Source of the DNA: Akkermansiaceae bacterium | GTDB lineage: Bacteria > Verrucomicrobiota > Verrucomicrobiia > Verrucomicrobiales > Akkermansiaceae | Direction: 5' to 3' | Assembly (NCBI GenBank): GCA_029866215.1 | Contig: JARWZU010000071.1 | Location: 1 to 64,000, forward strand | DNA length: 64,000 bases | In this document: piece by piece, positions 1 through 64,000 of the stretch | Numbering within the stretch: the first letter of the stretch is position 1 | Layout: every line of letters begins with the position of its first letter | Position numbers and translations under genes: made by a program | Notes under the pieces: model-generated | Databases searched by the model: none | What the model was told of the DNA's origin: nothing | Seen by the model: only the letters and a program-made list of their open reading frames with translations

Positions 1-2
1 TT

Positions 3-77
3 ACCGCGACTGCCGGCACGGGATTCCAAGTCTCGAGTGACGGCGGCACTTACGGATCGAACGCAACATTTACGCAA
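3..77 (+). pseudogene. possible tail of a secreted repeat protein, cut by the left edge
   Basis: Read from base 3, the first 75 bases give a peptide containing GFQVSSDGGTYGSNATFTQ, which resembles the beta-sandwich segments of large secreted proteins in this phylum. The reading then runs straight into the short repeat beginning near 74, where it stops looking like protein. This could be the 3' remnant of a truncated gene. It is too short to assign, and the resemblance is by eye only. Confidence 0.25.
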
Positions 78-217
78 CCCCCATTTCCCCGCCCTCCGGC
101 CCGGACCAATGGCTCTTTCAGGGGCCTCCCGCAGAAAGCAACCCCCATTTCCTCGCCCTCCGGTCCGTCCCAATGGCTCTTTCAGGGGCCTCCCGCAGAA
201 AGCAAATTCCTAGCAGC
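74..217 (+). repeat. two tandem copies of a 64-bp intergenic repeat
   Basis: Copy one begins at 74 and copy two at 138, a 64-base period. Each contains the segment CCCCATTTCC, a CCAATGGCTCTTTCAGGGGC block and CCTCCCGCAGAAAGCA. The second copy continues into AAATTCCTAGCAG. A third, more diverged copy lies at 3781-3856 in the same orientation. The copies flank the decayed restriction and transposon region, so this is a dispersed element of the genome. No open reading frame belongs to it. Confidence 0.75.
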
Positions 218-229
218 TCAAACTCACCC

Positions 230-616
230 ATGCCAACTATCCAAAACATCGCGCCCACCCATTGCTTCCGCGAGTTCAGCCCCGAGGTTCCACCCGAAAT
301 CATGGCTCAGCTCAGCCTCGGTGATCCGCCGGACTTGCTCAAGACGAAGGCCCATCCCGTCGCGCGCTTGCTCTGGCAGCATTCGAAAAGGCAGCAAGCC
401 GACATTCTTTACCTTGCGAAAGCCATCGGTGGGGAAAAGAACGTGAACAAAAGCCTGCGCCGCATCAAAGAGATTTTCTCTGGAGAAAGGCTCCATCCAT
501 TCTGGATCAAACACCTTTCGATGAGGGTAGCGGCGGCAATGGAAGTGATGACAACAGAGGTTGAAGTGGTCCCGCAAAACGGAGCCAGTAGCTTATTGAA
601 ACTTTTGCTGGTCTGA
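230..616 (+). CDS. hypothetical protein, 128 aa
   Basis: The open frame begins at 173 inside the repeat, but the ATG at 230 is the first start outside it and is preferred. The product is about 128 residues, has no signal peptide or membrane segment, and carries a basic, helix-rich centre (HSKRQQADILYLAKAIGG, then NKSLRRIKEIFSG). I do not recognise the family. An antisense frame covers the same bases, but its composition looks less protein-like. The gene sits just upstream of a decayed hsdS, so it may be a remnant of the same accessory locus or a chance frame. Confidence 0.4.
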   Translation: MPTIQNIAPTHCFREFSPEVPPEIMAQLSLGDPPDLLKTKAHPVARLLWQHSKRQQADILYLAKAIGGEKNVNKSLRRIKEIFSGERLHPFWIKHLSMRVAAAMEVMTTEVEVVPQNGASSLLKLLLV

Positions 617-645
617 GAGGGGCGAATTACTCCGAAATCTGACCG

Positions 646-779
646 ATGAAACGAAAAAGAAGACACCTAACTGCCAAATTGATGCCTCGCGGCACAACAT
701 TAATTGCAATTACAGGAGCTACCCTTGGGCAAGTTAGCATACTGGAAATTGAATCTTCCGCAAATCAATCCGTTATTGG
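646..779 (+). pseudogene. hsdS: type I restriction specificity subunit HsdS, left fragment (disrupted)
   Basis: From about 679 the translation reads LMPRGTTLIAITGATLG, then QVSILEIESSANQSVIG. This is the classic end of an HsdS target-recognition domain. The frame is open only from 646, and an in-frame TGA at 640-642 cuts it off upstream, so the first recognition domain is mostly missing or frame-shifted. The gene is interrupted at 779 by an insertion sequence and resumes at 2335. No hsdM is visible and hsdR survives only as a stub, so this restriction system is dead here. Confidence 0.8.
764..779 (+). repeat. left target-site duplication, 16 bp
   Basis: ATCAATCCGTTATTGG is found here and again at 2335-2350, exactly outside the inverted ends of the insertion sequence. 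In both places it encodes the same HsdS codons (NQSVIG), which shows that it was copied on insertion. Confidence 0.85.
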
Positions 780-833
780 TGTCGGCGACGGTTCAAAACC
801 GGATTTGTCGCCTGTTCAAAACCGGACAGTCTG

Positions 834-1889
834 TTAGATGCCGTAAGTCCCTAGAATTGGGGGCCAGAGGTCCTTTGGAGTGTGGTCCACGACCCAGAAT
901 TTCAGGTCTGGATGATGTACGATGGTGACCGACTTCCGGGATGTCGCGGCGATCTCGTAATTTCGGCCTTCAAAATCGATGGTTTGATCGTTGTTCACAC
1001 GCCGGGTACCACGCATTGAGAAGTGCAAATCGAGCAGGCTTGAAACAGGCGTGGGACGAAGTCGCCCGTTTCTCTCCAGAATGGCCCGCTCCCATGTTTC
1101 GAGGGGGATCTTCCAGGTATTGCGTTGTTTGGTGCGGTTTTGACGGATGATTTCCATCTGGAGGATCTCATTGGCTTGTTCGTAGGTCTCGACTTTGGCG
1201 TGAGCCAGGAGGGTGACCATGCGCTTTTGAAAGGTGCCGAACCGACGCTCGATTTTGCCTTTGGCCTGCGGTGTGGGTGCGACGAGATGCGCGACTCCAA
1301 GCCCGCGTAAGGCTCGCTGGAATTGGCTCTTTGGATCCCCGTTGTCGGTGCTTGAGCTTGAGCCGAAAAGGCTCAGGGCATCGGTGTAGATGGCTTCCGG
1401 CAGTCCGTAGACTTCAAAGGCGCGACGAAAATGCTGGAAGTGGTTCCAAGTGGTCTCGGCGGATACGAAGCTCCCCGCGACGTTGCGCCCAGAGTGATCA
1501 TCGATGGTGAGCAGAATGTATTGTTTTTCAGGAGCGGGCCACCATTGGTGGATCGAGCTGTCGTGCTGGTAAAGCTCGCCAATCCTAGCGCGACGGAACC
1601 GCCGATAGGTTCGCACTTTGCGCTGTGGGGCGGGAACCAGGTGGGCATGGTGTGATTTGACGTGGGCTTCAACCGTTGAGCGGGCACGCTTGAATCCGCA
1701 GAGGCGGTCGAATTCATCGGCGACAAGCTGATAGTTGGGCGGGTTCTGCAAAGGCAGAAAGCCTTCGAGGAATGCGTCCACCTTGGCGGGCCACGCGCCC
1801 CGACGAGCTCCGCCGCTTGGTTTGGGCTCGTAGCCGCCCTTGTCGCGCAGGAAGGCGTAGCGCAGCTCGTAGAGCCTTGTATGACTCAC
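834..1889 (-). CDS. IS transposase with integrase (rve) core
   Basis: This 351-residue DDE transposase has an N-terminal helix-turn-helix-like part and an integrase core. Likely acidic residues are in ELYQHDSSIHQWW, AIYTDALSLFG and GKIERRFGTFQKRM, giving a D-D-E order. The only usable start in this frame is GTG at 1889. Protein-like sequence continues upstream in the same frame to 1979 (KKQLIHRLPVEFVRGVL, then a few residues up to the GTG), where a TAG at 1980-1982 stops it. One extra A in the run at about 1967-1972 would join this stretch to a GTG at 1973-1975. The copy may therefore carry a 5' frameshift and be inactive, or it may start late. It is the only gene of the insertion sequence. 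Confidence 0.85.
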   Translation of the reverse strand: MSHTRLYELRYAFLRDKGGYEPKPSGGARRGAWPAKVDAFLEGFLPLQNPPNYQLVADEFDRLCGFKRARSTVEAHVKSHHAHLVPAPQRKVRTYRRFRRARIGELYQHDSSIHQWWPAPEKQYILLTIDDHSGRNVAGSFVSAETTWNHFQHFRRAFEVYGLPEAIYTDALSLFGSSSSTDNGDPKSQFQRALRGLGVAHLVAPTPQAKGKIERRFGTFQKRMVTLLAHAKVETYEQANEILQMEIIRQNRTKQRNTWKIPLETWERAILERNGRLRPTPVSSLLDLHFSMRGTRRVNNDQTIDFEGRNYEIAATSRKSVTIVHHPDLKFWVVDHTPKDLWPPILGTYGI

Positions 1890-2266
1890 TCCGAGATGGC
1901 TGCCGCCGTTGAAGTCGCAAAGAACTCCGCGGACAAATTCAACGGGAAGGCGATGGATGAGTTGTTTCTTTTCACGCCGCTAAATTGAATCGGGTGGCTA
2001 CCTGCAACCAGCCAATCCGCCACCCATGCAAAATGGGGGCCAGCCCCCAACCCCCCGGAGTTTGACGCTTGGAGCCAAAGGGCATGATGTCCCCGAATTC
2101 GGGCCGTGCACAGTGATGAATCCGCGCACGGCCCGGAGGCAAAAGCCCCTTTGGCGAAGCCCGCCGCTCCGGTTGCTCTCCAGCAGAGCCGTATCCTGCG
2201 GACGACTCCCCATGATCGCTTGGAAGGCACTGATCACCAGCCAATTGCATTGCCACAAAACAGAAA

Positions 2267-2334
2267 TCCGGTTTTGTTCCGTCTCCCTGTCCGGTTTTGA
2301 ACCGTCTCTGTCCGGTTTTGTTCCGGCCCCGACA
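2267..2334. repeat. right end of the IS with three inverted subterminal repeats
   Basis: Three copies of TCCGGTTTTG lie at 2267, 2290 and 2311, spaced 21-23 bases, and the terminal inverted repeat ends at 2334. The left end has two copies of the complementary motif. They are probable transposase-binding sites. Confidence 0.75.
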
Positions 2335-2350
2335 ATCAATCCGTTATTGG
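2335..2350 (+). repeat. right target-site duplication, 16 bp
   Basis: Identical to 764-779 and placed directly after the inverted terminal repeat. It restores the hsdS reading NQSVIG at the point where the gene resumes. Confidence 0.85.
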
Positions 2351-2638
2351 AGTCATTGACGAAACAGGGCTGCGGCGAGAATGGATTTATCTGACATTCG
2401 CTGCAAGAATTGGAGAATTGGTGGCCAGAGCTACAGGGGGGCGCAGTTGCATATCAATAAAGACATCGTTAATGCGTTTCAGGTAAATGTTCCCTCTGAC
2501 CAAATTTCCCAAATTTTTCGTGAGTCTATTGCCCCGGTCTTTCGGCAAATTGCGGTGCTTTTGTTTCAAAACCAAAAACTCCGCACCGCCCGCGACCTCC
2601 TGCTGCCGCGCCTGATGAGCGGGGAGATTGAGGTGTGA
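2335..2638 (+). pseudogene. hsdS: type I restriction specificity subunit HsdS, right fragment (frameshifted)
   Basis: The frame entering from the duplication reads VIDETGLRREWIYLTFAARI and then GELVARATGG. After a run of six G (2436-2441) the HsdS reading continues in a different frame with AQLHINKDIVNAFQV and ends RDLLLPRLMSGEIEV at a TGA. The last segment is a typical HsdS C-terminus. One G more in the run would join the two parts, so the gene has a second lesion besides the insertion. It may instead be a sequencing error in the homopolymer. The frame that is open from 2381 has an unrelated N-terminus and is not the real start. Confidence 0.85.
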
Positions 2639-2776
2639 TGAAAGACGCCCCAAAAATCCGAGAATCACTTTCGATGATCCATTCTAGTAAAATACACTTT
2701 CCTTATTCGGCTTTCTCCGCTGCCAAACCCGAACTTGTCGCTTGCAAGCAGTGAAAGCATTGCTAGCATTTGACCT

Positions 2777-3043
2777 ATGAGCACCACACTGACGATTCGA
2801 AACCTAGCCGAGCCCGTGAAACAAAAACTTCGGATGCAGGCGGCCAGCCATGGACGCTCCATGGAGGCCGAGGCGCGAGAAATCCTCGCCGCTGGTCTCA
2901 TGAGAGAGCCTGAAGCGATCCAGCCACCCCGGACCAAGGAAGAATTGCGCGAGCGTCTCCTTGCCGTGACGGGGATTTGGAAAGACCGCTACGAGGGAAA
3001 AAGCACGGACGAATGGATGAAGGAACTACGAGGCGATGACTGA
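2777..3043 (+). CDS. FitA/VapB-like antitoxin, ribbon-helix-helix
   Basis: This 88-residue protein opens with MSTTLTIRNLAEPVKQKLRM, then HGRSMEAEAREIL. That is the beta strand plus two helices of a FitA-type ribbon-helix-helix DNA-binding antitoxin. The C-terminal part (TKEELRERLLAVTGIWKD) is the likely toxin-neutralising tail. It overlaps the PIN toxin start by 8 bases, the usual order with the antitoxin first. Such antitoxins normally repress their own promoter together with the toxin. The 138 bases upstream should hold that promoter, but I cannot define an operator. The pair lies between the remains of hsdS and hsdR. Confidence 0.85.
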   Translation: MSTTLTIRNLAEPVKQKLRMQAASHGRSMEAEAREILAAGLMREPEAIQPPRTKEELRERLLAVTGIWKDRYEGKSTDEWMKELRGDD

Positions 3044-3443
3044 AGCTCGCCAAGTTCTGGTGGATACGAACATTCTGGTGGATGTCACGAATGACACTGG
3101 AGAATGGGCCGCGTGGTCGCGGGAAATGGTGGCGGATTTTCAAGGCGGAATATTCATCAACCCGATCATCTATTCCGAGCTTTGTGTTCCTCTGGAATCC
3201 ACGGAGGAAGCTGAGGCACTGATCGCTACACTCGGGCTTGGGTATTTGGAATTGCCGCGTGAAGCCCTGTTTCTGGCCGCCCATGCTTTTCGGCAATACC
3301 GTCGGCAAGGCGGCAACAAAACCTCGCCCTTGCCTGACTTTTTCATCGGCGCTCATGCACTGGTTCTGGGCATCCCGATTTTGACCCGGGACGTCAGCCG
3401 CTACCGATCCTACTTCCCCGAGGTGCGGCTGATTTCCCCGTAA
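3036..3443 (+). CDS. VapC/FitB-like PIN-domain ribonuclease toxin
   Basis: The 135-residue single-domain PIN protein has the expected acidic residues: an N-terminal Asp in VLVDTNILVD, a Glu in IIYSELCVPL, an Asp in PLPDFFIGAHA and a final Asp in ILTRDVSRYRSYFP. Toxins of this family cleave RNA (often tRNA) in a Mg-dependent way and are held inactive by the cognate antitoxin. The start codon overlaps the antitoxin stop (ATGACTGA), which indicates translational coupling. The length is normal and no lesion is visible, so this module appears intact although the restriction genes on both sides are broken. Confidence 0.88.
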   Translation: MTEARQVLVDTNILVDVTNDTGEWAAWSREMVADFQGGIFINPIIYSELCVPLESTEEAEALIATLGLGYLELPREALFLAAHAFRQYRRQGGNKTSPLPDFFIGAHALVLGIPILTRDVSRYRSYFPEVRLISP

Positions 3444-3458
3444 CCCGACAGCCGCCTT

Positions 3459-3563
3459 ATGATCACCGACATCCACAGCGAAGACCGATTGGTGCAGGCG
3501 ACGTTCGCCGATCATTTGCGCGACGTGGACGGAGTCAGTCCTGAATGGCGCCACCGACCCTAG
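3459..3563 (+). pseudogene. hsdR: type I restriction endonuclease HsdR, 5' stub
   Basis: The 34-codon frame begins MITDIHSEDRLVQATFADHL, which matches the conserved opening of many HsdR subunits. Similarity ends after about 22 residues, and a TAG stops the frame at 3561-3563. The rest of this roughly 1000-residue protein is absent, so the gene was truncated by a deletion near 3527. It starts 15 bases after the toxin gene. The original order was therefore hsdS, antitoxin, toxin, hsdR, with the toxin-antitoxin pair inside the restriction operon. Confidence 0.7.
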
Positions 3564-3780
3564 TTCTCGAATCCACCTGAGAAAGGGGCACGGGCGTCCC
3601 GCCTGTTTTCCAATTCAGAAAACCGTCGCCAAAAGAAATCTTGGTACAGCGGTTCGGAAGGCTACGCTCGCGGCGAATGAAAACCGCCGTGAAATGTCTC
3701 GAGTCAGCCGTGTACCGGCGTGCTGCCGAGCATTCTTCCTTTCAGCGTTTCAGTTTTCAGCATTTCAGCTTTACCCAAAT

Positions 3781-3856
3781 CCCCCATTTCCCCGCCCTCT
3801 GGTCCGACCCAATGGCTGTTTCAAAAACCTCCCGCAGAAAGCAAATTCCTAGCAGC
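3781..3856 (+). repeat. third copy of the short intergenic repeat
   Basis: This copy matches 142-217 across about 76 bases with scattered changes, including GGCTCTTTCAGGGGC becoming GGCTGTTTCAAAAAC. It ends with AAATTCCTAGCAG and is followed at once by the IS3 transposase remnant. Bases 3564-3780, just upstream, contain no gene that I can support. Confidence 0.7.
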
Positions 3857-4175
3857 CAAGCCCGGCATCTTCAGCACCGACCAAGGCAGCCAGTTCACCG
3901 GGCTGGACTGGATCGGGGAGCTGGAGTCAAACGGCATACGCATCAGCATGGACGGCAATGGCCGCTGGATGGATAACGTCTTCATCGAGCGACTCTGGCG
4001 GAGCCTCAAATACGAACGCATCCGTCTCTACCGCTATGGGACGGTCGGCGAACTCAAAGCCCACGTTGCGGAATGGATGAGCTACTGCAACCACCAAGAC
4101 AAACACCAGCACCTCGGTTACCAAACCCCATGGTCGCTCTACGAGGCTGCCACCGCCTTACCCCAAGTAGCCTGA
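3854..4175 (+). pseudogene. IS3-family OrfB transposase, C-terminal remnant
   Basis: About 106 residues of an IS3-type OrfB integrase core remain. FSTDQGSQFTG contains the second catalytic Asp, NVFIERLWRSLKYE the Glu, and YCNHQDKHQHLGYQTPWSLY is the usual C-terminal block. The first Asp and the N-terminal HTH are missing. The frame opens upstream only because it reads through the short repeat. The junction with the repeat is at about 3856, so the repeat marks the deletion or recombination point. Bases 4176-4445 contain no gene. Confidence 0.85.
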
Positions 4176-4445
4176 CCGCGACATGGGGCTACGCGCCCCA
4201 CACCCCGCAAGCTGACGTCAGCTTGACCACGCCCGCCCCTCTCCCAAACAAACCGCCTCAGAACGACCAGCCCCCCTCAACAACAAATCAAAGAATTCAC
4301 TGGCAACGGTAAGGAGACCACTTCACATTACCTGAACTTTTTGCAACATGGGCTGGACCACCCGCTGATCCAAATGGAGAGTATTGAGCTTGTGATTATC
4401 AACCCTTGGAATACCGCTTGTAAATACAGGATTTGATCGAGCCCT

Positions 4446-5051
4446 ATGAGCGCGTACCCAACCAGACACACCCTTCTCCATCGCGCCCGTGACCGTGGTG
4501 ATCAGGCCGCTTGGGCGGAGTTCACCGGCTATTACCGGGATTTTATCTACATGGTGGTTCACAAGATGGGCATCAAGCATCCGGATTCGGATGATCTGGT
4601 CCAGGCCAGTTTCTTGAAAATCTGGAAAAACATCGACCGCTTCAAGGTGGACGACGAACGCGCCAAATTCCGCACGTGGCTGAGCACGATGATCCGCAAC
4701 CTCGTGATCAACCATATCAACCAGCGCAAAAGTGCCTTCGAGAAGCAGCAGTCGATGGAAGACAACCGCAACGTGATGCCGAAGTTTCTCCATTCGGTTT
4801 CGGAAACCGAAGTGGACGAGGTCATTCAAAAGGAGTGGGAGGCCTACGTGGTCAATCTTGCAATGAAGAACATCAAGACTCTGTTCTCGGAGCGAGCCAT
4901 TGAGATATTCTCCCTGCTGCTCGACGGAGCGGATACCAAGACCATTTCCGAGCGTTATGGAATCGAGGAGAACTCCGTGCACAAGCTCAAAAACCGCGTT
5001 AAAAACCGGCTGATCGAGGAAATCCAACGCATTCGGGAGAATTTGGAATGA
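4446..5051 (+). CDS. ECF-like RNA polymerase sigma factor
   Basis: The 201-residue protein has a sigma region 2 (residues about 20-90, with HPDSDDLVQASFLKIWKNI and FRTWLSTMIRNLVINH). A region 4-like helix-turn-helix lies near the C-terminus (about 155-200, DTKTISERYGIEENSVHKLK). It would direct RNA polymerase to a dedicated promoter set. Its stop overlaps the start of the following kinase gene by four bases (ATGA), so the two are co-translated and probably form a signalling pair. No anti-sigma factor is adjacent; the kinase may take that role, as suggested for similar pairs in Planctomycetes and Verrucomicrobia. Confidence 0.88.
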   Translation: MSAYPTRHTLLHRARDRGDQAAWAEFTGYYRDFIYMVVHKMGIKHPDSDDLVQASFLKIWKNIDRFKVDDERAKFRTWLSTMIRNLVINHINQRKSAFEKQQSMEDNRNVMPKFLHSVSETEVDEVIQKEWEAYVVNLAMKNIKTLFSERAIEIFSLLLDGADTKTISERYGIEENSVHKLKNRVKNRLIEEIQRIRENLE

Positions 5052-7015
5052 CTGACACGGAACACCAGGCCCTCGAGCCGGACTACCGGCTTACCCAGTT
5101 TTATGCCGAGTCTCAGGAAGCGACAGTGAGCCCGTACTCGCCAATATTCGATGAGCTTCAGGGACTGGCGAGCCGTTACACCAAGCCTCAAGTCATCGCC
5201 AGGGGCGGACTCAAGCAGATCCTGCGGGTGTTCGATCTCAGCACGGGACGGAACGTGGCCATGGCCAAGCTGCTCCCCGACGCGCCCCAGGAAATGTATG
5301 AGCCGTTCCTACGTGAAGCCCGGTTGACGGCTCTTCTCGAGCATCCGTATATCATCGCTGTCCACGACATCGGTGTCGGCACTGAAGGCTTGCCCTATTT
5401 CACAATGGAGCTCAAGACGGGCGACTCACTGGGTGAAGTCATCAAGCAACTGGGATTGGGCAATGCCGAATACCTCGCTCGGTATGATTTCAGGAGCCTG
5501 TTGGTGATTTTTATCAAAATCTGCGATGCCGTCGCCTTTGCCCATTCACGGCACGTTCTGCACCTCGACCTCAAACCGGACAATATCCAGGTGGGCGACT
5601 TCGGCGAGGTGATCCTCTGTGACTGGGGCTTGGGCGAAATAATTGGCTCGGAAGCGGAAGTCAAATTCGACGAATTGCTGCTCAATCCCGACCTGCTCAA
5701 CAACCTGACCCTGAGCGGAACGATCCGTGGCACACCTGGCTTTATGGCACCGGAACAGGTGGATGATTTGGAAAGCACCGAGCGCACCGACATCTACGCC
5801 CTTGGCGCGATTCTTTACAACATCCTCTGCCACCATGCGCCACTCGATGGCGACAAAGACGAGATTTTTGAAAAAACCCGCAAAGGGGAAATTCTGCCAC
5901 CGTGCCTTCGTTTTCCCACGTTGGATATTCCGGAAGCCCTGAATGCGGTTTCCATGAAGGCCTTGGCACGGGATCCTTCCGAGCGCTATGCCACTGCGGA
6001 TGAATTATCGGGGGAGGTGCGTCATTACATTTCCGGTTTTGCCACTGCTGCTGAGCGCGCCGGCCTCGGCAAGCAACTGAAGCTTCTCTACCGGCGTAAC
6101 CGTAGATTCTGTCTCACATTAGCGATCGGCCTGTTGGCCGTAGCCGTTGTCACCATCCTCTCGATGCGCCAGTTAAGAATGAAGGAACAACTGGCCACCG
6201 AAGCGCGCGAGAGAGCGGAAAAGACCTTGGCGCTCTACGAGGCGGAAAAAAAGCACTCCGCAGAGGTTACCCGAGAATACATGGCCGATTTGATCGATGT
6301 GAATCGCTCCTTCACCATCAATTCCGAGTTTGTGGAGGCGTTGGCGAAAATCGATAGTGCCGTAAAAAAAGATCCGACCAACAAAGAAGCGTGGGCGAAA
6401 AAGGCAACTACCCACTATATGATGCAGCAGTTCAAAGCTGCTGCGGAGTGTTATCTCCGCACCGATCGCACGGGGAATTTGCCTCGCCTCGCTCGGCAGT
6501 TTGCAGCCTTAAAACCAGATGCCGCCCTATTGTCTGGGGCACAACTCGCCGAATTGGTCGACCGCACGGACCAGCCTGCGATGCGGGACAGACTGATGAT
6601 GTACGATTCCTCCGCCCGCACAGACCGTAGCGAACACCTGCTGGTCGTGAAATCTTTGATCCAGACGCTCAATCCGGACTGGGACGCCCGCGGTTTTGAA
6701 TACAACCCCTCCACACGGAGTCTGGCTCTCTCCGGACCCGGCCTCATGGTATTGACCACCGGACCAAACACGGCCAAGTCCGCACTGCGCACGCTCAACT
6801 TGCGGGTGCTTGACCTGCATGGAAGCGGCTTTTTCAATCTGCAGGACATCATGGTCTTGAATATCGAAACTTTGGATATCCGTCAGACCAACGTTGGGAA
6901 TCTGGAATTGCTTAAGAACATGAAGTACCTCAAAAAATTGATCGTTTCACCCGGCCGCTTTCCAGAAACCCAACTCGAAGAAGTGCGGCGAGACATCGAG
7001 GTGGTCGTTAAATAG
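5048..7015 (+). CDS. membrane Ser/Thr protein kinase with TPR-like and LRR-like C-terminal region
   Basis: The 655-residue protein has a Hanks-type kinase domain: glycine loop ARGGLKQILRV near 51, probable Lys74 (AMAKL), Glu90, catalytic loop HLDLKPDN with Asp174, and GTPGFMAPEQ near 228. The DFG motif reads DWG at 192-194 and HRD reads HLD, so the RD-type arginine is missing, but the metal and catalytic Asp residues are kept. One membrane segment lies at about 355-373. An alpha-helical segment and a TPR-like stretch (about 420-480) follow. The leucine-rich end (LRVLDLHGSG, IETLDIRQTNVGNLELLKN) resembles leucine-rich repeats. The kinase would be cytoplasmic and the C-terminal part outside. 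It overlaps the sigma factor gene. Confidence 0.88.
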   Translation: MTDTEHQALEPDYRLTQFYAESQEATVSPYSPIFDELQGLASRYTKPQVIARGGLKQILRVFDLSTGRNVAMAKLLPDAPQEMYEPFLREARLTALLEHPYIIAVHDIGVGTEGLPYFTMELKTGDSLGEVIKQLGLGNAEYLARYDFRSLLVIFIKICDAVAFAHSRHVLHLDLKPDNIQVGDFGEVILCDWGLGEIIGSEAEVKFDELLLNPDLLNNLTLSGTIRGTPGFMAPEQVDDLESTERTDIYALGAILYNILCHHAPLDGDKDEIFEKTRKGEILPPCLRFPTLDIPEALNAVSMKALARDPSERYATADELSGEVRHYISGFATAAERAGLGKQLKLLYRRNRRFCLTLAIGLLAVAVVTILSMRQLRMKEQLATEARERAEKTLALYEAEKKHSAEVTREYMADLIDVNRSFTINSEFVEALAKIDSAVKKDPTNKEAWAKKATTHYMMQQFKAAAECYLRTDRTGNLPRLARQFAALKPDAALLSGAQLAELVDRTDQPAMRDRLMMYDSSARTDRSEHLLVVKSLIQTLNPDWDARGFEYNPSTRSLALSGPGLMVLTTGPNTAKSALRTLNLRVLDLHGSGFFNLQDIMVLNIETLDIRQTNVGNLELLKNMKYLKKLIVSPGRFPETQLEEVRRDIEVVVK

Positions 7016-7216
7016 TCCAACGCTCTGATTGCTAACCGCGGAGGTCCCGCCAAATTGGGAAACGAGGGATTTATTCATTGGTTTTAAGTCGCTTGGATAA
7101 AATCCGGCCATTAAGGCATTCTATTGTCCACATATCTTCTACTGGACGGTGAATAAGATGTTGTTATGTAAGTACGACTTTATTCCGTCTCGCACGGGAA
7201 AAACCTAATACGCTCC

Positions 7217-7978
7217 ATGAATCTTGAAACCCAACTACAACCGCGGCATCGCCGGGCATTCACCTTGGTGGAAATGCTGGTCGTCATTGCCATCATGTCG
7301 GTCTTGATGACCGCAGGGGCCATCGGGCTTGGCAACTTGGGTGGCAAGGGCGTGACCAGCGGGGTGGCCACCGCAGAGGCATTGTTTGCCGAAGCTCGTG
7401 CCACGGCGGTCGGTCGGAGCCTGCGGAGCTGCGTTCTGGTCGCCAAGACCCTCAATAACGCTCCCGCCGATGACCTCCGCCGAATTCTTGTCGCCACTGA
7501 AGAAGTGGATGCAACCACCGGCCAGGCCAAGGATCCGACCGGTGTTAGCCCGAGTTGGGAACTTTCCTCTCGGGGTGCCCTGCTCCCCGATCAGACGTTT
7601 TTCAGTGCGAAATTGAGCAACAAAACAGGCAACGAGAAGGGCTCGTCAGTCTCCATCGACACGATCCAGTCCACCAAGATCAAGGGCGTGAAATCCTCTT
7701 ATGAGGGTGAATACTACATTTATGTGTTTAACTCTCAGGGGCTCGCCGCCGACCCGCTGGGCGCGAAGGGTTTCGGGGGCGGCTCCAGCTTCGTCATCGG
7801 CAGCGGTGCCCGCGCCGCCTCGAAGTCCTCCAAAGAAGCGCCACCCAAGGTCACCGCGTCCGGCAAGAAGGATTTTGGAGGCTTCCTCGTCTGGAAGAAC
7901 GGATTGACTTCGGTCTTCCGAAATCCGGACCAGACAGGAAGCGCCTTCAACTCCTTAAAAGTAGGATCGGAATTCTAA
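7217..7978 (+). CDS. prepilin-like protein, Verru_Chthon cassette (D-like)
   Basis: The 253-residue protein has a type IV prepilin-like N-terminus, RRAFTLVEMLVVIAIMSVL, with the methylation-site Phe and the Glu at +5. The remainder is a pseudopilin-like domain, AEALFAEARATAVGRSLRS followed by a Gly/Ser-rich end. The length and opening fit the small proteins of the Verru_Chthon cassette, whose function is unknown but resembles minor pseudopilins of type II secretion. I assign D-like tentatively. It is three bases ahead of the next prepilin-like gene, so they form one operon. The A protein of such a cassette is at 32.3 kb. Confidence 0.75.
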   Translation: MNLETQLQPRHRRAFTLVEMLVVIAIMSVLMTAGAIGLGNLGGKGVTSGVATAEALFAEARATAVGRSLRSCVLVAKTLNNAPADDLRRILVATEEVDATTGQAKDPTGVSPSWELSSRGALLPDQTFFSAKLSNKTGNEKGSSVSIDTIQSTKIKGVKSSYEGEYYIYVFNSQGLAADPLGAKGFGGGSSFVIGSGARAASKSSKEAPPKVTASGKKDFGGFLVWKNGLTSVFRNPDQTGSAFNSLKVGSEF

Positions 7979-7981
7979 TCC

Positions 7982-8947
7982 ATGAAAGCACCCCATCTCA
8001 CTCGTCGGCGCGGATTCACCCTCATGGAGTTGATGGTGGCCATGGCCATCACCAGCATCATCGTCACCGTGCTGGTGTCCATCACTTCCAGCGCCCTGGA
8101 CACTTGGAACCGCAGTCGTTCCGAGTTGCGCGCCTCCCGCATGGGCAAGATGATGATCGATTCCATGACCCGCGACCTCGAATCCTTGGTCACACGCCGC
8201 GGCAATTCCAATGAATGGCTCTCGGCGATTGTAGATCCTGAACTCAGTAAAATTGGTTCCTCCAGCTTAAAAAGCACCGGTGCTTCGAGACTTATTTTTT
8301 TCACTGCGCCAACCGACCGCTACGATGGAAATGCCGGAATCCCCAACTTGGATAACGGTGGCGATGTTTGCTGCGTTGCTTACACGCTCGACTGGAAGAG
8401 ACCGGTCCAAGTGGGCGCTTCCAAGTTCAAGACATTTATCCTCAACCGTAAGTTGGTAGACCCAGATTTAACCTTCTCCGGCAACGCAAAATTCAAACCA
8501 TTGCTCGGGGTAACGTCTTCCACCAACTCGCTGGACAAAGTTTTCACTGCGTCTGACAACTATGATTTGGGCACTATTTCGAACTCAGCGAACTACACCA
8601 GCGAGAACATCTACCAGTTTTCCATCACCTTTCAGGTGCAGGTGACGGATTCCTCAGGGACTGCCCCCATCGTGAGGACGGTGCCGGTGGCCATGGGTAG
8701 CAATGGAACCACAAGTTTCAGAGTCCTCGGTACGGGTATCTTGACGGACTACTCGGGTCCCTACAAAGACGAGGTGCTATCAGGTCGCGTCACGGCGGCG
8801 ATGATTTCCCTCACCGTCCTTTCGGACCTCGCCGTGGACCAAATCCAGGAAGGAAAGCGCACCTTCCCCAATGATAAAGCCAAAGCAGAATTCCTCGCCA
8901 AGAATTCCTACAATTTTTCCAATATGGTCCAACTTCCCGGCATGTAA
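7982..8947 (+). CDS. prepilin-like protein, Verru_Chthon cassette (C-like)
   Basis: The 321-residue protein begins with a cleavable prepilin leader and hydrophobic helix, RRRGFTLMELMVAMAITSII, including the Glu at +5. A long soluble domain follows, with SRMGKMMIDSMTRDLESL and later a strand-rich region typical of GspJ-like pseudopilins. The size suits Verru_Chthon protein C. It starts three bases after the preceding prepilin-like gene and probably shares its transcript. The family is expected in the cell envelope. Export partners and a prepilin peptidase are not in this window. Confidence 0.75.
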   Translation: MKAPHLTRRRGFTLMELMVAMAITSIIVTVLVSITSSALDTWNRSRSELRASRMGKMMIDSMTRDLESLVTRRGNSNEWLSAIVDPELSKIGSSSLKSTGASRLIFFTAPTDRYDGNAGIPNLDNGGDVCCVAYTLDWKRPVQVGASKFKTFILNRKLVDPDLTFSGNAKFKPLLGVTSSTNSLDKVFTASDNYDLGTISNSANYTSENIYQFSITFQVQVTDSSGTAPIVRTVPVAMGSNGTTSFRVLGTGILTDYSGPYKDEVLSGRVTAAMISLTVLSDLAVDQIQEGKRTFPNDKAKAEFLAKNSYNFSNMVQLPGM

Positions 8948-9140
8948 CGAGGAAAAGCCCGCTCTGCATCGACCGCAACCCCTCAGACTCGCTACCTACG
9001 ACTCCTAGAGACCGCTCATTTCAAAAAATTTGAATTCCTTGTCCTACCTCTTGATTTGCCACGGTGAATTTGTCTGGGAAGGATAGAAAATTGTCTTCTC
9101 TCATTCAATCACCGCAACACAAATCCCCATAAAATCCATT

Positions 9141-12100
9141 GTGAAAACTAACCTGAAAAACCGCCTTCTCAACCGCGTTTCCCTCCTCGGTAACACTCTC
9201 CAATACACCGCCGCAGCCTCCCTGATCGCCCTGTCCACCGCACACGCGGCCGTCATCGATTGGAAATCAAACGCTGGAAGCGTTACATGGGCCACGGGCA
9301 CCAACTGGGTCGGCGACGTCGCCCCGGTCAAAGACCTTACAACGGACATCGCGCGCTTCAACCAGACCTCATACGCTTTTCAGCCACAAGCTACAGTCGC
9401 GGCTGCTGCGATTCTCGGACCACCAGCAATTCCAGCAGTTACATCCGGAGAAATCAACGGTATCCAGATTGGTGATGGGACCACGGTTACCGCTGCTCTC
9501 ACCCTATCCACCGGCACGAGCAAGGGCCTCTTAAATCTTGGCAACAGCGGCGTCGTCATATCTGCCAATTCCGGCAACTTCACCCTCGGTAGCAGTGGGT
9601 CGCAGGGAGTGACGATCCTTGCCGACCAGGCCTGGGTAAACAACTCGGCCAGCCTCTTCACCGTGAATGCGCTTGCCGTCGATAATGATTCGTCGGCGAA
9701 CCCCGTGATCACCCTGTCCGGTTCGGGCGCTGGTGGTTATTCATTCGGCAAAATCGAAGCTTCAACCGTCACAGCCCCTCAAGTAGCAGGCGTTCTGTCA
9801 CTGCGCTTCAATAGGACCGGCTCTGGCCCGATCACCTTGACCAGCGCCAACACCTTGCTCAAGGGGGTCCAGATTGGCGATGGGAGCACTGCCACCGTTA
9901 CCACCACCTTAACCACCGGCACGGGTAACAGTCGCCCCGTGGTCGGCGGCGATGGCATCGTCATGAATGCGAATTCTGGCACCTTCAACTTCGGTGCCGC
10001 TGGGTCGCAGGGGGTGACGATCGTTGCCAACCAGACTTGGCAAAACAACTCCAGCAGCCTCCTCACCGTGGGTTCGCTTGCTGTCGATAATGCCTCGTCG
10101 GCGAACCCCGTGCTCACCCTGTCCGGTTCGGGCACTGGCGGTTATTCATTGGGCAAAATTGAAAATTCAAGCGGCGGCGCAGGTGTCCTGTCAATGATCG
10201 TCAACACGAACGGCGCTGGAACAGTCTTACTGACGGCGGCAAACACTTTCACAGGCGGCATGACCCTCAGCGCGGGCACTCTGACAGTTGACAATAACTC
10301 GGCGCTGGGCACAGGAACCTTCACCATCAATGGCGGAACAATCACCTCTGCCTCCAGCTCCCGCACCTCCGCCAATCCCCAAGTCTGGGGCGGTGACTGG
10401 ACCTTCGGCGGTGCGAACAACTGGACTGCCGGTGTCTCCACCGTCAACATGACCGGCAACAGAACGGTAACCGTCAGCGGTGCTGGCATCCCCAGCGTGA
10501 ACAGTGTGATCTCCGGCACCGGCGACCTCACCAAGGCCGGCAGCGGAACCCTTAGCCTCGGCAATTTCAACAGCTACGTGGGCAAGACCATCGTCCGTGA
10601 AGGCACTCTGCAGATCGATTTCGGAACTAACAGCATCGCCCAGTCTTCTGGGAGCCAGAACAACAAAGCACCCGCCTCTTCCCCGCTGGAAGTCGGCGGT
10701 GGAACGGTTTCGGTATCCAGTGGCAACAACCGCCCAGCGTGGGCTGTGGTTCCCAACACGGCATGGACCGCCGTTACGCCAAGCGCAACCGTAACCAATC
10801 GATACGACTTGACCTTTACAGCCCTCCCCGCAGTGGCCGTGGGCCAGCCCGTCACTGGCACCGGCATCACCGGCGGGATTGTGCAGGCAATCAGTACCAC
10901 CCTCAACACGGTGACGATTGATGTGACATCGGGCACTCCGGCAGCCACCGGCACGGATTTTGCTTCCTCCGTCATCACCTCGTCATGGTCGGCAGCGACC
11001 ACCACCGGCCTCCCTGCAGGACAGCATCAATTGACCTTCGCATCATCGATCGCCGTGACCCCGGGTCAGTCGGTCACCGCCACCGGCCTCACCGGTGCCT
11101 ACGTGGTTAGGATCGATGGAAAAACCATCATCGTCGCTTCCAGCACCGCGCCCGCCGCCACGGGCACGGACTTTGCACTGGTCACCTTCAATCCCTCCAG
11201 CGCACAGACTTTCGCCAGCACCGCTCTCACTAGCGGCGCTTCCACCATCACCGCCTCGCTGAACAGCGGCACTGGAGCCAAGGTTGACCTCGGGGCCATC
11301 ACCCGCGCCGTCGGATCCACAGTCCAGTTGAACTCCAGCGGCACGCTTTCCGCCACCAACGGGATCCTCACCAGCAACGGCAGCACTTCGACGACCCTGC
11401 TCGACAGCGGCGTGGCCTTCGCCACCGCCGGTGCTAACAACTGGGCAGCGAAGGATGCCACCAACACCTGGATCGAGAGTGCTTCCATCGACTTGAACGA
11501 CGCCACGATCCTCGGTGCTCCCAATAGCTCCGCAGCCACCCTGATTGACACAGTGCTCGCCGCCGATTCGTCCCCCGTCACCATGAAGAGCAACCTTGAC
11601 GAAGCCCGCACCATCACGGCCAGCGGCTTCACCATCACCACCGGTGGTGTTCTCGTTGGCTCAGCCGTCACCGCCGCCAATGGCCTCACCATCACCGGCG
11701 GCACGCTCAAGAGCGCCGCAATCGTCGCGAACAAGGACCTCGTCGTGATCAACAATGGAGCCGGCTCCCTGACGATCAATTCCACCATCGCCAACTCCAC
11801 CGCTGGCAGCACCGGTCTAAGCAAGTCCGGCACCGGCATCGTCAAGCTCGGCGGCACCAACAGGTACACCGGCAACACGATCATCAACAAGGGCACTCTC
11901 AGCCTTACCACCAATACCTCGCTGGCAAATTCCTCCGGCGTCGTCATCGGCAGTGACGCGACGGCCATCCTGAACCTCAACTTCGTTGGCACGGAATACG
12001 TGGCGTCCCTCACCATCAATGGCGTGGCACAGCCCGACGGAGTTTACAGTTCCTCGAATCCATCCGGACGCATCACCGGCGGCGGCACCCTCACTGTCGG

Positions 12101-12494
12101 TGGCACACCACCAGCGAGTCCCTACGACACCTGGGCGGCCACCTTCGCGCCTGCGGATGTCTCCAACCCCGCTGGCGACAACGATGGCGACGGCCTCGTC
12201 AACCAGCAGGAATTCGCCTACGGACTCAACCCGCTCAGCGGCTCTTCGGTCAATCCGATCCTCGTGCAGTTGGACAAAACCACCGGCCAGTTCAGCTATC
12301 AACGCCGCTCGGGCACTGGACTCACCTACACCATCCTCAAGTCCACCACTCTGGCCGCTGGCAGTTGGTCAGCGGCAAGTGCAAGCCAAGCCGCAGGAGC
12401 TGTTGATGGAAATGGCAATCAAACCGTGGTCGTTACCCTGCCGGGAGCACCACTCACGGATGCCAAACTCTTCCTACGCGTCTCAGCGGAGTAA
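9141..12494 (+). CDS. secreted autotransporter-associated beta-strand-repeat protein
   Basis: The 1117-residue protein starts at a GTG. A signal peptide (cleavage near STAHAAVIDW, about residue 37) is followed by TWATGTNWVGDVAP and then many Gly/Thr/Ser-rich beta-strand repeats of the PATR type, such as SGTGDLTKAGSGTLSLGN and KSGTGIVKLGGTNRYTGN. These build a beta-helix stalk. The last 130 residues are a different domain starting YDTWAATFAPADV with an EF-hand-like loop, DNDGDGLVNQQEF, a common C-terminus in Verrucomicrobia. There is no outer-membrane beta-barrel, so it is not a full autotransporter. An internal duplication is visible: SGSGAGGYSFGKIE is repeated later as SGSGTGGYSLGKIE. It is probably a cell-surface structural or adhesive protein. 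Confidence 0.85.
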   Translation: MKTNLKNRLLNRVSLLGNTLQYTAAASLIALSTAHAAVIDWKSNAGSVTWATGTNWVGDVAPVKDLTTDIARFNQTSYAFQPQATVAAAAILGPPAIPAVTSGEINGIQIGDGTTVTAALTLSTGTSKGLLNLGNSGVVISANSGNFTLGSSGSQGVTILADQAWVNNSASLFTVNALAVDNDSSANPVITLSGSGAGGYSFGKIEASTVTAPQVAGVLSLRFNRTGSGPITLTSANTLLKGVQIGDGSTATVTTTLTTGTGNSRPVVGGDGIVMNANSGTFNFGAAGSQGVTIVANQTWQNNSSSLLTVGSLAVDNASSANPVLTLSGSGTGGYSLGKIENSSGGAGVLSMIVNTNGAGTVLLTAANTFTGGMTLSAGTLTVDNNSALGTGTFTINGGTITSASSSRTSANPQVWGGDWTFGGANNWTAGVSTVNMTGNRTVTVSGAGIPSVNSVISGTGDLTKAGSGTLSLGNFNSYVGKTIVREGTLQIDFGTNSIAQSSGSQNNKAPASSPLEVGGGTVSVSSGNNRPAWAVVPNTAWTAVTPSATVTNRYDLTFTALPAVAVGQPVTGTGITGGIVQAISTTLNTVTIDVTSGTPAATGTDFASSVITSSWSAATTTGLPAGQHQLTFASSIAVTPGQSVTATGLTGAYVVRIDGKTIIVASSTAPAATGTDFALVTFNPSSAQTFASTALTSGASTITASLNSGTGAKVDLGAITRAVGSTVQLNSSGTLSATNGILTSNGSTSTTLLDSGVAFATAGANNWAAKDATNTWIESASIDLNDATILGAPNSSAATLIDTVLAADSSPVTMKSNLDEARTITASGFTITTGGVLVGSAVTAANGLTITGGTLKSAAIVANKDLVVINNGAGSLTINSTIANSTAGSTGLSKSGTGIVKLGGTNRYTGNTIINKGTLSLTTNTSLANSSGVVIGSDATAILNLNFVGTEYVASLTINGVAQPDGVYSSSNPSGRITGGGTLTVGGTPPASPYDTWAATFAPADVSNPAGDNDGDGLVNQQEFAYGLNPLSGSSVNPILVQLDKTTGQFSYQRRSGTGLTYTILKSTTLAAGSWSAASASQAAGAVDGNGNQTVVVTLPGAPLTDAKLFLRVSAE

Positions 12495-12540
12495 CGACTC
12501 CAGGGCATTCAGAACCGGGCCCAAGTCGTGAAGTTCTGTC

Positions 12541-12580
12541 AAAGCCCGCTGGACCCCCGACAGGTCCAGCGGGCTTTTTC
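12541..12580 (+). terminator. strong rho-independent terminator
   Basis: AAAGCCCGCTGGAC (12541-12554) pairs perfectly over 14 bases with GTCCAGCGGGCTTT (12564-12577), leaving a nine-base loop, and is followed by a run of T. It lies 46 bases after the beta-strand-repeat gene and separates it from the mutarotase. Confidence 0.9.
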
Positions 12581-12639
12581 CCAGCGTCGTGGATCTCCTT
12601 TCCGGATCTGCTGTTATCACTCAATCATTTGTAAATTTC

Positions 12640-13788
12640 ATGAAACTTCTTCCGCACGCCGATGACACACGCCAGCAGCTGGGTGGCTGTAAGCCAGCCC
12701 GGATCGGATGGGGGGGGATCGCCATCACCCTTGCGCTCGGAGCATTCATTTTCCCTGCAAATGCCGAACCCGATCCGAACGCGCAATTCACTCTGAAGAA
12801 TGCCAACGGCATGGAAGTCCGCCTCGCCGCCTACGGCGCACGGATCACCGCCCTCAAGGTGCCGGATCGCGCCGGAACCTTGGCGGATGTCGTGCTCGGC
12901 TATGACTCCGTGGATTCTTACCGCACGGCGGAGAAAAAGCCCTACCTCGGCGTCACCCTCGGACGCTATGCCGGCCGCATCGCCAGCGGAAAATTCACCC
13001 TCGATGGCGTCACCCACCAACTCGCAAAAAACAATGGCCCGAACCACAACCATGGCGGCACCACCGGCTTAGACAAGGTCCTCTGGGATGCGACGCAAAC
13101 CGCAAAAAGCGTGCGATTTCACCACCTTTCCCCCGACGGCGAGGAAGGCTACCCCGGAAACCTCGACGCCAGCGTGACCTACACGCTCACCGAGCAAAAC
13201 GAACTCATCATCGACTACCAGGCCACCACCGACCGAGCGACTCCCGTCAACCTCTCCAACCACAGCTATTTCAATCTGGCCGGCGAGGGCTCCGAATCAG
13301 TGCTCGACCACGAGCTCGTCATCCATGCCGACCGCATGCTGTTGATCGACGAAACCTCGATCCCCACCGGCGACATCGCGCCCGTCGCCGACACCCCGTT
13401 CGACTTTTCCAAGTCCAAGACCGTCGGGCAGGACATCGACCAGAAAAACGAGCAACTCACCCGTGGTAGCGGCTACGATCACACCTATGTCCTCAACAAA
13501 AAGCCCGGTCCTCCGCTCCAGCTCGCCGCCACCCTTTCGGAGAAAACCAGCGGCCGCATCATGAAGGTCTTCACTGAAGAACCCGGAATCCAGCTCTACA
13601 CCGCGAACTTCCTCAACGGCTCTCTAACCGGAAAATCCGGCCGCCCCTACGCCAAGCGATGCGCCCTCTGCCTGGAAACCCAGCATTTCCCGGACAGCCC
13701 AAACCGCCCGGACTTCCCCAGCACCATTCTCAAACCCGGCCAAACCTACCAAACCCGGACCATCTATCAGTTCTCCGTCAGCGACTGA
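12640..13788 (+). CDS. galM: secreted galactose mutarotase (aldose 1-epimerase)
   Basis: From the ATG at 12640 the product is 382 residues; an upstream ATG at 12589 adds 17 residues before the likely signal segment and is less likely. A hydrophobic segment ending near FPANAEPDP suggests export. GalM motifs are clear: GRYAGRIASGKF, NHGGTTGLDKVLW, SNHSYFNLAG (catalytic His) and LETQHFPDSPN (catalytic Glu). The enzyme interconverts the alpha and beta anomers of galactose or glucose. An exported form would act on sugars freed outside the cytoplasm, which suits the nearby GH36-like gene and the polysaccharide locus. The gene stands alone behind a terminator. Confidence 0.9.
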   Translation: MKLLPHADDTRQQLGGCKPARIGWGGIAITLALGAFIFPANAEPDPNAQFTLKNANGMEVRLAAYGARITALKVPDRAGTLADVVLGYDSVDSYRTAEKKPYLGVTLGRYAGRIASGKFTLDGVTHQLAKNNGPNHNHGGTTGLDKVLWDATQTAKSVRFHHLSPDGEEGYPGNLDASVTYTLTEQNELIIDYQATTDRATPVNLSNHSYFNLAGEGSESVLDHELVIHADRMLLIDETSIPTGDIAPVADTPFDFSKSKTVGQDIDQKNEQLTRGSGYDHTYVLNKKPGPPLQLAATLSEKTSGRIMKVFTEEPGIQLYTANFLNGSLTGKSGRPYAKRCALCLETQHFPDSPNRPDFPSTILKPGQTYQTRTIYQFSVSD

Positions 13789-13964
13789 TCCAAGCTCCTC
13801 AGGCAGGGTGCGGAATTCATTCTGCCTTTGAGGAAGGGAGCCGTGCATGATCCTGAATGTCGAAGGTGGATGGGGACGATGCCGCCCGTTGGGTGTGAAA
13901 GCTGCGGATCTGGTCTTTGGCGAGCTCACCTCCTGTTGGATTGGAGCAAGAATTCCATCGATTT

Positions 13965-16256
13965 TCAATGCGGTTGAGCTTCGATCACATCGAGATCGGG
14001 CTTGGTGTTCCAGCGTGGTTTCCAGCCGGGCTTATCGATCTTCGCGCGGAAGAGGATCGTGTTGTCGAGGTCCAGGTCTTCGGTCCAAATGAACTTGGCT
14101 CCTGCGAAATCCGCTTTGTAGAACGGTTCCTTCGGGTTCACGCGTTGTTCAGTGTATTCAGTCGCGTTCGGCCATTTACTGTCGTCGAAATTCACGGCAA
14201 ACCAGTTTGCGGGAATCGGCGTATGTTCGACCTTCGGGTTGGAGGTCTCATGGTTCAGCGGACCTTTGAAAAAACTCTTCGCCTTCCACTTGGCGTTGGA
14301 AATCGTGCCGTCGGAGAACTTGATGATGAAGCCACCGTCGCCGATGTGATTTCCGTATTCCATGCCGGTCTTCGGATTGGCGTTGTCCATGGCCATCACG
14401 GCGATGGTCATGGGATACTCTGGCAGAATTTCCAAGTTCACCACGTTGTGCGGCAGGAAATCGATCGGATCCACCGCGACGAGCTTGCCATTGATGTAGA
14501 GCTTGAACCAGTTGTCGGCATAGATGCTGGCTTGGATTGTGTCGGTGATGGCGGGCTTGACGAGGCCTTGGTTGTCAGCGCCGCCTTTGCCGCCGTTTGG
14601 TGGCGGGGGTGAACTGGGTGCCGTGCGTGGTGGAGTTTGACCCGGGCCGCCCTCCTGACGGGGAGGGCGCGGACGATTTTCCGGTGGTGAATCACCATCC
14701 GTCCCGTTCCGGGTATAGACGACATTCAAATCGGAACTCGCAAGGATGCTGCGCTGGATGGCGGCGAGCAGGACCTCGTGATTGACCTGGGAAGGCGGCA
14801 CCGTGATTTTCGCCGGAGCTGATAGAGCGTAAAGAGTGAGCGTGTAGGTCTTGGCGCCCGGACCCTTCGAGTGGGGCGGCTCATAGCCGACCTGCCCCTT
14901 GAAACCGATGCCAATCTTGCCGATGCCTTTCACATTCTTCGGAAGGCCCGTGATGTTTGCGGGGATATCATAGAGCGTCCAATACCCCTTCGTGGCGCCT
15001 TCCGGATCGAGGTGATGCATGATGAGTGCGTAGTTTTTCGTGCCGGCAGGAGCGCCACTCCATTCAAGCGGCAGAGTCGCACCGCTGCCGTCGCCGGTGT
15101 AATCGATGGGCAGCGCGCCGCCGTTTTCGACATCAGGGCTGCGCAAGGTGAACGAGCTGCTGGCACTTGCTGTTCTAACCGCCGCTTGCGGACGTTTTCC
15201 TTCATCGGCTGGCGGCGGATTCTCACCCGGTCGCCGGTCTTTGCCGGGTCCGCCTTTGTCCCTCTGGCCGCCACCGGCACGTTGGGAGTGAACTTCGTTC
15301 ATCGTACCATCGCTGCCGTTGTCGAATACGAACGGATAGGTTCCATCCGGATTGCTGCTGTAGGAAATGGAGCGCTTGTCGCCATTCACCGTGTAGTCGA
15401 GTTTGTAGCTGTTCGCCCCGGTGCTGGCGAACGCGGTGATTTCCGCTCCGCGCAACGGTGGCTTTGCCTCCCGCACGCCCTGTGCCCGTGGTTGGGGATC
15501 GACCTGACCCTCGCGCTCCACGACCTCGCCATGAAAGGCGCTTTGCAAATACGGCCGCCGTGTCGCGGCATGGTAGTGATAGCCGAGCGCCGGAGTTTCG
15601 TGGCCATGGCATTTGTCTAAAGTGCCAACAGGTGATCCATCCGGCTCGGTTAGGCCGTAAACCGGATAGCCATCAAGCGCCCAGGCGATCGGTTTGCTTT
15701 TGCCGAGTACGCGCTGCAAGTGAAGCGGTGCGATGTGATAGTGATAATCGTCCGCGCGGCCGCAGTGGCCGCCCCACTGGTCAAGCTCGCCGATTTCCGC
15801 GGACACCTCACCGCGATTGTTCTGCGGATTAAAAATCGGAATTCCGTTGGCCGCGAGAGCGATGGCACCGCGCAGGAAATGCCCTTCAATCACCTGGGGT
15901 TCCTTGGCTGGCACCGGGTGCAGCGGGATGCGCCACGCGTTGTCACCGGAATAGGCCTGCGGCAGTGGCACCTGCTGTTGCCAAGTGGTGATGCCGACCA
16001 TCATGTTGTGCGACGGCAGTCCGTTGCTTTCGACGTAAAGGAATTTCTCATCCCACCGCGTGTTCACGGCCGGTGCGAACATCGCGAAAGCCGCGGCCTG
16101 CGGCGGTGCGGATTTCGGCGCTGGTGCACCAACCTGAGTTGGCTGCGGCGACTTGTCGTGGGCATGCGGCCGCTGGCCGTCCGGATCTGACAGGTCGTGA
16201 GCGTGGAGCTGAAAACAGCCGAGCAGCGTGATGGTGATGGGAAGGATGATTTTCAT
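13965..16256 (-). CDS. secreted YHYH-domain protein fused to a PEBP-like domain
   Basis: The 763-residue protein has a signal peptide (MKIILPITITLLGCFQLHAH). A YHYH domain (about residues 60-300) carries the signature CGRADDYHYHIAP and a second ALGYHYHAA. A Pro/Gly-rich linker follows, then a PEBP (YbhB/YbcL-like) domain starting FTLRSPDVENGG, with APAGTKNYALIMHHLDPEG and YEPPHSKGPGAKTYTLTLYA. The last 180 residues (ASIYADNWFKLYINGKL on) look like a carbohydrate-binding beta-sandwich. The function of YHYH domains is unknown; the His-rich motifs suggest metal binding. It is the third gene of a minus-strand operon, overlapping the sulfatase remnant by ATGA. A larger YHYH protein lies at 47.2-50.7 kb. 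Confidence 0.85.
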   Translation of the reverse strand: MKIILPITITLLGCFQLHAHDLSDPDGQRPHAHDKSPQPTQVGAPAPKSAPPQAAAFAMFAPAVNTRWDEKFLYVESNGLPSHNMMVGITTWQQQVPLPQAYSGDNAWRIPLHPVPAKEPQVIEGHFLRGAIALAANGIPIFNPQNNRGEVSAEIGELDQWGGHCGRADDYHYHIAPLHLQRVLGKSKPIAWALDGYPVYGLTEPDGSPVGTLDKCHGHETPALGYHYHAATRRPYLQSAFHGEVVEREGQVDPQPRAQGVREAKPPLRGAEITAFASTGANSYKLDYTVNGDKRSISYSSNPDGTYPFVFDNGSDGTMNEVHSQRAGGGQRDKGGPGKDRRPGENPPPADEGKRPQAAVRTASASSSFTLRSPDVENGGALPIDYTGDGSGATLPLEWSGAPAGTKNYALIMHHLDPEGATKGYWTLYDIPANITGLPKNVKGIGKIGIGFKGQVGYEPPHSKGPGAKTYTLTLYALSAPAKITVPPSQVNHEVLLAAIQRSILASSDLNVVYTRNGTDGDSPPENRPRPPRQEGGPGQTPPRTAPSSPPPPNGGKGGADNQGLVKPAITDTIQASIYADNWFKLYINGKLVAVDPIDFLPHNVVNLEILPEYPMTIAVMAMDNANPKTGMEYGNHIGDGGFIIKFSDGTISNAKWKAKSFFKGPLNHETSNPKVEHTPIPANWFAVNFDDSKWPNATEYTEQRVNPKEPFYKADFAGAKFIWTEDLDLDNTILFRAKIDKPGWKPRWNTKPDLDVIEAQPH

Positions 16257-16534
16257 GAGCTGGATTTTGTTGAGGATTTGCCACGCTCGTCGCGACCGCG
16301 TTTCGGGGCGGCGGATGGATCGTAGGCGGGGTTCGGTTGAAGCGGGCGGGGTGCTTGGGTCGCGGTCTGCCAGGTGTGCAGTTTCGCCAGCAACTCGGCG
16401 GCGCGTTGCGGCTCGTTCGCCGATAGGTCCTTAGTTTCACCGGGATCAGCGGTGAGGATGAGGATGAAGTTGGGTTTCGTTGCCGCCGTGGCTTGGGAAA
16501 GGGTGGTGGCCAGGCAAAAAATCAGTGCTTTCAT
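16253..16534 (-). pseudogene. sulfatase with the central region deleted
   Basis: This 93-codon frame starts like a secreted sulfatase (signal peptide, then ATKPNFILILTAD) and jumps directly to the C-terminal end of one (PGETKDLSANEPQRAAELL, then LHTWQTATQAP). Everything between is missing, including the CxPxR modification site and most metal ligands. The frame is kept across the joint. It overlaps both neighbours by four bases (ATGA), so translation can still pass through it. It is a deletion derivative of a second sulfatase gene. It may persist because it couples translation of the YHYH gene, or it may simply be recent. Confidence 0.8.
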
Positions 16535-17952
16535 GACTCCGTGGTTTCATGGCTCTTCCCGCCGCCCTTGCCAGCTTTGCGAGGGGCTGGCGCTTTGGCG
16601 GGATCGAAGGAAGGATTGGGGTTCGGCATCTTGGCGGCGGCTTCGACGAGCCGGGCGCGGAGTTTGGCTTCGAGGCGGTCGGCGTCCTCCTTGCGGGTTT
16701 TTGCCAGATCATTCTGTTCGGCCGGATCTTTGGATAGATCGAAGAGCTGCCGGGTGTTGCCCTCGTGGTAGAGGACCAGCTTGAGGTCGCCATCGCGCAG
16801 GGCGGACTGCGGAGTATCGCCCTGATAGTGAGGAAAATGGAAGAGCAGGGCGGCGTCACGGCGTTTGACCGGTTGGCTTTGCCCGAGCAGCAGAGGTGTT
16901 AGATCGCCTCCGTCGAGGTTTCCCGGCAGCGGTTCCTTCACTCCGGCCCAGTGGCAGAAGGTGGGAAACCAGTCGTAGCCGACGACCGGTTGATGGCACC
17001 AGGAGTTAGGGGTGATGCCAGGTCCGCGGACGATAAATGGCACGCGGATGCCGCCTTCGCCCAAGTCGCCCTTGCCGCCGCGGAGGGAGATCGTCCTGCT
17101 TTTTCCACCCTTGCCCCCTCCCCCGCCGCCGTTATCCGCCATGTAGATGACATAGGTGGTTTTTTCGAGTCCGAGGGCATTGATGGCATCGAGCAGCCAG
17201 CCCACACCAGTGTCGAGATCGAGGGTGATGGCGGCGCGGGCGGGATCGCGGTGCAGTTGACCGGCAGGCTTCGTCCGGAAGTGGGCGAGGCTGGATTTCA
17301 TGGCATTCTCCGGCACATGAAGCGCGTGATAGGACATCTGGAGGTAGAAGGGTTTGCCGGCTTTGGTGTTTTTCTCCATGAAAACCTTGGCGCGGTCGGT
17401 CATGCCGAAGATGTCCACGGGATTCGGGTCGGTGTGCGGATCCGCATCGCGGTTTCCGGTGTCGCCGTCGCTGACGTCGAAGCCGTGGCGTTCCGGCCCG
17501 CCGCCGGTTAGATGCCATTTCCCAAAATGGGCGGTGGCGTATCCGGCGCGATGAAGGAGCTCTGCGAAGGTAGTCTCGTCCTCACGGATGGCCTTGCGCG
17601 AATCACCTTCTATCAGCTTGTGATTTGATTCCGGCGGCGCCGCCTTGGTCCAGCCCAGGCGAGCCGGGGTCATGCCAGTCTGCAGGCTGATGCGGGTTGG
17701 CGAGCAAACGGGGGCGGGCGAATAGCCATTGCTGAAGCGCATGCTTTCGGCGGCGAACTTCGCGAGGCGCGGTGTTTCGTAGTAATCGCTGCGCGAGCCT
17801 GGCATGTCCGGATGCATCGGAACGGAAAGTCCGTTCCAGTCCTGGTCGTCCGAGAGCAATAGGATGATGTTAGGATGCTGTGGGACGCTGGTTTCCGCCG
17901 CGTGAATAGTAAAAGCAAGCGTCAGGGAGCTGAGGAGAGTGCGTAAGATCAT
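16531..17952 (-). CDS. secreted sulfatase
   Basis: The 473-residue protein has a signal peptide and the sulfatase core: the metal-binding pair in LLLSDDQDWN (Asp35, Asp36), the formylglycine site CSPTR at 83-87 followed by ISLQTG, and HFGKWHLTGG near 142. It would hydrolyse sulfate esters of a polysaccharide or small ester once the Cys is oxidised. No maturation enzyme is in this window. It is first in a three-gene minus-strand operon with overlapping stops and starts. The C-terminus is Lys/Gly rich (KAGKGGGKSHE). Substrate unknown. Confidence 0.92.
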   Translation of the reverse strand: MILRTLLSSLTLAFTIHAAETSVPQHPNIILLLSDDQDWNGLSVPMHPDMPGSRSDYYETPRLAKFAAESMRFSNGYSPAPVCSPTRISLQTGMTPARLGWTKAAPPESNHKLIEGDSRKAIREDETTFAELLHRAGYATAHFGKWHLTGGGPERHGFDVSDGDTGNRDADPHTDPNPVDIFGMTDRAKVFMEKNTKAGKPFYLQMSYHALHVPENAMKSSLAHFRTKPAGQLHRDPARAAITLDLDTGVGWLLDAINALGLEKTTYVIYMADNGGGGGGKGGKSRTISLRGGKGDLGEGGIRVPFIVRGPGITPNSWCHQPVVGYDWFPTFCHWAGVKEPLPGNLDGGDLTPLLLGQSQPVKRRDAALLFHFPHYQGDTPQSALRDGDLKLVLYHEGNTRQLFDLSKDPAEQNDLAKTRKEDADRLEAKLRARLVEAAAKMPNPNPSFDPAKAPAPRKAGKGGGKSHETTES

Positions 17953-18861
17953 GGGGATGGGCGATGGGGATGGACGATCATGGCTACCGGAAGTTCATCC
18001 TGATCGCGGAGGTGAAGCGTGCGGCGCTGGTGGTCGGTCAGTGATTTCAGGCATTCGTGAAGGGTGTCGCGGCGTGTGTCGTGGTGCTTCGCACGGGCTT
18101 TTTTCGAGTGTTGTCATTCATGGCTTAAATCTAAACCTTGGATTTGCGAAAATGTTTTCATTTTCGAGTTGGCGAAATCCAGTCGAGGCCCAGCACGGCG
18201 AACGCCACTTCTTTTTCTCAGACAAACAACGGGGATACAAACCGCAACAATGAAACCTATTTATTTGTCTGACACTTTTAATTGGTTGGACCCAACCGGA
18301 TGGAATATATCAACGGGTTGGTGAAGTTGGGAGCCGGCGAAACTAGCTTTGACCATGTGACTGGTAACGCACCCAATAGGGCTGGGTCGCCGCACCCCGC
18401 CGACTTGTCGCCAACGGTGTGGCGGAGGAAGAATTGTCGATTGATGATTGTTGAATTTTGATTTTTGAGGGGAAGATGGTAAGCGGTAGGGCTGACCCTC
18501 CGTGGTCGGCCGTCTTTGGCCCTGCGGGTGAGGTGAGATGGAATGTGACTTCTTTGGAAATTTTCTTCTGTGTTTCGTAACAATTCACGCCGATGGCGAC
18601 AAGTGGGCGGACCACGGCGGGTCAGCCCTACCTTTTTAAGGTCGGCAGAGCCGGAGCTGCCATAGGCGCGAGCAGAGCTTCGCGTACTCTGGGGCCCGGC
18701 AGGCGAGAGAATCCCTAGAAAGTTCACTCTGCGAAAAAAAATTAAATCCCGTGTCCATGACTCCCAGCCTGCGCGGTGAATTAAAGAGAGCATCAGGTGC
18801 ATTTCGTCTCTCTTTGAACCGCTTCGAACTCATATCCACAAAAACCACCTACGGAAACCCC
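17953..18861. other. gene-free stretch of about 900 bp between divergent genes
   Basis: The interval separates the divergent sulfatase operon and the PEP-CTERM gene. Frames here are short or have unlikely composition, including a 174-codon minus-strand frame at 18278-18802 that I reject. It must hold the promoters of both neighbours. It also contains a 23-bp inverted repeat at 18485-18632. A short frame around 18250 (MKPIYLSDTFNW) has no recognisable continuation. Confidence 0.6.
18485..18632. repeat. inverted repeat, 23-bp arms with a 102-bp spacer
   Basis: GGTAGGGCTGACCCTCCGTG plus GTC at 18485-18507 is the reverse complement of 18610-18632 with one mismatch. The enclosed 102 bases have no open frame worth reporting. 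It could be a small non-autonomous element or a repeat with palindromic ends. I see no other complete copy in this window. Confidence 0.65.
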
Positions 18862-21147
18862 ATGAAATCGAAATCCATCCGCTCCACTTTCCTCAGCAAG
18901 ACCCTCCCTTGCGCCATCACCCTCAGCCTCCTCGCCGCTCTGCCCGCTGTCTACGCCGCCGACGGCACTTGGACCGGCGGCACTTCGGTATTGTGGGCCA
19001 CGGGCACCAACTGGTCGGGTGGCACCATTCCAGGTGGCAACGCCACGAACGCCGACATCGTCACTTTTAATTCGAGCGCCTACTCCTTCGCGCCGACCGC
19101 AGTAAGCAACTATTTCATTGGCGGCTTGAGTTTCGGCGCGAGTAACACGGGACCACTTACGATCACATCCGGGACAAGCAACAACCGCCTGAATGTGGGG
19201 TCTAGCGGTATTCAGATGAGCTCTGGTTCGGGCGCGGTGATTCTCGGAGCCGCAACAACGCAAGGTATCAACGTCACCTCCAATCAGGCGTGGACGAACA
19301 ACTCTACTAGTTTGCTCTCGGTATCTCGTGTGGCGGTCGATGATGCGGCGGCGACAGGCACTTACACTTTGACAGTCAACGGGTCAGGAACTGGCGGCGT
19401 TACGGTTTCGAACAACCTTGCGGACTTGAACAATGCTGCCGATGCCAGTCGCAAGCTGGCGGTTATCATCAATTCAACCGGTGGGGCGACGAATTTCGCT
19501 AACAGTAGCACCTACTCCGGCGGTACCACCCTGACCGCAGGCCTCCTGCAGATGGGCGGGCAGAGCACTATCACATTGGGAGCGCTCACAAGCAGTACAT
19601 TGGGCACCGGCAGCCTTGCCCTCAATGGCGGCACGCTTTCCTCCGGTAGCGGCGCAGCCCGCTCGGTTTTTAATACGACCACCATCGGCGGCAACGTCAC
19701 CTTGGGTGACGCCACCAACAACGGCCTACTGACCTTCGATACGACGGTGGGACTCACGGGAGGCATCCGCACACTGACCACTGCGAGCGGCAGCGGCACA
19801 GTGTTCTCAGGCGTCGTGAGCAATGGCGGCATCACCAAGATCGGTGCTGGCTCCCTAACGTATAGCGGCACCGCCGCCAACACTTACACCGGCCTCACCA
19901 CGGTGAGCGCAGGCGGGCTAACCCTCGCCAAAACCGCAGGTGATGCCATCGCAGGCGATCTGTTCGTCAACGGCGGCAACGTGAGCGTCACCGTTGCGGG
20001 CACACAAATCGCCGACACCGCCTCGGTTGAAGTTTCCTCTGGCAGCTTCACGATTGGCAACGGACTTAACGAGACCGTAGCCACCGTAAAGCTCACCGGT
20101 GGTAACATCATCGGTGGAAACAGCACTTCTAGTTTAAGCGCCACGACCGCCTTTGATCTTCAAAGCGGCACCAACACGGCGATTCTCGCTGGTGCGGCGG
20201 GCGCAACCAAGACAACTGGTGGAACGGTATTGCTCAGCCGCCTTAGCACCTATAGCGGCGGCACCACCCTCACCGCCGGCACCCTCCAGATTGACGTCGC
20301 CAGCGCGGGTTCGGTCGGAGCGATTACCGGCAGTGCGATCGGCACCGGCTCTCTCGCACTCAACGGCGGCACGATTTCCTCCGCGACTGCAAACAACCGC
20401 ACGATCCTGAATGCGGTCACCATCGGTGGCAATGTCACCTTGGGCGACGCGACGAACACCGGCACCGTCATCTTCAGCGCGGATGCCAGCCTCGGCGGAG
20501 TTACCCGCACCCTGACCACCGCAACCGGCAGCGGAGCAACATTCAGTGGCGGCATCACCAACGGCAGCATCACCAAGGCGGGTGCAGGCACCTTGGCTTT
20601 GAGCGGAAACAGCTCCACCGTGGCGGTCACCTCCAATGCCGGCACCCTAGCGGGCATAGGGACTGTCGGAGCAATCACTGTCTCAAGCGGCAATCTCGCG
20701 ATTGGTAGTTTCAATGGCGGTCTCGGAACCATGAATTTCAGCAGCCTCAGCTTGGGTAGCACTACATCCTTCATCTATCAGATGACCGGTGGGGTGACCC
20801 CAATTGCCGGATCAGCTGACCTTGGATATGTCATTGGCGCCTTGGCCATCAATACCTCATCGATTCTGGATCTGGTCGAACTGGGAACATACACTGTGGG
20901 TAACAAATTCACCCTGTTCGCATACGACGGAGCGCTTACCGGAAACTTCAACGGGCTTGAGAACAATACTACATTCCTAGATGACCTCTCCAATCCTTGG
21001 CAAATCAAATACGACGATAGCACCGCGGGCTTAAATGGTGGTACCGGCACGAACTACGTGACCATCAGCGCCATCCCCGAGCCCGCTGCTGCACTGCTCG
21101 GTGGGCTGGGAGTGCTTGCACTGTTGCGCCGCCGCAGAGATTCCTGA
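18862..21147 (+). CDS. PEP-CTERM beta-strand-repeat surface protein
   Basis: The ATG at 18862 gives 761 residues. The frame is open from 18751, but only this start places a signal peptide at the N-terminus (cleavage near AVYAADGTW). The body is PATR-type beta-strand repeats, for example YSGGTTLTAGLLQMGG and LSTYSGGTTLTAGTLQID. These lie in two long duplicated modules, each containing GTGSLALNGGT and TIGGNVTLGDATN. The end is a PEP-CTERM sorting tag: IPEPAAALLGGLGVLALL followed by RRRRDS. Such proteins are exported and handled by an exosortase, which is not in this window. The N-terminal LWATGTNWSGG resembles the protein at 9.1 kb, so the two are paralogs with different C-termini. Confidence 0.9.
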   Translation: MKSKSIRSTFLSKTLPCAITLSLLAALPAVYAADGTWTGGTSVLWATGTNWSGGTIPGGNATNADIVTFNSSAYSFAPTAVSNYFIGGLSFGASNTGPLTITSGTSNNRLNVGSSGIQMSSGSGAVILGAATTQGINVTSNQAWTNNSTSLLSVSRVAVDDAAATGTYTLTVNGSGTGGVTVSNNLADLNNAADASRKLAVIINSTGGATNFANSSTYSGGTTLTAGLLQMGGQSTITLGALTSSTLGTGSLALNGGTLSSGSGAARSVFNTTTIGGNVTLGDATNNGLLTFDTTVGLTGGIRTLTTASGSGTVFSGVVSNGGITKIGAGSLTYSGTAANTYTGLTTVSAGGLTLAKTAGDAIAGDLFVNGGNVSVTVAGTQIADTASVEVSSGSFTIGNGLNETVATVKLTGGNIIGGNSTSSLSATTAFDLQSGTNTAILAGAAGATKTTGGTVLLSRLSTYSGGTTLTAGTLQIDVASAGSVGAITGSAIGTGSLALNGGTISSATANNRTILNAVTIGGNVTLGDATNTGTVIFSADASLGGVTRTLTTATGSGATFSGGITNGSITKAGAGTLALSGNSSTVAVTSNAGTLAGIGTVGAITVSSGNLAIGSFNGGLGTMNFSSLSLGSTTSFIYQMTGGVTPIAGSADLGYVIGALAINTSSILDLVELGTYTVGNKFTLFAYDGALTGNFNGLENNTTFLDDLSNPWQIKYDDSTAGLNGGTGTNYVTISAIPEPAAALLGGLGVLALLRRRRDS

Positions 21148-21184
21148 ACAACTTTCAGGAAGTTATTGGATTGCCTCTGGATTC

Positions 21185-21219
21185 AAGGGGTCGCTGATCA
21201 AAAGTCAGCGGCCCTTTCT
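21185..21219 (+). terminator. probable rho-independent terminator
   Basis: AGGGGTCGCTGA pairs with the following TCAGCGGCCCTT (one G-U type pair) around a short A-rich loop, and T residues follow. It lies about 40 bases after the PEP-CTERM gene. Confidence 0.7.
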
Positions 21220-21320
21220 AACAAAAAAAGAAGGTCTATATACCTGAATCGCCACCTAGCCGACCTTATGAATTTCAATAAGAACGCAGTACGAGGCGTC
21301 AGAGATAGGTTTATAGAAAC

Positions 21321-22724
21321 ATGAAACTCCATTTCCTATATGTAAACATCGCAGCGGTTATTCTGCTTCAAGGCGCTGATGCAGCCACGCCGAGGTTTCT
21401 CTATTCGAAGGAGCGCTTAGTGATGACAGCGGATTCATTTTGCGACGCGCTCGGCGCCTTCACTCTCGCCCAGTTGCCAGACCCTCAGCCGAAATGCCAA
21501 GCGAAGTTAACGGATGTCACGACACCACTGACCCGCCGCATGTGGGCGATCGCGCTGGACGATCTCGAACACAACCTCGTCACCAACGAACACGGCACCT
21601 ACTTCGCGGCGGGCACCCGCTACACCGACCGGATCTACACCCGCGACATCTCGATCACCGGGATCCTCGGAGCGAACCGCTTCTACCCGAAGCAAATGAA
21701 GGACTCGCTGATGCTTACCCGGGTGAACATGAAGGCCCTAGGTTATCAGGTTTCAAAATCTCACCTCGTTTCTGAGATCGACGCTCCCTGGAAGGTCATT
21801 GCCGAAGAGGACAAGGAGATCATGGCCGAGTTCAAGACCAACTCCTATACGCGCCGGACGGACGATGTGGTCTGGATGTGGGCCGCTCACGACCTCTTCA
21901 CCTTGCATCCGGAACTGGCCGACTGGAAATGGTTTCATCAAAACGGTAGCGAGTTTTTCAAAGATTTCTACGGGCCGTGGTTTGATGCCTCGGATGGCCT
22001 CTACCGCGGCCAGCCGCTGTTTCACGACATCACGAACTCGGCCTATCCGAAAGGCATGACCATCGCCGACTGCGTGCTACTCAAATCCCTCACCACCAAC
22101 TGCCTTTACTACAAGGCGATGCTATCCATGGCGGATGCCTCCACCAAGATCGGTCTGCAGGAAGCGGAAAAACAGGAGTGGCTTTCACGGGCCGCCGCGC
22201 TCAAGAAAGTGATCGTCAAAGAGTTCACCAACGCCGACGGGACGCTGGCCTATTACAAGGACCGCCACGGCGTGGTCATGCCCAACCGCGACATTCTCGG
22301 CATCGCCTTAGCCGTGATTCTCGGGGTAGTCGATGGCGATGCCGCCAAGGCCGCCTACGCGGGCTACCCGGAGTCCGACCTCGGGGTTCCGCTCTTCTCG
22401 CCCTTCATTCCCGGCAACAAGGGGCCGCACAATCAGGCGGTCTGGCCGTTTACCGTGTCGTTCTACTTCTGGGGCAAGAGCCTCGCGTATGGCGAGGACT
22501 ACTCGGCCTACAACGCCGCAATCCTCGCCCGCTCGCTTGGCACCGCCTTCGAAGATCTCCCGAAGAAACGGAAAACCGACGGCAAGGACTGGGGAACCGC
22601 GCTCGGCTCGTTTCACGAAAAAATCAATCTCCCCTCCGGCAAGATCGACGGCTCCGGCCACCAGCTCTGGTCCGCAGCCGCCTTCCTCAAGGTCTGCATC
22701 CTCGCCGGCCTGATCCAAGAATAA
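21321..22724 (+). CDS. secreted (alpha/alpha)6-barrel glycoside-hydrolase-like protein
   Basis: The 467-residue protein has a signal peptide (cleavage near GADAATPRF). The sequence is helix-rich with aromatic, acidic loops typical of six-hairpin glycosidases: RYTDRIYTRDISITGI near 100, YTRRTDDVVWMWAAHDLF near 177, and NRDILGIALAVILG and GPHNQAVWPFTVSFYF further on. I cannot give a family number. The likely role is cleavage or trimming of oligosaccharides outside the cytoplasm. It is 40 bases before the GH36/GH27-like gene, so the two probably share a transcript. Confidence 0.6.
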   Translation: MKLHFLYVNIAAVILLQGADAATPRFLYSKERLVMTADSFCDALGAFTLAQLPDPQPKCQAKLTDVTTPLTRRMWAIALDDLEHNLVTNEHGTYFAAGTRYTDRIYTRDISITGILGANRFYPKQMKDSLMLTRVNMKALGYQVSKSHLVSEIDAPWKVIAEEDKEIMAEFKTNSYTRRTDDVVWMWAAHDLFTLHPELADWKWFHQNGSEFFKDFYGPWFDASDGLYRGQPLFHDITNSAYPKGMTIADCVLLKSLTTNCLYYKAMLSMADASTKIGLQEAEKQEWLSRAAALKKVIVKEFTNADGTLAYYKDRHGVVMPNRDILGIALAVILGVVDGDAAKAAYAGYPESDLGVPLFSPFIPGNKGPHNQAVWPFTVSFYFWGKSLAYGEDYSAYNAAILARSLGTAFEDLPKKRKTDGKDWGTALGSFHEKINLPSGKIDGSGHQLWSAAAFLKVCILAGLIQE

Positions 22725-22764
22725 TCTTTCCGTATTTCCGCAATTTCACCGTCATCTAAAATTT

Positions 22765-24639
22765 ATGAATCATCTACTAACCAACGCGTTGTCAGCCTCA
22801 GTGCTGTGTCTACTACCCGTCATTGCCGCCACAGAAGCTCCACCTGCATGGTCTAGCATCAAGGTCGGGGTGAAGGCCGATCACCCCGTCACCTCGGAAC
22901 AAAAGCTAATAGAACAGGCGGATGGATTCCAGCGTCTGTCCATTCAGCTTTCGAACAAGGGGACCCAACCTCTAAAGATCGAGAAGATCAACATCACGAT
23001 TCCGCTCACGGAATCCTTGTCCGATGAGATGCATATGGTCTTCGGCGGAAGCTGCATGGGTCGCACGCCCATGCTGCTCCAGAACGTCGGCACGAAGAGC
23101 GAGAACACCGGCAAGAAGAGCAGGCCGAGTGGCAGCCACATGTATGAGATGATTCGCCTCGCGGACGACAGTTATGTCTTCGCGGGTTCCCTGTCATGGC
23201 GCATCTTCCTGCCGAACTTCACGCAACAGGACGACTCGTTGGTGATCTGGTCCAATGGCGAAGGCAAGCAACTCAAGCCGGGCGAGACCATCCAGTATGA
23301 ACAGATCGTCCTCAAGCGCGGGAAGAACTGGCTCGACGTGCTCGACAAGTTCGGCACCGCCATCGCCGCAGAAAACGGCATCACCGCCCTCAAGCCTGCC
23401 GATTACAAGGGCTGGGCGACGTGGGACTACTACGGCCGGGTCTTCACCGCCAAGGACATTTTCGGCAACATGGACGCGCTCAACAAGCTCGCTCCGGACG
23501 CCAACATGATCCAGATCGACGGTGGCTGGTGGACCGAGCGCGGCGACTACACCACCATCCGCCCGGACCTGCTGCCCGGCGGGATCAAGGCCATCGTCTC
23601 GCGCATCGTGGCCGAGGGCAAGACGCCCGGCCTGCACTTCGACGGTTTCCGCGGCGATGCCGCGGCGGAGATCTGCAAGAAGCACCCCGAGTATTTCCTG
23701 CACGACCAGGACGGAAAGCTGATCGTCGAGACGAATCCGAAAGCCGAGCGGGTCATGAACTACACCTTCTTTGACTACTCGCATCCCGGCGCGAGGGCTC
23801 ACATCGCCGAGTGCATCCGCACCATGAAAGAGGACTGGGGTGTCCGCTACTTCAAGGTGGACTTCATGCGCTACGGCCTAGAGAACGACATCAAGGTCAA
23901 GAACAAGCACGTCAAATCCTTCAAGGCCCACGATCCATCGATCAGCGGTGTCGAGCGCTTCCGTCTCGGGATGAAAGCTATCCGCGATGCCATCGGCCCG
24001 GACAACTATTTCCTCGGTTGTTCGGCGGTCTTCGGCCCCTGCATCGGCTTCGTGGACGGCATGCGCACCGGCGGTGACATCCACCCGCATTACGAAGCCT
24101 TCCCCGAGCGCTGCCTCGCCAACCTCAGCAACTACTATCTGAGCGGCAAGGTCTTCAACGGCGATGCCGACTATCTGGTCTACCGTGAGGCTGCCGACGA
24201 AGACGAAACCGTCTCGCAGGAGGATGTCAAACACGGCGGCAGCATGACCATGAACGAGGCGCAAACCTGGGCCGATTTCAACAAGCTCTTTGGCACCTGC
24301 CGCCTGAACAGCGACAACCTGATGACGCTTCGTCCGGAACGTCAGGCACTCGTCAAGGAGGTCCTGGATTTCCCCGCCATGGATGAAACCGTGCCCCTCG
24401 ACTTCTGGCGCCACGGTAAGGAGAAGTCCGACGGGTTCGAATGGATCCTCGCCCGCGCGGGCAACAAGATCTATCTCGGGGTCTTCAACTGGGCCGACAA
24501 ACCAAAGCAATACGCCCTCGGCCATTTCCAAAAGGATGGCCTCGTATCCCTCGCCGGGCGCCACTCCAAGGTGCTGCCCTACACCGGCAATCTCAAGTTC
24601 GCGGAGTTGACCCGCCTGATGGCAGCCGATTTGAAGTGA
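22765..24639 (+). CDS. secreted GH36/GH27-like putative alpha-galactosidase
   Basis: The 624-residue protein has a signal peptide, a beta-sandwich N-terminal domain (to about 210) and a TIM barrel from KGWATWDYYGRVFTAKDI. The barrel holds IQIDGGWWTERGDY, YFKVDFMRYG with the probable nucleophile Asp near 367, and DGMRTGGDIHPHYEA with a probable acid/base Asp near 438. A short C-terminal beta domain follows. Clan GH-D enzymes of this shape release alpha-linked galactose (sometimes N-acetylgalactosamine) from oligosaccharides. The substrate is inferred only from the fold and from the nearby galactose mutarotase. It is downstream of the (alpha/alpha)6 gene. Confidence 0.7.
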   Translation: MNHLLTNALSASVLCLLPVIAATEAPPAWSSIKVGVKADHPVTSEQKLIEQADGFQRLSIQLSNKGTQPLKIEKINITIPLTESLSDEMHMVFGGSCMGRTPMLLQNVGTKSENTGKKSRPSGSHMYEMIRLADDSYVFAGSLSWRIFLPNFTQQDDSLVIWSNGEGKQLKPGETIQYEQIVLKRGKNWLDVLDKFGTAIAAENGITALKPADYKGWATWDYYGRVFTAKDIFGNMDALNKLAPDANMIQIDGGWWTERGDYTTIRPDLLPGGIKAIVSRIVAEGKTPGLHFDGFRGDAAAEICKKHPEYFLHDQDGKLIVETNPKAERVMNYTFFDYSHPGARAHIAECIRTMKEDWGVRYFKVDFMRYGLENDIKVKNKHVKSFKAHDPSISGVERFRLGMKAIRDAIGPDNYFLGCSAVFGPCIGFVDGMRTGGDIHPHYEAFPERCLANLSNYYLSGKVFNGDADYLVYREAADEDETVSQEDVKHGGSMTMNEAQTWADFNKLFGTCRLNSDNLMTLRPERQALVKEVLDFPAMDETVPLDFWRHGKEKSDGFEWILARAGNKIYLGVFNWADKPKQYALGHFQKDGLVSLAGRHSKVLPYTGNLKFAELTRLMAADLK

Positions 24640-24820
24640 AATCTGCAACCCGGGAGAGGTCGCCAACGGAAAAAGCGGGAAAAAAACGGGCAAGCTCGAC
24701 AGGTGCATCCGTCCGGCGCGCGCTGCGGCAGACCTAAGATAAGGCCCGGAGTGCCCCAAAAAAAATCCACAACCGGATGTGCCGGTTGCGGACGGGTGAT
24801 CGGATCAAGCAGGCGGGGAA

Positions 24821-25165
24821 TTACTCCTCGCCGGCTCCGGCATCCTCTTTCTTTTCCTCCTTGGGTTTGTCTTCTCCCTTGGCTTTGCCACCAGTGGAAC
24901 CGGCCTTGAACTCGTCAAGGTTCACGCTTCCGTTGCCGTCGGTATCAAGTTTCTTGAACTTGGGTTCCGCCTTGTCAGCCAACTTGGTGCCCATTGGAGA
25001 GGCCTTGTACTCTTCAAGGGTGATTGAGCCGCTTTTGTCGGCATCGATTTTCGCGAACGCCTTCTCAGGATTTGGGGCCTTTTTCTCCTTGGGAGCTTTC
25101 TCTTCACCGAAGGAAAGCGAGGTGGCGAGAGCGATGATGCTGAGGATTTGGATGCTGCTTTTCAT
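24821..25165 (-). CDS. secreted EF-hand calcium-binding protein
   Basis: The preferred ATG at 25165 gives 114 residues with a signal peptide (MKSSIQILSIIALATSLSFG). Two EF-hand loops are present: DADKSGSITLEE and DTDGNGSVNLDE, each with the usual Asp/Ser/Glu ligands. The ends are Lys/Glu rich. The upstream ATG at 25207 puts 14 extra residues before the signal and is less likely. It is divergent from the glycoside-hydrolase-like gene at 25489. Role unknown; calcium binding in the envelope is the safe statement. Confidence 0.85.
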   Translation of the reverse strand: MKSSIQILSIIALATSLSFGEEKAPKEKKAPNPEKAFAKIDADKSGSITLEEYKASPMGTKLADKAEPKFKKLDTDGNGSVNLDEFKAGSTGGKAKGEDKPKEEKKEDAGAGEE

Positions 25166-25488
25166 GTCTTTTTTCGTAGTTAGTGGATTCTGGAGCACTC
25201 CTAACAAGTGTTAGGAACTACTGCACCCGTTAAACTCAAGAACCTCGGTTTTGTTTCAATGTATTTCAAAAAACTTCGCGTTTTCTCAGCGGGTTTCGCG
25301 TCTCGCCGGGGTGGAGTGAAAAAGTTCCCGGGCCGTGTCCATCATGGGTGAGGAAGACGGTGCCGAGATCCCGTCTGTCTCTGCATCGTGCAATGACGCG
25401 TCCACTTTCCGCGTGCCATCCGGTGAAGCTAATGGGGAGTAACGTCCGAGACGAGAAGCTGGCATCAGGAGCCGACATCAAAAACATC
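25166..25488. other. intergenic region between divergent EF-hand and hydrolase genes
   Basis: About 320 bases separate the two divergent genes. A frame continuous with the hydrolase gene starts at 25348, but its first 47 residues lack a signal peptide and look like leader DNA. Promoters for both directions must be here. I see no clear hairpin or operator. Confidence 0.5.
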
Positions 25489-27294
25489 ATGACAAACGCA
25501 TTTCGTAATAAGAAAATCCTCACGGCTGCGGTTTCGCTCACCCTCTCGCTTCGCCGTTTTTCCAGCGCCCTGGCAATAGTCGCGCTGGCTTCTCCGGCGG
25601 CCAAGCTCATGGCGAAGAGCCATGACTGGTATGGAGTCTGGGCCCGGGGGGGCAACGCAGACACGAGCGCGTTCCCGTTCAAGGGCATTGAGTTCGATGG
25701 GAAGTGGGCTGAGATCGAGCCCAAGGAAGGGGTGTTTGATTGGAAGGAACTGGATGCCTCGCTCAGCAAGGCGGCGGATGAGGGGCTTCACGTTTTGCTC
25801 AGCGTGAACGTCGGTCCAGACAGCCCGAAGTGGCTGTATGAGAAAGGGATTCCCAAGGCAATGACCTCCGGTCACCGGCATGCAGGGCCCTATCCGTTTT
25901 ACCCCGATCCGCGGCATGTGGCATCCTATCACCGCCTGATCGAAGAGTTCGGCCGGCACGCCCGCAACCTTCCGCCGCGGCTGTTGGAGAGAATCGCCTA
26001 CGTGCAGGTCAAGACAGGAGCCACGGGTGATGAATCGCCCTACAAAGGAAACTTGCGGGACGCTCGATATGCGATCACCGACCCGCAATGGACCGAATTC
26101 CGACTCGCGGCGTTCCAAAAATACCATGTCGCTTTTCAACAGGGCCCGGGACCGGTCATCCCGCTGATGTTTGCCAGTGCCGCGGATCCGGAGAGATACC
26201 CGGAACTGCTGAAGTGGATCACTGCCAACGTCAAGGTGGCATGGGGGACCAAGATGAATGGCACTGGACAGGGCTATCAACTGAATGGTGAGACGTGGAG
26301 GACCCAGCCGGTTCTCCGCCACTCGGTCGATCCGGCACCTGGAGCTTTCGAGTTGTTTACCCGCTGCGAGATGGACCAGGGCTGGCAGGAGGGGATTTTC
26401 GCCCGCAACATCCACCAGGCATTCTACTGGACGAGCCTGTCGGCAGTCCATAGCGGCCTGTCGATGTGGAACATCACGCCCACGGCCATCAGGTGGCATC
26501 AGAAAACCGGCTACTGGGAGGATTTCAAGTTCTTCAACAAATACGCGGGCCAGACGCGGGCCGCCGAGGCGACGGGCGCTTTCTGCGCGCTGCGCGAAGG
26601 GCTGGACGCTGCCGATGCCAAGAAATTCCCCGAGTCCGTTTACGGCGAGGTTTCCGGTAAGGACGCCAAACGCTTGCTGGCCATTTGTGCTTCCCGCGCC
26701 GCTTATGGAGCGAAGATGGAGGACGTCGGTGGCGTGGACAAGGGCATGATGCACCAGCGCAGAAACCAAGAAGGGCTCAACGATGTGGGGTTCGAGGTGT
26801 TTCCAGGGAACTACGAGCGGTTCCTTCATCAGATCGATCCCGACAAGACCAGCGTTGGCTGGTGGCGTGTCGAGGGTGAGATCACGGCCAACAGCCCCGT
26901 CTATGGACGCTTCGCGCGGGGATTCGAGCACTCGTCCGGCAAGAACACGATGGGCTTCGCCCTGAAGGATTCGTTCTTCGGAAACAAGACCCTCAAGGGT
27001 GCCTATCCGGTCACCGTCCGGGTGGTTTACTTCGACAAAGGGAAAGGACAGTGGGCGCTGCATTACGATGCGGTCGGCGATCCTAACAAGAAGGCGGATA
27101 TTGTCACCAAGACCGACACCGGAAAATGGATGGAAAAGGTCTTCACTCTGAAGGATGCAAATTTCGGCAAGGCCGGATGGAGCGGATCAGACCTTTCCCT
27201 CGTCAATGTGGATGCCGAAGATGACATCTTCCACATGGTGGAAATCACCCGTCCATCCCCTGTCGAAGCCAAGAATCCGGCCGTTCAAAAGTAG
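25489..27294 (+). CDS. secreted TIM-barrel glycoside-hydrolase-like protein, paralog 1
   Basis: The ATG at 25489 gives 601 residues with an N-terminal export signal. The catalytic part resembles clan GH-A enzymes such as GH42: HDWYGVWARGG, IEFDGKWAEIEPKEGVFDW, and GATGDESPYKG with a candidate acid/base Glu near 181. FTRCEMDQGWQEG gives a candidate nucleophile Glu near 293. A conserved block, NDVGFEVFPGNYERFLHQID, precedes a C-terminal beta-sandwich with YFDKGKGQWALHYDA and DIFHMVEITR, probably a carbohydrate-binding domain. Three more members of the same family lie at 27.5, 38.3 and 41.6 kb, alternating with sulfatases. The family assignment is by eye and the substrate is unknown. Confidence 0.7.
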   Translation: MTNAFRNKKILTAAVSLTLSLRRFSSALAIVALASPAAKLMAKSHDWYGVWARGGNADTSAFPFKGIEFDGKWAEIEPKEGVFDWKELDASLSKAADEGLHVLLSVNVGPDSPKWLYEKGIPKAMTSGHRHAGPYPFYPDPRHVASYHRLIEEFGRHARNLPPRLLERIAYVQVKTGATGDESPYKGNLRDARYAITDPQWTEFRLAAFQKYHVAFQQGPGPVIPLMFASAADPERYPELLKWITANVKVAWGTKMNGTGQGYQLNGETWRTQPVLRHSVDPAPGAFELFTRCEMDQGWQEGIFARNIHQAFYWTSLSAVHSGLSMWNITPTAIRWHQKTGYWEDFKFFNKYAGQTRAAEATGAFCALREGLDAADAKKFPESVYGEVSGKDAKRLLAICASRAAYGAKMEDVGGVDKGMMHQRRNQEGLNDVGFEVFPGNYERFLHQIDPDKTSVGWWRVEGEITANSPVYGRFARGFEHSSGKNTMGFALKDSFFGNKTLKGAYPVTVRVVYFDKGKGQWALHYDAVGDPNKKADIVTKTDTGKWMEKVFTLKDANFGKAGWSGSDLSLVNVDAEDDIFHMVEITRPSPVEAKNPAVQK

Positions 27295-27476
27295 CCTATC
27301 CGCATGAACCACTCGCTTCGAAAGATCCAATTAACAAAACCAGCTCCCTGCGTTGACCGTGACCCGCCAGCGCTCATGCTCTTCGTAACCAAAACCCGAT
27401 TTCCCGGATTCCCGGCGGGTGGCCTTTCGATTTCCTAAGCTCAAGAAACCCACTAAACCCAATTCCAAGCATCACC

Positions 27477-30400
27477 ATGCCTTGCCACCAAGCAGCCGCC
27501 GGAGTCCCGCATAGCTTCTGCGGGTTATTCCGCCTGATCCTTGCCTCCGCAGCTCTCACCGGCGGCTCGATGCAGTCCCATGCGGATCTGGGACTACCCC
27601 GAGAAGCCTATGGAGTGTGGGACCGGGAAGGCGGGCATCCTGTCAGCCAATATCCCTATGCCCGGGGGCAGGAATATGCGGCGGAGTGGACGGCTATCAA
27701 TCCAGCCCGGAACACCTTTGACTGGGCAGCGCTGGATAGCCTGTTGCAGTTGGCCTACGATCAAAACCAGAGGTTTTTCGTCAAGATCCAGCCCGTCTCT
27801 GCGACGACCATGCCGCCTTGGATTTTCACCGCAGGCGTTCCGCAAATCATTTGCCCCACCTATACCTACGGGTACTATCTGGATCCTGAATTTAAGATCT
27901 ACTTTGAAGAAATGGTGCAGGCGCTTGCCAAACATCTGCGCGAGGACATTCCGGCTCATCTGGCGAATAACGTCTCTTTCGTTCGCGTGGATACCGGCAC
28001 CACGGGCGACGAAGAACCGTATGAAAACACGGACGTTAGCTTCGTTCCGGCACAGTATCAAATTAGCTCCGAGGAGTGGCGGAATTACAGGCTGTGGGCT
28101 TTCAATGTTTATGACCAGGCCTTTCAGCATGGCGCGGGATCTCAAATCCCGCTGCTCTTCCAGAATATCGAGGTGCCTGCCTATCAGATCGAGCAGAACT
28201 GGGTGATGGCCAATGTAACGTCCGGATTCGGGGCGAAATATGGCGGACAGGTTCGCGGGCACCATTTGTCGGATTCCAGAAACGTGCCGGACTCGTTCAA
28301 GGCCCTTTCCATGGATACACCCTTCAGGTTTTTCTCCGTTAACGAGATGGATCAGACTTGGGAAAAACCCTATTTCCAGCTCAATCTCAAATTGGGCATC
28401 TATTGGAGCGCGGTGGAACAACTCAACGCCGGTATGACGATATGGGATTGGAGCGGTTCGGTGATGGAGGGTGCGGCGGCCAATGACATTGTCTCGAGTG
28501 CCGAGTTTTTCAACACCTGGGCGGCGGAACTCGACCCGCCAACGGCCCGTGGCGGATTCTGCATCTTTCATGAAGGACTCGCTTCGGAAGATACAATTAA
28601 GTTCCCTAGCGCAATCTATGGATCGCCGGCAAACAAGACCAATACCGCCCGCTACACGGCGATCTGCGCGGCCTATGCCAGCCAGGGTGCCAAGATGGAC
28701 GACCTGAACGGGGCCACCTTGGGACAGGTGGCACAACGCAGGGTGCAGAATGGATTCAACGATTCCGGTTGGGGGATTTGGCCTGGGAACTATGAACGGT
28801 TTATCACTCAGCTGAACCCGGACTCCACCAGCAAGGGACTCTGGCGCGTCAACGGAACTTTGACGAGTAGCTCGCATCCGTATGACCGCTTCGCGCGTGG
28901 TTTCGACAGTGCCTCCGGCAGGAATACGATGGTTTTCGATATCAATGACAACCTGCTGCCTTCAGCGGGCCAGCGGGTGAGGATTTCCGTGGACTATCTG
29001 GACCGTGGCACCGGCCAGTTTGCCCTTAAATACGATGCTGCGGGGAATAACCAGAAGACTGCGGTTACGGTCGCTAAGACTAACACCAATACTTGGAAGA
29101 CAGCCTCGGCGATAGTCACGGACTGGGCCTTTAGGAACCAAGGGCCAAGCGGCTCCGACCTCACTCTCGTCAATCTGGATTCAGATGATGATATTTTTCA
29201 CAAGCTGGAAGTGACCAAGCTGGCCAATGTCCAAATCGGCACCGTCGGCTTAGGCACGGTGAGCGGTCGCACGGATGCCACGGCCTACTTGCCGGTCGTT
29301 GGTGACGACTTCGCCGAAAGCCAGCGCTTGGAATTGACGGTGACTCCTGCTTCGGGATGGAAATTCACCGGATGGAGCGGCGAGTTGACCGGGACCAGCG
29401 CCCGCCCGTTTCTTTTCCCAACCAAAGACTCGCGGGTCACGGCAACCTTTGCTCGGATTTCGGCCACCCCTCCGAGTAGCGTGCCTCTTTTCAGCACTGA
29501 TCCGATCGGCAAGACGGCTGCCCCGGTCAATGGGGTCTACTCGGGAACCCTATCGGGAAATGCCAGCGATCCGAACGGGCAACTGCTGACCTTCTCCAGG
29601 ATTTCCGGCCCCTCTTGGCTTAGCATCGCCGCCAACGGGACGCTCTCAGGAACACCGCAGCTCGCCGATCTGGGCCTCAATCGATGGACCGCGCAGGTCA
29701 GTAGCTCCGGCGGCACGGACACGGCGATTCTGCTGATCGAAGTCACCGCGCCTGGCCCTAATCCACCCTCGGGGCTGAGCTACTCCAGCCCTCCCGTTTA
29801 CACCAAGGGCACGGTGATCAACAATCTCTCCCCCTCCACCAGTGGCGGTGGCGTGGTGAGGTATACGGCTACGCCCAAATTACCAAGTGGCTTGAGGCTG
29901 AACAGCATCACTGGCCTTATCAGTGGCACACCTTTGGCACCAACACCGGCGACCGCCTACACCATCACGGCCACCAATCCTGACGGTTCGAGCACCACCT
30001 CACTCAACATCACGGTCATCGATATAGCCCCCTCCGCACTGACCTATTCCAGCAATCCCGCAACCTATCGAATAGAACAGGCGATCACTTTGAATGCTCC
30101 CACCAACAGTGGTGGAGCCGTGGTTTCTTACGCGATCTCGCCCGCCCTACCAGCCGGTCTGGCTTTGAACACCACCACCGGCATCATTAGCGGCACGCCG
30201 ACGGCACTTTCTACCAGCGCCAACTACACGATCACCGCCACCAACACGGGCGGCTCGACGACTGCCCAGCTGAACATTGCAGTCGAAGAAGGCGGCTACC
30301 GTAACTCCGCGGCGATCACGATCAATGACAATGCAGCGGCCTCGCCCTACCCATCCGCGATCGTCGTGCCAACAACCGCCGGAACAGTCACCAAGGTTAC

Positions 30401-31958
30401 GGTTACGATTTATGGCCTCACTCACGCACGGCAAAACGATCTGGACATTCTGCTTGTCGGGCCACTCGGGCAGAGGGTGTTGCTGATGTCGGATGTTGGT
30501 GCGGGTGTGTCTGTAGCAAATGTGAATCTGACGTTCGATGATGCAGCCGCAACTTCCCTAACGACCGATGCAGTTCCCATTACCACCGGAACCTACAAAC
30601 CCACTGATAGCGGGGGAAATCCCGATGCCTTCTCAGCGCCTGCTCCCGCTGCGCCGTATGACTTAACCTTGTCGGTTTTCAATGGAACGAATCCTGCGGG
30701 CACCTGGAGCCTCTATGTGGTGGATGACCGAGGAATCAACACCGGCAGCATCAGCGGAGGATGGAGACTGTCACTGCAGACCACCGCGCCGATCGCCGTT
30801 GCACCCTCGGCGCTTAGCTACTCCAGCAACCCCGCCACGTATACCAAAGACTCGGTGATCACTAACAACACGCCCACCAACAGCGGTGGGGCCGTGGTTT
30901 CCTACGCGGTCTCGCCCGCTCTGCCTGCGAGCCTCACGCTCAACACTTCCACCGGTGTCATCAGCGGCACGCCGACGGCCCTCACTGCCGCCGCCAACTA
31001 CACCATCACCGCCACCAACACCGGCGGTTCCACGCCCGCTTCCGTGAGCATCACGGTGAACGATGTCGCGCCTTCCTCTCTCAGTTACTCTAACAACCCG
31101 GCCACGTATACCAAGGACACGGCGATCACTAACAACACGCCCACCAACAGCGGTGGGGCCGTGGTTTCCTACGCGGTCTCGCCCTCACTGCCGACCGGCC
31201 TCGCACTAAACACTTCCACTGGTGTCATCAGCGGCACGCCGACAACCCTAATAGCCGCCGCCAACTACACCTTCACCGCCACCAACACCGGCGGTTCCAC
31301 GCCCGCTTCGGTGAGCATCGCGGTCAATGATGTTGCACCCTCGGCGCTGACTTACTCCAGCAACCCCGCCACGTATACCAAAGACTCGGTGATCACTAAC
31401 AACACGCCCACCAGCAGCGGTGGAGCTGTTGTTTCCTACGCGGTCTCGCCCGCTCTGCCTGCGGGCCTCACGCTGAACACTTCCACCGGTGTCATCAGCG
31501 GCACGCCGACAACCCTAACAGCCACCGCCAACTACACCGTCACCGCCACCAACACCGGCGGCTCGACGGACGCAGCCTTGAACCTAGCAGTGGTCTCAGC
31601 CTATTCCGCGTGGTCCACCCAGTATCAACTCACCCAGGGCCCCGAAGGGGATGATGATGGGGATGGAAACTCGAACTATTTCGAATTCGTCGCCGGCCTG
31701 ATCCCTAACAACTCCGCTTCTGTCTTCAAGACCACGGCGGCCCCCGTCCCCGGACAAGTGAACCAAATAACCATCGTCTTCAGTCCGATCATCAGCGGCC
31801 GCACCTACAAGATCAAAAGCAGCGATTCTCTAGCCCCTGGAACCTGGACCGAACTCGTCAATCCCATCGTGAGTGATGCATCCGATGTGCGCACCGCCAT
31901 CGATTCCTCCGCTACCGGCGACAGGAGATTCTACGTGATCGAGATCACCGCCCCCTGA
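27477..31958 (+). CDS. large secreted glycoside-hydrolase-like protein with Ig-like repeats, paralog 2
   Basis: The 1493-residue protein has a signal peptide, a barrel like paralog 1 (AYGVWDREGG, GTTGDEEPYENTD with Glu near 180, FFSVNEMDQTWEKP with Glu near 290), the shared beta-sandwich (FALKYDAAGN, DDIFHKLEVTK), and an InlB-like beta-repeat (GWKFTGWSGELTG near 625). After these come several cadherin/He_PIG Ig-like repeats around a proprotein-convertase P-like domain (ITINDNAAASPYPSAI near 950). The last domain, AYSAWSTQYQLTQGPEGDD on, resembles the C-terminus of the 9.1 kb protein. Three late Ig repeats are nearly identical. The architecture suggests a cell-surface-anchored, long-reach polysaccharide enzyme. 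Confidence 0.75.
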   Translation: MPCHQAAAGVPHSFCGLFRLILASAALTGGSMQSHADLGLPREAYGVWDREGGHPVSQYPYARGQEYAAEWTAINPARNTFDWAALDSLLQLAYDQNQRFFVKIQPVSATTMPPWIFTAGVPQIICPTYTYGYYLDPEFKIYFEEMVQALAKHLREDIPAHLANNVSFVRVDTGTTGDEEPYENTDVSFVPAQYQISSEEWRNYRLWAFNVYDQAFQHGAGSQIPLLFQNIEVPAYQIEQNWVMANVTSGFGAKYGGQVRGHHLSDSRNVPDSFKALSMDTPFRFFSVNEMDQTWEKPYFQLNLKLGIYWSAVEQLNAGMTIWDWSGSVMEGAAANDIVSSAEFFNTWAAELDPPTARGGFCIFHEGLASEDTIKFPSAIYGSPANKTNTARYTAICAAYASQGAKMDDLNGATLGQVAQRRVQNGFNDSGWGIWPGNYERFITQLNPDSTSKGLWRVNGTLTSSSHPYDRFARGFDSASGRNTMVFDINDNLLPSAGQRVRISVDYLDRGTGQFALKYDAAGNNQKTAVTVAKTNTNTWKTASAIVTDWAFRNQGPSGSDLTLVNLDSDDDIFHKLEVTKLANVQIGTVGLGTVSGRTDATAYLPVVGDDFAESQRLELTVTPASGWKFTGWSGELTGTSARPFLFPTKDSRVTATFARISATPPSSVPLFSTDPIGKTAAPVNGVYSGTLSGNASDPNGQLLTFSRISGPSWLSIAANGTLSGTPQLADLGLNRWTAQVSSSGGTDTAILLIEVTAPGPNPPSGLSYSSPPVYTKGTVINNLSPSTSGGGVVRYTATPKLPSGLRLNSITGLISGTPLAPTPATAYTITATNPDGSSTTSLNITVIDIAPSALTYSSNPATYRIEQAITLNAPTNSGGAVVSYAISPALPAGLALNTTTGIISGTPTALSTSANYTITATNTGGSTTAQLNIAVEEGGYRNSAAITINDNAAASPYPSAIVVPTTAGTVTKVTVTIYGLTHARQNDLDILLVGPLGQRVLLMSDVGAGVSVANVNLTFDDAAATSLTTDAVPITTGTYKPTDSGGNPDAFSAPAPAAPYDLTLSVFNGTNPAGTWSLYVVDDRGINTGSISGGWRLSLQTTAPIAVAPSALSYSSNPATYTKDSVITNNTPTNSGGAVVSYAVSPALPASLTLNTSTGVISGTPTALTAAANYTITATNTGGSTPASVSITVNDVAPSSLSYSNNPATYTKDTAITNNTPTNSGGAVVSYAVSPSLPTGLALNTSTGVISGTPTTLIAAANYTFTATNTGGSTPASVSIAVNDVAPSALTYSSNPATYTKDSVITNNTPTSSGGAVVSYAVSPALPAGLTLNTSTGVISGTPTTLTATANYTVTATNTGGSTDAALNLAVVSAYSAWSTQYQLTQGPEGDDDGDGNSNYFEFVAGLIPNNSASVFKTTAAPVPGQVNQITIVFSPIISGRTYKIKSSDSLAPGTWTELVNPIVSDASDVRTAIDSSATGDRRFYVIEITAP
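30798..31600 (+). repeat. three tandem 267-bp repeats inside the coding sequence
   Basis: The marker GCCACGTATACCA recurs at 30834, 31101 and 31368, exactly 267 bases (89 codons) apart. Each unit encodes one Ig-like module with TNNTPTNSGGAVVSYAVSP or close to it, and LNTSTGVISGTPT. Long identical runs between units suggest recent duplication or gene conversion. Older diverged copies are upstream, from about 29760 and 30020. Confidence 0.9.
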
Positions 31959-32303
31959 TTTTTCGATATGGGACACCATCTCCGGACACGCCATGGCGCT
32001 GGGTTCGCCCCCGCATTTTCTGGACCGATTCCCGTTCGGAAAATGGTGTTGAAAATACCGTTTTAGGTGTCCCCTTTCGGTGATTTTCGCGGTGTATCTT
32101 TATATGAAAATTCGAACGCGCGGCAAATGCCCACGTCACCTCGAACCAGCCCATGATCGAATTCACATCAGCCGGAATTCAAGAATCCTCCAAACAATTC
32201 TCCCATAAAAACTACCGACCCAGACCTCGGGGCTTACGCAAAACGACAATCAGTCACGTGCCAGGCTCGGCAGCCCGGCTTTGCCCTGATCGTCACGCTC
32301 TCA

Positions 32304-35300
32304 TTGATGATCCTACTGACTGTGATCGCAGTCGGATTACTGAGTCTCAGCGCTGTATCACTGCGTTCTTCTGGCCAGAGTTCCGCCCAGCAGCAAGCCC
32401 GGGCCAATGCTCGCCTCGCCCTCATGCTCGCCATTGGCGAGTTACAGATTCAGATGGGTCCGGACCAGCGGATTTCGGCCAATGCTGCCATCCTCGATAC
32501 ATCTCCAGTGAGCCATACTCACTGGATGGGTTCATGGAACTCATGGCATGCCGACAGTAGCGACGGGGTGGATTCAGCGAGCCAACACCGCACCATCACG
32601 GGTGGAGGCTCCGGGCTCGCACCCACCTACGACACCAAGCGCGAGGATCATTTCCGCTCATGGCTGGTCTCACTCCCACCGAGTGATGCCGGGAAACTCT
32701 CCTCCGCCCGCAATCTGACCCTCGATGGCAAGATTTCACCCGCCAAGGCAGACACCGCCGTGCGTTTGGTCGGTGCCGGCTCGTTGGGAACGACCGGCGC
32801 CGCAAGTGACTTTGTCAACGCCCAGCTCATCCCGCTGCGCGGCAAGTCAAGCGGCTCATCCCCCTCGGGCCGGTTCGGCTGGTGGGTGGGCGATGAGAGC
32901 CAGAAAGCCCGCATCGTGGGCGACTCCTACGCCCTCAGCGACAAACTCACCCTTGCTGACAGGATTTTCCGCCATCAAGCACCGGGCTCAACGGGCACCA
33001 CCAGTGTCGAAGGCTTGGAGAACTTGAGCAATGAGGACAACGTGGATGGAAGTGACAACACCGATCAACGGCAACTCACCAAAGTGCCCTCGCTTACAAG
33101 CCTTGCCTTTTTGACTAATGGTGGTGGGAAATCCACTCCTACCAAAAACTTCCATACCATCACGCCCTACTCCTATCAGGTACTCTCAGACGTCAGGGAA
33201 GGCGGCCTCAAGCGCGACTTGAGCACGCTACTCGAGCGCCCCATCTCCACGGGCGAAACCAGTGATGACTCGATGCTTTACCGCTTCGGTCAGGAATCTG
33301 TGCCCATCCAGGATCTTGCGGCATACTACCAACTCTACCGGAACAAAGGCACCCTCTATGCCTCGAATGTCCTCGAAAAAGGCATCCAGACCACCGCTCC
33401 GGATTTCAAGTCCAGCGCCGCCTTCCGCGAGGAATATAGCAACCTCTACCGGATGCCCGTGCCGATCCGGCTTCAGTTCGAGTTGAGTCTGATCGCCAAA
33501 CCGCGCCCGGTGACCGTGCCGCCTACCACGCTGAATACCGACACCCACCTGTTGCATGTCGGGATCACTCCCTCGGTGACACTCTGGAATCCCTACAATA
33601 TTCCTCTCATCATGAACTACAGCAGCAACCCGGAGCAGTCTGCCAGTCTGTTGCGCCTGTTCAACCTTCCGCTTTCCTTGCAATGGAGGAAGAACGGCAC
33701 GATCCTCCCCGGAGACGGAGTTTCTCTCGGAGACATCGTGGGAAATGCCAGTAGCGCATTCACGCTTTTCTTCTCGGGGAAGCGCTCGATCGCATTTCAA
33801 CCCGGTGAAGTCCGCGTGTTCTCGCTCTCACCCAATGCCAGCATCGTCAACTTGAAGGATCCCGACAAATTCGATCCAAACCTGGAGGTCATTGCCGACT
33901 ATGACCCGAATCAATTCCTCAAGATGCCGCGCTCCGCGACTAGGGAGCAGTTTAAGCTGGATATGCCGGCCGATTCGAAGGAATCCAAGAACTACCATAA
34001 GGAAGGAAGTGACTACGCCCTCACTTTCAAGGACGGAGACAAGATTTCAGTCTCGGTCACTGCCGCCAACAGCAGCTCCCAGCTCAGCCAAGGCAACAAT
34101 GCCTTTGAGTTTTTCATGCGCCAATCCGTGATGAGCAAGACGAACGAGGAATCGATGTGTCGCCAGTATCATCTCAGCAGCCGCATGGATACCGCCCCCG
34201 CGAGAGCGCAGGATTTCAACAACAAATTGATGGCCAAGGGATTTCCGAAGGGGAAAGACATCAACTTTGGCTCTGACATCCGGGGAACGACCTTGATCAA
34301 AAATAGCACGAAGATTCCAGAGCGCGGATATGCCTTCCTCCAATTCACCCTCGCGGCCGGTGGCGAAACAAAAACTGGTGGGCGTCAGTTTGTAAGCCGG
34401 CCATTCCTCCACTCCTCAGCCATCACCGGCGGCTCATTCATCGACAGTTTCGAGCCTGATTCGCTCTATCAGAATGGCTGGAACTGGTCGGTGGCGGAGG
34501 CTCGTGGTAGCTTCTCAACGCTCTCCGAAACGGGTAGAGATGGGAAAGGCTTCTATGGCGGCGGCTACACCTCGGCGACGGGTTACACCAACGTGGTTCA
34601 GCAGGAGGTTCCCATCGTCCCGCCCATCTCGATCGCCGCTCTCAGCCATGCTCAGCTCGGCGGTTTCAGCATCGCCAGAGCGGCGCTCGGAAGCAAACCG
34701 GCCGATTTCGCCAATAACTATCAAAAGACCACTGCCAGCGGTAACGGCGGACTCTTTCCCCGCACGCTGCAGGCGATCGGAAACTCCTACGCCCATCCGT
34801 ATTTAAGGCCGGATGAAGCCCATGGCACATGGACCCGGGAGATTCTCGCTGGAGCTGGTACGAAGGTGACCTTCGCAGACCATTCTTATCTCGCGAACAA
34901 GGCATTGTGGGACGACTATTTCTTCTCGTCCATCACACCAGCCAACACCCGGATCTTCGAGGGCACTTCCAGTGCCTCGCAAGTCGCTGAAGGATTCTTT
35001 TTCAATCAGAAGCCTCTGCCCAACCGCCGCATGACACCCTACCTCAAGGACTTCGACAAGGCCATGCTCAATCAACTGGTCACCACTGCCGACAAGGCGA
35101 CCGACGGCTTTGCCGATCAGATCGCATCCCGTCTGATGGTTCAAGGTGCCTTCAACGTCAACTCCACTTCGGTGGCGGCTTGGAAGATCTTCTTTTCGAG
35201 CCTCAAGGACAAGAAAATCGCCTACCTCGGCATGAGCCGGTCCCTAACCGATAACGAGGTGAAGCTCTACACCTATCCCGACCCAGCCGCATCTAACGAA

Positions 35301-35975
35301 ATTGAAACCGTCGGTGTGCCTGTCTCCTCATTCTCCCTGCCCAACGGCCGTCCCTATCAAGGAAGCCCGACCGATACGTCGGACCGCAGCCAATGGGCGG
35401 ACTGGCGCCAACTCACCGACAATGAGATCAACGACCTTGCCACCGCGATGGTCAAGCAGGTCAAGCTCCGCGGCCCCTTCCTCTCGCTCTCCGAGTTCGT
35501 CAATCGCCGTCTCGATTCCGGCAACAAGAGTTTTTCGCTCAAGGGCGCCCTCCAAGCCGCCCTCGACGACCCTGCGGTTTCGATCAACTCCGGATTTCGC
35601 AGTGCCGACCGCCAGATCAGTTCCAGCGATACCGCCGGGATGAATCCGGCCTTCCAAGAGGCTCTTGAAGGTCCTGTCGCCTATGGAAGTGCCGCCTATG
35701 TGGATCAAGCCGATGTGCTGCGCAATTGCGCCGAGCTCCTTACGCCGCGGGGAGACACCTTCGTCATCCGCACCTACGGCGACGCGCTGGACGCCAACGG
35801 CAACGTCCAAGCAAAAGCCTGGTGCGAGGCAGTGGTGCAGCGGGTCCCGGAATACATTTCCAAAGAGGATCAGGCCCACCTCAAACAGAGCGATCTTAAC
35901 GCTCCGGAAAACAAGAATTTTGGCCGCAAGCTCGAGATCATGAGCATGCGCTACCTCAGCGAAACCGAAGTCTGA
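32304..35975 (+). CDS. Verru_Chthon cassette protein A
   Basis: This 1223-residue frame opens in the middle of a prepilin-like helix. The same frame is coding upstream: PGFALIVTLSL leads into MILLTVIAVGLLSLSAVSL, and it is open back to a TGA near 32155. No ATG, GTG or TTG occurs in that stretch except the TTG at 32301. An ATG at 32153 (MIEFTSAGIQ) is in another frame, so a frameshift or a non-standard start is likely. After the helix come ARANARLALMLAIGELQIQ, the family hallmark, and a long mixed domain ending MSMRYLSETEV. Function unknown; envelope location inferred. It heads a closely spaced run with the sulfatases. Confidence 0.8.
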   Translation: MMILLTVIAVGLLSLSAVSLRSSGQSSAQQQARANARLALMLAIGELQIQMGPDQRISANAAILDTSPVSHTHWMGSWNSWHADSSDGVDSASQHRTITGGGSGLAPTYDTKREDHFRSWLVSLPPSDAGKLSSARNLTLDGKISPAKADTAVRLVGAGSLGTTGAASDFVNAQLIPLRGKSSGSSPSGRFGWWVGDESQKARIVGDSYALSDKLTLADRIFRHQAPGSTGTTSVEGLENLSNEDNVDGSDNTDQRQLTKVPSLTSLAFLTNGGGKSTPTKNFHTITPYSYQVLSDVREGGLKRDLSTLLERPISTGETSDDSMLYRFGQESVPIQDLAAYYQLYRNKGTLYASNVLEKGIQTTAPDFKSSAAFREEYSNLYRMPVPIRLQFELSLIAKPRPVTVPPTTLNTDTHLLHVGITPSVTLWNPYNIPLIMNYSSNPEQSASLLRLFNLPLSLQWRKNGTILPGDGVSLGDIVGNASSAFTLFFSGKRSIAFQPGEVRVFSLSPNASIVNLKDPDKFDPNLEVIADYDPNQFLKMPRSATREQFKLDMPADSKESKNYHKEGSDYALTFKDGDKISVSVTAANSSSQLSQGNNAFEFFMRQSVMSKTNEESMCRQYHLSSRMDTAPARAQDFNNKLMAKGFPKGKDINFGSDIRGTTLIKNSTKIPERGYAFLQFTLAAGGETKTGGRQFVSRPFLHSSAITGGSFIDSFEPDSLYQNGWNWSVAEARGSFSTLSETGRDGKGFYGGGYTSATGYTNVVQQEVPIVPPISIAALSHAQLGGFSIARAALGSKPADFANNYQKTTASGNGGLFPRTLQAIGNSYAHPYLRPDEAHGTWTREILAGAGTKVTFADHSYLANKALWDDYFFSSITPANTRIFEGTSSASQVAEGFFFNQKPLPNRRMTPYLKDFDKAMLNQLVTTADKATDGFADQIASRLMVQGAFNVNSTSVAAWKIFFSSLKDKKIAYLGMSRSLTDNEVKLYTYPDPAASNEIETVGVPVSSFSLPNGRPYQGSPTDTSDRSQWADWRQLTDNEINDLATAMVKQVKLRGPFLSLSEFVNRRLDSGNKSFSLKGALQAALDDPAVSINSGFRSADRQISSSDTAGMNPAFQEALEGPVAYGSAAYVDQADVLRNCAELLTPRGDTFVIRTYGDALDANGNVQAKAWCEAVVQRVPEYISKEDQAHLKQSDLNAPENKNFGRKLEIMSMRYLSETEV

Positions 35976-36008
35976 ACAATTCCCTCTAAGCCTCCCAGAC
36001 ATCCAATC

Positions 36009-36689
36009 ATGAGCTATCCATTCCGTTCCCCTCTCGTCGTGATGACCCTCGCGGCCATGCTGCAATCCAGCCACGCTCAGGTCGCTGCCAACACCACCGT
36101 GCAGTTCGTCTCGTTCCCTCCGGTGGCCGATTCGAAGCCGGTCGAGTTGCTCCTCGGGGAGGGAAAAACCCTCGAGATCGAGATCCCTTCGGATGCGCCC
36201 TCCGGTCCCTATCAGGTTCCCCGCGGCGCATCCTGGACCGTTGGCAAGTCCGGGCCGGAAAAAGACGGCAAACCCCAGTTCGCCATCTTCGGCACAGCCC
36301 CCTCACTGGCATCTTCCAATCAATTGATTCTGCTTTTCCGCAAAGGCCAGACCGATGCGGAGGGATTCAAGGTCATCCCGCTGGATTTCAAGAGCCAGTT
36401 CGGTGACAGGATGTTGCTTTTCTTCAACATGGCGCGGGAAGAATTCGCCGCTGAAGTCGGCGGGGTGAAATTCTCCGTCAAACCCGGTGCCCAGCGGATC
36501 ATCTCTCCGAAGGCGGACAAAGGTGAGAATCTATGCCATGCAGACCTCTACTATCGGAAAGAGGAAATTTGGAAGCCATTCTTCTCCGCCAACTGGCCGC
36601 TAGATGACACGACGCGGGGTTTGTTCTTCGTTTACGCCGATCCCGCAAGTTCCCGTCTCAAGCTTCACGCGGTTGACGTTTCGCTCTGA
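36009..36689 (+). CDS. secreted hypothetical protein next to Verru_Chthon A
   Basis: The 226-residue protein has a signal peptide (cleavage near SSHAQVAANT). The rest is strand-rich: TVQFVSFPPVADSKPVELLL near the start, LFFNMAREEFAAEVGGVKF in the centre, and DDTTRGLFFVYADPASSRL near the end. I do not recognise a domain. It starts 33 bases after protein A and stops 12 bases before a sulfatase, so it is probably co-transcribed with both. It may be a partner of protein A. Confidence 0.75.
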   Translation: MSYPFRSPLVVMTLAAMLQSSHAQVAANTTVQFVSFPPVADSKPVELLLGEGKTLEIEIPSDAPSGPYQVPRGASWTVGKSGPEKDGKPQFAIFGTAPSLASSNQLILLFRKGQTDAEGFKVIPLDFKSQFGDRMLLFFNMAREEFAAEVGGVKFSVKPGAQRIISPKADKGENLCHADLYYRKEEIWKPFFSANWPLDDTTRGLFFVYADPASSRLKLHAVDVSL

Positions 36690-36701
36690 CCCCATGATTA
36701 A

Positions 36702-38246
36702 GTGAAAACTCTCATTGTCCTAACATCGATTCTCGCGCTGGTTTCCCATCTCCTGTGGGTGCCTGCCTCCGCCGCCCCGGCCAAGCCCAACATCCTCTTC
36801 GCCATCGCCGATGACTGGTCATTCGGGCATGCCGGTGCCTACGGTTGCAAATGGGTCAAGACTCCCGCGATGGACCGCGTGGCCCGCGAGGGGATTCTAT
36901 TTAACAACGCCTACACGCCGAACGCCAAATGCTCGCCTTCTCGAGCCTGCGTCATCACCGGTCGCAATCCATGGCAACTCAAGGAAGCTGGCAACCACTG
37001 GTCCAACTTCCCAGCTGAATTCAAGTCATTCCAAGAAGCGCTGGGTGATCACGGTTACTTTACCGGAATGACTGGCAAGGGCTGGGGCCCGGGGATCGCC
37101 AAAGATTCGCAAGGCAAGGACCGCGAGCTGACAGGCAAGCCCTTCAATGCAAAGAAATTTCCTGCCAAGATCACCAAAGGAATATCCGCAGCCGATTACG
37201 CCGGCAATTTCACCGGATTCCTGAATGCCGCCCCCAAAGACCAGCCATGGTCATTCTGGTATGGCGGCCATGAACCGCATCGCGGGTACGAATACGGCTC
37301 GGGCGTGTCCAAGGGTGGCAAGAAGCTCTCCGACATCGATCGGGTACCAGCCTGCTGGCCGGATACCGATGAGGTCCGCAACGACATGCTCGACTATGGG
37401 TTCGAGGTGGAGAATTTCGACCTCCATCTGAGCCGGATGCTCGCCGAGTTGGAACAGCGGGGCATGCTGGAAAACACCATCGTGGTCGTCACCTCGGACA
37501 ACGGCATGCCGTTTCCCCACTGCAAGGGCTATGCCTATCATCATTCGAATCACCTGCCGCTGGCCATCATGTGGCCGCAGGGCATCACCAAGCCGAACCG
37601 TGTGGTGGATGATTATGTGAGCTTCATTGACCTAGCTCCCACCTTCCTCGACGTCGCTGGCATCGCGCAGGGAGAATCCGGCATGGCCCCGATCACCGGA
37701 CGCAGTCTCACGGAAATTTTCAGGTCCGGGGAATCCGGCCGCGTGATCCCGGATCGCGACCACGTCCTTCTCGCAAAAGAACGCAACGACGTCGGCCGGC
37801 CGAATGACCAAGGCTATCCGATCCGCGGCATCGTGAAGGACGGCATGCTCTATCTGCACAACTTCGAGCCCGATCGCGGGCCCGGCGGGGTCGCGGAGAC
37901 CGGCTACAAGGACACCGACGACAGCCCGACCAAGACCGCGGTGCTCGCCACGGAGAAAGTTCCTGAGCTCAAGCACTTCTTTGCCGGCTCATTTGGAAAA
38001 CTGCCCGCCGACCAGTTGTTTGATCTTCGCCGCGATCCGGATTGCATGACGAATCTCGCGGCGACTGTTTCCTTCGCTTCCTTGCAGAAGCAACTTTACG
38101 ACGAACTCAAACAACAGGGCGATCCACGCCTGCTAGGCAACGGGCATATTTACGACGAATATCCCTACGCCAACGCCGCCAAGCGCAACTTCTACGACCG
38201 GGTCATGCGCGGCGAAAAGCTGGAGGGGGGCGCCTCCGCGGATTAA
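36702..38246 (+). CDS. secreted sulfatase, heparan-N-sulfatase-like
   Basis: The 514-residue protein starts at a GTG; the ATG just upstream is followed at once by a stop. It has a signal peptide, metal-binding Asp37-Asp38 in [16 protein letters not shown], and the formylglycine site CSPSR at 77-81. [15 protein letters not shown] and [20 protein letters not shown] supply further active-site residues. The overall pattern is closest to the N-sulfoglucosamine sulfohydrolase branch of the S1 sulfatases, judged by eye. It would act outside the cytoplasm after Cys oxidation. It lies 12 bases downstream of the preceding gene and 35 before GH-like paralog 3. Confidence 0.92.
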
Positions 38247-38281
38247 CCAGTGCCTTTGTTGTTCAATCTAAAAAGTTAAAC

Positions 38282-39847
38282 ATGAGCCGTATTGTTCTAA
38301 CAATCGCCGCCCTGCTGCTCATGCCGCTGGAGGCACTGCCAGCCACGGACGAGATTGCCACCGCCTCGGTGCTGCCTCCAACTCACCGTGGGCTGTATGC
38401 AATTTGGTATGAGCGCATGCCGGAGGTCATGGAATTGCCATACATCAACGGCGGCCAAGTCGTTGCGCAGTGGGGCGATCTGGAAACTGCGGAAGGTCAG
38501 TATGACTTCAGTCAACTTTCGGCAAAGATGAAACAGCTGCATGACCAGAACAAGCCGTTCTCAGTGCAGGTCAACGGCAACATCAAGCCGGCATGGCTGT
38601 TCGACCGCGTGCCCTTTCTACCAGAGCCTTTGGGCGTGCAGGTGCGCGACACACGGGGGACGCTGATGTATTGGCATCCGGTGTACGAGCGGGCGTATCT
38701 CAATTTCCTGCGGGCTTACGCTGCGTTTCTGAAACAATCCCCCTACCGCGCATCGTTGCTCGGGGTGCGGCAAAACTTTAACGCCCTTGGCACGGAGCAT
38801 TGGCAAGTGCCCATCGACAAGATTTCCCTGTCGCAATGGCGCGTGCCTTCGGGAGCGAATGCCGGAGAACCGTTCACGCCGGCACTGGGCCGCGCCTATC
38901 AAACCCGCGTGTTAGAGACGTTCGTCAGGGAGTTTACGCCGGAGACGCGCGTGTTTGTCCGCAACAACATTGCGGCGGAGCTGCGCCAGTCATTTGCACA
39001 GGATTTCACGGCCGGGCGACTGTGCTGGTTTCACACCAGCAGCGAAGTGGAACCGCGCAAGGGCGTCAGCGGACAATACCAACAGTTTCTCGATGATTGT
39101 CGCACCGGCAAAACGCTCGCTTATGCCGAGCCGTGGGCCAGCGCTTGGGGCCACCACGGCGGCAAGACCGATCCGCGTTGGTGCAGCCCACCGCAATGGA
39201 ACTACTGGCGCTTACTCTGCGACCTCCATTGCGGCGTTTCCTTCATCGCGTGTTACGCCAGCGATCTCGAGGTGGCCCACAGCGGACGTTACCGGGTTGG
39301 CAACCTTTCTGCCGCTGAAAGCAAAAATGCCACGACGTTCAAAGACGAGTTCGATGCAGCATTTCAGTTCGCCGCCAAATATGCCGGCTATCACGCCAGT
39401 CCACAGGCAGCGCCCGGAGCCTGGATTGCTTTTCGCGAGGGCGACACCCTTAAGGGCGACTACACGTTCTTCATGAAACGCGAAACCGATCAGACGCGCG
39501 AGATAAAGAACGCTGGCCCGGGTGACCAACGGTTCGGGGCTTGGGCACGGCTGTTGCCGCGCGACCAGACGATGCAACTGGTCCTGAACGAAGCCTTCGC
39601 CACAAGCCTTGCGACGCAAGCCGCCGTGCTCCGCGTCACCTACCTCGACCACGGTCACGGTTCGTTCGACATCCAGGCTGCCGGCCAGACTTTTCAAGGC
39701 CAATGCAGCAATTCCGGTCGCTGGAATACCATGACCTGGGAAATGTCCCGCCCGGATTTCGGAAAAGCCGACTCCGGAGTGCACCTATGCCTCCGCGCTC
39801 TCGGAGGTGATCTAACTGTTCACATGGTGGAAGTCGCCCGCCTATAA
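38282..39847 (+). CDS. secreted glycoside-hydrolase-like protein, paralog 3
   Basis: The ATG at 38282 gives 521 residues with a signal peptide; the frame is open upstream inside the sulfatase gene, but that is overlap. The most divergent of the four paralogs, it keeps the outline: LYAIWYERMPE, VVAQWGDLETAEGQYDFSQL, NALGTEHWQV with a candidate acid/base Glu, and LAYAEPWASAWG with a candidate nucleophile near 282. The C-terminal beta-sandwich ends LTVHMVEVARL. It sits between two sulfatase genes in the same direction with gaps of 35 and 41 bases. It probably acts on the desulfated product of its neighbours; substrate unknown. Confidence 0.65.
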   Translation: MSRIVLTIAALLLMPLEALPATDEIATASVLPPTHRGLYAIWYERMPEVMELPYINGGQVVAQWGDLETAEGQYDFSQLSAKMKQLHDQNKPFSVQVNGNIKPAWLFDRVPFLPEPLGVQVRDTRGTLMYWHPVYERAYLNFLRAYAAFLKQSPYRASLLGVRQNFNALGTEHWQVPIDKISLSQWRVPSGANAGEPFTPALGRAYQTRVLETFVREFTPETRVFVRNNIAAELRQSFAQDFTAGRLCWFHTSSEVEPRKGVSGQYQQFLDDCRTGKTLAYAEPWASAWGHHGGKTDPRWCSPPQWNYWRLLCDLHCGVSFIACYASDLEVAHSGRYRVGNLSAAESKNATTFKDEFDAAFQFAAKYAGYHASPQAAPGAWIAFREGDTLKGDYTFFMKRETDQTREIKNAGPGDQRFGAWARLLPRDQTMQLVLNEAFATSLATQAAVLRVTYLDHGHGSFDIQAAGQTFQGQCSNSGRWNTMTWEMSRPDFGKADSGVHLCLRALGGDLTVHMVEVARL

Positions 39848-39888
39848 TATTTACCCATGCCAAGACCTGATAACATGCTAACTAACTT

Positions 39889-41505
39889 ATGAAATACAAC
39901 ACACCCATACTCACTTCCCTCGTGAAAACGCTCAGACCACTCGGCCTCAGTACCCTGTCGTCCATCCGCGCCGCCCTGCTGCTGACACCATTGTTCGCAA
40001 TCGGCGCTGCCGCTGAGACTACCCAGCCTGTCCAACAACCGAAACTCAACGTCCCGGCCAAGGCAGACCTGCCGGACGCCGCGCAATATCAAAGCAAGGG
40101 CTTCAATGTCTTGTTTATCGCTGTTGACGACTTGAACGATTGGGTCGGTTGCTTCGGCGGCAACCCGCAGGCGATCACCCCCAACATGGACCGGCTGGCC
40201 AAGCAGCAGGCGATGGTGATGAACAAGGCCTACGCACCCTCCACGGTTTGCTGTCCCTCCCGCTCGGCTCTGCTAACCGGCATGCGGACCGCTTCGATCG
40301 GGGTCTATGGAAACCGTCAGAATATCAAGTCCGCGCCTAAAGCGAAGGATGTCGTCACCCTGCCGCAATACTTCAGCCAGCACGGCTATCACACTCTCTC
40401 CACAGGGAAGATTTTTCATAAACACCCGGCGGCGGACGGCATGGATGAAGGCCAGTGGGCGTTCAACGAATACGCCACACCCCCTGGGGGCGGAAACGGC
40501 GGTATGCTTTGGGAGAAAAGTCCCTCGACAAGCGGCGTCAGTGAAAAAGGCGAGGAGTTCCGGTGGGGAGCCGTCAAGGCCCCGGTTCAAAAGACCAAGG
40601 ATTACATCAGCTGCAAATGGGCGGCCGACCAGCTCCAGCGCGATTTTGGCGGCAAGCCGTTTTTCCTCGCCCTTGGCCTCTCCAAACCGCATTTGCCATG
40701 GGAGGTTCCGCAGGAGTTCTTCGATCTGTATCCGCTTGATAAACTGAAACCGGTCGAGATCGTGCGCGACGACCTCGATGATATCGTCGGCAAGAATGGC
40801 AAGCAGCTTTTTCGTCCGGATCCCCGTTTTCTAGCCGCGGATAGCACCAACCTGCATCTTGAGGCGCAGCGTGCCTATCTGGCCAATATCAGCTATGTGG
40901 ATCACTGCCTCGGCGTGCTGTTTGATGCGCTGGCTAAGAGCAAGTATGCCGAAAACACCATCATCATGCTCTGGGGCGACCACGGCTGGCACCTCAGTGA
41001 AAAGATGAAGTACGGCAAGACCGATCTATGGGAAGAAACGTGCCGCGTGCCACTGATCGTCCGCGTGCCCGGCGTGACGAAATCCGACTTCAAGTGCGAA
41101 GGCGTGGTCAACCTGCTCGACATGTATCCCACGCTGGTGGAGCTGTGCGGGCTGCCGGCCAATGCGGAAAACGAAGGGCGCAGCTTTGCCCCTCTGCTAA
41201 AGAATCCGTCGATGGAGTGGAACGTCCCGACCCTGACCACCTATCAATACAAGAACCACTCCTTCACCGATGGTCGTTATCGCTACACCTACTATGGCGG
41301 GAAGGCCGGCGGTGCCGAGGAGCTCTACGACCATTCCGTGGATCCGCTCGAGCATAAAAACCTGGCGGCGAATCCCGAATCTCAAGAGATCATCGCCCGC
41401 TTCAAAAAGTATCTGCCCACCCACGATGAACCGGACGCTCCCAGCAACAAACTTTCCGGAGCCGACAAAAGGAAAATGAGAAAAGGGCAAGCGAAAGAAA
41501 GATGA
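39889..41505 (+). CDS. secreted sulfatase, iduronate-2-sulfatase-like
   Basis: The 538-residue protein has an N-terminal export signal, FNVLFIAVDDLNDWVGCFGG with metal ligands Asp80-Asp81, and the formylglycine site CCPSR at 121-125. STGKIFHKHP, LSKPHLPWEVPQEFFDLYPL, WGDHGWHLSEKMKYGKTDLW and LVELCGLPA are typical of the iduronate-2-sulfatase branch. It would remove sulfate, perhaps from a 2-position of a uronic or hexose residue; this is a family inference. The C-terminus is very basic (KRKMRKGQAKER). It lies 41 bases after paralog 3 and 62 before paralog 4. Confidence 0.93.
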   Translation: MKYNTPILTSLVKTLRPLGLSTLSSIRAALLLTPLFAIGAAAETTQPVQQPKLNVPAKADLPDAAQYQSKGFNVLFIAVDDLNDWVGCFGGNPQAITPNMDRLAKQQAMVMNKAYAPSTVCCPSRSALLTGMRTASIGVYGNRQNIKSAPKAKDVVTLPQYFSQHGYHTLSTGKIFHKHPAADGMDEGQWAFNEYATPPGGGNGGMLWEKSPSTSGVSEKGEEFRWGAVKAPVQKTKDYISCKWAADQLQRDFGGKPFFLALGLSKPHLPWEVPQEFFDLYPLDKLKPVEIVRDDLDDIVGKNGKQLFRPDPRFLAADSTNLHLEAQRAYLANISYVDHCLGVLFDALAKSKYAENTIIMLWGDHGWHLSEKMKYGKTDLWEETCRVPLIVRVPGVTKSDFKCEGVVNLLDMYPTLVELCGLPANAENEGRSFAPLLKNPSMEWNVPTLTTYQYKNHSFTDGRYRYTYYGGKAGGAEELYDHSVDPLEHKNLAANPESQEIIARFKKYLPTHDEPDAPSNKLSGADKRKMRKGQAKER

Positions 41506-41567
41506 TCGGTAGTCTCATTCTGGCAGACATCAATCGGTTTCACGTTTCATTTCTAACTTATTTTTCC

Positions 41568-43211
41568 ATGAAAAACAGAGTATTAACCTATATGGGTTTG
41601 CTGGTCGCCTCGATGGCCGGAGTGGCGGCGCAGTCGAAGCCGGGCTACGGAATATCCAGCTGGGCGGGATGGAAGCCGGGTGACATATCGCGCGCCGAAT
41701 GCCCGGAGCTGTGCAGCGTGCCACTCATCCTGAAGTGGGATGACCTTGAACCGGTGCAGGGAGAATACGCGTTCCAGCTACAGATCGGCAAGCCACTCGA
41801 GGCCGCGCATGCGGATGACCTGTCTGTAACGCTGATGATCTGGGTAGGACCGGATGCACCTGAATGGATCTACACCAAAGGCGTTCCGGTAGTCACCACC
41901 GACAGGACGCATAATGCCCTGGGCCAGAAGACGGATAAACAGAGCAAGTATCCCTACTATCTCCACCCAGAATACAAGAAGGCATTTCACGGGCTGATCG
42001 ACGCTTTCGGCAGTTATATCAAGACGCTGTCGCCGACCCTGCGTGAACGTATTGTGCTGGTCCAGTGTGCCGAAGGGTCCACCGGTGATGGACAGCCTTA
42101 CAAGGGGAACCCGATCGATAAAAAGCAGGATATATCAGAGGAAGTTTGGAACGAATTCCGGCTTGAGGCTTGGGACCGCTACCGAAAGGCGATGCCCGGC
42201 ATGCCCATCCTTGTGAACTCTGACGCCAATGGCGGCATGGAATCCCAGTGGCTTCTCGATAACATGGAGGTGATCACCTTGAAAGAGGGCATGTTCAGTC
42301 ATGGCTACATCGTCAGTGATAATGACAAACGTCTGGCAAAGCACGCCGCCATCGAAGCAGAAGCCAACAAACGCGGCAAAATGGTGCTCATGCGTGGTGA
42401 GATGGACGGCGAGTTGTTTGAAATGGGCTGGTCGGAGCGCAACATTCCGCAAGCCCTCTACTGGTCGGGTATCTTTGCTGCGCATTGTCGGTTGGACATC
42501 TGGAATGTTCCCACCAAGGCGTTGAAGGACAAAGCCAATCGGCCCGCCTGCGCGTTCTTTAACAAATATGCCGGCCACAGGAACGCCTCGACTGCACCAG
42601 CGGCCTTCTGTGCGCTGCGCGACGGGCTCGAAGCCTCCGACTTTGACCGATTTCCCGCCGCGAAATTCGGCGGTAAGCCAGAGAACAAAAGGGATGCGGA
42701 GCGATACATCAAGATTGCCAAAGCCTTTTCCGCCTATGGCGCACGCATGGAAGATCCACGAAAGGCGACCGGCGGCGGCATGATCAACCGCAAGGCCACA
42801 GGCCCCAACGATGTAGGCTGGGGCACCTTGCCAGGAAACTATTCCCGATTCCTGACGCAAATCGACCCGGGCTCCGGCGATGTCGGACGGTGGAACATCG
42901 ACGAGACCATCCATGGCCGTTTCGGTCGCTCCTTTGAGCATCAGTCAGGCAAGAAGCAAATGCGCTTCCAACTCGATGCGGGCTTTAATGCCAAGAAGGT
43001 GAAGGTGACTGTCACCTACCTCGACAAGGGAACGGGAACCTGGACAATCGGACTCCCGGGAAACGATGGCACAAAAATCTTCCAAAACGAGAACAGTGGC
43101 CGGTGGAAGACCCAGACTGTTACATCCTCCGGAATTTCTGACATCGTCCTGAAATATGAATCGGGAGACGACACCATCTTCCACCTCATCGAGGTCGATC
43201 GGATAGACTAA
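41568..43211 (+). CDS. secreted glycoside-hydrolase-like protein, paralog 4
   Basis: The ATG at 41568 gives 547 residues with a signal peptide; the upstream ATG at 41502 overlaps the sulfatase end and adds a poor leader. It aligns by eye with paralog 1 along its length: ISSWAGWKPGD, LILKWDDLEPVQGEYAFQ, GSTGDGQPYKGNPID, LMRGEMDGELFEMGWSE, NDVGWGTLPGNYSRFLTQID and the end DTIFHLIEVDRID. The candidate acid/base Glu of paralogs 1 and 2 (GDE) is Gly here (GDG); a Glu six residues earlier (CAEGS) might replace it. The candidate nucleophile (GEMDG, near 278) is kept. It may have altered activity or act mainly as a binding protein. Confidence 0.68.
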   Translation: MKNRVLTYMGLLVASMAGVAAQSKPGYGISSWAGWKPGDISRAECPELCSVPLILKWDDLEPVQGEYAFQLQIGKPLEAAHADDLSVTLMIWVGPDAPEWIYTKGVPVVTTDRTHNALGQKTDKQSKYPYYLHPEYKKAFHGLIDAFGSYIKTLSPTLRERIVLVQCAEGSTGDGQPYKGNPIDKKQDISEEVWNEFRLEAWDRYRKAMPGMPILVNSDANGGMESQWLLDNMEVITLKEGMFSHGYIVSDNDKRLAKHAAIEAEANKRGKMVLMRGEMDGELFEMGWSERNIPQALYWSGIFAAHCRLDIWNVPTKALKDKANRPACAFFNKYAGHRNASTAPAAFCALRDGLEASDFDRFPAAKFGGKPENKRDAERYIKIAKAFSAYGARMEDPRKATGGGMINRKATGPNDVGWGTLPGNYSRFLTQIDPGSGDVGRWNIDETIHGRFGRSFEHQSGKKQMRFQLDAGFNAKKVKVTVTYLDKGTGTWTIGLPGNDGTKIFQNENSGRWKTQTVTSSGISDIVLKYESGDDTIFHLIEVDRID

Positions 43212-43287
43212 ATATTGAACCGACTTCTTCTATAACAAATACATTCACTGGCTGCGCGCCAAGTCGCGGCAAGGCCCGAAAAAAATC

Positions 43288-44724
43288 ATGAAACTCATCT
43301 CAACAACCGCCTTTATCTCCAGCTTGATCTTCAGCGTATCAGCATTGCCTTCCCTAGCCGCTGATGTCCCCGCCAAGAAACCTAACATTATTTTCATCCT
43401 CGTCGATGACGCGGGCATTGGCGATTTCTCTGCCTATGGCTGCAAGTATGGTGTCACGCCCAACATTGATCGCCTGGCGGCGGAGGGTATGAAGTTTACC
43501 CGCGCCTACAGCGGTAGTGCTGTCTGCGCGCCATCGCGCTGCGTGCTGATGACCGGCCAGCATCCGGGGCACATGTTGCGCCGTGCGAACCAAAGCAAGC
43601 ACGGCCTGCTCGCCCTCCCCGACGGCCAGTCGACTTCCGCCCGCGTGTTGCAAGACGCCGGTTACGCGACTGGTGGTTTCGGTAAATGGGGGCTTGGCAA
43701 TCCCGGCACGACTGGAGCGGCGGAGAAGCAGGGCTTTGATGTGTTCTTCGGCTACTACGACCAGAAACACGCGCACGACTTTTACACCGACTATCTCGTC
43801 CGCAACGGCGTGGATCTACCCTTCCCACAATCGGGCCGGAAGACGTGGGAGGACTATTCCCATACCCGCATCGCCGATGAGACGCTGAAGTTCATCGAGC
43901 AGAACAAGGACCGCCCGTTTTTCTGCTACGCCGCATGGACGCCGCCGCACGGCGACTATGTCATCCCGGACAATGCCCCGTATTCCCAGAAGCCATGGTC
44001 GGAGGAGGTCCAAAATTACGCCGCGATGGTCGGGTTGATCGACAAAGATGTCGGACGCGTCCTACAGAAGCTGAAAGACCTCGGTCTCGATGACAACACG
44101 CTGGTGATTTTCACTTCCGACAACGGGGCGAATGAAGAATTCGTCAAGCCGCTCGGCAGCACCGGTGGGCTACGGGGTTCCAAGCGGATGCTCTACGAAG
44201 GCGGCATTCGCGCGCCGTTCATCGCTCGTTGGCCGGGACGGATCCAGCCAAACACGACCAGCGACTTGCTGACCACATTCGTGGACTTTCTGCCGACGGC
44301 GGCAGACCTGGCCGGGGTTCCTATACCGCCCGCGACGGATGGCATCTCCATGGTGCCAACCTTGCTGGGCAAGAAACAGGCTGCGCGGCACGAGTCGCTA
44401 TACTTTGAGATCTACGAACCCTATTTTCAACAATCGGTTCGCCTGGGTAACTGGAAAGGTTACCGGTTGGGGACAAAAGCGCCGCTCGAACTCTACGACC
44501 TCAAGACCGATCCGGCCGAGCAGCACAACCTGGCCGCAACTCACCCGGAAATCGTTCGTAAGATCGAAGGCATCATGGCTGCGGAGCACACGCCTTCTCC
44601 ACACTACGACGCGCCAGAGCAACCCGGGAAGGTAACCAAAGCCAAGGAAAAGACCCCGAAGGCCAAACCCCTCGCTGAGTTATTGAACGAGGAGAACGCG
44701 AATCCCACACCCAATGAAAAATAA
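43288..44724 (+). CDS. secreted arylsulfatase-type sulfatase
   Basis: The 478-residue protein has a signal peptide (cleavage near PSLAADVPA), NIIFILVDDAGIGDFSAYG with Asp40-Asp41, and the formylglycine site CAPSR at 80-84 followed by CVLMTGQHPG. GGFGKWGLGNPG, YAAWTPPHGDYV and FTSDNGANEEFVKPLGSTGG follow, a standard arylsulfatase-A-like layout. It would hydrolyse sulfate esters extracellularly. Its last 11 bases overlap the next sulfatase gene, so the two are translationally coupled. The C-terminal tail is Lys/Pro/Glu rich. Substrate unknown. Confidence 0.93.
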   Translation: MKLISTTAFISSLIFSVSALPSLAADVPAKKPNIIFILVDDAGIGDFSAYGCKYGVTPNIDRLAAEGMKFTRAYSGSAVCAPSRCVLMTGQHPGHMLRRANQSKHGLLALPDGQSTSARVLQDAGYATGGFGKWGLGNPGTTGAAEKQGFDVFFGYYDQKHAHDFYTDYLVRNGVDLPFPQSGRKTWEDYSHTRIADETLKFIEQNKDRPFFCYAAWTPPHGDYVIPDNAPYSQKPWSEEVQNYAAMVGLIDKDVGRVLQKLKDLGLDDNTLVIFTSDNGANEEFVKPLGSTGGLRGSKRMLYEGGIRAPFIARWPGRIQPNTTSDLLTTFVDFLPTAADLAGVPIPPATDGISMVPTLLGKKQAARHESLYFEIYEPYFQQSVRLGNWKGYRLGTKAPLELYDLKTDPAEQHNLAATHPEIVRKIEGIMAAEHTPSPHYDAPEQPGKVTKAKEKTPKAKPLAELLNEENANPTPNEK

Positions 44725-46294
44725 GCAAATGATGCTGAATCCATCGAAGTCCTGCCTTGCCGTGCTGCTGATGATGCCGTTGACGGTCGTCCATGCCGCC
44801 GACGTGGCATCGTCCGCCAAGCCTAACATCATTGTCATCATAACCGACGACCTCGGGGTCGGCGATCTCAGCCATGCCGGCGCGACCGGAATCAAGACGC
44901 CAAACCTCGACCGCATGACGGCCGAAGGAGTGCGCTTCACCCAGGGCTACGCGCCCTCCGCGACCTGCACGCCGTCGCGCTACTCGCTTCTAACCGGTGA
45001 ATACGCGTGGCGGCAGAAGGCGAAGACCAACAGCATCCTGGATGGCGACGCGCCGCTCTGCATCGAGCCGGGCCGCTACACCCTGCCGGAAATGCTGCGC
45101 AAGGCGGGCTATCAGACCGGCATCGTCGGGAAGTGGCACCTAGGTCTCGGCGACGGCAAGAACAAGGTGGACTTCAACGGTGAGGTCAAACCCGGCCCGC
45201 TTGAAATCGGCTTCGACTATTCTCACATCATCCCCGCCACCGTCGACCGTGTGCCGAGCGTGTGGGTCGAGAACCACAAGGTCGTAGGACTGGACCCCGC
45301 CGATCCCATCGAGGTGAGCTATCTGAAAAACATCAGCGACGAGCCGACCGGTCTGGAGCGCCCCGACCTGCTCACCCACTATGGCGCGGACAAACAGCAC
45401 TCCAACACCATCATCAACGGCATCAGCCGCATCGGCTTCATGAAAGGCGGCAAGTCTGCCCGCTTCAAGGACGAGGAACTCGCCAGCACGGTCGTCGCCA
45501 AGTCGGTCGAGTTCATCGAGAAGCGGAAGGACAAGCCGTTCTTCCTGAATGTCGGCATGTTCGAGCCGCACGTTCCACGCGTCGCCGAGCCACCGTTTGC
45601 GGGTAAGAGCGGCACCGGCGTGCGCGGCGATGTCATCGTCCAGATCGACTGGCAGGTCGGAGAAATCATGAAGACGCTCGATCGCCTCGGCATCGCTAAA
45701 AACACCATCGTCATCTTCTCGAGCGACAACGGGCCGATCCTCTTCGACGGCTATCACGACCGCTCGGTCGAGGATCTCAAGGGCCACAACCCCACAGGCG
45801 GACTTCGCGGGTGGAAGTATCTCACGTTTGAAGGCGCCTGCCGCGTGCCTTTCATCGTCAACTGGCCGGGCACGATCAAGCCGCGCGTCAGCGACCAGTT
45901 GATCAGCCTGGTCGATTGCTTCTCCACCTTTGCGAAAATCGCCGGTGGCAATGTCCCGGCGAAGGCCGCCCCGGACAGTCTGGACCTGTCCGAAGTGCTA
46001 TTAGGCAAAACGACCGAAAACCTCCGCGACCACACCATCCTCCACGGCATCGGCGGTCTTGCCCTCCGTCAGGGCGACTGGAAATACATCCCCGCCACCG
46101 AGGTCTCAGGTGGCATGGGCAGCGGCGCGAACGCAGCCGATCCGCGCTTCGCAGCTGCTAACATTCCCGAGCCACTGCTTTTCGATCTCGCCACCGACCC
46201 GAACGAAAAGACCAACATCATCGCCAAGCATCCGGAGAAGGCTGCGGAGCTTGCTGCACGCTTGCAAAGCATCGTCGCCAACCCCTCCCGATGA
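44714..46294 (+). CDS. secreted arylsulfatase-type sulfatase
   Basis: The 526-residue protein has a signal peptide, NIIVIITDDLGVGDLSHAGA with Asp45-Asp46, and the formylglycine site CTPSR at 85-89. IVGKWHLGLGDGKN, GMFEPHVPRVAEPPFAGKSG and SSDNGPILFDGYHDRSVEDL complete the core. The start overlaps the previous sulfatase gene by 11 bases; internal Met codons at 44729 and 44732 are possible alternative starts. The stop overlaps the ATG of a broken DUF1080-like gene (ATGA), so that gene was once part of the same operon. It would act on sulfated sugar outside the cytoplasm; substrate unknown. Confidence 0.92.
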   Translation: MKNKQMMLNPSKSCLAVLLMMPLTVVHAADVASSAKPNIIVIITDDLGVGDLSHAGATGIKTPNLDRMTAEGVRFTQGYAPSATCTPSRYSLLTGEYAWRQKAKTNSILDGDAPLCIEPGRYTLPEMLRKAGYQTGIVGKWHLGLGDGKNKVDFNGEVKPGPLEIGFDYSHIIPATVDRVPSVWVENHKVVGLDPADPIEVSYLKNISDEPTGLERPDLLTHYGADKQHSNTIINGISRIGFMKGGKSARFKDEELASTVVAKSVEFIEKRKDKPFFLNVGMFEPHVPRVAEPPFAGKSGTGVRGDVIVQIDWQVGEIMKTLDRLGIAKNTIVIFSSDNGPILFDGYHDRSVEDLKGHNPTGGLRGWKYLTFEGACRVPFIVNWPGTIKPRVSDQLISLVDCFSTFAKIAGGNVPAKAAPDSLDLSEVLLGKTTENLRDHTILHGIGGLALRQGDWKYIPATEVSGGMGSGANAADPRFAAANIPEPLLFDLATDPNEKTNIIAKHPEKAAELAARLQSIVANPSR

Positions 46295-46482
46295 AACCAT
46301 TTCTCATTTTTATAGTCACGATCAGCAGCCTGATCCTCCACGCGCGAGCTGATGATCGGCCTCCAAGTGACGTGGCCAGCGCCCCCACGAAGAAGATGAA
46401 TCTGTTGGACGGAGAGGGCTTTTGAAGGTGGACCTTTGTTTCGACTAACACCCATGCACTGACTGCGCCACTTGGTCCGTAG
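46291..46482 (+). pseudogene. truncated DUF1080 (3-keto-disaccharide hydrolase-like) gene
   Basis: The gene overlaps the sulfatase stop by ATGA and begins with a signal peptide (MKPFLIFIVTISSLILHARA), then KKMNLLDGEGF. A TGA at 46423-46425 interrupts it. In the same frame the reading continues RWTFVSTNTHALTAPLGP to a TAG at 46480. The pair LLDGEGF and WTFVS resembles the opening of secreted DUF1080 proteins. Everything after about 60 codons is gone, and an IS630-type remnant follows. It was probably the last enzyme of this operon and was lost by transposon-associated deletion. Confidence 0.65.
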
Positions 46483-46625
46483 CCAACGGCCTCATAACCT
46501 GTAATACCATTTTGCTTAATAAAATAAGTATAAGGTTTTATTCGAATCGTTTAGTTCGGAGCGCAGGTAGCTGTTCAAAAACAAAGACAGGACTCGGTTG
46601 GTATCTTCCCAGTATTTACGCAGGG

Positions 46626-47099
46626 TCACGGTGAACTGGCGGCCTCCTCATCCTTCTTCAAATGACTTGGGCGGGCGACGTTGAGTCGCCCGCCGAGCTT
46701 TCCCAGCTGATAGTAGATGGAGTTGGTGCCGAATTCAATGTGGTGCTTCTCCTTGAGCCAAGCTTCCGCTTGGCCAGCAGTGCGGAATTCCCCCGCCTTG
46801 AGCTTTTCGGTTAGCTCGGTCTTGGCTTCATCCGTCATCTTGCCCTTTCTTCCCGAGCCTTCGCCGCGCTTCAGAAGTGCTTCAATCCCACCATTTCGGA
46901 AGAGCTTGATCCAGTCGTTGATACTGTTTCGATGGCGTCCCACCAAATGCGCCACCGCAGCGATATCCAGTTTGCCTTCAAGCAAGAGCTTAATGGCGAG
47001 AAGCCGCTCTTTCTTCCATCCCGTCTTCTAAGCACGGTGCCTTTTGCCGATCTCTGATGCTTCGTTATTAAAGTCTAGTCTGCCTCGTTTTCTTGCCAT
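46626..47099 (-). pseudogene. IS630-family transposase remnant
   Basis: The N-terminal half of an IS630-type transposase is visible: AAVAHLVGRHRNSINDWIKL is the helix-turn-helix, followed by TAGQAEAWLKEKHHIEFGTN. The natural start appears to be the ATG at 47099-47097 (MARKRGRLDFNNEASEIGKR), but a TAG at 47030-47028 interrupts codon 24. The reading stops at 46626 before the DDE core. Just beyond, in another frame, FTVTLRKYWEDTNRVLS may be the C-terminal end, which would mean an internal deletion. The element is dead. It separates the sulfatase operon from the YHYH gene. Confidence 0.75.
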
Positions 47100-47217
47100 G
47101 CGAAATCCTTACAAAAAATGCAGTTTCGCCTAGGATATTCTGCTAAATGGTATAACTTTAGAATTGGGTAGAAGAAAATCTCATTGAAGCCACGCTTTGG
47201 CCTCATGATGGATGATT

Positions 47218-50200
47218 TCATCGACTCACGCGGTAAAACCTCCGCGCGACGTTGCTGGTTGTGGTGTCTGTCCATGTGCCGACCTGGCCGACGGGGATAT
47301 CGAGCCATTGCACCAAGTCTGGCGACCACTGCACGCTGTAACTGATGCCGGACTGTGTGGGCCAGGTAATCGTGACATTTCCTCCTGACACGATGGCGGT
47401 GGCTTTGAAGTTCACCGGTGTGACGGCGCTGACGGTGTAGGTGCCTGCGATGGTCGAAGTGGTGGTGCTGCCGTTGCTGTCGGTCACGCTGAGGTTATAG
47501 GTGATGACTTTGCCGGCGGTCTGCACGGGGATCGCCGCGCCATATACACCATCTCCCGCGAGCCCATCGCCGTGGAGGCCGTCATCATGCATCATGACGC
47601 TGACAGGCGGTGCGCCGGTGGTGGTGACCAGGGAAATGTCGTCGAGGTAGGTCTTGGGTCCGGTCGAGCCCCCCACATTGTTGCCGATGAATTGGAAGCG
47701 CATCCGCAGGGTGTTTACGCGCTCGGTGGGCAGGAGTGTGTAAGTCCGGAGTTGGATGGGGTGATTGCTGCCATCGGATTCGCCGTCACGTGTGACCCAA
47801 TTCGTGCCGGTTGCGTCGGTGGCGAGTTGAAGATTCCAACCCAACCCGGCGGTGAGATTTGCGGTGCCTACCCAGAACTGGAGCTTGCCCTCCGAACCGG
47901 TCGCGTTGACCGCATTGGGCGTGTGAATCATCGTCGCCGTCGCACTGGCAGTGCCTTTGTCGAACTGCACGCCGCAGATGTTTCCTGCACCGTGATTGGC
48001 AACAGCGAGTTGCTTGATGTTGCCTGCGCCTCCGGTGCTGGTGACAGTCCATGGATACACCGCGCCCGTGCCATCCCAACCACCCGTGGCGGTGGCGGTG
48101 TTTGACATTGTCTCGGCGAAAACGGTGCTCGTGGTCTGTGTGCCGTCGCTATAAATCATCTGGGCTTTCGTGACCGTCGCGCCGGACCCGGTGGTGATTT
48201 GTGCGGTGACCCAGACGTCATCCACATACGTAGGAGTGTTCGGCGAGGTACGAGTGTTCGTGATCGTAGGCGGCGGGATGATGCCGGTGCCTGTGAGATT
48301 GATGTCAAAGGCAGCGCCGACACTTGTGTCGCTGCTGGCGATGTGCAGCGCGGCGGTTTTACTGCCTGCGGTGCTCGCATTGAACTGAATGACCATCGTC
48401 GTACTACCACTCGCGGCGATGACGCTCGCAGGTGGCGCTGTTACCGTAAAGTTTGCGCCGTTCGTGCCATCAATCGTCGCGCCAGAGATGTTGAGAACGC
48501 TGGTGGTGCTGTTATTGAAAATTGTAAAGGTCTTCGACAAGGTGCTGCCGACATTGACGCTCCCGTAGGCCACGGTGCTCGTGCCATCGGTCAAAAGCGT
48601 ATCGCTTGGCTGCTTTACGCTGATTTGCGTGACGACAGCAGCGGGAGCCTCACGAACCGCAAACACGGGATAGGTCGAAGTATACGGCTCATAGCTCACG
48701 ATGCCCTGCTGATTGCGCGATGGCGCGGAAGTCGTTGTCACGCCGAAATCGACGAGCCATGCCTGCGTCGGCGTGCCGGTCTTCACCGAAGTCGATGACC
48801 AATACGCGGTGGCGGTCGCCGCAGGAAACAGCACGCGGTTGATGCACGTATTCGTCGTCACGACTGTTGAAGTAGCGCGTGGGATGTCTTGCAGCGATTG
48901 TAGTTCTTTCACATTCGGCAGTCGCCAATTGCTGTAGCCTGCGGTGGTTAGACCTTCGGCATAAGTCAGCGCATTGACCCAACTTTGCGCCGATGATGGC
49001 ACCTGCGTCCACATGAGACCGGTGTCGAGGTCAGTGATCGTGCCGTCGTTGTTGTTGCGGTAATGATGGCCCGTGGTCGGCTTAGAGCCGCGCACATAGC
49101 GTGCGTGGAACCGCAATGTGCCGCCTGCACTGATGGTGGAGATCTTCGGATGAGGACCGATGCCGCCGCCCGTGTTGGTGCACCAGACTTTGGTGTTGTC
49201 GCCATAGAAAAGATCGCTGGTCCAGAAGTAGCCTGGCGTGCCGCTGGCGTTGTTGACGAAGTAGGTGCCGTTGAGTGCGGGATTGCGCTCGTGATCGAGA
49301 ATGCTGAAGGCCTCCTGCGCAGTGGGCAGACGCCAATCCGTGAAGCCTGCCAAATTGAGCGTGGCGGCACTCGTGCGAGCCGTGTCCCAGATCATCTCGC
49401 CGCTGTCGGTCTTTTGCCAAATGAGGCCAGTGTTGTTGTCGGTGATTGTGCCGTTGCCGTTGTCGGTGAAACTCGGCGCATTGATTGTGTAGTCACTGTC
49501 TTCGCCGAACGTGGCCGTGGCATTCGTCGTCTGGCCGGTATCCGGCAGTTTATTCATACTCCAGGGAGCCATCGGATAGTAATTGAAACGCGAGGCACTC
49601 GAGTAAGTCGCTGGGGCACCCGTGGGGTCCGTCGGAGTCTGCTGACTCACTGTCACCGTGTGCGCGACGCGATCCACCGAAGCCGTCACGGTGTAAGTCG
49701 TGCCGCTCACGGTGTAAGTCATCACCCATCTATCCGTCGCCGGGCGGGTGAAGCTGGTGATCACCGCGCCCGACAAAGGCGCACCCGCAGCAGACACCGT
49801 GCTCGCTGTCGGCTGCGGATCGATTTGCCCGCCAAAATTCACCACCGCACCGTGCATGGCGTTCATGAGATAAGGACTCTGCGGCCCCGTCGCCACCGAA
49901 CCACGCGCATGGTAGTGATAGCCCCACGTTCCATGGCTGTGCCCGCCATCTACATCGAGCGCCTGCTGCGCCGAACCATCGGGCTCCAGATAGCCATAGA
50001 TCGGATAACCATCGAGCGCCCACGCGCAGGGCTTGTCCGACGTGAGCACACTATAAAGATGGGTCGGAGCGATGTGATAGTGATAGTCATCCGCGCGTCC
50101 ACAGTGACCGCCATAGGCATCCAACTCGCCAATTGCCTGTGAGAACTGCCCGGTGTTGTTGCGCGGATTGAAGATCGGAATCCCATTCGCACCCAGAGCG

Positions 50201-50745
50201 ACCGCACCGCGCAGGAAATTGCCCGTCAGCGAGATCGGTGCTACGGCAGGCACCGGCACCAACGGGATCTTCCACACATTTGGCTGCCCGTAGCCCAGTG
50301 AAGACGTGGATGATTCAGGATTCGTCACATTGCTGAAGTAACCCACCGGATGCGGCAACTGCTGCTGCCACGCCGTAATACCCACCATCGGATTTGGCAT
50401 CAATGTCGCATCCGGCATCGAATCGCTCTCCACATAGAAATAGCTTGCGTCGTTGTAGATACGCACGCCCGGCTGAAAAGCGCCAAACGAAGCCTGCATC
50501 AGCGCCGCATTCCCGGGCGGTGTTACCGTGGGTTGCGCTGCGACCAACTGGAGGGGTTCCGTGAGCAAAGGCTTTGGCTCAGGTTGACTCCTTGCTTTGG
50601 CCAGAGCCGTACGCCTCGCCCTGATCTCATCCGCGATGTGTTGCCGTAGCGTCTCTTTGTTCAAAGGCACCCCATCTGCGTCTGTGGTATGAGCCTGCAC
50701 CCCAATCGTCAAAACGAGAGCGAGCACCGTGAGGTAAGTTTTCAT
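47218..50745 (-). CDS. large secreted YHYH-domain protein with DUF1566-like and Ig-like domains
   Basis: The ATG at 50745 gives 1175 residues with a signal peptide (cleavage near TIGVQAHTT); the frame is open to 51165, but that would run into the tRNA. A YHYH domain (about 60-320) has CGRADDYHYHIAP and TWGYHYHARG. Two DUF1566/Lcl-like segments follow (TDNNTGLIWQKTD, TDLDTGLMWTQVP). Next come a choice-of-anchor D type Ig domain (YGSVNVGSTLSKTFTIFNN), a lectin-like region and a short C-terminal domain ending NVARRFYRVSR, frequent in Verrucomicrobia. It is a paralog of the YHYH-PEBP protein at 14-16 kb in the first domain only. Role unknown; surface location likely. Confidence 0.85.
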   Translation of the reverse strand: MKTYLTVLALVLTIGVQAHTTDADGVPLNKETLRQHIADEIRARRTALAKARSQPEPKPLLTEPLQLVAAQPTVTPPGNAALMQASFGAFQPGVRIYNDASYFYVESDSMPDATLMPNPMVGITAWQQQLPHPVGYFSNVTNPESSTSSLGYGQPNVWKIPLVPVPAVAPISLTGNFLRGAVALGANGIPIFNPRNNTGQFSQAIGELDAYGGHCGRADDYHYHIAPTHLYSVLTSDKPCAWALDGYPIYGYLEPDGSAQQALDVDGGHSHGTWGYHYHARGSVATGPQSPYLMNAMHGAVVNFGGQIDPQPTASTVSAAGAPLSGAVITSFTRPATDRWVMTYTVSGTTYTVTASVDRVAHTVTVSQQTPTDPTGAPATYSSASRFNYYPMAPWSMNKLPDTGQTTNATATFGEDSDYTINAPSFTDNGNGTITDNNTGLIWQKTDSGEMIWDTARTSAATLNLAGFTDWRLPTAQEAFSILDHERNPALNGTYFVNNASGTPGYFWTSDLFYGDNTKVWCTNTGGGIGPHPKISTISAGGTLRFHARYVRGSKPTTGHHYRNNNDGTITDLDTGLMWTQVPSSAQSWVNALTYAEGLTTAGYSNWRLPNVKELQSLQDIPRATSTVVTTNTCINRVLFPAATATAYWSSTSVKTGTPTQAWLVDFGVTTTSAPSRNQQGIVSYEPYTSTYPVFAVREAPAAVVTQISVKQPSDTLLTDGTSTVAYGSVNVGSTLSKTFTIFNNSTTSVLNISGATIDGTNGANFTVTAPPASVIAASGSTTMVIQFNASTAGSKTAALHIASSDTSVGAAFDINLTGTGIIPPPTITNTRTSPNTPTYVDDVWVTAQITTGSGATVTKAQMIYSDGTQTTSTVFAETMSNTATATGGWDGTGAVYPWTVTSTGGAGNIKQLAVANHGAGNICGVQFDKGTASATATMIHTPNAVNATGSEGKLQFWVGTANLTAGLGWNLQLATDATGTNWVTRDGESDGSNHPIQLRTYTLLPTERVNTLRMRFQFIGNNVGGSTGPKTYLDDISLVTTTGAPPVSVMMHDDGLHGDGLAGDGVYGAAIPVQTAGKVITYNLSVTDSNGSTTTSTIAGTYTVSAVTPVNFKATAIVSGGNVTITWPTQSGISYSVQWSPDLVQWLDIPVGQVGTWTDTTTSNVARRFYRVSR

Positions 50746-51070
50746 GAGAGTGCGTTGAGCCTGTTGAAAGTTGTAAGGTGAAACTGGGAAGAAGAGGCCT
50801 CGTCCGCGCCCCGTGACGCGATCTATGTTGCCGAGGTCTCGGGCAATTTCGTGGATAGGATCAGTCCTGAATGGTAACATTTTCGAGAATTCTAAGCATA
50901 ATCTTCTGATTTCTTTACTGTCATTTCCTCGGCGGAAAGGGAGGGATTGACTCCACTTCGCTCCGTCCAAGCGTTTTGGCTTCGCCTTGTGACAATTGCT
51001 CACGACCGCTCGCTCTGCGTTCAAACCCGACTCGAGATTGCTCGGCAGCATTTTTGGCCCATCCCAGAAA
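50746..51070. other. gene-free stretch between the YHYH gene and tRNA-Ser
   Basis: About 325 bases contain no gene I can support. The long open frame read through here on the minus strand is continuous with the YHYH gene but lacks protein-like composition. The promoter of that gene should lie here. Confidence 0.5.
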
Positions 51071-51112
51071 CGCCACGACCCCAATCCCGCATACGGGGTT
51101 GGGGTCGTGGCG
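51071..51112 (-). terminator. hairpin at the 3' end of tRNA-Ser
   Basis: CGCCACGACCCCAA pairs perfectly with TTGGGGTCGTGGCG over 14 bases, and CCCG/CGGG extends the stem inside. On the minus strand it begins within the encoded CCA end and is followed by a short T run (TTTCT). It is a probable tRNA transcription terminator. Confidence 0.65.
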
Positions 51113-51197
51113 GACAGGGAGGGATTCGAACCCTCGGTGACATTACTGCCACACACGCTTTCCAAGCGTGCTCATTCGACCACTCTGACACCTGCCC
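51108..51197 (-). tRNA. tRNA-Ser (anticodon GGA)
   Basis: On the minus strand the 5' end GGGCAGG pairs with CCTGTCC. The anticodon arm CACGC-TTGGAAA-GCGTG holds GGA. There is a long variable arm, typical of serine tRNA, a T-loop GGTTCGAATCC, and an encoded CCA. Total length is 90 bases. It reads Ser codons UCC/UCU. It lies at the change from accessory genes to housekeeping genes. Confidence 0.95.
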
Positions 51198-51295
51198 TTG
51201 GAGGGCGTGACCCTAGAAACCCAAAAGGATATTGGCAATCTCTTTTTGAAACTTTCAGATTCTCCGTCTTGCTTCATTGAAAGGAACACCAGAAC

Positions 51296-51826
51296 TCAAT
51301 CGCTTGAGACCCGTGCCAAAATCCACAAAAGATCGGAAAGCCGATTGAAAAATAATCGAACCTCCTGGCTGACAGGCTCACCCGACTCGTGAAGCACAAG
51401 GACACTTCGTTCCGCCCGCCGTGCCACGGCTCGCGAGAAATCAATCCCCGCACGGGCCAATGACCCCTCCGCACCAGGCCGAGCCCAACCGGTAAACTTG
51501 ATTCCCTGCGCTTCGTAGCCGTGAGCCTGCTCAGTGACCCAATCCAAGTCGGCTTGAGTGATGGCGGCATAGCCCTTTTCTGCGTAGCGGCCGTCATCTT
51601 CCGGAAGGCACGCGAGTTGGCCCATGAGCCCGACCAAGCGCTCTTGCAGTTGGTCGATCAATGAAATCCATTGCGGATCGCTCGCCGCCGCGCGGGCCAG
51701 CCCGAGTGCCGCGTTCAGTTCGTCGACATTCCCAAGCGCCTCGATGCGCAGTGAGGACTTCGCAATCCGCCTGCCAAACAGAAGGTCGGTGTCGCCGGAA
51801 TCGCCTCGGCCTGTGATGATGCTCAT
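51296..51826 (-). CDS. PduO-type cob(I)alamin adenosyltransferase
   Basis: The ATG at 51826 gives 176 residues; the frame is open much further upstream, through queE, but only this start gives the family N-terminus. MSIITGRGDSGDTDLLFG is the ATP-binding loop, GNVDELNAALGLAR follows, and SRAVARRAERSVL and LFFNRLSDLLWILAR are the conserved C-terminal helices. The enzyme transfers adenosyl from ATP to cob(I)alamin, making the coenzyme form of B12. It is divergent from queE, 69 bases apart, and is the first conserved gene after the tRNA. Confidence 0.88.
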   Translation of the reverse strand: MSIITGRGDSGDTDLLFGRRIAKSSLRIEALGNVDELNAALGLARAAASDPQWISLIDQLQERLVGLMGQLACLPEDDGRYAEKGYAAITQADLDWVTEQAHGYEAQGIKFTGWARPGAEGSLARAGIDFSRAVARRAERSVLVLHESGEPVSQEVRLFFNRLSDLLWILARVSSD

Positions 51827-51895
51827 GCAGAATTTTATAGGCGAAAGAAATTTCAATGTCCATCCGCGTTGATCCATGATTCCTATCGGTGGTCT

Positions 51896-52648
51896 ATGAA
51901 ACTCGCAAGACTCGGTGACGGCCCCGAAATTTTCCACACCCTCCAGGGCGAAGGTGCCAGCGTCGGCATGCCAGCGGTGTTCATCCGTGCGTCCCGCTGC
52001 AACCTGCACTGCAGTTGGTGTGACACCGACCACACGTGGAATTTTGAAGGAACTTCGTGGCCACACGTGAAGGACGCGACTCCAGGATACCGCAAACACC
52101 ACAAGGCCGATGTCACGATCGAGATGGATCCGATAGACGCCGCGCAGCGGATCATGGCGTTTGACTGCCCTCGGACCATCATCACCGGCGGCGAACCCTT
52201 GCTGCAGGAACAGGCATTTCTCGAAATGATCGGGCACATCCGCAAGGAGCAGCCCGAGCATCAATTTGAAATCGAGACCAATGCCACTCGGGTCCCCTCA
52301 CCCGCACTCCATGAGGCGGTGAACCAGTTCAACCTGTCTCCCAAACTCTCGAACGCCGGAATGCCCACATCGCTCCGCATCCATCCGGCCGCGCTCGAAT
52401 TTTTCGCAAACTCTCCGAAGTCCTGGTTCAAGTTTGTCGTGGCCGGACCCGCCGACCTTGTGGAAATCAAGCACCTCGCCACCCTCCATCGCCTCCCCCG
52501 CGAACGCACCCTGCTCATGCCCGAGGGCAGCACCTGCGAAGAACTCGACCGCAGCGCAAGTTGGCTTGCGGAAATTTGCCGTGACGAAGGCTTCCGCTTT
52601 TGTGACCGCCTCCACATCCGACTTTGGGGAAACCGACGCGGCGTTTGA
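51896..52648 (+). CDS. queE: 7-carboxy-7-deazaguanine synthase QueE
   Basis: The ATG at 51896 gives 250 residues; the earlier start at 51869 adds nine residues before the conserved opening. It is a radical SAM enzyme with the CxxxCxxC cluster in CNLHCSWCDTDHTWNF and the SAM-binding IITGGEPLLQ. EIETNATRVPS and FNLSPKLSNAG are typical of QueE. It converts 6-carboxy-tetrahydropterin to 7-carboxy-7-deazaguanine in queuosine synthesis. Other queuosine genes are not in this window. The N-terminal FHTLQGEGASVGMPAVFIR supports the assignment. Confidence 0.92.
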   Translation: MKLARLGDGPEIFHTLQGEGASVGMPAVFIRASRCNLHCSWCDTDHTWNFEGTSWPHVKDATPGYRKHHKADVTIEMDPIDAAQRIMAFDCPRTIITGGEPLLQEQAFLEMIGHIRKEQPEHQFEIETNATRVPSPALHEAVNQFNLSPKLSNAGMPTSLRIHPAALEFFANSPKSWFKFVVAGPADLVEIKHLATLHRLPRERTLLMPEGSTCEELDRSASWLAEICRDEGFRFCDRLHIRLWGNRRGV

Positions 52649-52741
52649 CCCCACCCAGCAGTTCACCCTGCTAAATTTTCCTCGATTTCACGCAACTTCT
52701 CGCTGCAGCCTGGGTTTCCTCTGCAGATCAACCGCGCCGCC

Positions 52742-53131
52742 ATGAACCACAACACCACTCCAACCGATGATTCTTGGGAATCCGACGCCGTTTGGAAGCT
52801 GCTGGATCAGGCGCCAACCGTGACACCGAGTGCACGATTCATCGACAATACCGTGAGAGCCGCCCGACTCTCGCATGATGTCCGGCCGTGGTGGTCACGC
52901 CTCCTTTCCCCTGCCCCTCTCGCTGGATTGGCGACTGCCACTGCTGCATTGACCTTCGCGGTGATGTCTCTTTCTGGCCCATCCGCCACATCTCAAACCC
53001 GAGTGACCAAGGTGGAATCCGCCCAAGCGGTCGCCATCCAAGACATCGCAGATGCCGAAACTTTGAGCGCGGCGGTCGATCACATGGACAAGTTCAGCGA
53101 CAACGAACTGGTCAGCCTCATCGGGTTTTAA
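52742..53131 (+). CDS. small membrane protein of unknown function
   Basis: The 129-residue protein has a soluble N-terminal part (WKLLDQAPTVTPSARFIDNT, then VRAARLSHDV), one membrane segment at about 58-77 (LAGLATATAALTFAVMSL), and an outer C-terminal part. This arrangement, with the SARFIDNTVRAAR helix, recalls short membrane-anchored anti-sigma-like proteins. There is no sigma factor gene beside it and no zinc motif, so I give no function. It precedes the HAD phosphatase gene by 39 bases. Confidence 0.7.
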   Translation: MNHNTTPTDDSWESDAVWKLLDQAPTVTPSARFIDNTVRAARLSHDVRPWWSRLLSPAPLAGLATATAALTFAVMSLSGPSATSQTRVTKVESAQAVAIQDIADAETLSAAVDHMDKFSDNELVSLIGF

Positions 53132-53170
53132 AAACTTCCCACTCGGGTCCGGCTCCGCCACGTTTGGTGC

Positions 53171-53818
53171 GTGAAATGCGGTTTGATTTTTGATCTCGAT
53201 GGAACACTGGTGGACTCTCTCGATGGGATCGCCGCATCTTTGAACCATGCGCTGCATGCGTCCAATCTGCCGACCCATTCACACGATGCGGTTCGCGGGT
53301 TTATCGGAAATGGTGCCCGCGTCCTCATCGAACGAGGTACCCCTGCGGGTTCCGCGGATTCGCTCATTGAAGTGGTAGAACAGGCATTCAAGGCGCATTA
53401 CGATCTTCACTGGCCAGCGGGAACCATCGCCTACGATGGTATAGAAGACCTATTAGAAAATCTGCAGCGCCGGGGTCACGAGCTCGCGGTACTATCGAAC
53501 AAGCCCCACCCATTTACCGAGGCGATGGTGGCTCGCCTGTTTCCGACGATTCGCTTTGCCGTGGTGTTAGGACAGCGCGCAGGGATTCCCCACAAGCCGG
53601 ACCCAACGGGCGCACTTGAGATCGCAGCCACGCTCGGACTGGCTCCAGCTCAATGCTACGTCATCGGCGACTCCACAATGGACATCGAAACCGCGCTTAA
53701 CGCCGGCATGCGCCCCGTCGCGGTGACATGGGGATTTCACGACCGCGAGCGCCTGATTGCCGCTGGGGCGACAAGCCTCGCCGATGACCCTGCCGCGCTC
53801 ATGTCGGTGATCAGTTAG
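53171..53818 (+). CDS. gph: HAD-family phosphoglycolate phosphatase
   Basis: The 215-residue protein starts at a GTG. HAD motif I is GLIFDLDGTLVDS with the nucleophile Asp near 8, motif II is in AVLSNKPHPF, and GIPHKPDPTGALEIA and YVIGDSTMDIETALNAG are motifs III and IV. The small helical cap (residues about 18-85) is that of Gph-type enzymes, which remove phosphate from 2-phosphoglycolate. Other small phosphate esters are possible. The 3' end overlaps the convergent TM2 gene by eight bases. Confidence 0.85.
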   Translation: MKCGLIFDLDGTLVDSLDGIAASLNHALHASNLPTHSHDAVRGFIGNGARVLIERGTPAGSADSLIEVVEQAFKAHYDLHWPAGTIAYDGIEDLLENLQRRGHELAVLSNKPHPFTEAMVARLFPTIRFAVVLGQRAGIPHKPDPTGALEIAATLGLAPAQCYVIGDSTMDIETALNAGMRPVAVTWGFHDRERLIAAGATSLADDPAALMSVIS

Positions 53819-54230
53819 AACTCCTCGATGCACAAAGGCGATTCAGCTCGTCCACTTGGCGGTTGAGGGTGAGAAAGTCATAGACCCATCCCACGAGAAA
53901 AAGGCCGCCAGTTAGAAGCCAGACGATTCCAGTTCCAAATTTCCCAAGATAAAAACGGTGGATCCCGAGATACCCAAAAAACGTCTGGAGGATCCACGCA
54001 ACTGAATAGTCATAGCGCCCGGATGCAAATCGGCCCGACGCGCGACGCTCCATTCCTGGAATCAAGAAAAGATCCACAAGCCAGCCGATACCGAACAGCC
54101 CAGCCGTACAGAACCAAATCACGCCAGTGATGGGTCTGCCAAAGTAAAACCGATGGGCACCCGTAAATCCTAAGACCCACAAAAGGTAGCCTACAGTTTT
54201 TGAATGGGTCTTGGTCGGGAACGCGCTCAC
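53811..54230 (-). CDS. TM2-domain membrane protein
   Basis: The 139-residue protein has two TM2 units in tandem: GYLLWVLGFTGAHRFYFGRP, then GVIWFCTAGLFGIGWLVDLF, and AWILQTFFGYLGIHRFYLGK, then GIVWLLTGGLFLVGWVYDF. Each has the conserved GxHRFYxGK-like loop between two helices. Function is unknown; it is an inner-membrane protein. It overlaps the phosphatase gene tail to tail. Confidence 0.85.
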   Translation of the reverse strand: MSAFPTKTHSKTVGYLLWVLGFTGAHRFYFGRPITGVIWFCTAGLFGIGWLVDLFLIPGMERRASGRFASGRYDYSVAWILQTFFGYLGIHRFYLGKFGTGIVWLLTGGLFLVGWVYDFLTLNRQVDELNRLCASRSSN

Positions 54231-54325
54231 TTGCCGATCTTACACCCCCATGCAGGTTCTTCCATGAAAATCCACTACCGAACCGCGCTGCCAACATGGA
54301 CATGCGAGGCCGCGAGCTGCTTGCG

Positions 54326-55393
54326 TTAGACGCTGGCCTCCTCCATCCGTGGGTAGTCAGAATACCCGACTGGCCCGTCGGCGTAGAAGGTCGAGGAATC
54401 GGGTTCGTTGAGCGGCGCCCCCTTGTGGAAGCGCACGACGAGGTCCGGATTCGCGATGGCCGATTTTCCGAATGCAACGGCATCGGCCCGTCCAGTCGCA
54501 ATAGCCTCGCGTGCGCTGTCCGCCGTGAAACCCTCGTTGGCAATATAAACGCCACCAAAAGACTCCTTAAGCGACGGCCCGAGTGCTGGAGCATCGTACG
54601 ACTCGCGGGCGCAAAGGAAGGCGATCTTGCGCTTCCCGAGCTCGGACGCAGCGTGATGGAAAACCTCTGCGATCGCCGAGTCCCCCATATCATGGGCATC
54701 CCCCCGTGGCGCGAGATGCACGCCCACACGGTCGGCACCCCAAACGGACACCACGGCATCGGTGACTTCTAGCAGCAATCTAGCACGATTTTCAATCGAC
54801 CCGCCGTAAGTATCGGTCCGGTGATTGGTCGAGTCCTGCAAGAACTGATCGATCAGATACCCGTTGGCCCCGTGAATCTCCACGCCATCGAACCCGGCCG
54901 CTTTCGCCTGGGTCGCAGCGTGATGGTAGTCTGCGATGATGCCAGCGATTTCATGAGTTTCAAGAGCTCGCGGCGTCACGAAATCCTTCGGCGGCCGGAT
55001 CAAGCTAACCTGGCCGGCAGCGGCAATCGCGCTGGGTGCCACCGGAAGTTGGCCGTCGAGATACACCGGGTCAGAAATCCGCCCGACGTGCCAAAGTTGC
55101 AACAAGATCGTTCCACCCACTTGATGCACGGCGTCGGTGACGAGCTTCCAGCCGACCACCTGCTCGTCAGACCAGATGCCCGGAGTGTTTGGGTACCCGA
55201 CGCCCTGAGGAGAAATCGAGGTCGCCTCAGAAAGGATCAGGCCGAAGCTGGCACGCTGGGCGTAATACTCCGCCATGAGGAGGTTAGGCACTCGACCGGC
55301 CGAAGCTCGGCAACGAGTCAATGGGGCCATGACTATTCGGTTGGAAAGTTGTAAAGCGCCAATTTGAATCGGTTGGAATAATCGATCTAACAT
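54326..55393 (-). CDS. old yellow enzyme family NADH:flavin oxidoreductase
   Basis: The preferred ATG at 55393 gives 355 residues (MLDRLFQPIQIGALQLSNRI); an upstream ATG at 55411 adds six. Family motifs are LSNRIVMAPLTRCRA, LILSEATSISPQGVG, ILLQLWHVGRIS, GFDGVEIHGANGYLIDQFLQ with NHRTDTYGGSIENRAR, and VAFGKSAIANPDLV. The catalytic pair is usually His/Asn or His/His; HGANGYL is typical. It reduces activated alkenes or nitro compounds using NAD(P)H and FMN. It is transcribed towards the TM2 gene, in the same direction as the pirin. Confidence 0.92.
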   Translation of the reverse strand: MLDRLFQPIQIGALQLSNRIVMAPLTRCRASAGRVPNLLMAEYYAQRASFGLILSEATSISPQGVGYPNTPGIWSDEQVVGWKLVTDAVHQVGGTILLQLWHVGRISDPVYLDGQLPVAPSAIAAAGQVSLIRPPKDFVTPRALETHEIAGIIADYHHAATQAKAAGFDGVEIHGANGYLIDQFLQDSTNHRTDTYGGSIENRARLLLEVTDAVVSVWGADRVGVHLAPRGDAHDMGDSAIAEVFHHAASELGKRKIAFLCARESYDAPALGPSLKESFGGVYIANEGFTADSAREAIATGRADAVAFGKSAIANPDLVVRFHKGAPLNEPDSSTFYADGPVGYSDYPRMEEASV

Positions 55394-55447
55394 ATAGTTT
55401 AAGGGAATCAAGAGGTAATGAAATTCAAGCGAGTGATGGATACAAAA

Positions 55448-56164
55448 TCATTTGAGATCAAAAAGAATGGCTTCGGTATCACCCGCAGTGCCAGTGATTT
55501 CGAGGTCGCTAGGACTTTCGAGGGACGCGGCATCCCCGGCCTCTAGCAGGACGCCATTCAAAGTGAGTGATCCTTTCGCAACATGCAGCCAGAGGCCCCG
55601 CCCGTCGAGCAGCTGGTGAGTGGTCCGAGTGCCGGGTTGCAATTTCAGTAGATAGATGGACGCGTCTTGAGCGATGGACGCTGAGCCATCACGCCCGTCG
55701 AACGAAATCACCAACGTCTTCGGCTCATGCTCTTGCCCCTGCGTTGGAGTCCATTCCGTGTAAGATGGGTCCAACCCTTTTTGGTTAGGCTGAATCCAAA
55801 TTTGCAAGAAATGCGCTGGCTCGGTGGCAGAGGGATTGAACTCAGAATGCTGAACGCCCGATCCAGCTCGCATCAACTGAATTTCGCCGGGCATCAACAC
55901 GCGGCTATTTCCCATCGAGTCCTTGTGAGCAAGTTGCCCCGCAAGCACATATGAGAAAATTTCCATATCGCGATGAGGATGGCTGGGAAATCCCCCACCA
56001 CCGGCGACTCGGTCGTCATTGATCACGCGCAGCGACCGAAAGCCCATGTGCTTCGGATCGTAGTAATCCCCAAAAGAAAACGTGTGCCAGCTGTCTAACC
56101 AACCGTGATTTGCATGACCACGCTGACCCGCGCGACGGATAGTGAAATTCAATTCAGGATTCAT
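55448..56164 (-). CDS. pirin-family protein
   Basis: From the ATG at 56164 the product is 238 residues; an ATG two codons upstream is also possible. A bicupin of the pirin/YhhW type: DSWHTFSFGDYYDPKHMGF, FPSHPHRDMEIFSYVLAG with the metal-binding His residues, and AGSGVQHSEFNPSA. YhhW-type pirins have quercetin dioxygenase activity in vitro, but the cellular role is unclear. It lies 36 bases upstream of the old-yellow-enzyme ORF, in the same direction. Confidence 0.9.
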   Translation of the reverse strand: MNPELNFTIRRAGQRGHANHGWLDSWHTFSFGDYYDPKHMGFRSLRVINDDRVAGGGGFPSHPHRDMEIFSYVLAGQLAHKDSMGNSRVLMPGEIQLMRAGSGVQHSEFNPSATEPAHFLQIWIQPNQKGLDPSYTEWTPTQGQEHEPKTLVISFDGRDGSASIAQDASIYLLKLQPGTRTTHQLLDGRGLWLHVAKGSLTLNGVLLEAGDAASLESPSDLEITGTAGDTEAILFDLK

Positions 56165-56209
56165 ACTCAAACCATAACCACAAACAACGCCATGCCCACC
56201 CCCAATTTC

Positions 56210-58000
56210 TCAATCCAACAATTCGGGGTAATGCTTGCGTGCCAGCGACAGCGATAGATCAAGAACCCCCTGACTCCGATGGTGGCGGAGAGCCTCATCC
56301 GCCATCGCCGCACACTCCGCGTGACTCAGTGAGCGGATTGCATGGCCCACGCGCGGCACTTGCTGCGGTCCCACCGATAACTCTTCAACCCCAAGACCCA
56401 ACAACAAGGGAGTTAGGCGAATATCGCCTGCCATTTCGCCGCAGATTCCCGTCCAAATTCCATTGTGGTTGGCGGCATCGATCGTGTGCTTGATCAAGCG
56501 GATGACCGCTGGGTGAGTCGGGCGATAGAGATCCGCCACGTGCGGATTCACTCGGTCTGCAGCGACCGTGTACTGGATGAGATCATTGGTGCCGATCGAG
56601 AAAAAATCGACCTCGGGTGCGAGCAAGTCCGCGCAAAGAGCGGCGGCAGGCACCTCCACCATGATTCCCACCGGAAGATCGTGATCAAAGGGAACACCTT
56701 CTGAATCCAACTCGTCCATGCAGCGGCGGACGATCTCCTTGCAGCGCAGCACCTCCGACAAACCGGAAATCATCGGGAACATCACCGCGACTTTACCCAA
56801 GGAGCTGGCTCGTAAGATGGCACGGATTTGCTCGCGAAACATGGCAGGACGAGCGAGCGAAACCCGGATTCCACGCCAACCGAGAAATGGGTTTGGCTCA
56901 ATGTCAGTGAGAGGCTCAACCGGCAGTTTATCCCCTCCGGCGTCAAGTGTCCGAATGATCACCGAATGCGGCGCCATCTCACGGGAAACCCGCGAATAGA
57001 CTTCTGCCTGCCGAGACTCGTTGGGCATCTCCTCACTATTGAGTAACAAAAATTCGGTTCGATAAAGTCCGATGCCCTTGGCACCGCTGCGCTTCACGAG
57101 TGGCAACTCATCGATCAACTCAATGTTCGCAGAAACCGTGAGCGGGCGGCCATCCACCGTCTCCGTCGCCGCTCCGCGCATGGCATCCAATGAGCTACGA
57201 ACCTTCTCCTTGGCCAGCATCAGCGTCCGATAGCGTGCCAAGGTCTCGGGCGAGGGATGCAAGATCAACTTACCCGCGTAGCCATCCAAAATCGATGGCG
57301 TGAGGGCGATGATATCGATGACCGCGGCATTGAGTCCGACCACTGCAGGAATGCCAAACGCTCTTGCTAGAATCGCCGTGTGGGAATTGACGCTGCCTTG
57401 TTCGGTCGCAAATCCAGTGACGTGCCGACGTTGCATCGAGGCGGTTTCCGTCGGCGCAAGATCATAAGCCACCAACACGTGATACTCAGGAGCCCCGGGT
57501 TGGCGAACATCGCCATCGATGTTAAAATTCCTCAACACCCGCTGAGCCACGTCCTCGATGTCAGCCGTGCGTTCACGCAGGTAGGGATCTTGGATCCGCC
57601 TCATCGCCTCGAGGAAATTTTGCATCACCGCGTAAAACGCATACTCCGCATTTTGCAGTCGGCGTTCGATGGCGAGGATCACGCGATCCACCACCGAGCG
57701 ATCTTCAAGAATCATGATGTGCGCCTCGAAAATCCCGCTTTCATTATCGCCGGACAAATCCTCGAGGCGGCTTTGGAGTTCGATGAGTTGCCGCTTCGTT
57801 ACCTCGAGTGATTGAAGAAACCGCTCGCTTTCGTGTGCGACCTCCGACTCCTGAATTTCATAAACTTCCGGCGGAGAAAACCCGCGCGCAACCACCTGGA
57901 CCGGAGCGATGGCGATCCCGGGAGACGCGGGAATCCCCTCGTGAATCGTCTCTCGTACATCATCGATACCGCGCATCATCTTTCCGCATAGTGGTTCCAT
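56210..58000 (-). CDS. ptsI: phosphoenolpyruvate-protein phosphotransferase (PTS enzyme I)
   Basis: From the ATG at 58000 the product is 596 residues; the frame is open to 58048, and an ATG at 57979 (MMRGIDDVRE) is also possible. The HPr-binding domain begins EGIPASPGIAIAPVQ. The phospho-His site is EQGSVNSHTAILARAFGIPA. The PEP-binding barrel has GIGLYRTEFLLLNSEEMPNE, PFLGWRGIRVSLARP, VGIMVEVPAAALCADLLA, FFSIGTNDLIQYT and GICGEMAGDIRLTPLLLG. It transfers phosphate from PEP to HPr. No HPr or sugar permease is in this window, so a regulatory PTS is as likely as sugar uptake. Confidence 0.92.
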   Translation of the reverse strand: MEPLCGKMMRGIDDVRETIHEGIPASPGIAIAPVQVVARGFSPPEVYEIQESEVAHESERFLQSLEVTKRQLIELQSRLEDLSGDNESGIFEAHIMILEDRSVVDRVILAIERRLQNAEYAFYAVMQNFLEAMRRIQDPYLRERTADIEDVAQRVLRNFNIDGDVRQPGAPEYHVLVAYDLAPTETASMQRRHVTGFATEQGSVNSHTAILARAFGIPAVVGLNAAVIDIIALTPSILDGYAGKLILHPSPETLARYRTLMLAKEKVRSSLDAMRGAATETVDGRPLTVSANIELIDELPLVKRSGAKGIGLYRTEFLLLNSEEMPNESRQAEVYSRVSREMAPHSVIIRTLDAGGDKLPVEPLTDIEPNPFLGWRGIRVSLARPAMFREQIRAILRASSLGKVAVMFPMISGLSEVLRCKEIVRRCMDELDSEGVPFDHDLPVGIMVEVPAAALCADLLAPEVDFFSIGTNDLIQYTVAADRVNPHVADLYRPTHPAVIRLIKHTIDAANHNGIWTGICGEMAGDIRLTPLLLGLGVEELSVGPQQVPRVGHAIRSLSHAECAAMADEALRHHRSQGVLDLSLSLARKHYPELLD

Positions 58001-58106
58001 CAGGGGTAATGATTCAAGACACAAATTGCCAACCGCAGGCACACCCACTCTAACGATTCCTGAAACTCACAGTTGCCAATTCTCGATCCCGTGCAATTCT
58101 TACCAA

Positions 58107-58616
58107 ATGAAACGCATTGCCCAGCTCCTCACCGCCGCCTCCGCGAGTGTTTTTGCCAGTCACGCACAGGCCGAACCGATCGCTTTAGGCGCGCCACTCC
58201 CGGCAATTGCTCAGCAAAACCAAAATGGTGAGCTGGTCAAATTGGCCGAGGCGGGCGCAAATGGATACACACTCGTTTATTTTTACCCCAAGGCCGATAC
58301 CCCCGGTTGCACCAAACAGGCCTGTAGCCTCCGAGACTCTTACGCGACGCTTACCCAGAAGGGTGTCAAAATTTTTGGCGTGAGCGCAGACAAGGTCGCT
58401 TCGCAAAAGGCCTTCAAGGACAAATACAACCTGCCCTTCGACTTGCTTGCCGACTCCGATGCGAAGGTGACCAGCTCGTTCGGAGTGCCCACCACCCTGG
58501 GATTTGCCAAGCGCCAGGCCTATTTGTTCAAAGACGGAAAGCTCGTCTGGAGCGACACCAGCGCCTCGACCGAAAAACAGGCGGAAGACGTCCTGAAATT
58601 CATCGCGACGCAGTAA
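58107..58616 (+). CDS. exported Bcp-type peroxiredoxin
   Basis: The ATG at 58107 gives 169 residues with a signal peptide (cleavage near SHAQAEPIA). [20 protein letters not shown] holds the peroxidatic Cys and a second Cys five residues later, as in Bcp/Prx[19 protein letters not shown] and [20 protein letters not shown] are also conserved. It reduces peroxides, here probably in the periplasm. The reductant is unknown. It is divergent from ptsI; an upstream frame start at 58026 overlaps that gene and is unlikely. Confidence 0.9.
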
Positions 58617-58729
58617 AATACGATTTTGGGAGTGATTCGGCGGCAGCGGCCCCGCGCTTTTTGGACCTAGTCCCGACCTTCCTCACCCTTCCCGCTTGCC
58701 CAAGGCCGCTCGATGTCTACCCTTCGGGC

Positions 58730-59818
58730 ATGTCTTCCACGTTTGGCCAAGTTTTTCGCATCCACACTTTCGGCGAGTCACATGGCGGCGGAGTCGGTGT
58801 CATCATCGACGGCTGCCCCCCACGCATCGCGGTTTCCCAGGAGCAAATCCAGCACGAGCTCGACCGTCGCCGGCCCGGCCAGTCGGAAATCGTCACCCCG
58901 CGCAAGGAGGCGGATACCGCCGAAATTCTCTCTGGCCTCCAAGATGGGGTCACACTGGGATCACCGATCGCCATCGTCGTCCGCAACACCGACCAACGTC
59001 CGGGTGCCTACGATGAAATGGCCGTGAAATACCGCCCCAGCCACGCGGACTACACCTACGACGCCAAATATGGCATCCGCTCAGCCTCGGGCGGTGGTCG
59101 GGCCTCAGCCCGCGAAACCATCGGCCGGGTCGCCGCTGCCGCCGTTGCACGCCAAGTGCTCGACTCGCTCCACCCAGGCATCGAGGTCCTCGCATGGGTC
59201 AAATCAATTCAAGAACTCACCGCCGACGTCGACCCAGAAGCCATCACCGCCGAAACCATCGAATCAAACATCGTCCGCACCGGCGACCCTGCAATGGCTG
59301 AGCCGATGATCGCGCGCATCAAGGCGATTCGCAGCGATGGAAACTCGGTGGGCGGCGTGATCGAGTGCGTGATTCGCAATTGCCCCGCTGGCCTTGGCGA
59401 ACCGATCTTTGACAAGCTGGAGGCCGACCTCGCAAAAGCAATGCTCTCGCTGCCCGCAACCAAGGGCTTCGAGATCGGCTCTGGCTTCTCGGGCACGCTC
59501 CTAACCGGCCGCGAACACAACGATGCCTTCCGCATGATCGATGGCAAAGTCCGCACGCTCACCAACCGCTCTGGCGGCATTCAAGGTGGGATTTCTAACG
59601 GCGAAACCATTCTTTTCCGCGTCGCCTTTAAGCCCACCGCCACCATCATGAGCAATCAGGAAACGGTCACCTCCGACGGCGAAAATACCGAGCTCCAAGG
59701 CCGCGGCCGCCACGATGCATGCGTGCTTCCTCGCGCCGTCCCAATCGTCGAGGCAATGGCCACCCTTGTGCTAACAGACCATTTGTTGAGACAACACGCC
59801 ATCCAACCGATTTCCTAA
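58730..59818 (+). CDS. aroC: chorismate synthase AroC
   Basis: The ATG at 58730 gives 362 residues with the family opening [20 protein letters not shown]; the frame is open from 58661, but those residues are not conserved. [49 protein letters not shown] and [20 protein letters not shown], then KPTATI, are the AroC signatures. It makes chorismate from 5-enolpyruvylshikimate-3-phosphate with reduced FMN, the last step of the shikimate pathway. The gene downstream starts 26 bases after it. Confidence 0.96.
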
Positions 59819-59844
59819 CCGAAACCCAAAGCATCTTGGGAACC

Positions 59845-60639
59845 ATGTCCCTCACCTCGATTCCCCAACTCAGCCTAGGTGCCGCGGTCATGGTCGTCTT
59901 CGCGCTGTGTGCAGGGGTGATTCTTTTTAAACGCGTGGCAAGGATCGTGATGGGAACGCTCACGGTCGCCGCAAGCGCATGGATCGCATTTCAACTCTGG
60001 CAGCAAGCGCCAGACCTCGCAGTGCAATTGACCGGCAAGCCCAACGCATGGATCACGAATGGATTTCCCATCTGCACTTTCATCACCTCGATCGTGGTCA
60101 TTCGTAAAATCGGTGGAATCCTCGTACGTCCCTTCGGAGGTGCGGATGACGAGGATCGCCCGCGCTCCGCATTCAGCATCGCATTCGGCTTGTTGATGGC
60201 GCTCATCCCCGCAGCCGTGATCTCGCTGGCGGGCATCGCATTCATCCACTACAGCGGTTCGGTCGAAGAAATCCGCCAAAACTCACGAAACCAAAAATCG
60301 CCAACCATTCACTCAGAGCCGAATCGATGGATGCAAAATCTAAAAACTGGCATCGAAGCCGCCGTCCCCGCGAGCTGGCTCAAAGCCGTTGACCCCTACG
60401 CAGAGCCCTCACGCCTCGCCCTGGCCAAGCTCATCACCGCCAAGTCCCAGGCCCCGTTGAAGCCAGTGATCAATCCTAAAACCGGACGCCCGATCCCGCG
60501 TGCCATCATCGTCGAGGATCCAGAGCTTCAAAAGCTTGCCCGGGATGGGAAGTTCGGCACACTCCTGCGGCATCCTCTACTGACCAAAGCGCTCGCCGAC
60601 CCCAACATCAAGAAACTCCTCCACGAAATCGGCTTCTGA
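59845..60639 (+). CDS. membrane protein of unknown function
   Basis: The ATG at 59845 gives 264 residues. Two or three membrane segments lie in the first half (SLGAAVMVVFALCAGVILF, VMGTLTVAASAWIAFQLW, and LLMALIPAAVISLAGIAFIH near 110-130). The C-terminal half is soluble and basic, with EPSRLALAKLITAKSQAPLK and VEDPELQKLARDGKFGTLLR. The topology recalls CvpA-like proteins, but I see no clear signature. It lies between aroC and gatB in the same direction and may be co-transcribed with them. Confidence 0.7.
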   Translation: MSLTSIPQLSLGAAVMVVFALCAGVILFKRVARIVMGTLTVAASAWIAFQLWQQAPDLAVQLTGKPNAWITNGFPICTFITSIVVIRKIGGILVRPFGGADDEDRPRSAFSIAFGLLMALIPAAVISLAGIAFIHYSGSVEEIRQNSRNQKSPTIHSEPNRWMQNLKTGIEAAVPASWLKAVDPYAEPSRLALAKLITAKSQAPLKPVINPKTGRPIPRAIIVEDPELQKLARDGKFGTLLRHPLLTKALADPNIKKLLHEIGF

Positions 60640-60704
60640 TCCGCCATCCTATTAGAAATGGTCGCCAACATTCATTTTTCATCCTCACCTTGCTGAATCC
60701 ACCC

Positions 60705-62156
60705 ATGTCCTACCTCGTCACCATCGGCCTTGAAGTTCATTGTCAGGTCAAAACACAGACCAAAATGTTCTGTGCTTGCCGCACGTCCTTTGGCGACACA
60801 CCGAACACGCACACCTGCCCCGTTTGCCTCGGGCTGCCGGGCGCATTGCCGGTTCTCAATCAGGAAGCGATCGAGAAGACTCTCCTCACGGGACTCATGA
60901 TCGGTTGTGGCTCACCCGAAATCTCGAAGTGGGATCGCAAAAATTATTTCTATCCGGACATGCCGAAGAACTACCAAACGACGCAGATGGAGCTCCCGCT
61001 CTGCATCGGTGGAGGCGTGCCACTTTACGATCATTGCTACCCGACCGATGCCCGCAAGTTGATCGCCAACCCTAACAAGACCGTTCGCCTCAACCGGATT
61101 CACTTGGAAGAAGACGTCGCAAAATCCACCCACCTCGGCAACTCGTCATTGATCGACTTCAACCGCGCGGGCACACCGCTCATGGAGATTGTGACTGAGC
61201 CTGATCTTGAGTCCGGCGAAGAAGCCTTTGCCTATGTCCGCTCGCTTCAGATGATCCTCCAGCAGGGCGGCGTGTCCGATGCAGACATGGAAAAAGGCCA
61301 GTTGCGGTGCGACGTGAACATCTCGCTGCGCAAAAATCCACAAGATCCACTGGGCCAAAAAGTCGAACTCAAAAACCTCAACTCGATCTCCGCGATCCGC
61401 CGGGCCATCCATTTCGAAATCCAGCGCCAAACGGAAGAACTCGACCGTGGGATTCCACAAATCCAGTCGACCCGACGCTGGGACGACGACCGTGGCGAAA
61501 CCCAAATGATGCGGACCAAAGAGGATGCACACGATTACCGCTACTTCTCGTGCCCCGATCTCCTGCCGATTCAAACTGAACCTTTGTTAGAAAAAGTCCG
61601 CCCGCTCATTCCGGAACTTCCGCACGAACTCGCCAATCGCTTCGAGCAGGACTTCGGCGTGACCGCCTATGACGCCGAGGTGCTTTCCTCCGACAAGGCC
61701 TTGGCCGCCTATTTTGAGGCAGTCACCGCCCCAACGATCCCTGGAAAAAAGGTTGCGAATTTCATCATCAACAACCTGTTAGGAATTCTCAACGAACACT
61801 CTCTCAGCATTCTGGACTGCCCGGTGCCGCCTGAAAAAATCCGTGCACTCTTGACCCTAACCGAAAATGGCACGCTGGCAGCCAGCCAGGCCCGTGAGGT
61901 GTTCACGGTGATGTTTGTCGAGCCAGCCCAAGACCCCGGCGCCATCGCCGACCGTTTGGGCTTCAAGCCCGCTGAGGCCGGTGAACTCGAAGGACTCTGC
62001 GATGCGGTCATCGCCAACAACCCGAGCGAGGTCGCAGCGGTCAGGGCGGGCAACGAAAAGCTGCTCAATTTCCTCACCGGCCAAGTCATGAAGTCCGCGA
62101 CGACCAAGCCGAATCCAAAACTCGTCACCGAGATGCTCCGAGCCAAACTCGCTTAA
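60705..62156 (+). CDS. gatB: Asp-tRNA(Asn)/Glu-tRNA(Gln) amidotransferase subunit B
   Basis: The ATG at 60705 gives 483 residues. The opening YLVTIGLEVHCQVKTQTKMF, the Cys pairs in CACRTSFG and HTCPVCLGLPGALPVLN, the FYPDMPKNYQTTQMELPLC block and IDFNRAGTPLMEIVTEPDL are the GatB catalytic domain. The C-terminal YqeY-like helical part ends VKSATTKPNPKLVTEMLR in outline. With GatA and GatC it amidates misacylated Glu-tRNA(Gln) or Asp-tRNA(Asn). Neither gatA nor gatC is in this window. Confidence 0.96.
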   Translation: MSYLVTIGLEVHCQVKTQTKMFCACRTSFGDTPNTHTCPVCLGLPGALPVLNQEAIEKTLLTGLMIGCGSPEISKWDRKNYFYPDMPKNYQTTQMELPLCIGGGVPLYDHCYPTDARKLIANPNKTVRLNRIHLEEDVAKSTHLGNSSLIDFNRAGTPLMEIVTEPDLESGEEAFAYVRSLQMILQQGGVSDADMEKGQLRCDVNISLRKNPQDPLGQKVELKNLNSISAIRRAIHFEIQRQTEELDRGIPQIQSTRRWDDDRGETQMMRTKEDAHDYRYFSCPDLLPIQTEPLLEKVRPLIPELPHELANRFEQDFGVTAYDAEVLSSDKALAAYFEAVTAPTIPGKKVANFIINNLLGILNEHSLSILDCPVPPEKIRALLTLTENGTLAASQAREVFTVMFVEPAQDPGAIADRLGFKPAEAGELEGLCDAVIANNPSEVAAVRAGNEKLLNFLTGQVMKSATTKPNPKLVTEMLRAKLA

Positions 62157-62250
62157 AAACGCGGCACTTGTGGAAAATTTCCCCGACTTGCCTAGGTGCC
62201 ACACGCCTTCAGGGTTGCCTTTCTGGCGTGAGCGGTTATCAAGCGGCGCG

Positions 62251-62433
62251 ATGAAACCACTCTCCATCTTGCTCCTCACCCTTTCGCTTGCCGCCGTTTC
62301 CTGTGAACGCCACGAGTTTGATGGCCCCCAAGGCACCAAACAACTCAATCAACACCACGCCGATGCTGCCAAACATGGTGAACACACCGATGAGGCTGCG
62401 CACGGCGAGCACGCTGAAAAAGCGGAACATTGA
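62251..62433 (+). CDS. small His-rich lipoprotein
   Basis: The ATG at 62251 gives 60 residues: a short hydrophobic leader (MKPLSILLLTLSLAAVSC) whose Cys18 is the probable lipidation site. A 40-residue polar tail follows with eight His, mostly in HxxH-like spacings (NQHHADAAKHGEHTDEAAHG), alternating with Ala/Glu. It may bind metal ions such as Zn, Ni or Cu in the envelope; this is inferred from composition. It stands between gatB and the convergent reductase gene. Confidence 0.65.
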   Translation: MKPLSILLLTLSLAAVSCERHEFDGPQGTKQLNQHHADAAKHGEHTDEAAHGEHAEKAEH

Positions 62434-62442
62434 TCGCCCCCT

Positions 62443-63072
62443 TCAGCGGCGCCGCGTGTAGCTCACAAAGCACTCGCCAAGCTCAGGCCTTGCGTCGAAG
62501 TGACTGATTTGAAATTCCAAGGCACTCGGCAGGTACTCGGCAGGAATCCCTGTGGCAGTCCTCGCCAACTGACCTCCAAAAACCGTATGCCCGGCTAACG
62601 TGACGTGAAATTCGTCGATCACGTCAAGCACCGCCAACTCGCGGATGAGCTGCCCCCCACCCTCACAGTGAAGGTGCTCGACCCCTTCATCCGCGGCCAA
62701 CGTGTGCAGAAATTCAGGCAAGGTCGCTCGATGCACCGCCACCCTCGGGTCAATCTGCCCTCGCGGCTCATCGGTCACCAGCAGGTGAATCGCACCACCA
62801 TCCTTGGAGAAAATCGGGTGCACCAGATCGAGTTCACCGCCGCGTGAAACAATGCAACGCAGGGGCTGCCGCGTCCTTCCCGGCACCGTGAGTGTCATCC
62901 GATCCGCCTCCAACGTACCCCGCCCCACCAGAATCGCATCGGCAGATTCCCGCAGTTCGAGCAACCGCGCGTGATCCATGGCCGATGTCCAGCCCGACGC
63001 AACACCGGCCACCGACGTGATCTTTCCATCCGCCGAGACCGCAAGATTGGTGGAAATTCGAGGTCGTAACAT
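62443..63072 (-). CDS. RibD C-terminal-domain / dihydrofolate-reductase-like reductase
   Basis: The 209-residue protein has the RibD reductase fold: RISTNLAVSADGKITS at the N-terminus, MDHARLLELRESADAILVGRGTLEADR (quoted in part: RESADAILVGRGTLEADR), and HLHCEGGGQLIRELAVLDVI with the nucleotide-binding glycines. There is no deaminase domain, so it is a stand-alone reductase. It could serve riboflavin synthesis (reducing the pyrimidine intermediate with NADPH) or be a related enzyme. It is divergent from the transporter gene at 63194. Confidence 0.85.
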   Translation of the reverse strand: MLRPRISTNLAVSADGKITSVAGVASGWTSAMDHARLLELRESADAILVGRGTLEADRMTLTVPGRTRQPLRCIVSRGGELDLVHPIFSKDGGAIHLLVTDEPRGQIDPRVAVHRATLPEFLHTLAADEGVEHLHCEGGGQLIRELAVLDVIDEFHVTLAGHTVFGGQLARTATGIPAEYLPSALEFQISHFDARPELGECFVSYTRRR

Positions 63073-63193
63073 GCTTCAAAGTGTAGCTATTCTCGCAAAT
63101 TTGCAAGAAATCCACTCACCCCCCTTATCCTAGCCTTGCCAAATCCCATCGCGCAGTACACTGAGCGGCCGCCAAAAACCTAGCCCCCGAACC

Positions 63194-64000
63194 ATGAACG
63201 TCCAAATTGCCCTAACACTTTTGGTCATTTTGATCACCCTGATCGCCTTCATCCGCGAATGGGCAGCTCCAGATGTGATCGCTTTGTCCGTGCTCTGCCT
63301 CGTGGTCGGACTCGGTTTGGTGGACTCTGTCAAAATGATGAATGTCTTCAAAAATGAAGCCCCACTCACCATCGCGGCCCTATTCATCATCGGGGGTTCA
63401 CTCGAAAAATCCGGAGCGGTGGACCACATCGGGCGAGCCCTGCGGGATCGACTCTCCGGCAATACCCGCCTCGCCATTCTCGCATTTTCCGTGATCACGG
63501 CGTTCTTCAGCGCTTGGATGAACAACACCGCCATCGTGGCGATCATGCTGCCCGTGACCCTTGGATTCGCCCGCTCGAAGAACATCGCGGCCTCCCGCCT
63601 CCTCATGCCCCTCTCCTACGCATCGATCCTCGGCGGCTGCTGCACGTTGATCGGCACCTCGACAAACATTCTGGTGAACGGCACGCTTCGCGAAATGGGC
63701 GCGAAGCCCATGACCATGTTCGAACTCGCCCCGCTCGGGATCCCGTTGGCGATCGTCGGCATCGCTTATCTGACCCTCTTCGGCCCCAGACTGATCCCTG
63801 CCCGCTCATCGATCACCGGGATGCTGGAAATCGAAAGCCGCACTTCGCCGCTCTATCACCTCCTGATCGGCGAGAACTCACCGATGATCGGCAAACCTCT
63901 CGCGGAAACCTCGCTGGCCGATCGCGAAGCCGGTGTGCACGTGATGGAGGTCAGACGCAATGGCGCACGCCTGATGACGCCGCTCTCGAACATCATCGTG
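63194..64000 (+). CDS. SLC13-type anion/sodium symporter, partial
   Basis: The ATG at 63194 opens a frame that runs off the right edge after 269 codons. Several membrane helices are visible (IALTLLVILITLIAFI, VIALSVLCLVVGLGLV, ILAFSVITAFFSAWMNNTAI). SAWMNNTAIVAIMLPV and GGCCTLIGTSTNILVNG are the paired substrate/sodium motifs of the divalent-anion symporter superfamily. A TrkA-C-like regulatory domain begins near residue 220 (HLLIGENSPMIGKPLAETSL). The substrate may be sulfate, dicarboxylate or phosphate. Sulfate would fit the sulfatase-rich neighbourhood, but this is not shown by the sequence. Confidence 0.85.
   Translation, partial: MNVQIALTLLVILITLIAFIREWAAPDVIALSVLCLVVGLGLVDSVKMMNVFKNEAPLTIAALFIIGGSLEKSGAVDHIGRALRDRLSGNTRLAILAFSVITAFFSAWMNNTAIVAIMLPVTLGFARSKNIAASRLLMPLSYASILGGCCTLIGTSTNILVNGTLREMGAKPMTMFELAPLGIPLAIVGIAYLTLFGPRLIPARSSITGMLEIESRTSPLYHLLIGENSPMIGKPLAETSLADREAGVHVMEVRRNGARLMTPLSNIIV

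Follow-up and report, generated by a model that had tools for sequence, protein, structure and literature searches.

A window of 64,000 nucleotides (the whole stretch of DNA that was analyzed) from an Akkermansiaceae bacterium contains four hydrolase-like genes (H1–H4) in the neighborhood of four sulfatase genes (S1–S4), which raises the question of whether these genes form a linked module that breaks down one sulfated glycan, with the H proteins as its glycosidases. We consider this reading likely. A preliminary description placed the locus at positions 25489–46482 and listed the eight genes, all of which were found on the plus strand at the starts it gave. The borders were different, since no gene stops at 46482 (S4 ends at 46294), and the unit is wider on the left, where two further genes, GHa and GHb (21321–24639), travel with the H and sulfatase genes. 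The genes of the region are as follows.

21321–22724, plus strand: GHa, exported protein with weak similarity to six-hairpin (GH78-type) glycosidases; first enzyme in the unit
22765–24639, plus strand: GHb, GH36-like alpha-galactosidase-type enzyme
25489–27294, plus strand: H1, 601 aa, TIM-barrel glycosidase-like with a C-terminal beta-sandwich
27477–31958, plus strand: H2, 1493 aa, H-family domain followed by InlB-repeat, He_PIG, and P-domain-like modules
32217–35975, plus strand: Verru_Chthon_A-like or pseudopilin-like protein, start codon uncertain
36009–36689, plus strand: small exported-looking protein, no family match
36702–38246, plus strand: S1, 514 aa, sulfatase with a GTG start, S1_8 or S1_11 type
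38282–39847, plus strand: H3, 521 aa, divergent H-family member
39889–41505, plus strand: S2, 538 aa, sulfatase nearest to S1_7, constant companion of H4
41568–43211, plus strand: H4, 547 aa, H-family member of the E176/G182 type
43288–44724, plus strand: S3, 478 aa, sulfatase nearest to S1_20 (3-sulfo-Gal/GalNAc)
44714–46294, plus strand: S4, 526 aa, S1_15 sulfatase (6-sulfo-Gal/GalNAc type)

The interleaving of H and sulfatase genes at short distances held from 36702 onward, with gaps of 35–76 bases and one 11-base overlap, and did not hold upstream, where the gap between H1 and H2 was 182 bases and H2 and S1 were parted by 4.7 kb containing two other genes. These two genes probably stand outside the enzyme set. 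The protein encoded at 32217–35975 matched TIGR02600 (20.6 bits) and T2SS_GspK (24.8 bits) at its N-terminus only and had more copies on five other contigs of the genome; the protein encoded at 36009–36689 had no match in Pfam, NCBIfam, or PHROGs and no relative among the relative loci that were fetched. The N-termini of H1–H4 and S1–S4 resembled signal peptides when judged by eye, in agreement with the export proposed for them. The SusC/SusD pair of Bacteroidota-type PULs was absent, as had been noted: SusD was not found anywhere in the genome, and the three TonB-receptor matches were on contigs C1, C8, and C10, with none on the contig of the window (C67).

The paralogy of the four hydrolase-like proteins was clear for H1, H2, and H4, which showed 36 (H1–H2), 33 (H1–H4), and 29% (H2–H4) identity over 488–578 aligned columns. 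The relation of H3 was remote. By blastp it matched the other H proteins in pieces only (E-values of 1e-7 to 2e-3), and a profile of H3 and five relatives aligned by hhalign with a profile of the other H types at a probability of 99.8% and an E-value of 2.4e-30 over 443 columns. In the phylogenetic tree, H1–H4 of the window fell into four separate supported clades, and the nearest relatives of each were in other organisms.

The preliminary description could not name this family, and none of the four proteins matched a family over its full length in Pfam, NCBIfam, or PDB. Their N-terminal regions showed a weak similarity of the GH42/GH35 type. The GH42 model PF02449 (cut-off, 21 bits) scored 28.7 bits with H1, covering only model positions 34–79 of 376, and stayed below the cut-off with H2, H3, and H4 (15.3, 18.2, and 12.2 bits), so that none of them matched GH42 over its length above the cut-off; PF02449 was matched at E ≤ 0.01 by 21 of 51 H-family members. 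The GH35 model NF051902 gave 16.5 bits with H1 against a curated score of 500, which does not place it in GH35. An earlier description of the family was not found in open-licence PMC papers, a search that cannot prove its absence. The family could nevertheless already be named in CAZy, as GH167 or as another family lacking a Pfam or NCBIfam model, in which case the novelty would be limited to the species and to how its genes are arranged. GH167 is indeed a GH42-like family of clan GH-A that acts after sulfatases, according to the parts of PMC6923384 consulted, and public genomes such as that of Pontiella sulfatireligans carry H genes. However, the lack of any full-length match argues against a named family, and GH167 enzymes, compared by description only, are about 775–808 residues long and include a helical domain at the N-terminus and a domain B of the GH42 type (same parts of PMC6923384), whereas the H core has about 560 residues. 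GH167 was not among the structural matches listed, an absence to which we give no weight. We therefore regard this explanation as unlikely.

All four sulfatases matched PF00884 end to end above its cut-off and had the C-x-P-x-R motif for formylglycine in four different contexts, as first described (S1, CSPSR; S2, CCPSR; S3, CAPSR; S4, CTPSR), which identifies them as members of sulfatase family S1. Identity between them was 22–33% in the longest pairwise pieces, and their nearest structures lay in different branches, again as proposed; the subfamily labels of these structures were taken from the relevant parts of PMC10154620, PMC10154612, PMC9096561, and PMC12549532. S4 is similar to characterized S1_15 enzymes over its full length. 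It matched 6s20 with an E-value of 4.7e-150 over residues 32–520 (503.8 bits), followed by 7oze (486.6 bits), S1_15A (474.2 bits), and S1_15B (465.7 bits), also over the full length, and the next entries outside S1_15 scored about 176 bits. As candidates for the His and Asp/Arg recognition triad of S1_15, judged by alignment position alone, the Asp-Arg of a DRVP stretch and a His preceding an SRIG-like stretch aligned in S4 and three structures. S3 was nearest to the S1_20 structures 7ana (E = 9.2e-88) and 7an1 (E = 4.6e-83), then to the S1_16 structure 9fo1 (E = 2.9e-70). The nearest structure to S2 was 6hhm of S1_7 (E = 4.9e-56), and the best matches of sulfatase S1 were 5g2v (E = 2.9e-29) and 9bb9 of S1_8A (E = 6.4e-29), so its predicted subfamily is undecided between the S1_8 type and GlcNAc-6-sulfatase (S1_11 type).

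GHb matched PF02065 (Melibiase) over 130 residues with 29.1 bits (cut-off, 27) and the alpha-galactosidase 1zy9 with an E-value of 4.7e-20. In eight aligned rows, D366 of K-V-D and D438 were invariant; these are the Asp residues of K-x-D and R-T-G-G-D, which may correspond to the two catalytic aspartates of GH36. GHa scored 19.5 bits with PF17389, below the cut-off of 24.5.

The substrate, previously described as not visible, can be narrowed. The assignment of S4 to S1_15 and the proximity of S3 to S1_20, together with the GH36-like GHb, hint at a galacto-configured glycan, either a galactan or a galactosamine-containing polymer, which we propose tentatively from these similarities. As a further hint, an aldose 1-epimerase gene was present near the locus and also in a related locus (L019) and in the corresponding region of a single-contig genome (G177). 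Among the proteins scanned with Pfam, there was no match to GH168 or GH107 fucanases or to GH16, GH82, or GH150 carrageenases. Among solved structures, S2 has its closest relative in a xylose-2-sulfatase from ulvan degradation, according to the sections of PMC9096561 available, and this by itself does not fit a galactan. A galactosamine-containing glycan of the chondroitin or mucin type, rather than a plain sulfated galactan, is a minority possibility: gut-bacterial S1_15 and S1_20 enzymes act on Gal and GalNAc in the portions of PMC10154612 and PMC10154620 consulted, and the G177 region has GH123- and GH114-type genes. On the other hand, no GH123, GH88, GH29, or lyase was recognized among the window proteins scanned, and the S1_15 pair in the lambda-carrageenan pathway acts on galactose in the part of PMC12549532 seen.

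The proposal that the H proteins have a GH-A-like fold was supported for H1, which did not fall outside the glycoside hydrolase folds. Its AlphaFold model (pLDDT, 92.2) was a confident TIM barrel with eight strands in order. All 50 Foldseek matches listed were beta-galactosidase entries, at TM-scores of about 0.4 over the whole model. VIA gave Z-scores of 13.3–15.3 to TIM-barrel hydrolases among the 50 matches listed, of which the best (15.3) was a beta-amylase, with a GH5-type cellulase and GH42 tied within 1. The H3 model, built from six sequences, was poor (pLDDT, 55); a TIM barrel in H3 is supported by the profile similarity, and in H2 and H4 it is predicted by homology.

The candidate catalytic residues of H1 were D181, E182, and E294. 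Strand 7 of the model (248–253) ends in E253, which corresponds to E294, so that a Glu stands at the end of strand 7 as expected for a GH-A nucleophile. Residues were counted in 51 rows outside the H3 type and in six sequences of the H3 type, and the conservation table used 55 of 63 clustered ORFs (three were too short and five missed the threshold of E 1e-20). In the H3 type, E154 and E265 were invariant (mature numbering, alignment A4), the latter in 6/6 sequences at the end of a strand (261–265) predicted in the weak model. In clan GH-A, the acid/base Glu after strand 4 is preceded by Asn. This Asn-Glu was absent from the H family, and the clan motif thus did not accompany the clan fold; the fold and the second carboxylate are kept, and formal membership of GH-A is possible. 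Instead, the sequence after strand 4 was T-G-x-T-G-D-E in 31 and E-G-x-T-G-D-G in 14 of the 51 rows, with a Glu at position 182 or 176, respectively, and never at both. The remaining six rows had neither Glu (F..DR in two; F..DV, F..DK, T..DG, and Y..DY in one each), which suggests that some H proteins may be inactive or rely on D181. These six rows, the missing Asn-Glu, and the many Ig-like modules on H2 would also fit the idea that the H proteins, or the subtypes with neither Glu, are inactive barrels that bind the glycan and do not cut it. However, E294 and D181 were invariant (51/51 each), and the clean exchange between two Glu positions looks like selection for a carboxylate, which makes this idea quite improbable.

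The linkage of the genes was well supported by co-conservation across loci and genomes. A single-sequence scan of genome contigs with H1 found nothing, and an alignment-based scan found 30 loci with H genes. In 20 of these loci, a sulfatase gene was at most 2.5 kb away from an H gene; several of the other 10 were on short contigs. In 13 loci from 11 genomes, 25 sulfatases were observed against 1.2 expected from genome density, an expectation that ignores the general clustering of sulfatases. For example, L033 held four of the eight sulfatases of its genome (G430), and L036 five of the 13 of Flavobacterium luteum. This sample left 17 of the 30 loci aside, seven that were not entered and 10 in genomes with more candidates than the approximately 67 scored; G436 was included with 67 of its 72 candidates scored. 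Orthologs with at least 60% identity to S1, S2, S3, and S4 numbered 4, 9, 8 (three partial), and 6, respectively, among the 30 loci, and sulfatase orthologs (66–94%) adjoined H genes in Verrucomicrobiota, Kiritimatiellota, and one Acidobacteria bin. An H4 ortholog was found in 10 loci; nine of them also had S2, which directly adjoined H4 in eight of these nine. Locus L033 has the gene content S1-H3-S4-S2-H4-S3, L038 repeats the order S2-H4-S3-S4 at 89–94%, and L041 holds GHa-GHb-H2; GHa relatives adjoined GHb or H genes in five loci. In G177, relatives of S3, S1, S2, S4, and GHb were found with three H genes within 44 kb. Thus, much of the exported enzyme set is kept together in distant bacteria. 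Among 387 genomes of the phylum, 86 matched H, 79 of them by short N- or C-terminal pieces that were not counted as members, and S2 (E ≤ 1e-140; three candidates scored per genome) occurred in four genomes, all among the seven with a full-length H gene, a count uncorrected for kinship and including two genomes of one genus.

PF00884 was matched 39 times in the 3.03-Mb genome, and the matches also cluster elsewhere (for example, an 8-kb part of contig C69 has five), so that clustering alone is weak evidence. However, a chance neighborhood of common sulfatases beside unrelated genes is very improbable, because specific orthologs stay together beyond chance in other organisms, including sulfatase-poor genomes. 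There was no sign of a mobile carrier, since the H family was not found in phages or PHROGs and the single plasmid match, in Pseudanabaena, was weak and C-terminal (24.8%, covering 19% of the query). A full-length H gene was found in 0 of 24 genomes of the same genus and 0 of three further ones. GC content was even across the window (0.55–0.60), and patchy loss is as possible as lateral transfer.

We propose that 21321–46294 would encode a set of exported enzymes that degrade one sulfated glycan step by step. The sulfatases, which differ in S1 type, would strip sulfates from terminal sugars, and each removal would free a bond for exo action by an H-family enzyme or by GHb, which would take off alpha-linked galactose. 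The H enzyme would be a glycosidase with a TIM barrel, probably of the retaining type and specific for beta linkages. H1–H4 may have diverged long ago and been inherited separately, not duplicated recently, with each specialized in its own linkage or sulfation state, and H4 would work with S2. More speculatively, the H proteins may constitute a glycosidase family that CAZy does not yet contain, whose acid/base Glu has shifted its position in the strand-4 loop from one paralog to another. The four types, each with its own sulfatase (S2-H4 being the plainest case), would then form a line, shared by bacteria of several phyla, in which a sulfated galactan or galactosaminan is first desulfated and then cut. 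If true, this would add one GH family and four sulfatases with defined partners, and a widely shared family of sulfated-glycan enzymes that has no name so far would be testable in two named isolates that carry it, F. luteum (L036) and P. sulfatireligans (L032). It would also reveal a sulfated polymer eaten by these bacteria, an open question outside the sea, and the Glu exchange would be a case of a migrating catalytic residue.

Among known systems, freshwater Verrucomicrobia likewise have sulfatase genes adjoining GH genes, although the parts of PMC5615132 consulted name no such family or conserved module. The GH42 and GH35 beta-galactosidases of clan GH-A share with H the TIM barrel and a weak N-terminal sequence match, but identity in structural alignments was 11–12%, there was no match past the first third of the barrel, H lacks the Asn-Glu after strand 4, and the accessory domains differ. 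In the kappa/iota-carrageenan PUL, as the available text of PMC6923384 presents it, GH167 exo-beta-carrabiosidases occur with S1_19, S1_7, and S1_NC sulfatases; the genes of these GH42-like enzymes, which act only after sulfatases, are grouped with sulfatase genes as the H genes are here, but there is one GH167 gene per locus compared with up to four H types, and the domain make-up, judged by description, differs. In the lambda-carrageenan cascade of Pseudoalteromonas distincta U2A, as covered in the sections of PMC12549532 seen, GH150 starts and GH110 and GH2 cut, whereas the present locus has GH36-like and H-family proteins and no recognized GH150-like gene; the cascade, in which S1_15 and S1_8-type sulfatases and alpha- and beta-galactosidases act in turn, resembles the route proposed here in its alternation of such sulfatases with galactosidase-type enzymes.

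The eight plus-strand genes of the preliminary description were confirmed at its start positions, and the conserved module they belong to was real but wider than noted: it reached upstream to GHa and GHb, which recur with H genes (H1–H4 in the window) in other loci.

Genes of the module
21321–22724, plus strand: GHa, six-hairpin-like protein
22765–24639, plus strand: GHb, GH36-like protein
25489 (start), plus strand: H1, hydrolase-like protein
27477 (start), plus strand: H2, hydrolase-like protein
32217–35975: Verru_Chthon_A/pseudopilin-like protein, inside the module
36009–36689: small protein with no Pfam, NCBIfam, or PHROGs match, inside the module
36702 (start), plus strand: sulfatase S1
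38282 (start), plus strand: H3, hydrolase-like protein
39889 (start), plus strand: sulfatase S2
41568 (start), plus strand: H4, hydrolase-like protein
43288 (start), plus strand: sulfatase S3
44714 (start), plus strand: sulfatase S4

The short gaps or overlaps described earlier held from sulfatase S1 through S4 (35–76 bases, plus one overlap) but not between H1 and H2 (182 bases), nor between H2 and sulfatase S1, which were separated by 4.7 kb containing two further genes. Copies of the pseudopilin-like protein were also present on five more contigs, and one relative (C4:249694–253065) lay a few kb from sulfatases. In the fetched H loci there were no relatives of this protein or of the small one; neither is likely to belong to the enzyme set.

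Of the 30 loci found to contain H genes, 20 had a sulfatase no more than 2.5 kb from one of these. Thirteen loci from 11 genomes with usable counts held 25 sulfatases against 1.2 expected; three of them (L015, L017, L024) had none. By tblastn, orthologs (66–94% identity) of sulfatases S1, S2, S3, and S4 were detected in 4, 9, 8 (three partial), and 6 of the 30 loci, respectively, and GHa and GHb (40% or more) occurred in 5 and 6 loci with H genes.

Gene orders found by tblastn
L033: S1-H3-S4-S2-H4-S3
L038: S2-H4-S3-S4, order as in the window
L035: GHb-H2-S1-S2-H4-S3
L014: GHb-H-S1-S4, in an Acidobacteria bin that may be misbinned

Nine of the ten loci with an H4 ortholog contained S2, as the immediate neighbour in eight; in the tenth, the contig stopped 121 bases past H4. 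In the reverse test, which scored three candidates per genome, S2 (E ≤ 1e-140) was present in at least 4 of 387 genomes of the phylum, all 4 among the at least 7 with full-length H genes. With the window's genome removed, the chance of three out of three S2 genomes falling among 6 H genomes of 386 was 2e-6, before correction for kinship. In G177, a single-contig genome of another organism, relatives of all four sulfatases (S1 68%, S2 74%, S3 69%, S4 61%) and of GHb (61%) lay within 44 kb, together with three H genes (50, 39, and 40%); the 60-kb stretch containing them had 13 sulfatase-like frames in total. DUF4874/DUF4832, GH114-type, and GH123-type genes also lay inside a related sulfatase/H locus there (L091:1360–8369).

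That the four H proteins are paralogs was borne out: H1, H2, and H4 were 29–37% identical, and H3, which blastp matched to the others only in pieces, was securely joined by profile comparison (99.8%, E 2.4e-30). Pfam gave only a short N-terminal GH42 match (H1 above the cut-off; H2, H3, and H4 below), a PDB sequence search matched the same stretch only, and an NCBIfam search gave nothing. Like the earlier reading, which could put no sure name on it, we found this glycosidase-like family to be unnamed in Pfam, NCBIfam, or PDB.

The TIM barrel previously proposed was recovered in a model of H1 built with 51 family members (pLDDT 92.2), followed by a beta-sandwich. In a Foldseek search, the 50 matches listed were all entries called beta-galactosidase (E down to 2.5e-11, TM about 0.4). 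VIA listed matches with almost tied Z values at about 8–13% identity: 15.3 (beta-amylase), 14.8 (GH5-type), and 14.5 (GH42), down to 13.3. The predicted fold class was thus clear, and the model pointed to a family without a close solved structure. Outside the H3 type, Glu294 at the end of strand 7 and Asp181 in the strand-4 loop were invariant (51/51 rows each). An Asn-Glu pair is the usual pattern after strand 4 in clan GH-A; it was absent from the strand-4 loop region of these 51 rows. Instead, this loop had Glu at position 182 in 31 rows (including the H1 and H2 kind) or at position 176 in 14 others (the H4 kind), never both, and neither in 6. This shifting glutamate might represent a relocated acid/base. 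The H3 type had its own pair, Glu154/Glu265, invariant in 6/6 relatives and placed on a weak model.

A maximum-likelihood tree of 55 H domains had good support at 41 of its 52 inner branches. Each of the window's four H proteins belonged to a different supported clade and had its closest relatives in other organisms. They are old paralogs rather than products of recent tandem amplification. H1 grouped with a Sumerlaeota bin and H3 with Verrucomicrobiota bins, while the H2 and H4 clades each spanned Verrucomicrobiota to Pontiella (Kiritimatiellota). Full-length H genes were absent from all 24 same-genus relatives of the window's organism and rare in the genus of Flavobacterium luteum (7/199) and the family of Pontiella (4/29); they are therefore a patchy, specialised trait. 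The named isolates with H genes were F. luteum and the marine Pontiella sulfatireligans, and most H loci came from bins with titles suggesting lakes and reservoirs, habitat being read from names. Sulfated heterogalactans occur in freshwater, according to water-hyacinth work listed among the references of PMC5615132.

The flanks of the locus carried further genes.

Features outside the module
9087–12491 and 18751–21144: autotransporter-repeat (PATR/autotrns_rpt) surface proteins, upstream
12532–13785: aldose 1-epimerase, upstream
13965–16256 and 47218–51165, both minus strand: large exported-looking proteins, one on each side, both with the string GGHCGRADDYHYHIAP
16531–17952, minus strand: fifth sulfatase, C-S-P-T-R motif by eye, outside the range described earlier

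In L017 and L041, relatives of the autotransporter-repeat proteins preceded GHa/GHb by a short distance. Further aldose 1-epimerase genes were present in L019, from the same sequence cluster as the window's, and in L090 of the G177 region.

S4 matched structures of the S1_15 subfamily from end to end (503.8 to 422.8 bits; next group about 176). Those members of S1_15 that have been characterised desulfate galactose or GalNAc at the 6 position, as described in parts of PMC10154612 and PMC12549532. S3 was closest to the S1_20 structures BT1622/BT1636, which act on 3-sulfo-Gal/GalNAc (excerpt of PMC10154620). S2 was closest to P18_S1_7, a xylose-2-sulfatase of ulvan degradation in a subfamily that also includes a galactose-4-sulfatase (section of PMC9096561), and sulfatase S1 was equally distant from GlcNAc-6-sulfatase and S1_8A. 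Another S4-like sulfatase (63%) was present elsewhere in the genome (C47:3060–4559). Given the S4 and S3 types, the GH36-like GHb, the beta-galactosidase-like H proteins, and an aldose 1-epimerase near this locus and in two others, a galacto-configured sulfated glycan was the most economical, if tentative, reading of the substrate, at slightly less than even confidence. The locus is real, conserved, and probably of a sulfated-galactan type.

The enzymes appeared to be exported, judging by eye from their N-termini. Nine FGE-type matches (a broad family) in the genome suggested that sulfatase maturation is possible in this organism. The reported absence of a SusC/SusD pair was upheld: SusD was missing from the whole genome, and this contig lacked a TonB receptor. 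Uptake is therefore unaccounted for by the locus. Sodium:solute symporters were present in some relatives' loci.

In the mechanism we propose, each sulfatase would ready a single terminal residue for a single glycosidase, with the H types serving several beta linkages or sulfation states and GHb acting on alpha-linked galactose. Such a sulfatase-then-glycosidase sequence would resemble the lambda-carrageenan cascade, in which S1_8 and S1_15 sulfatases alternate with alpha- and beta-galactosidases (as outlined in part of PMC12549532), and GH167, which cleaves only once its substrate is desulfated (passage in PMC6923384).
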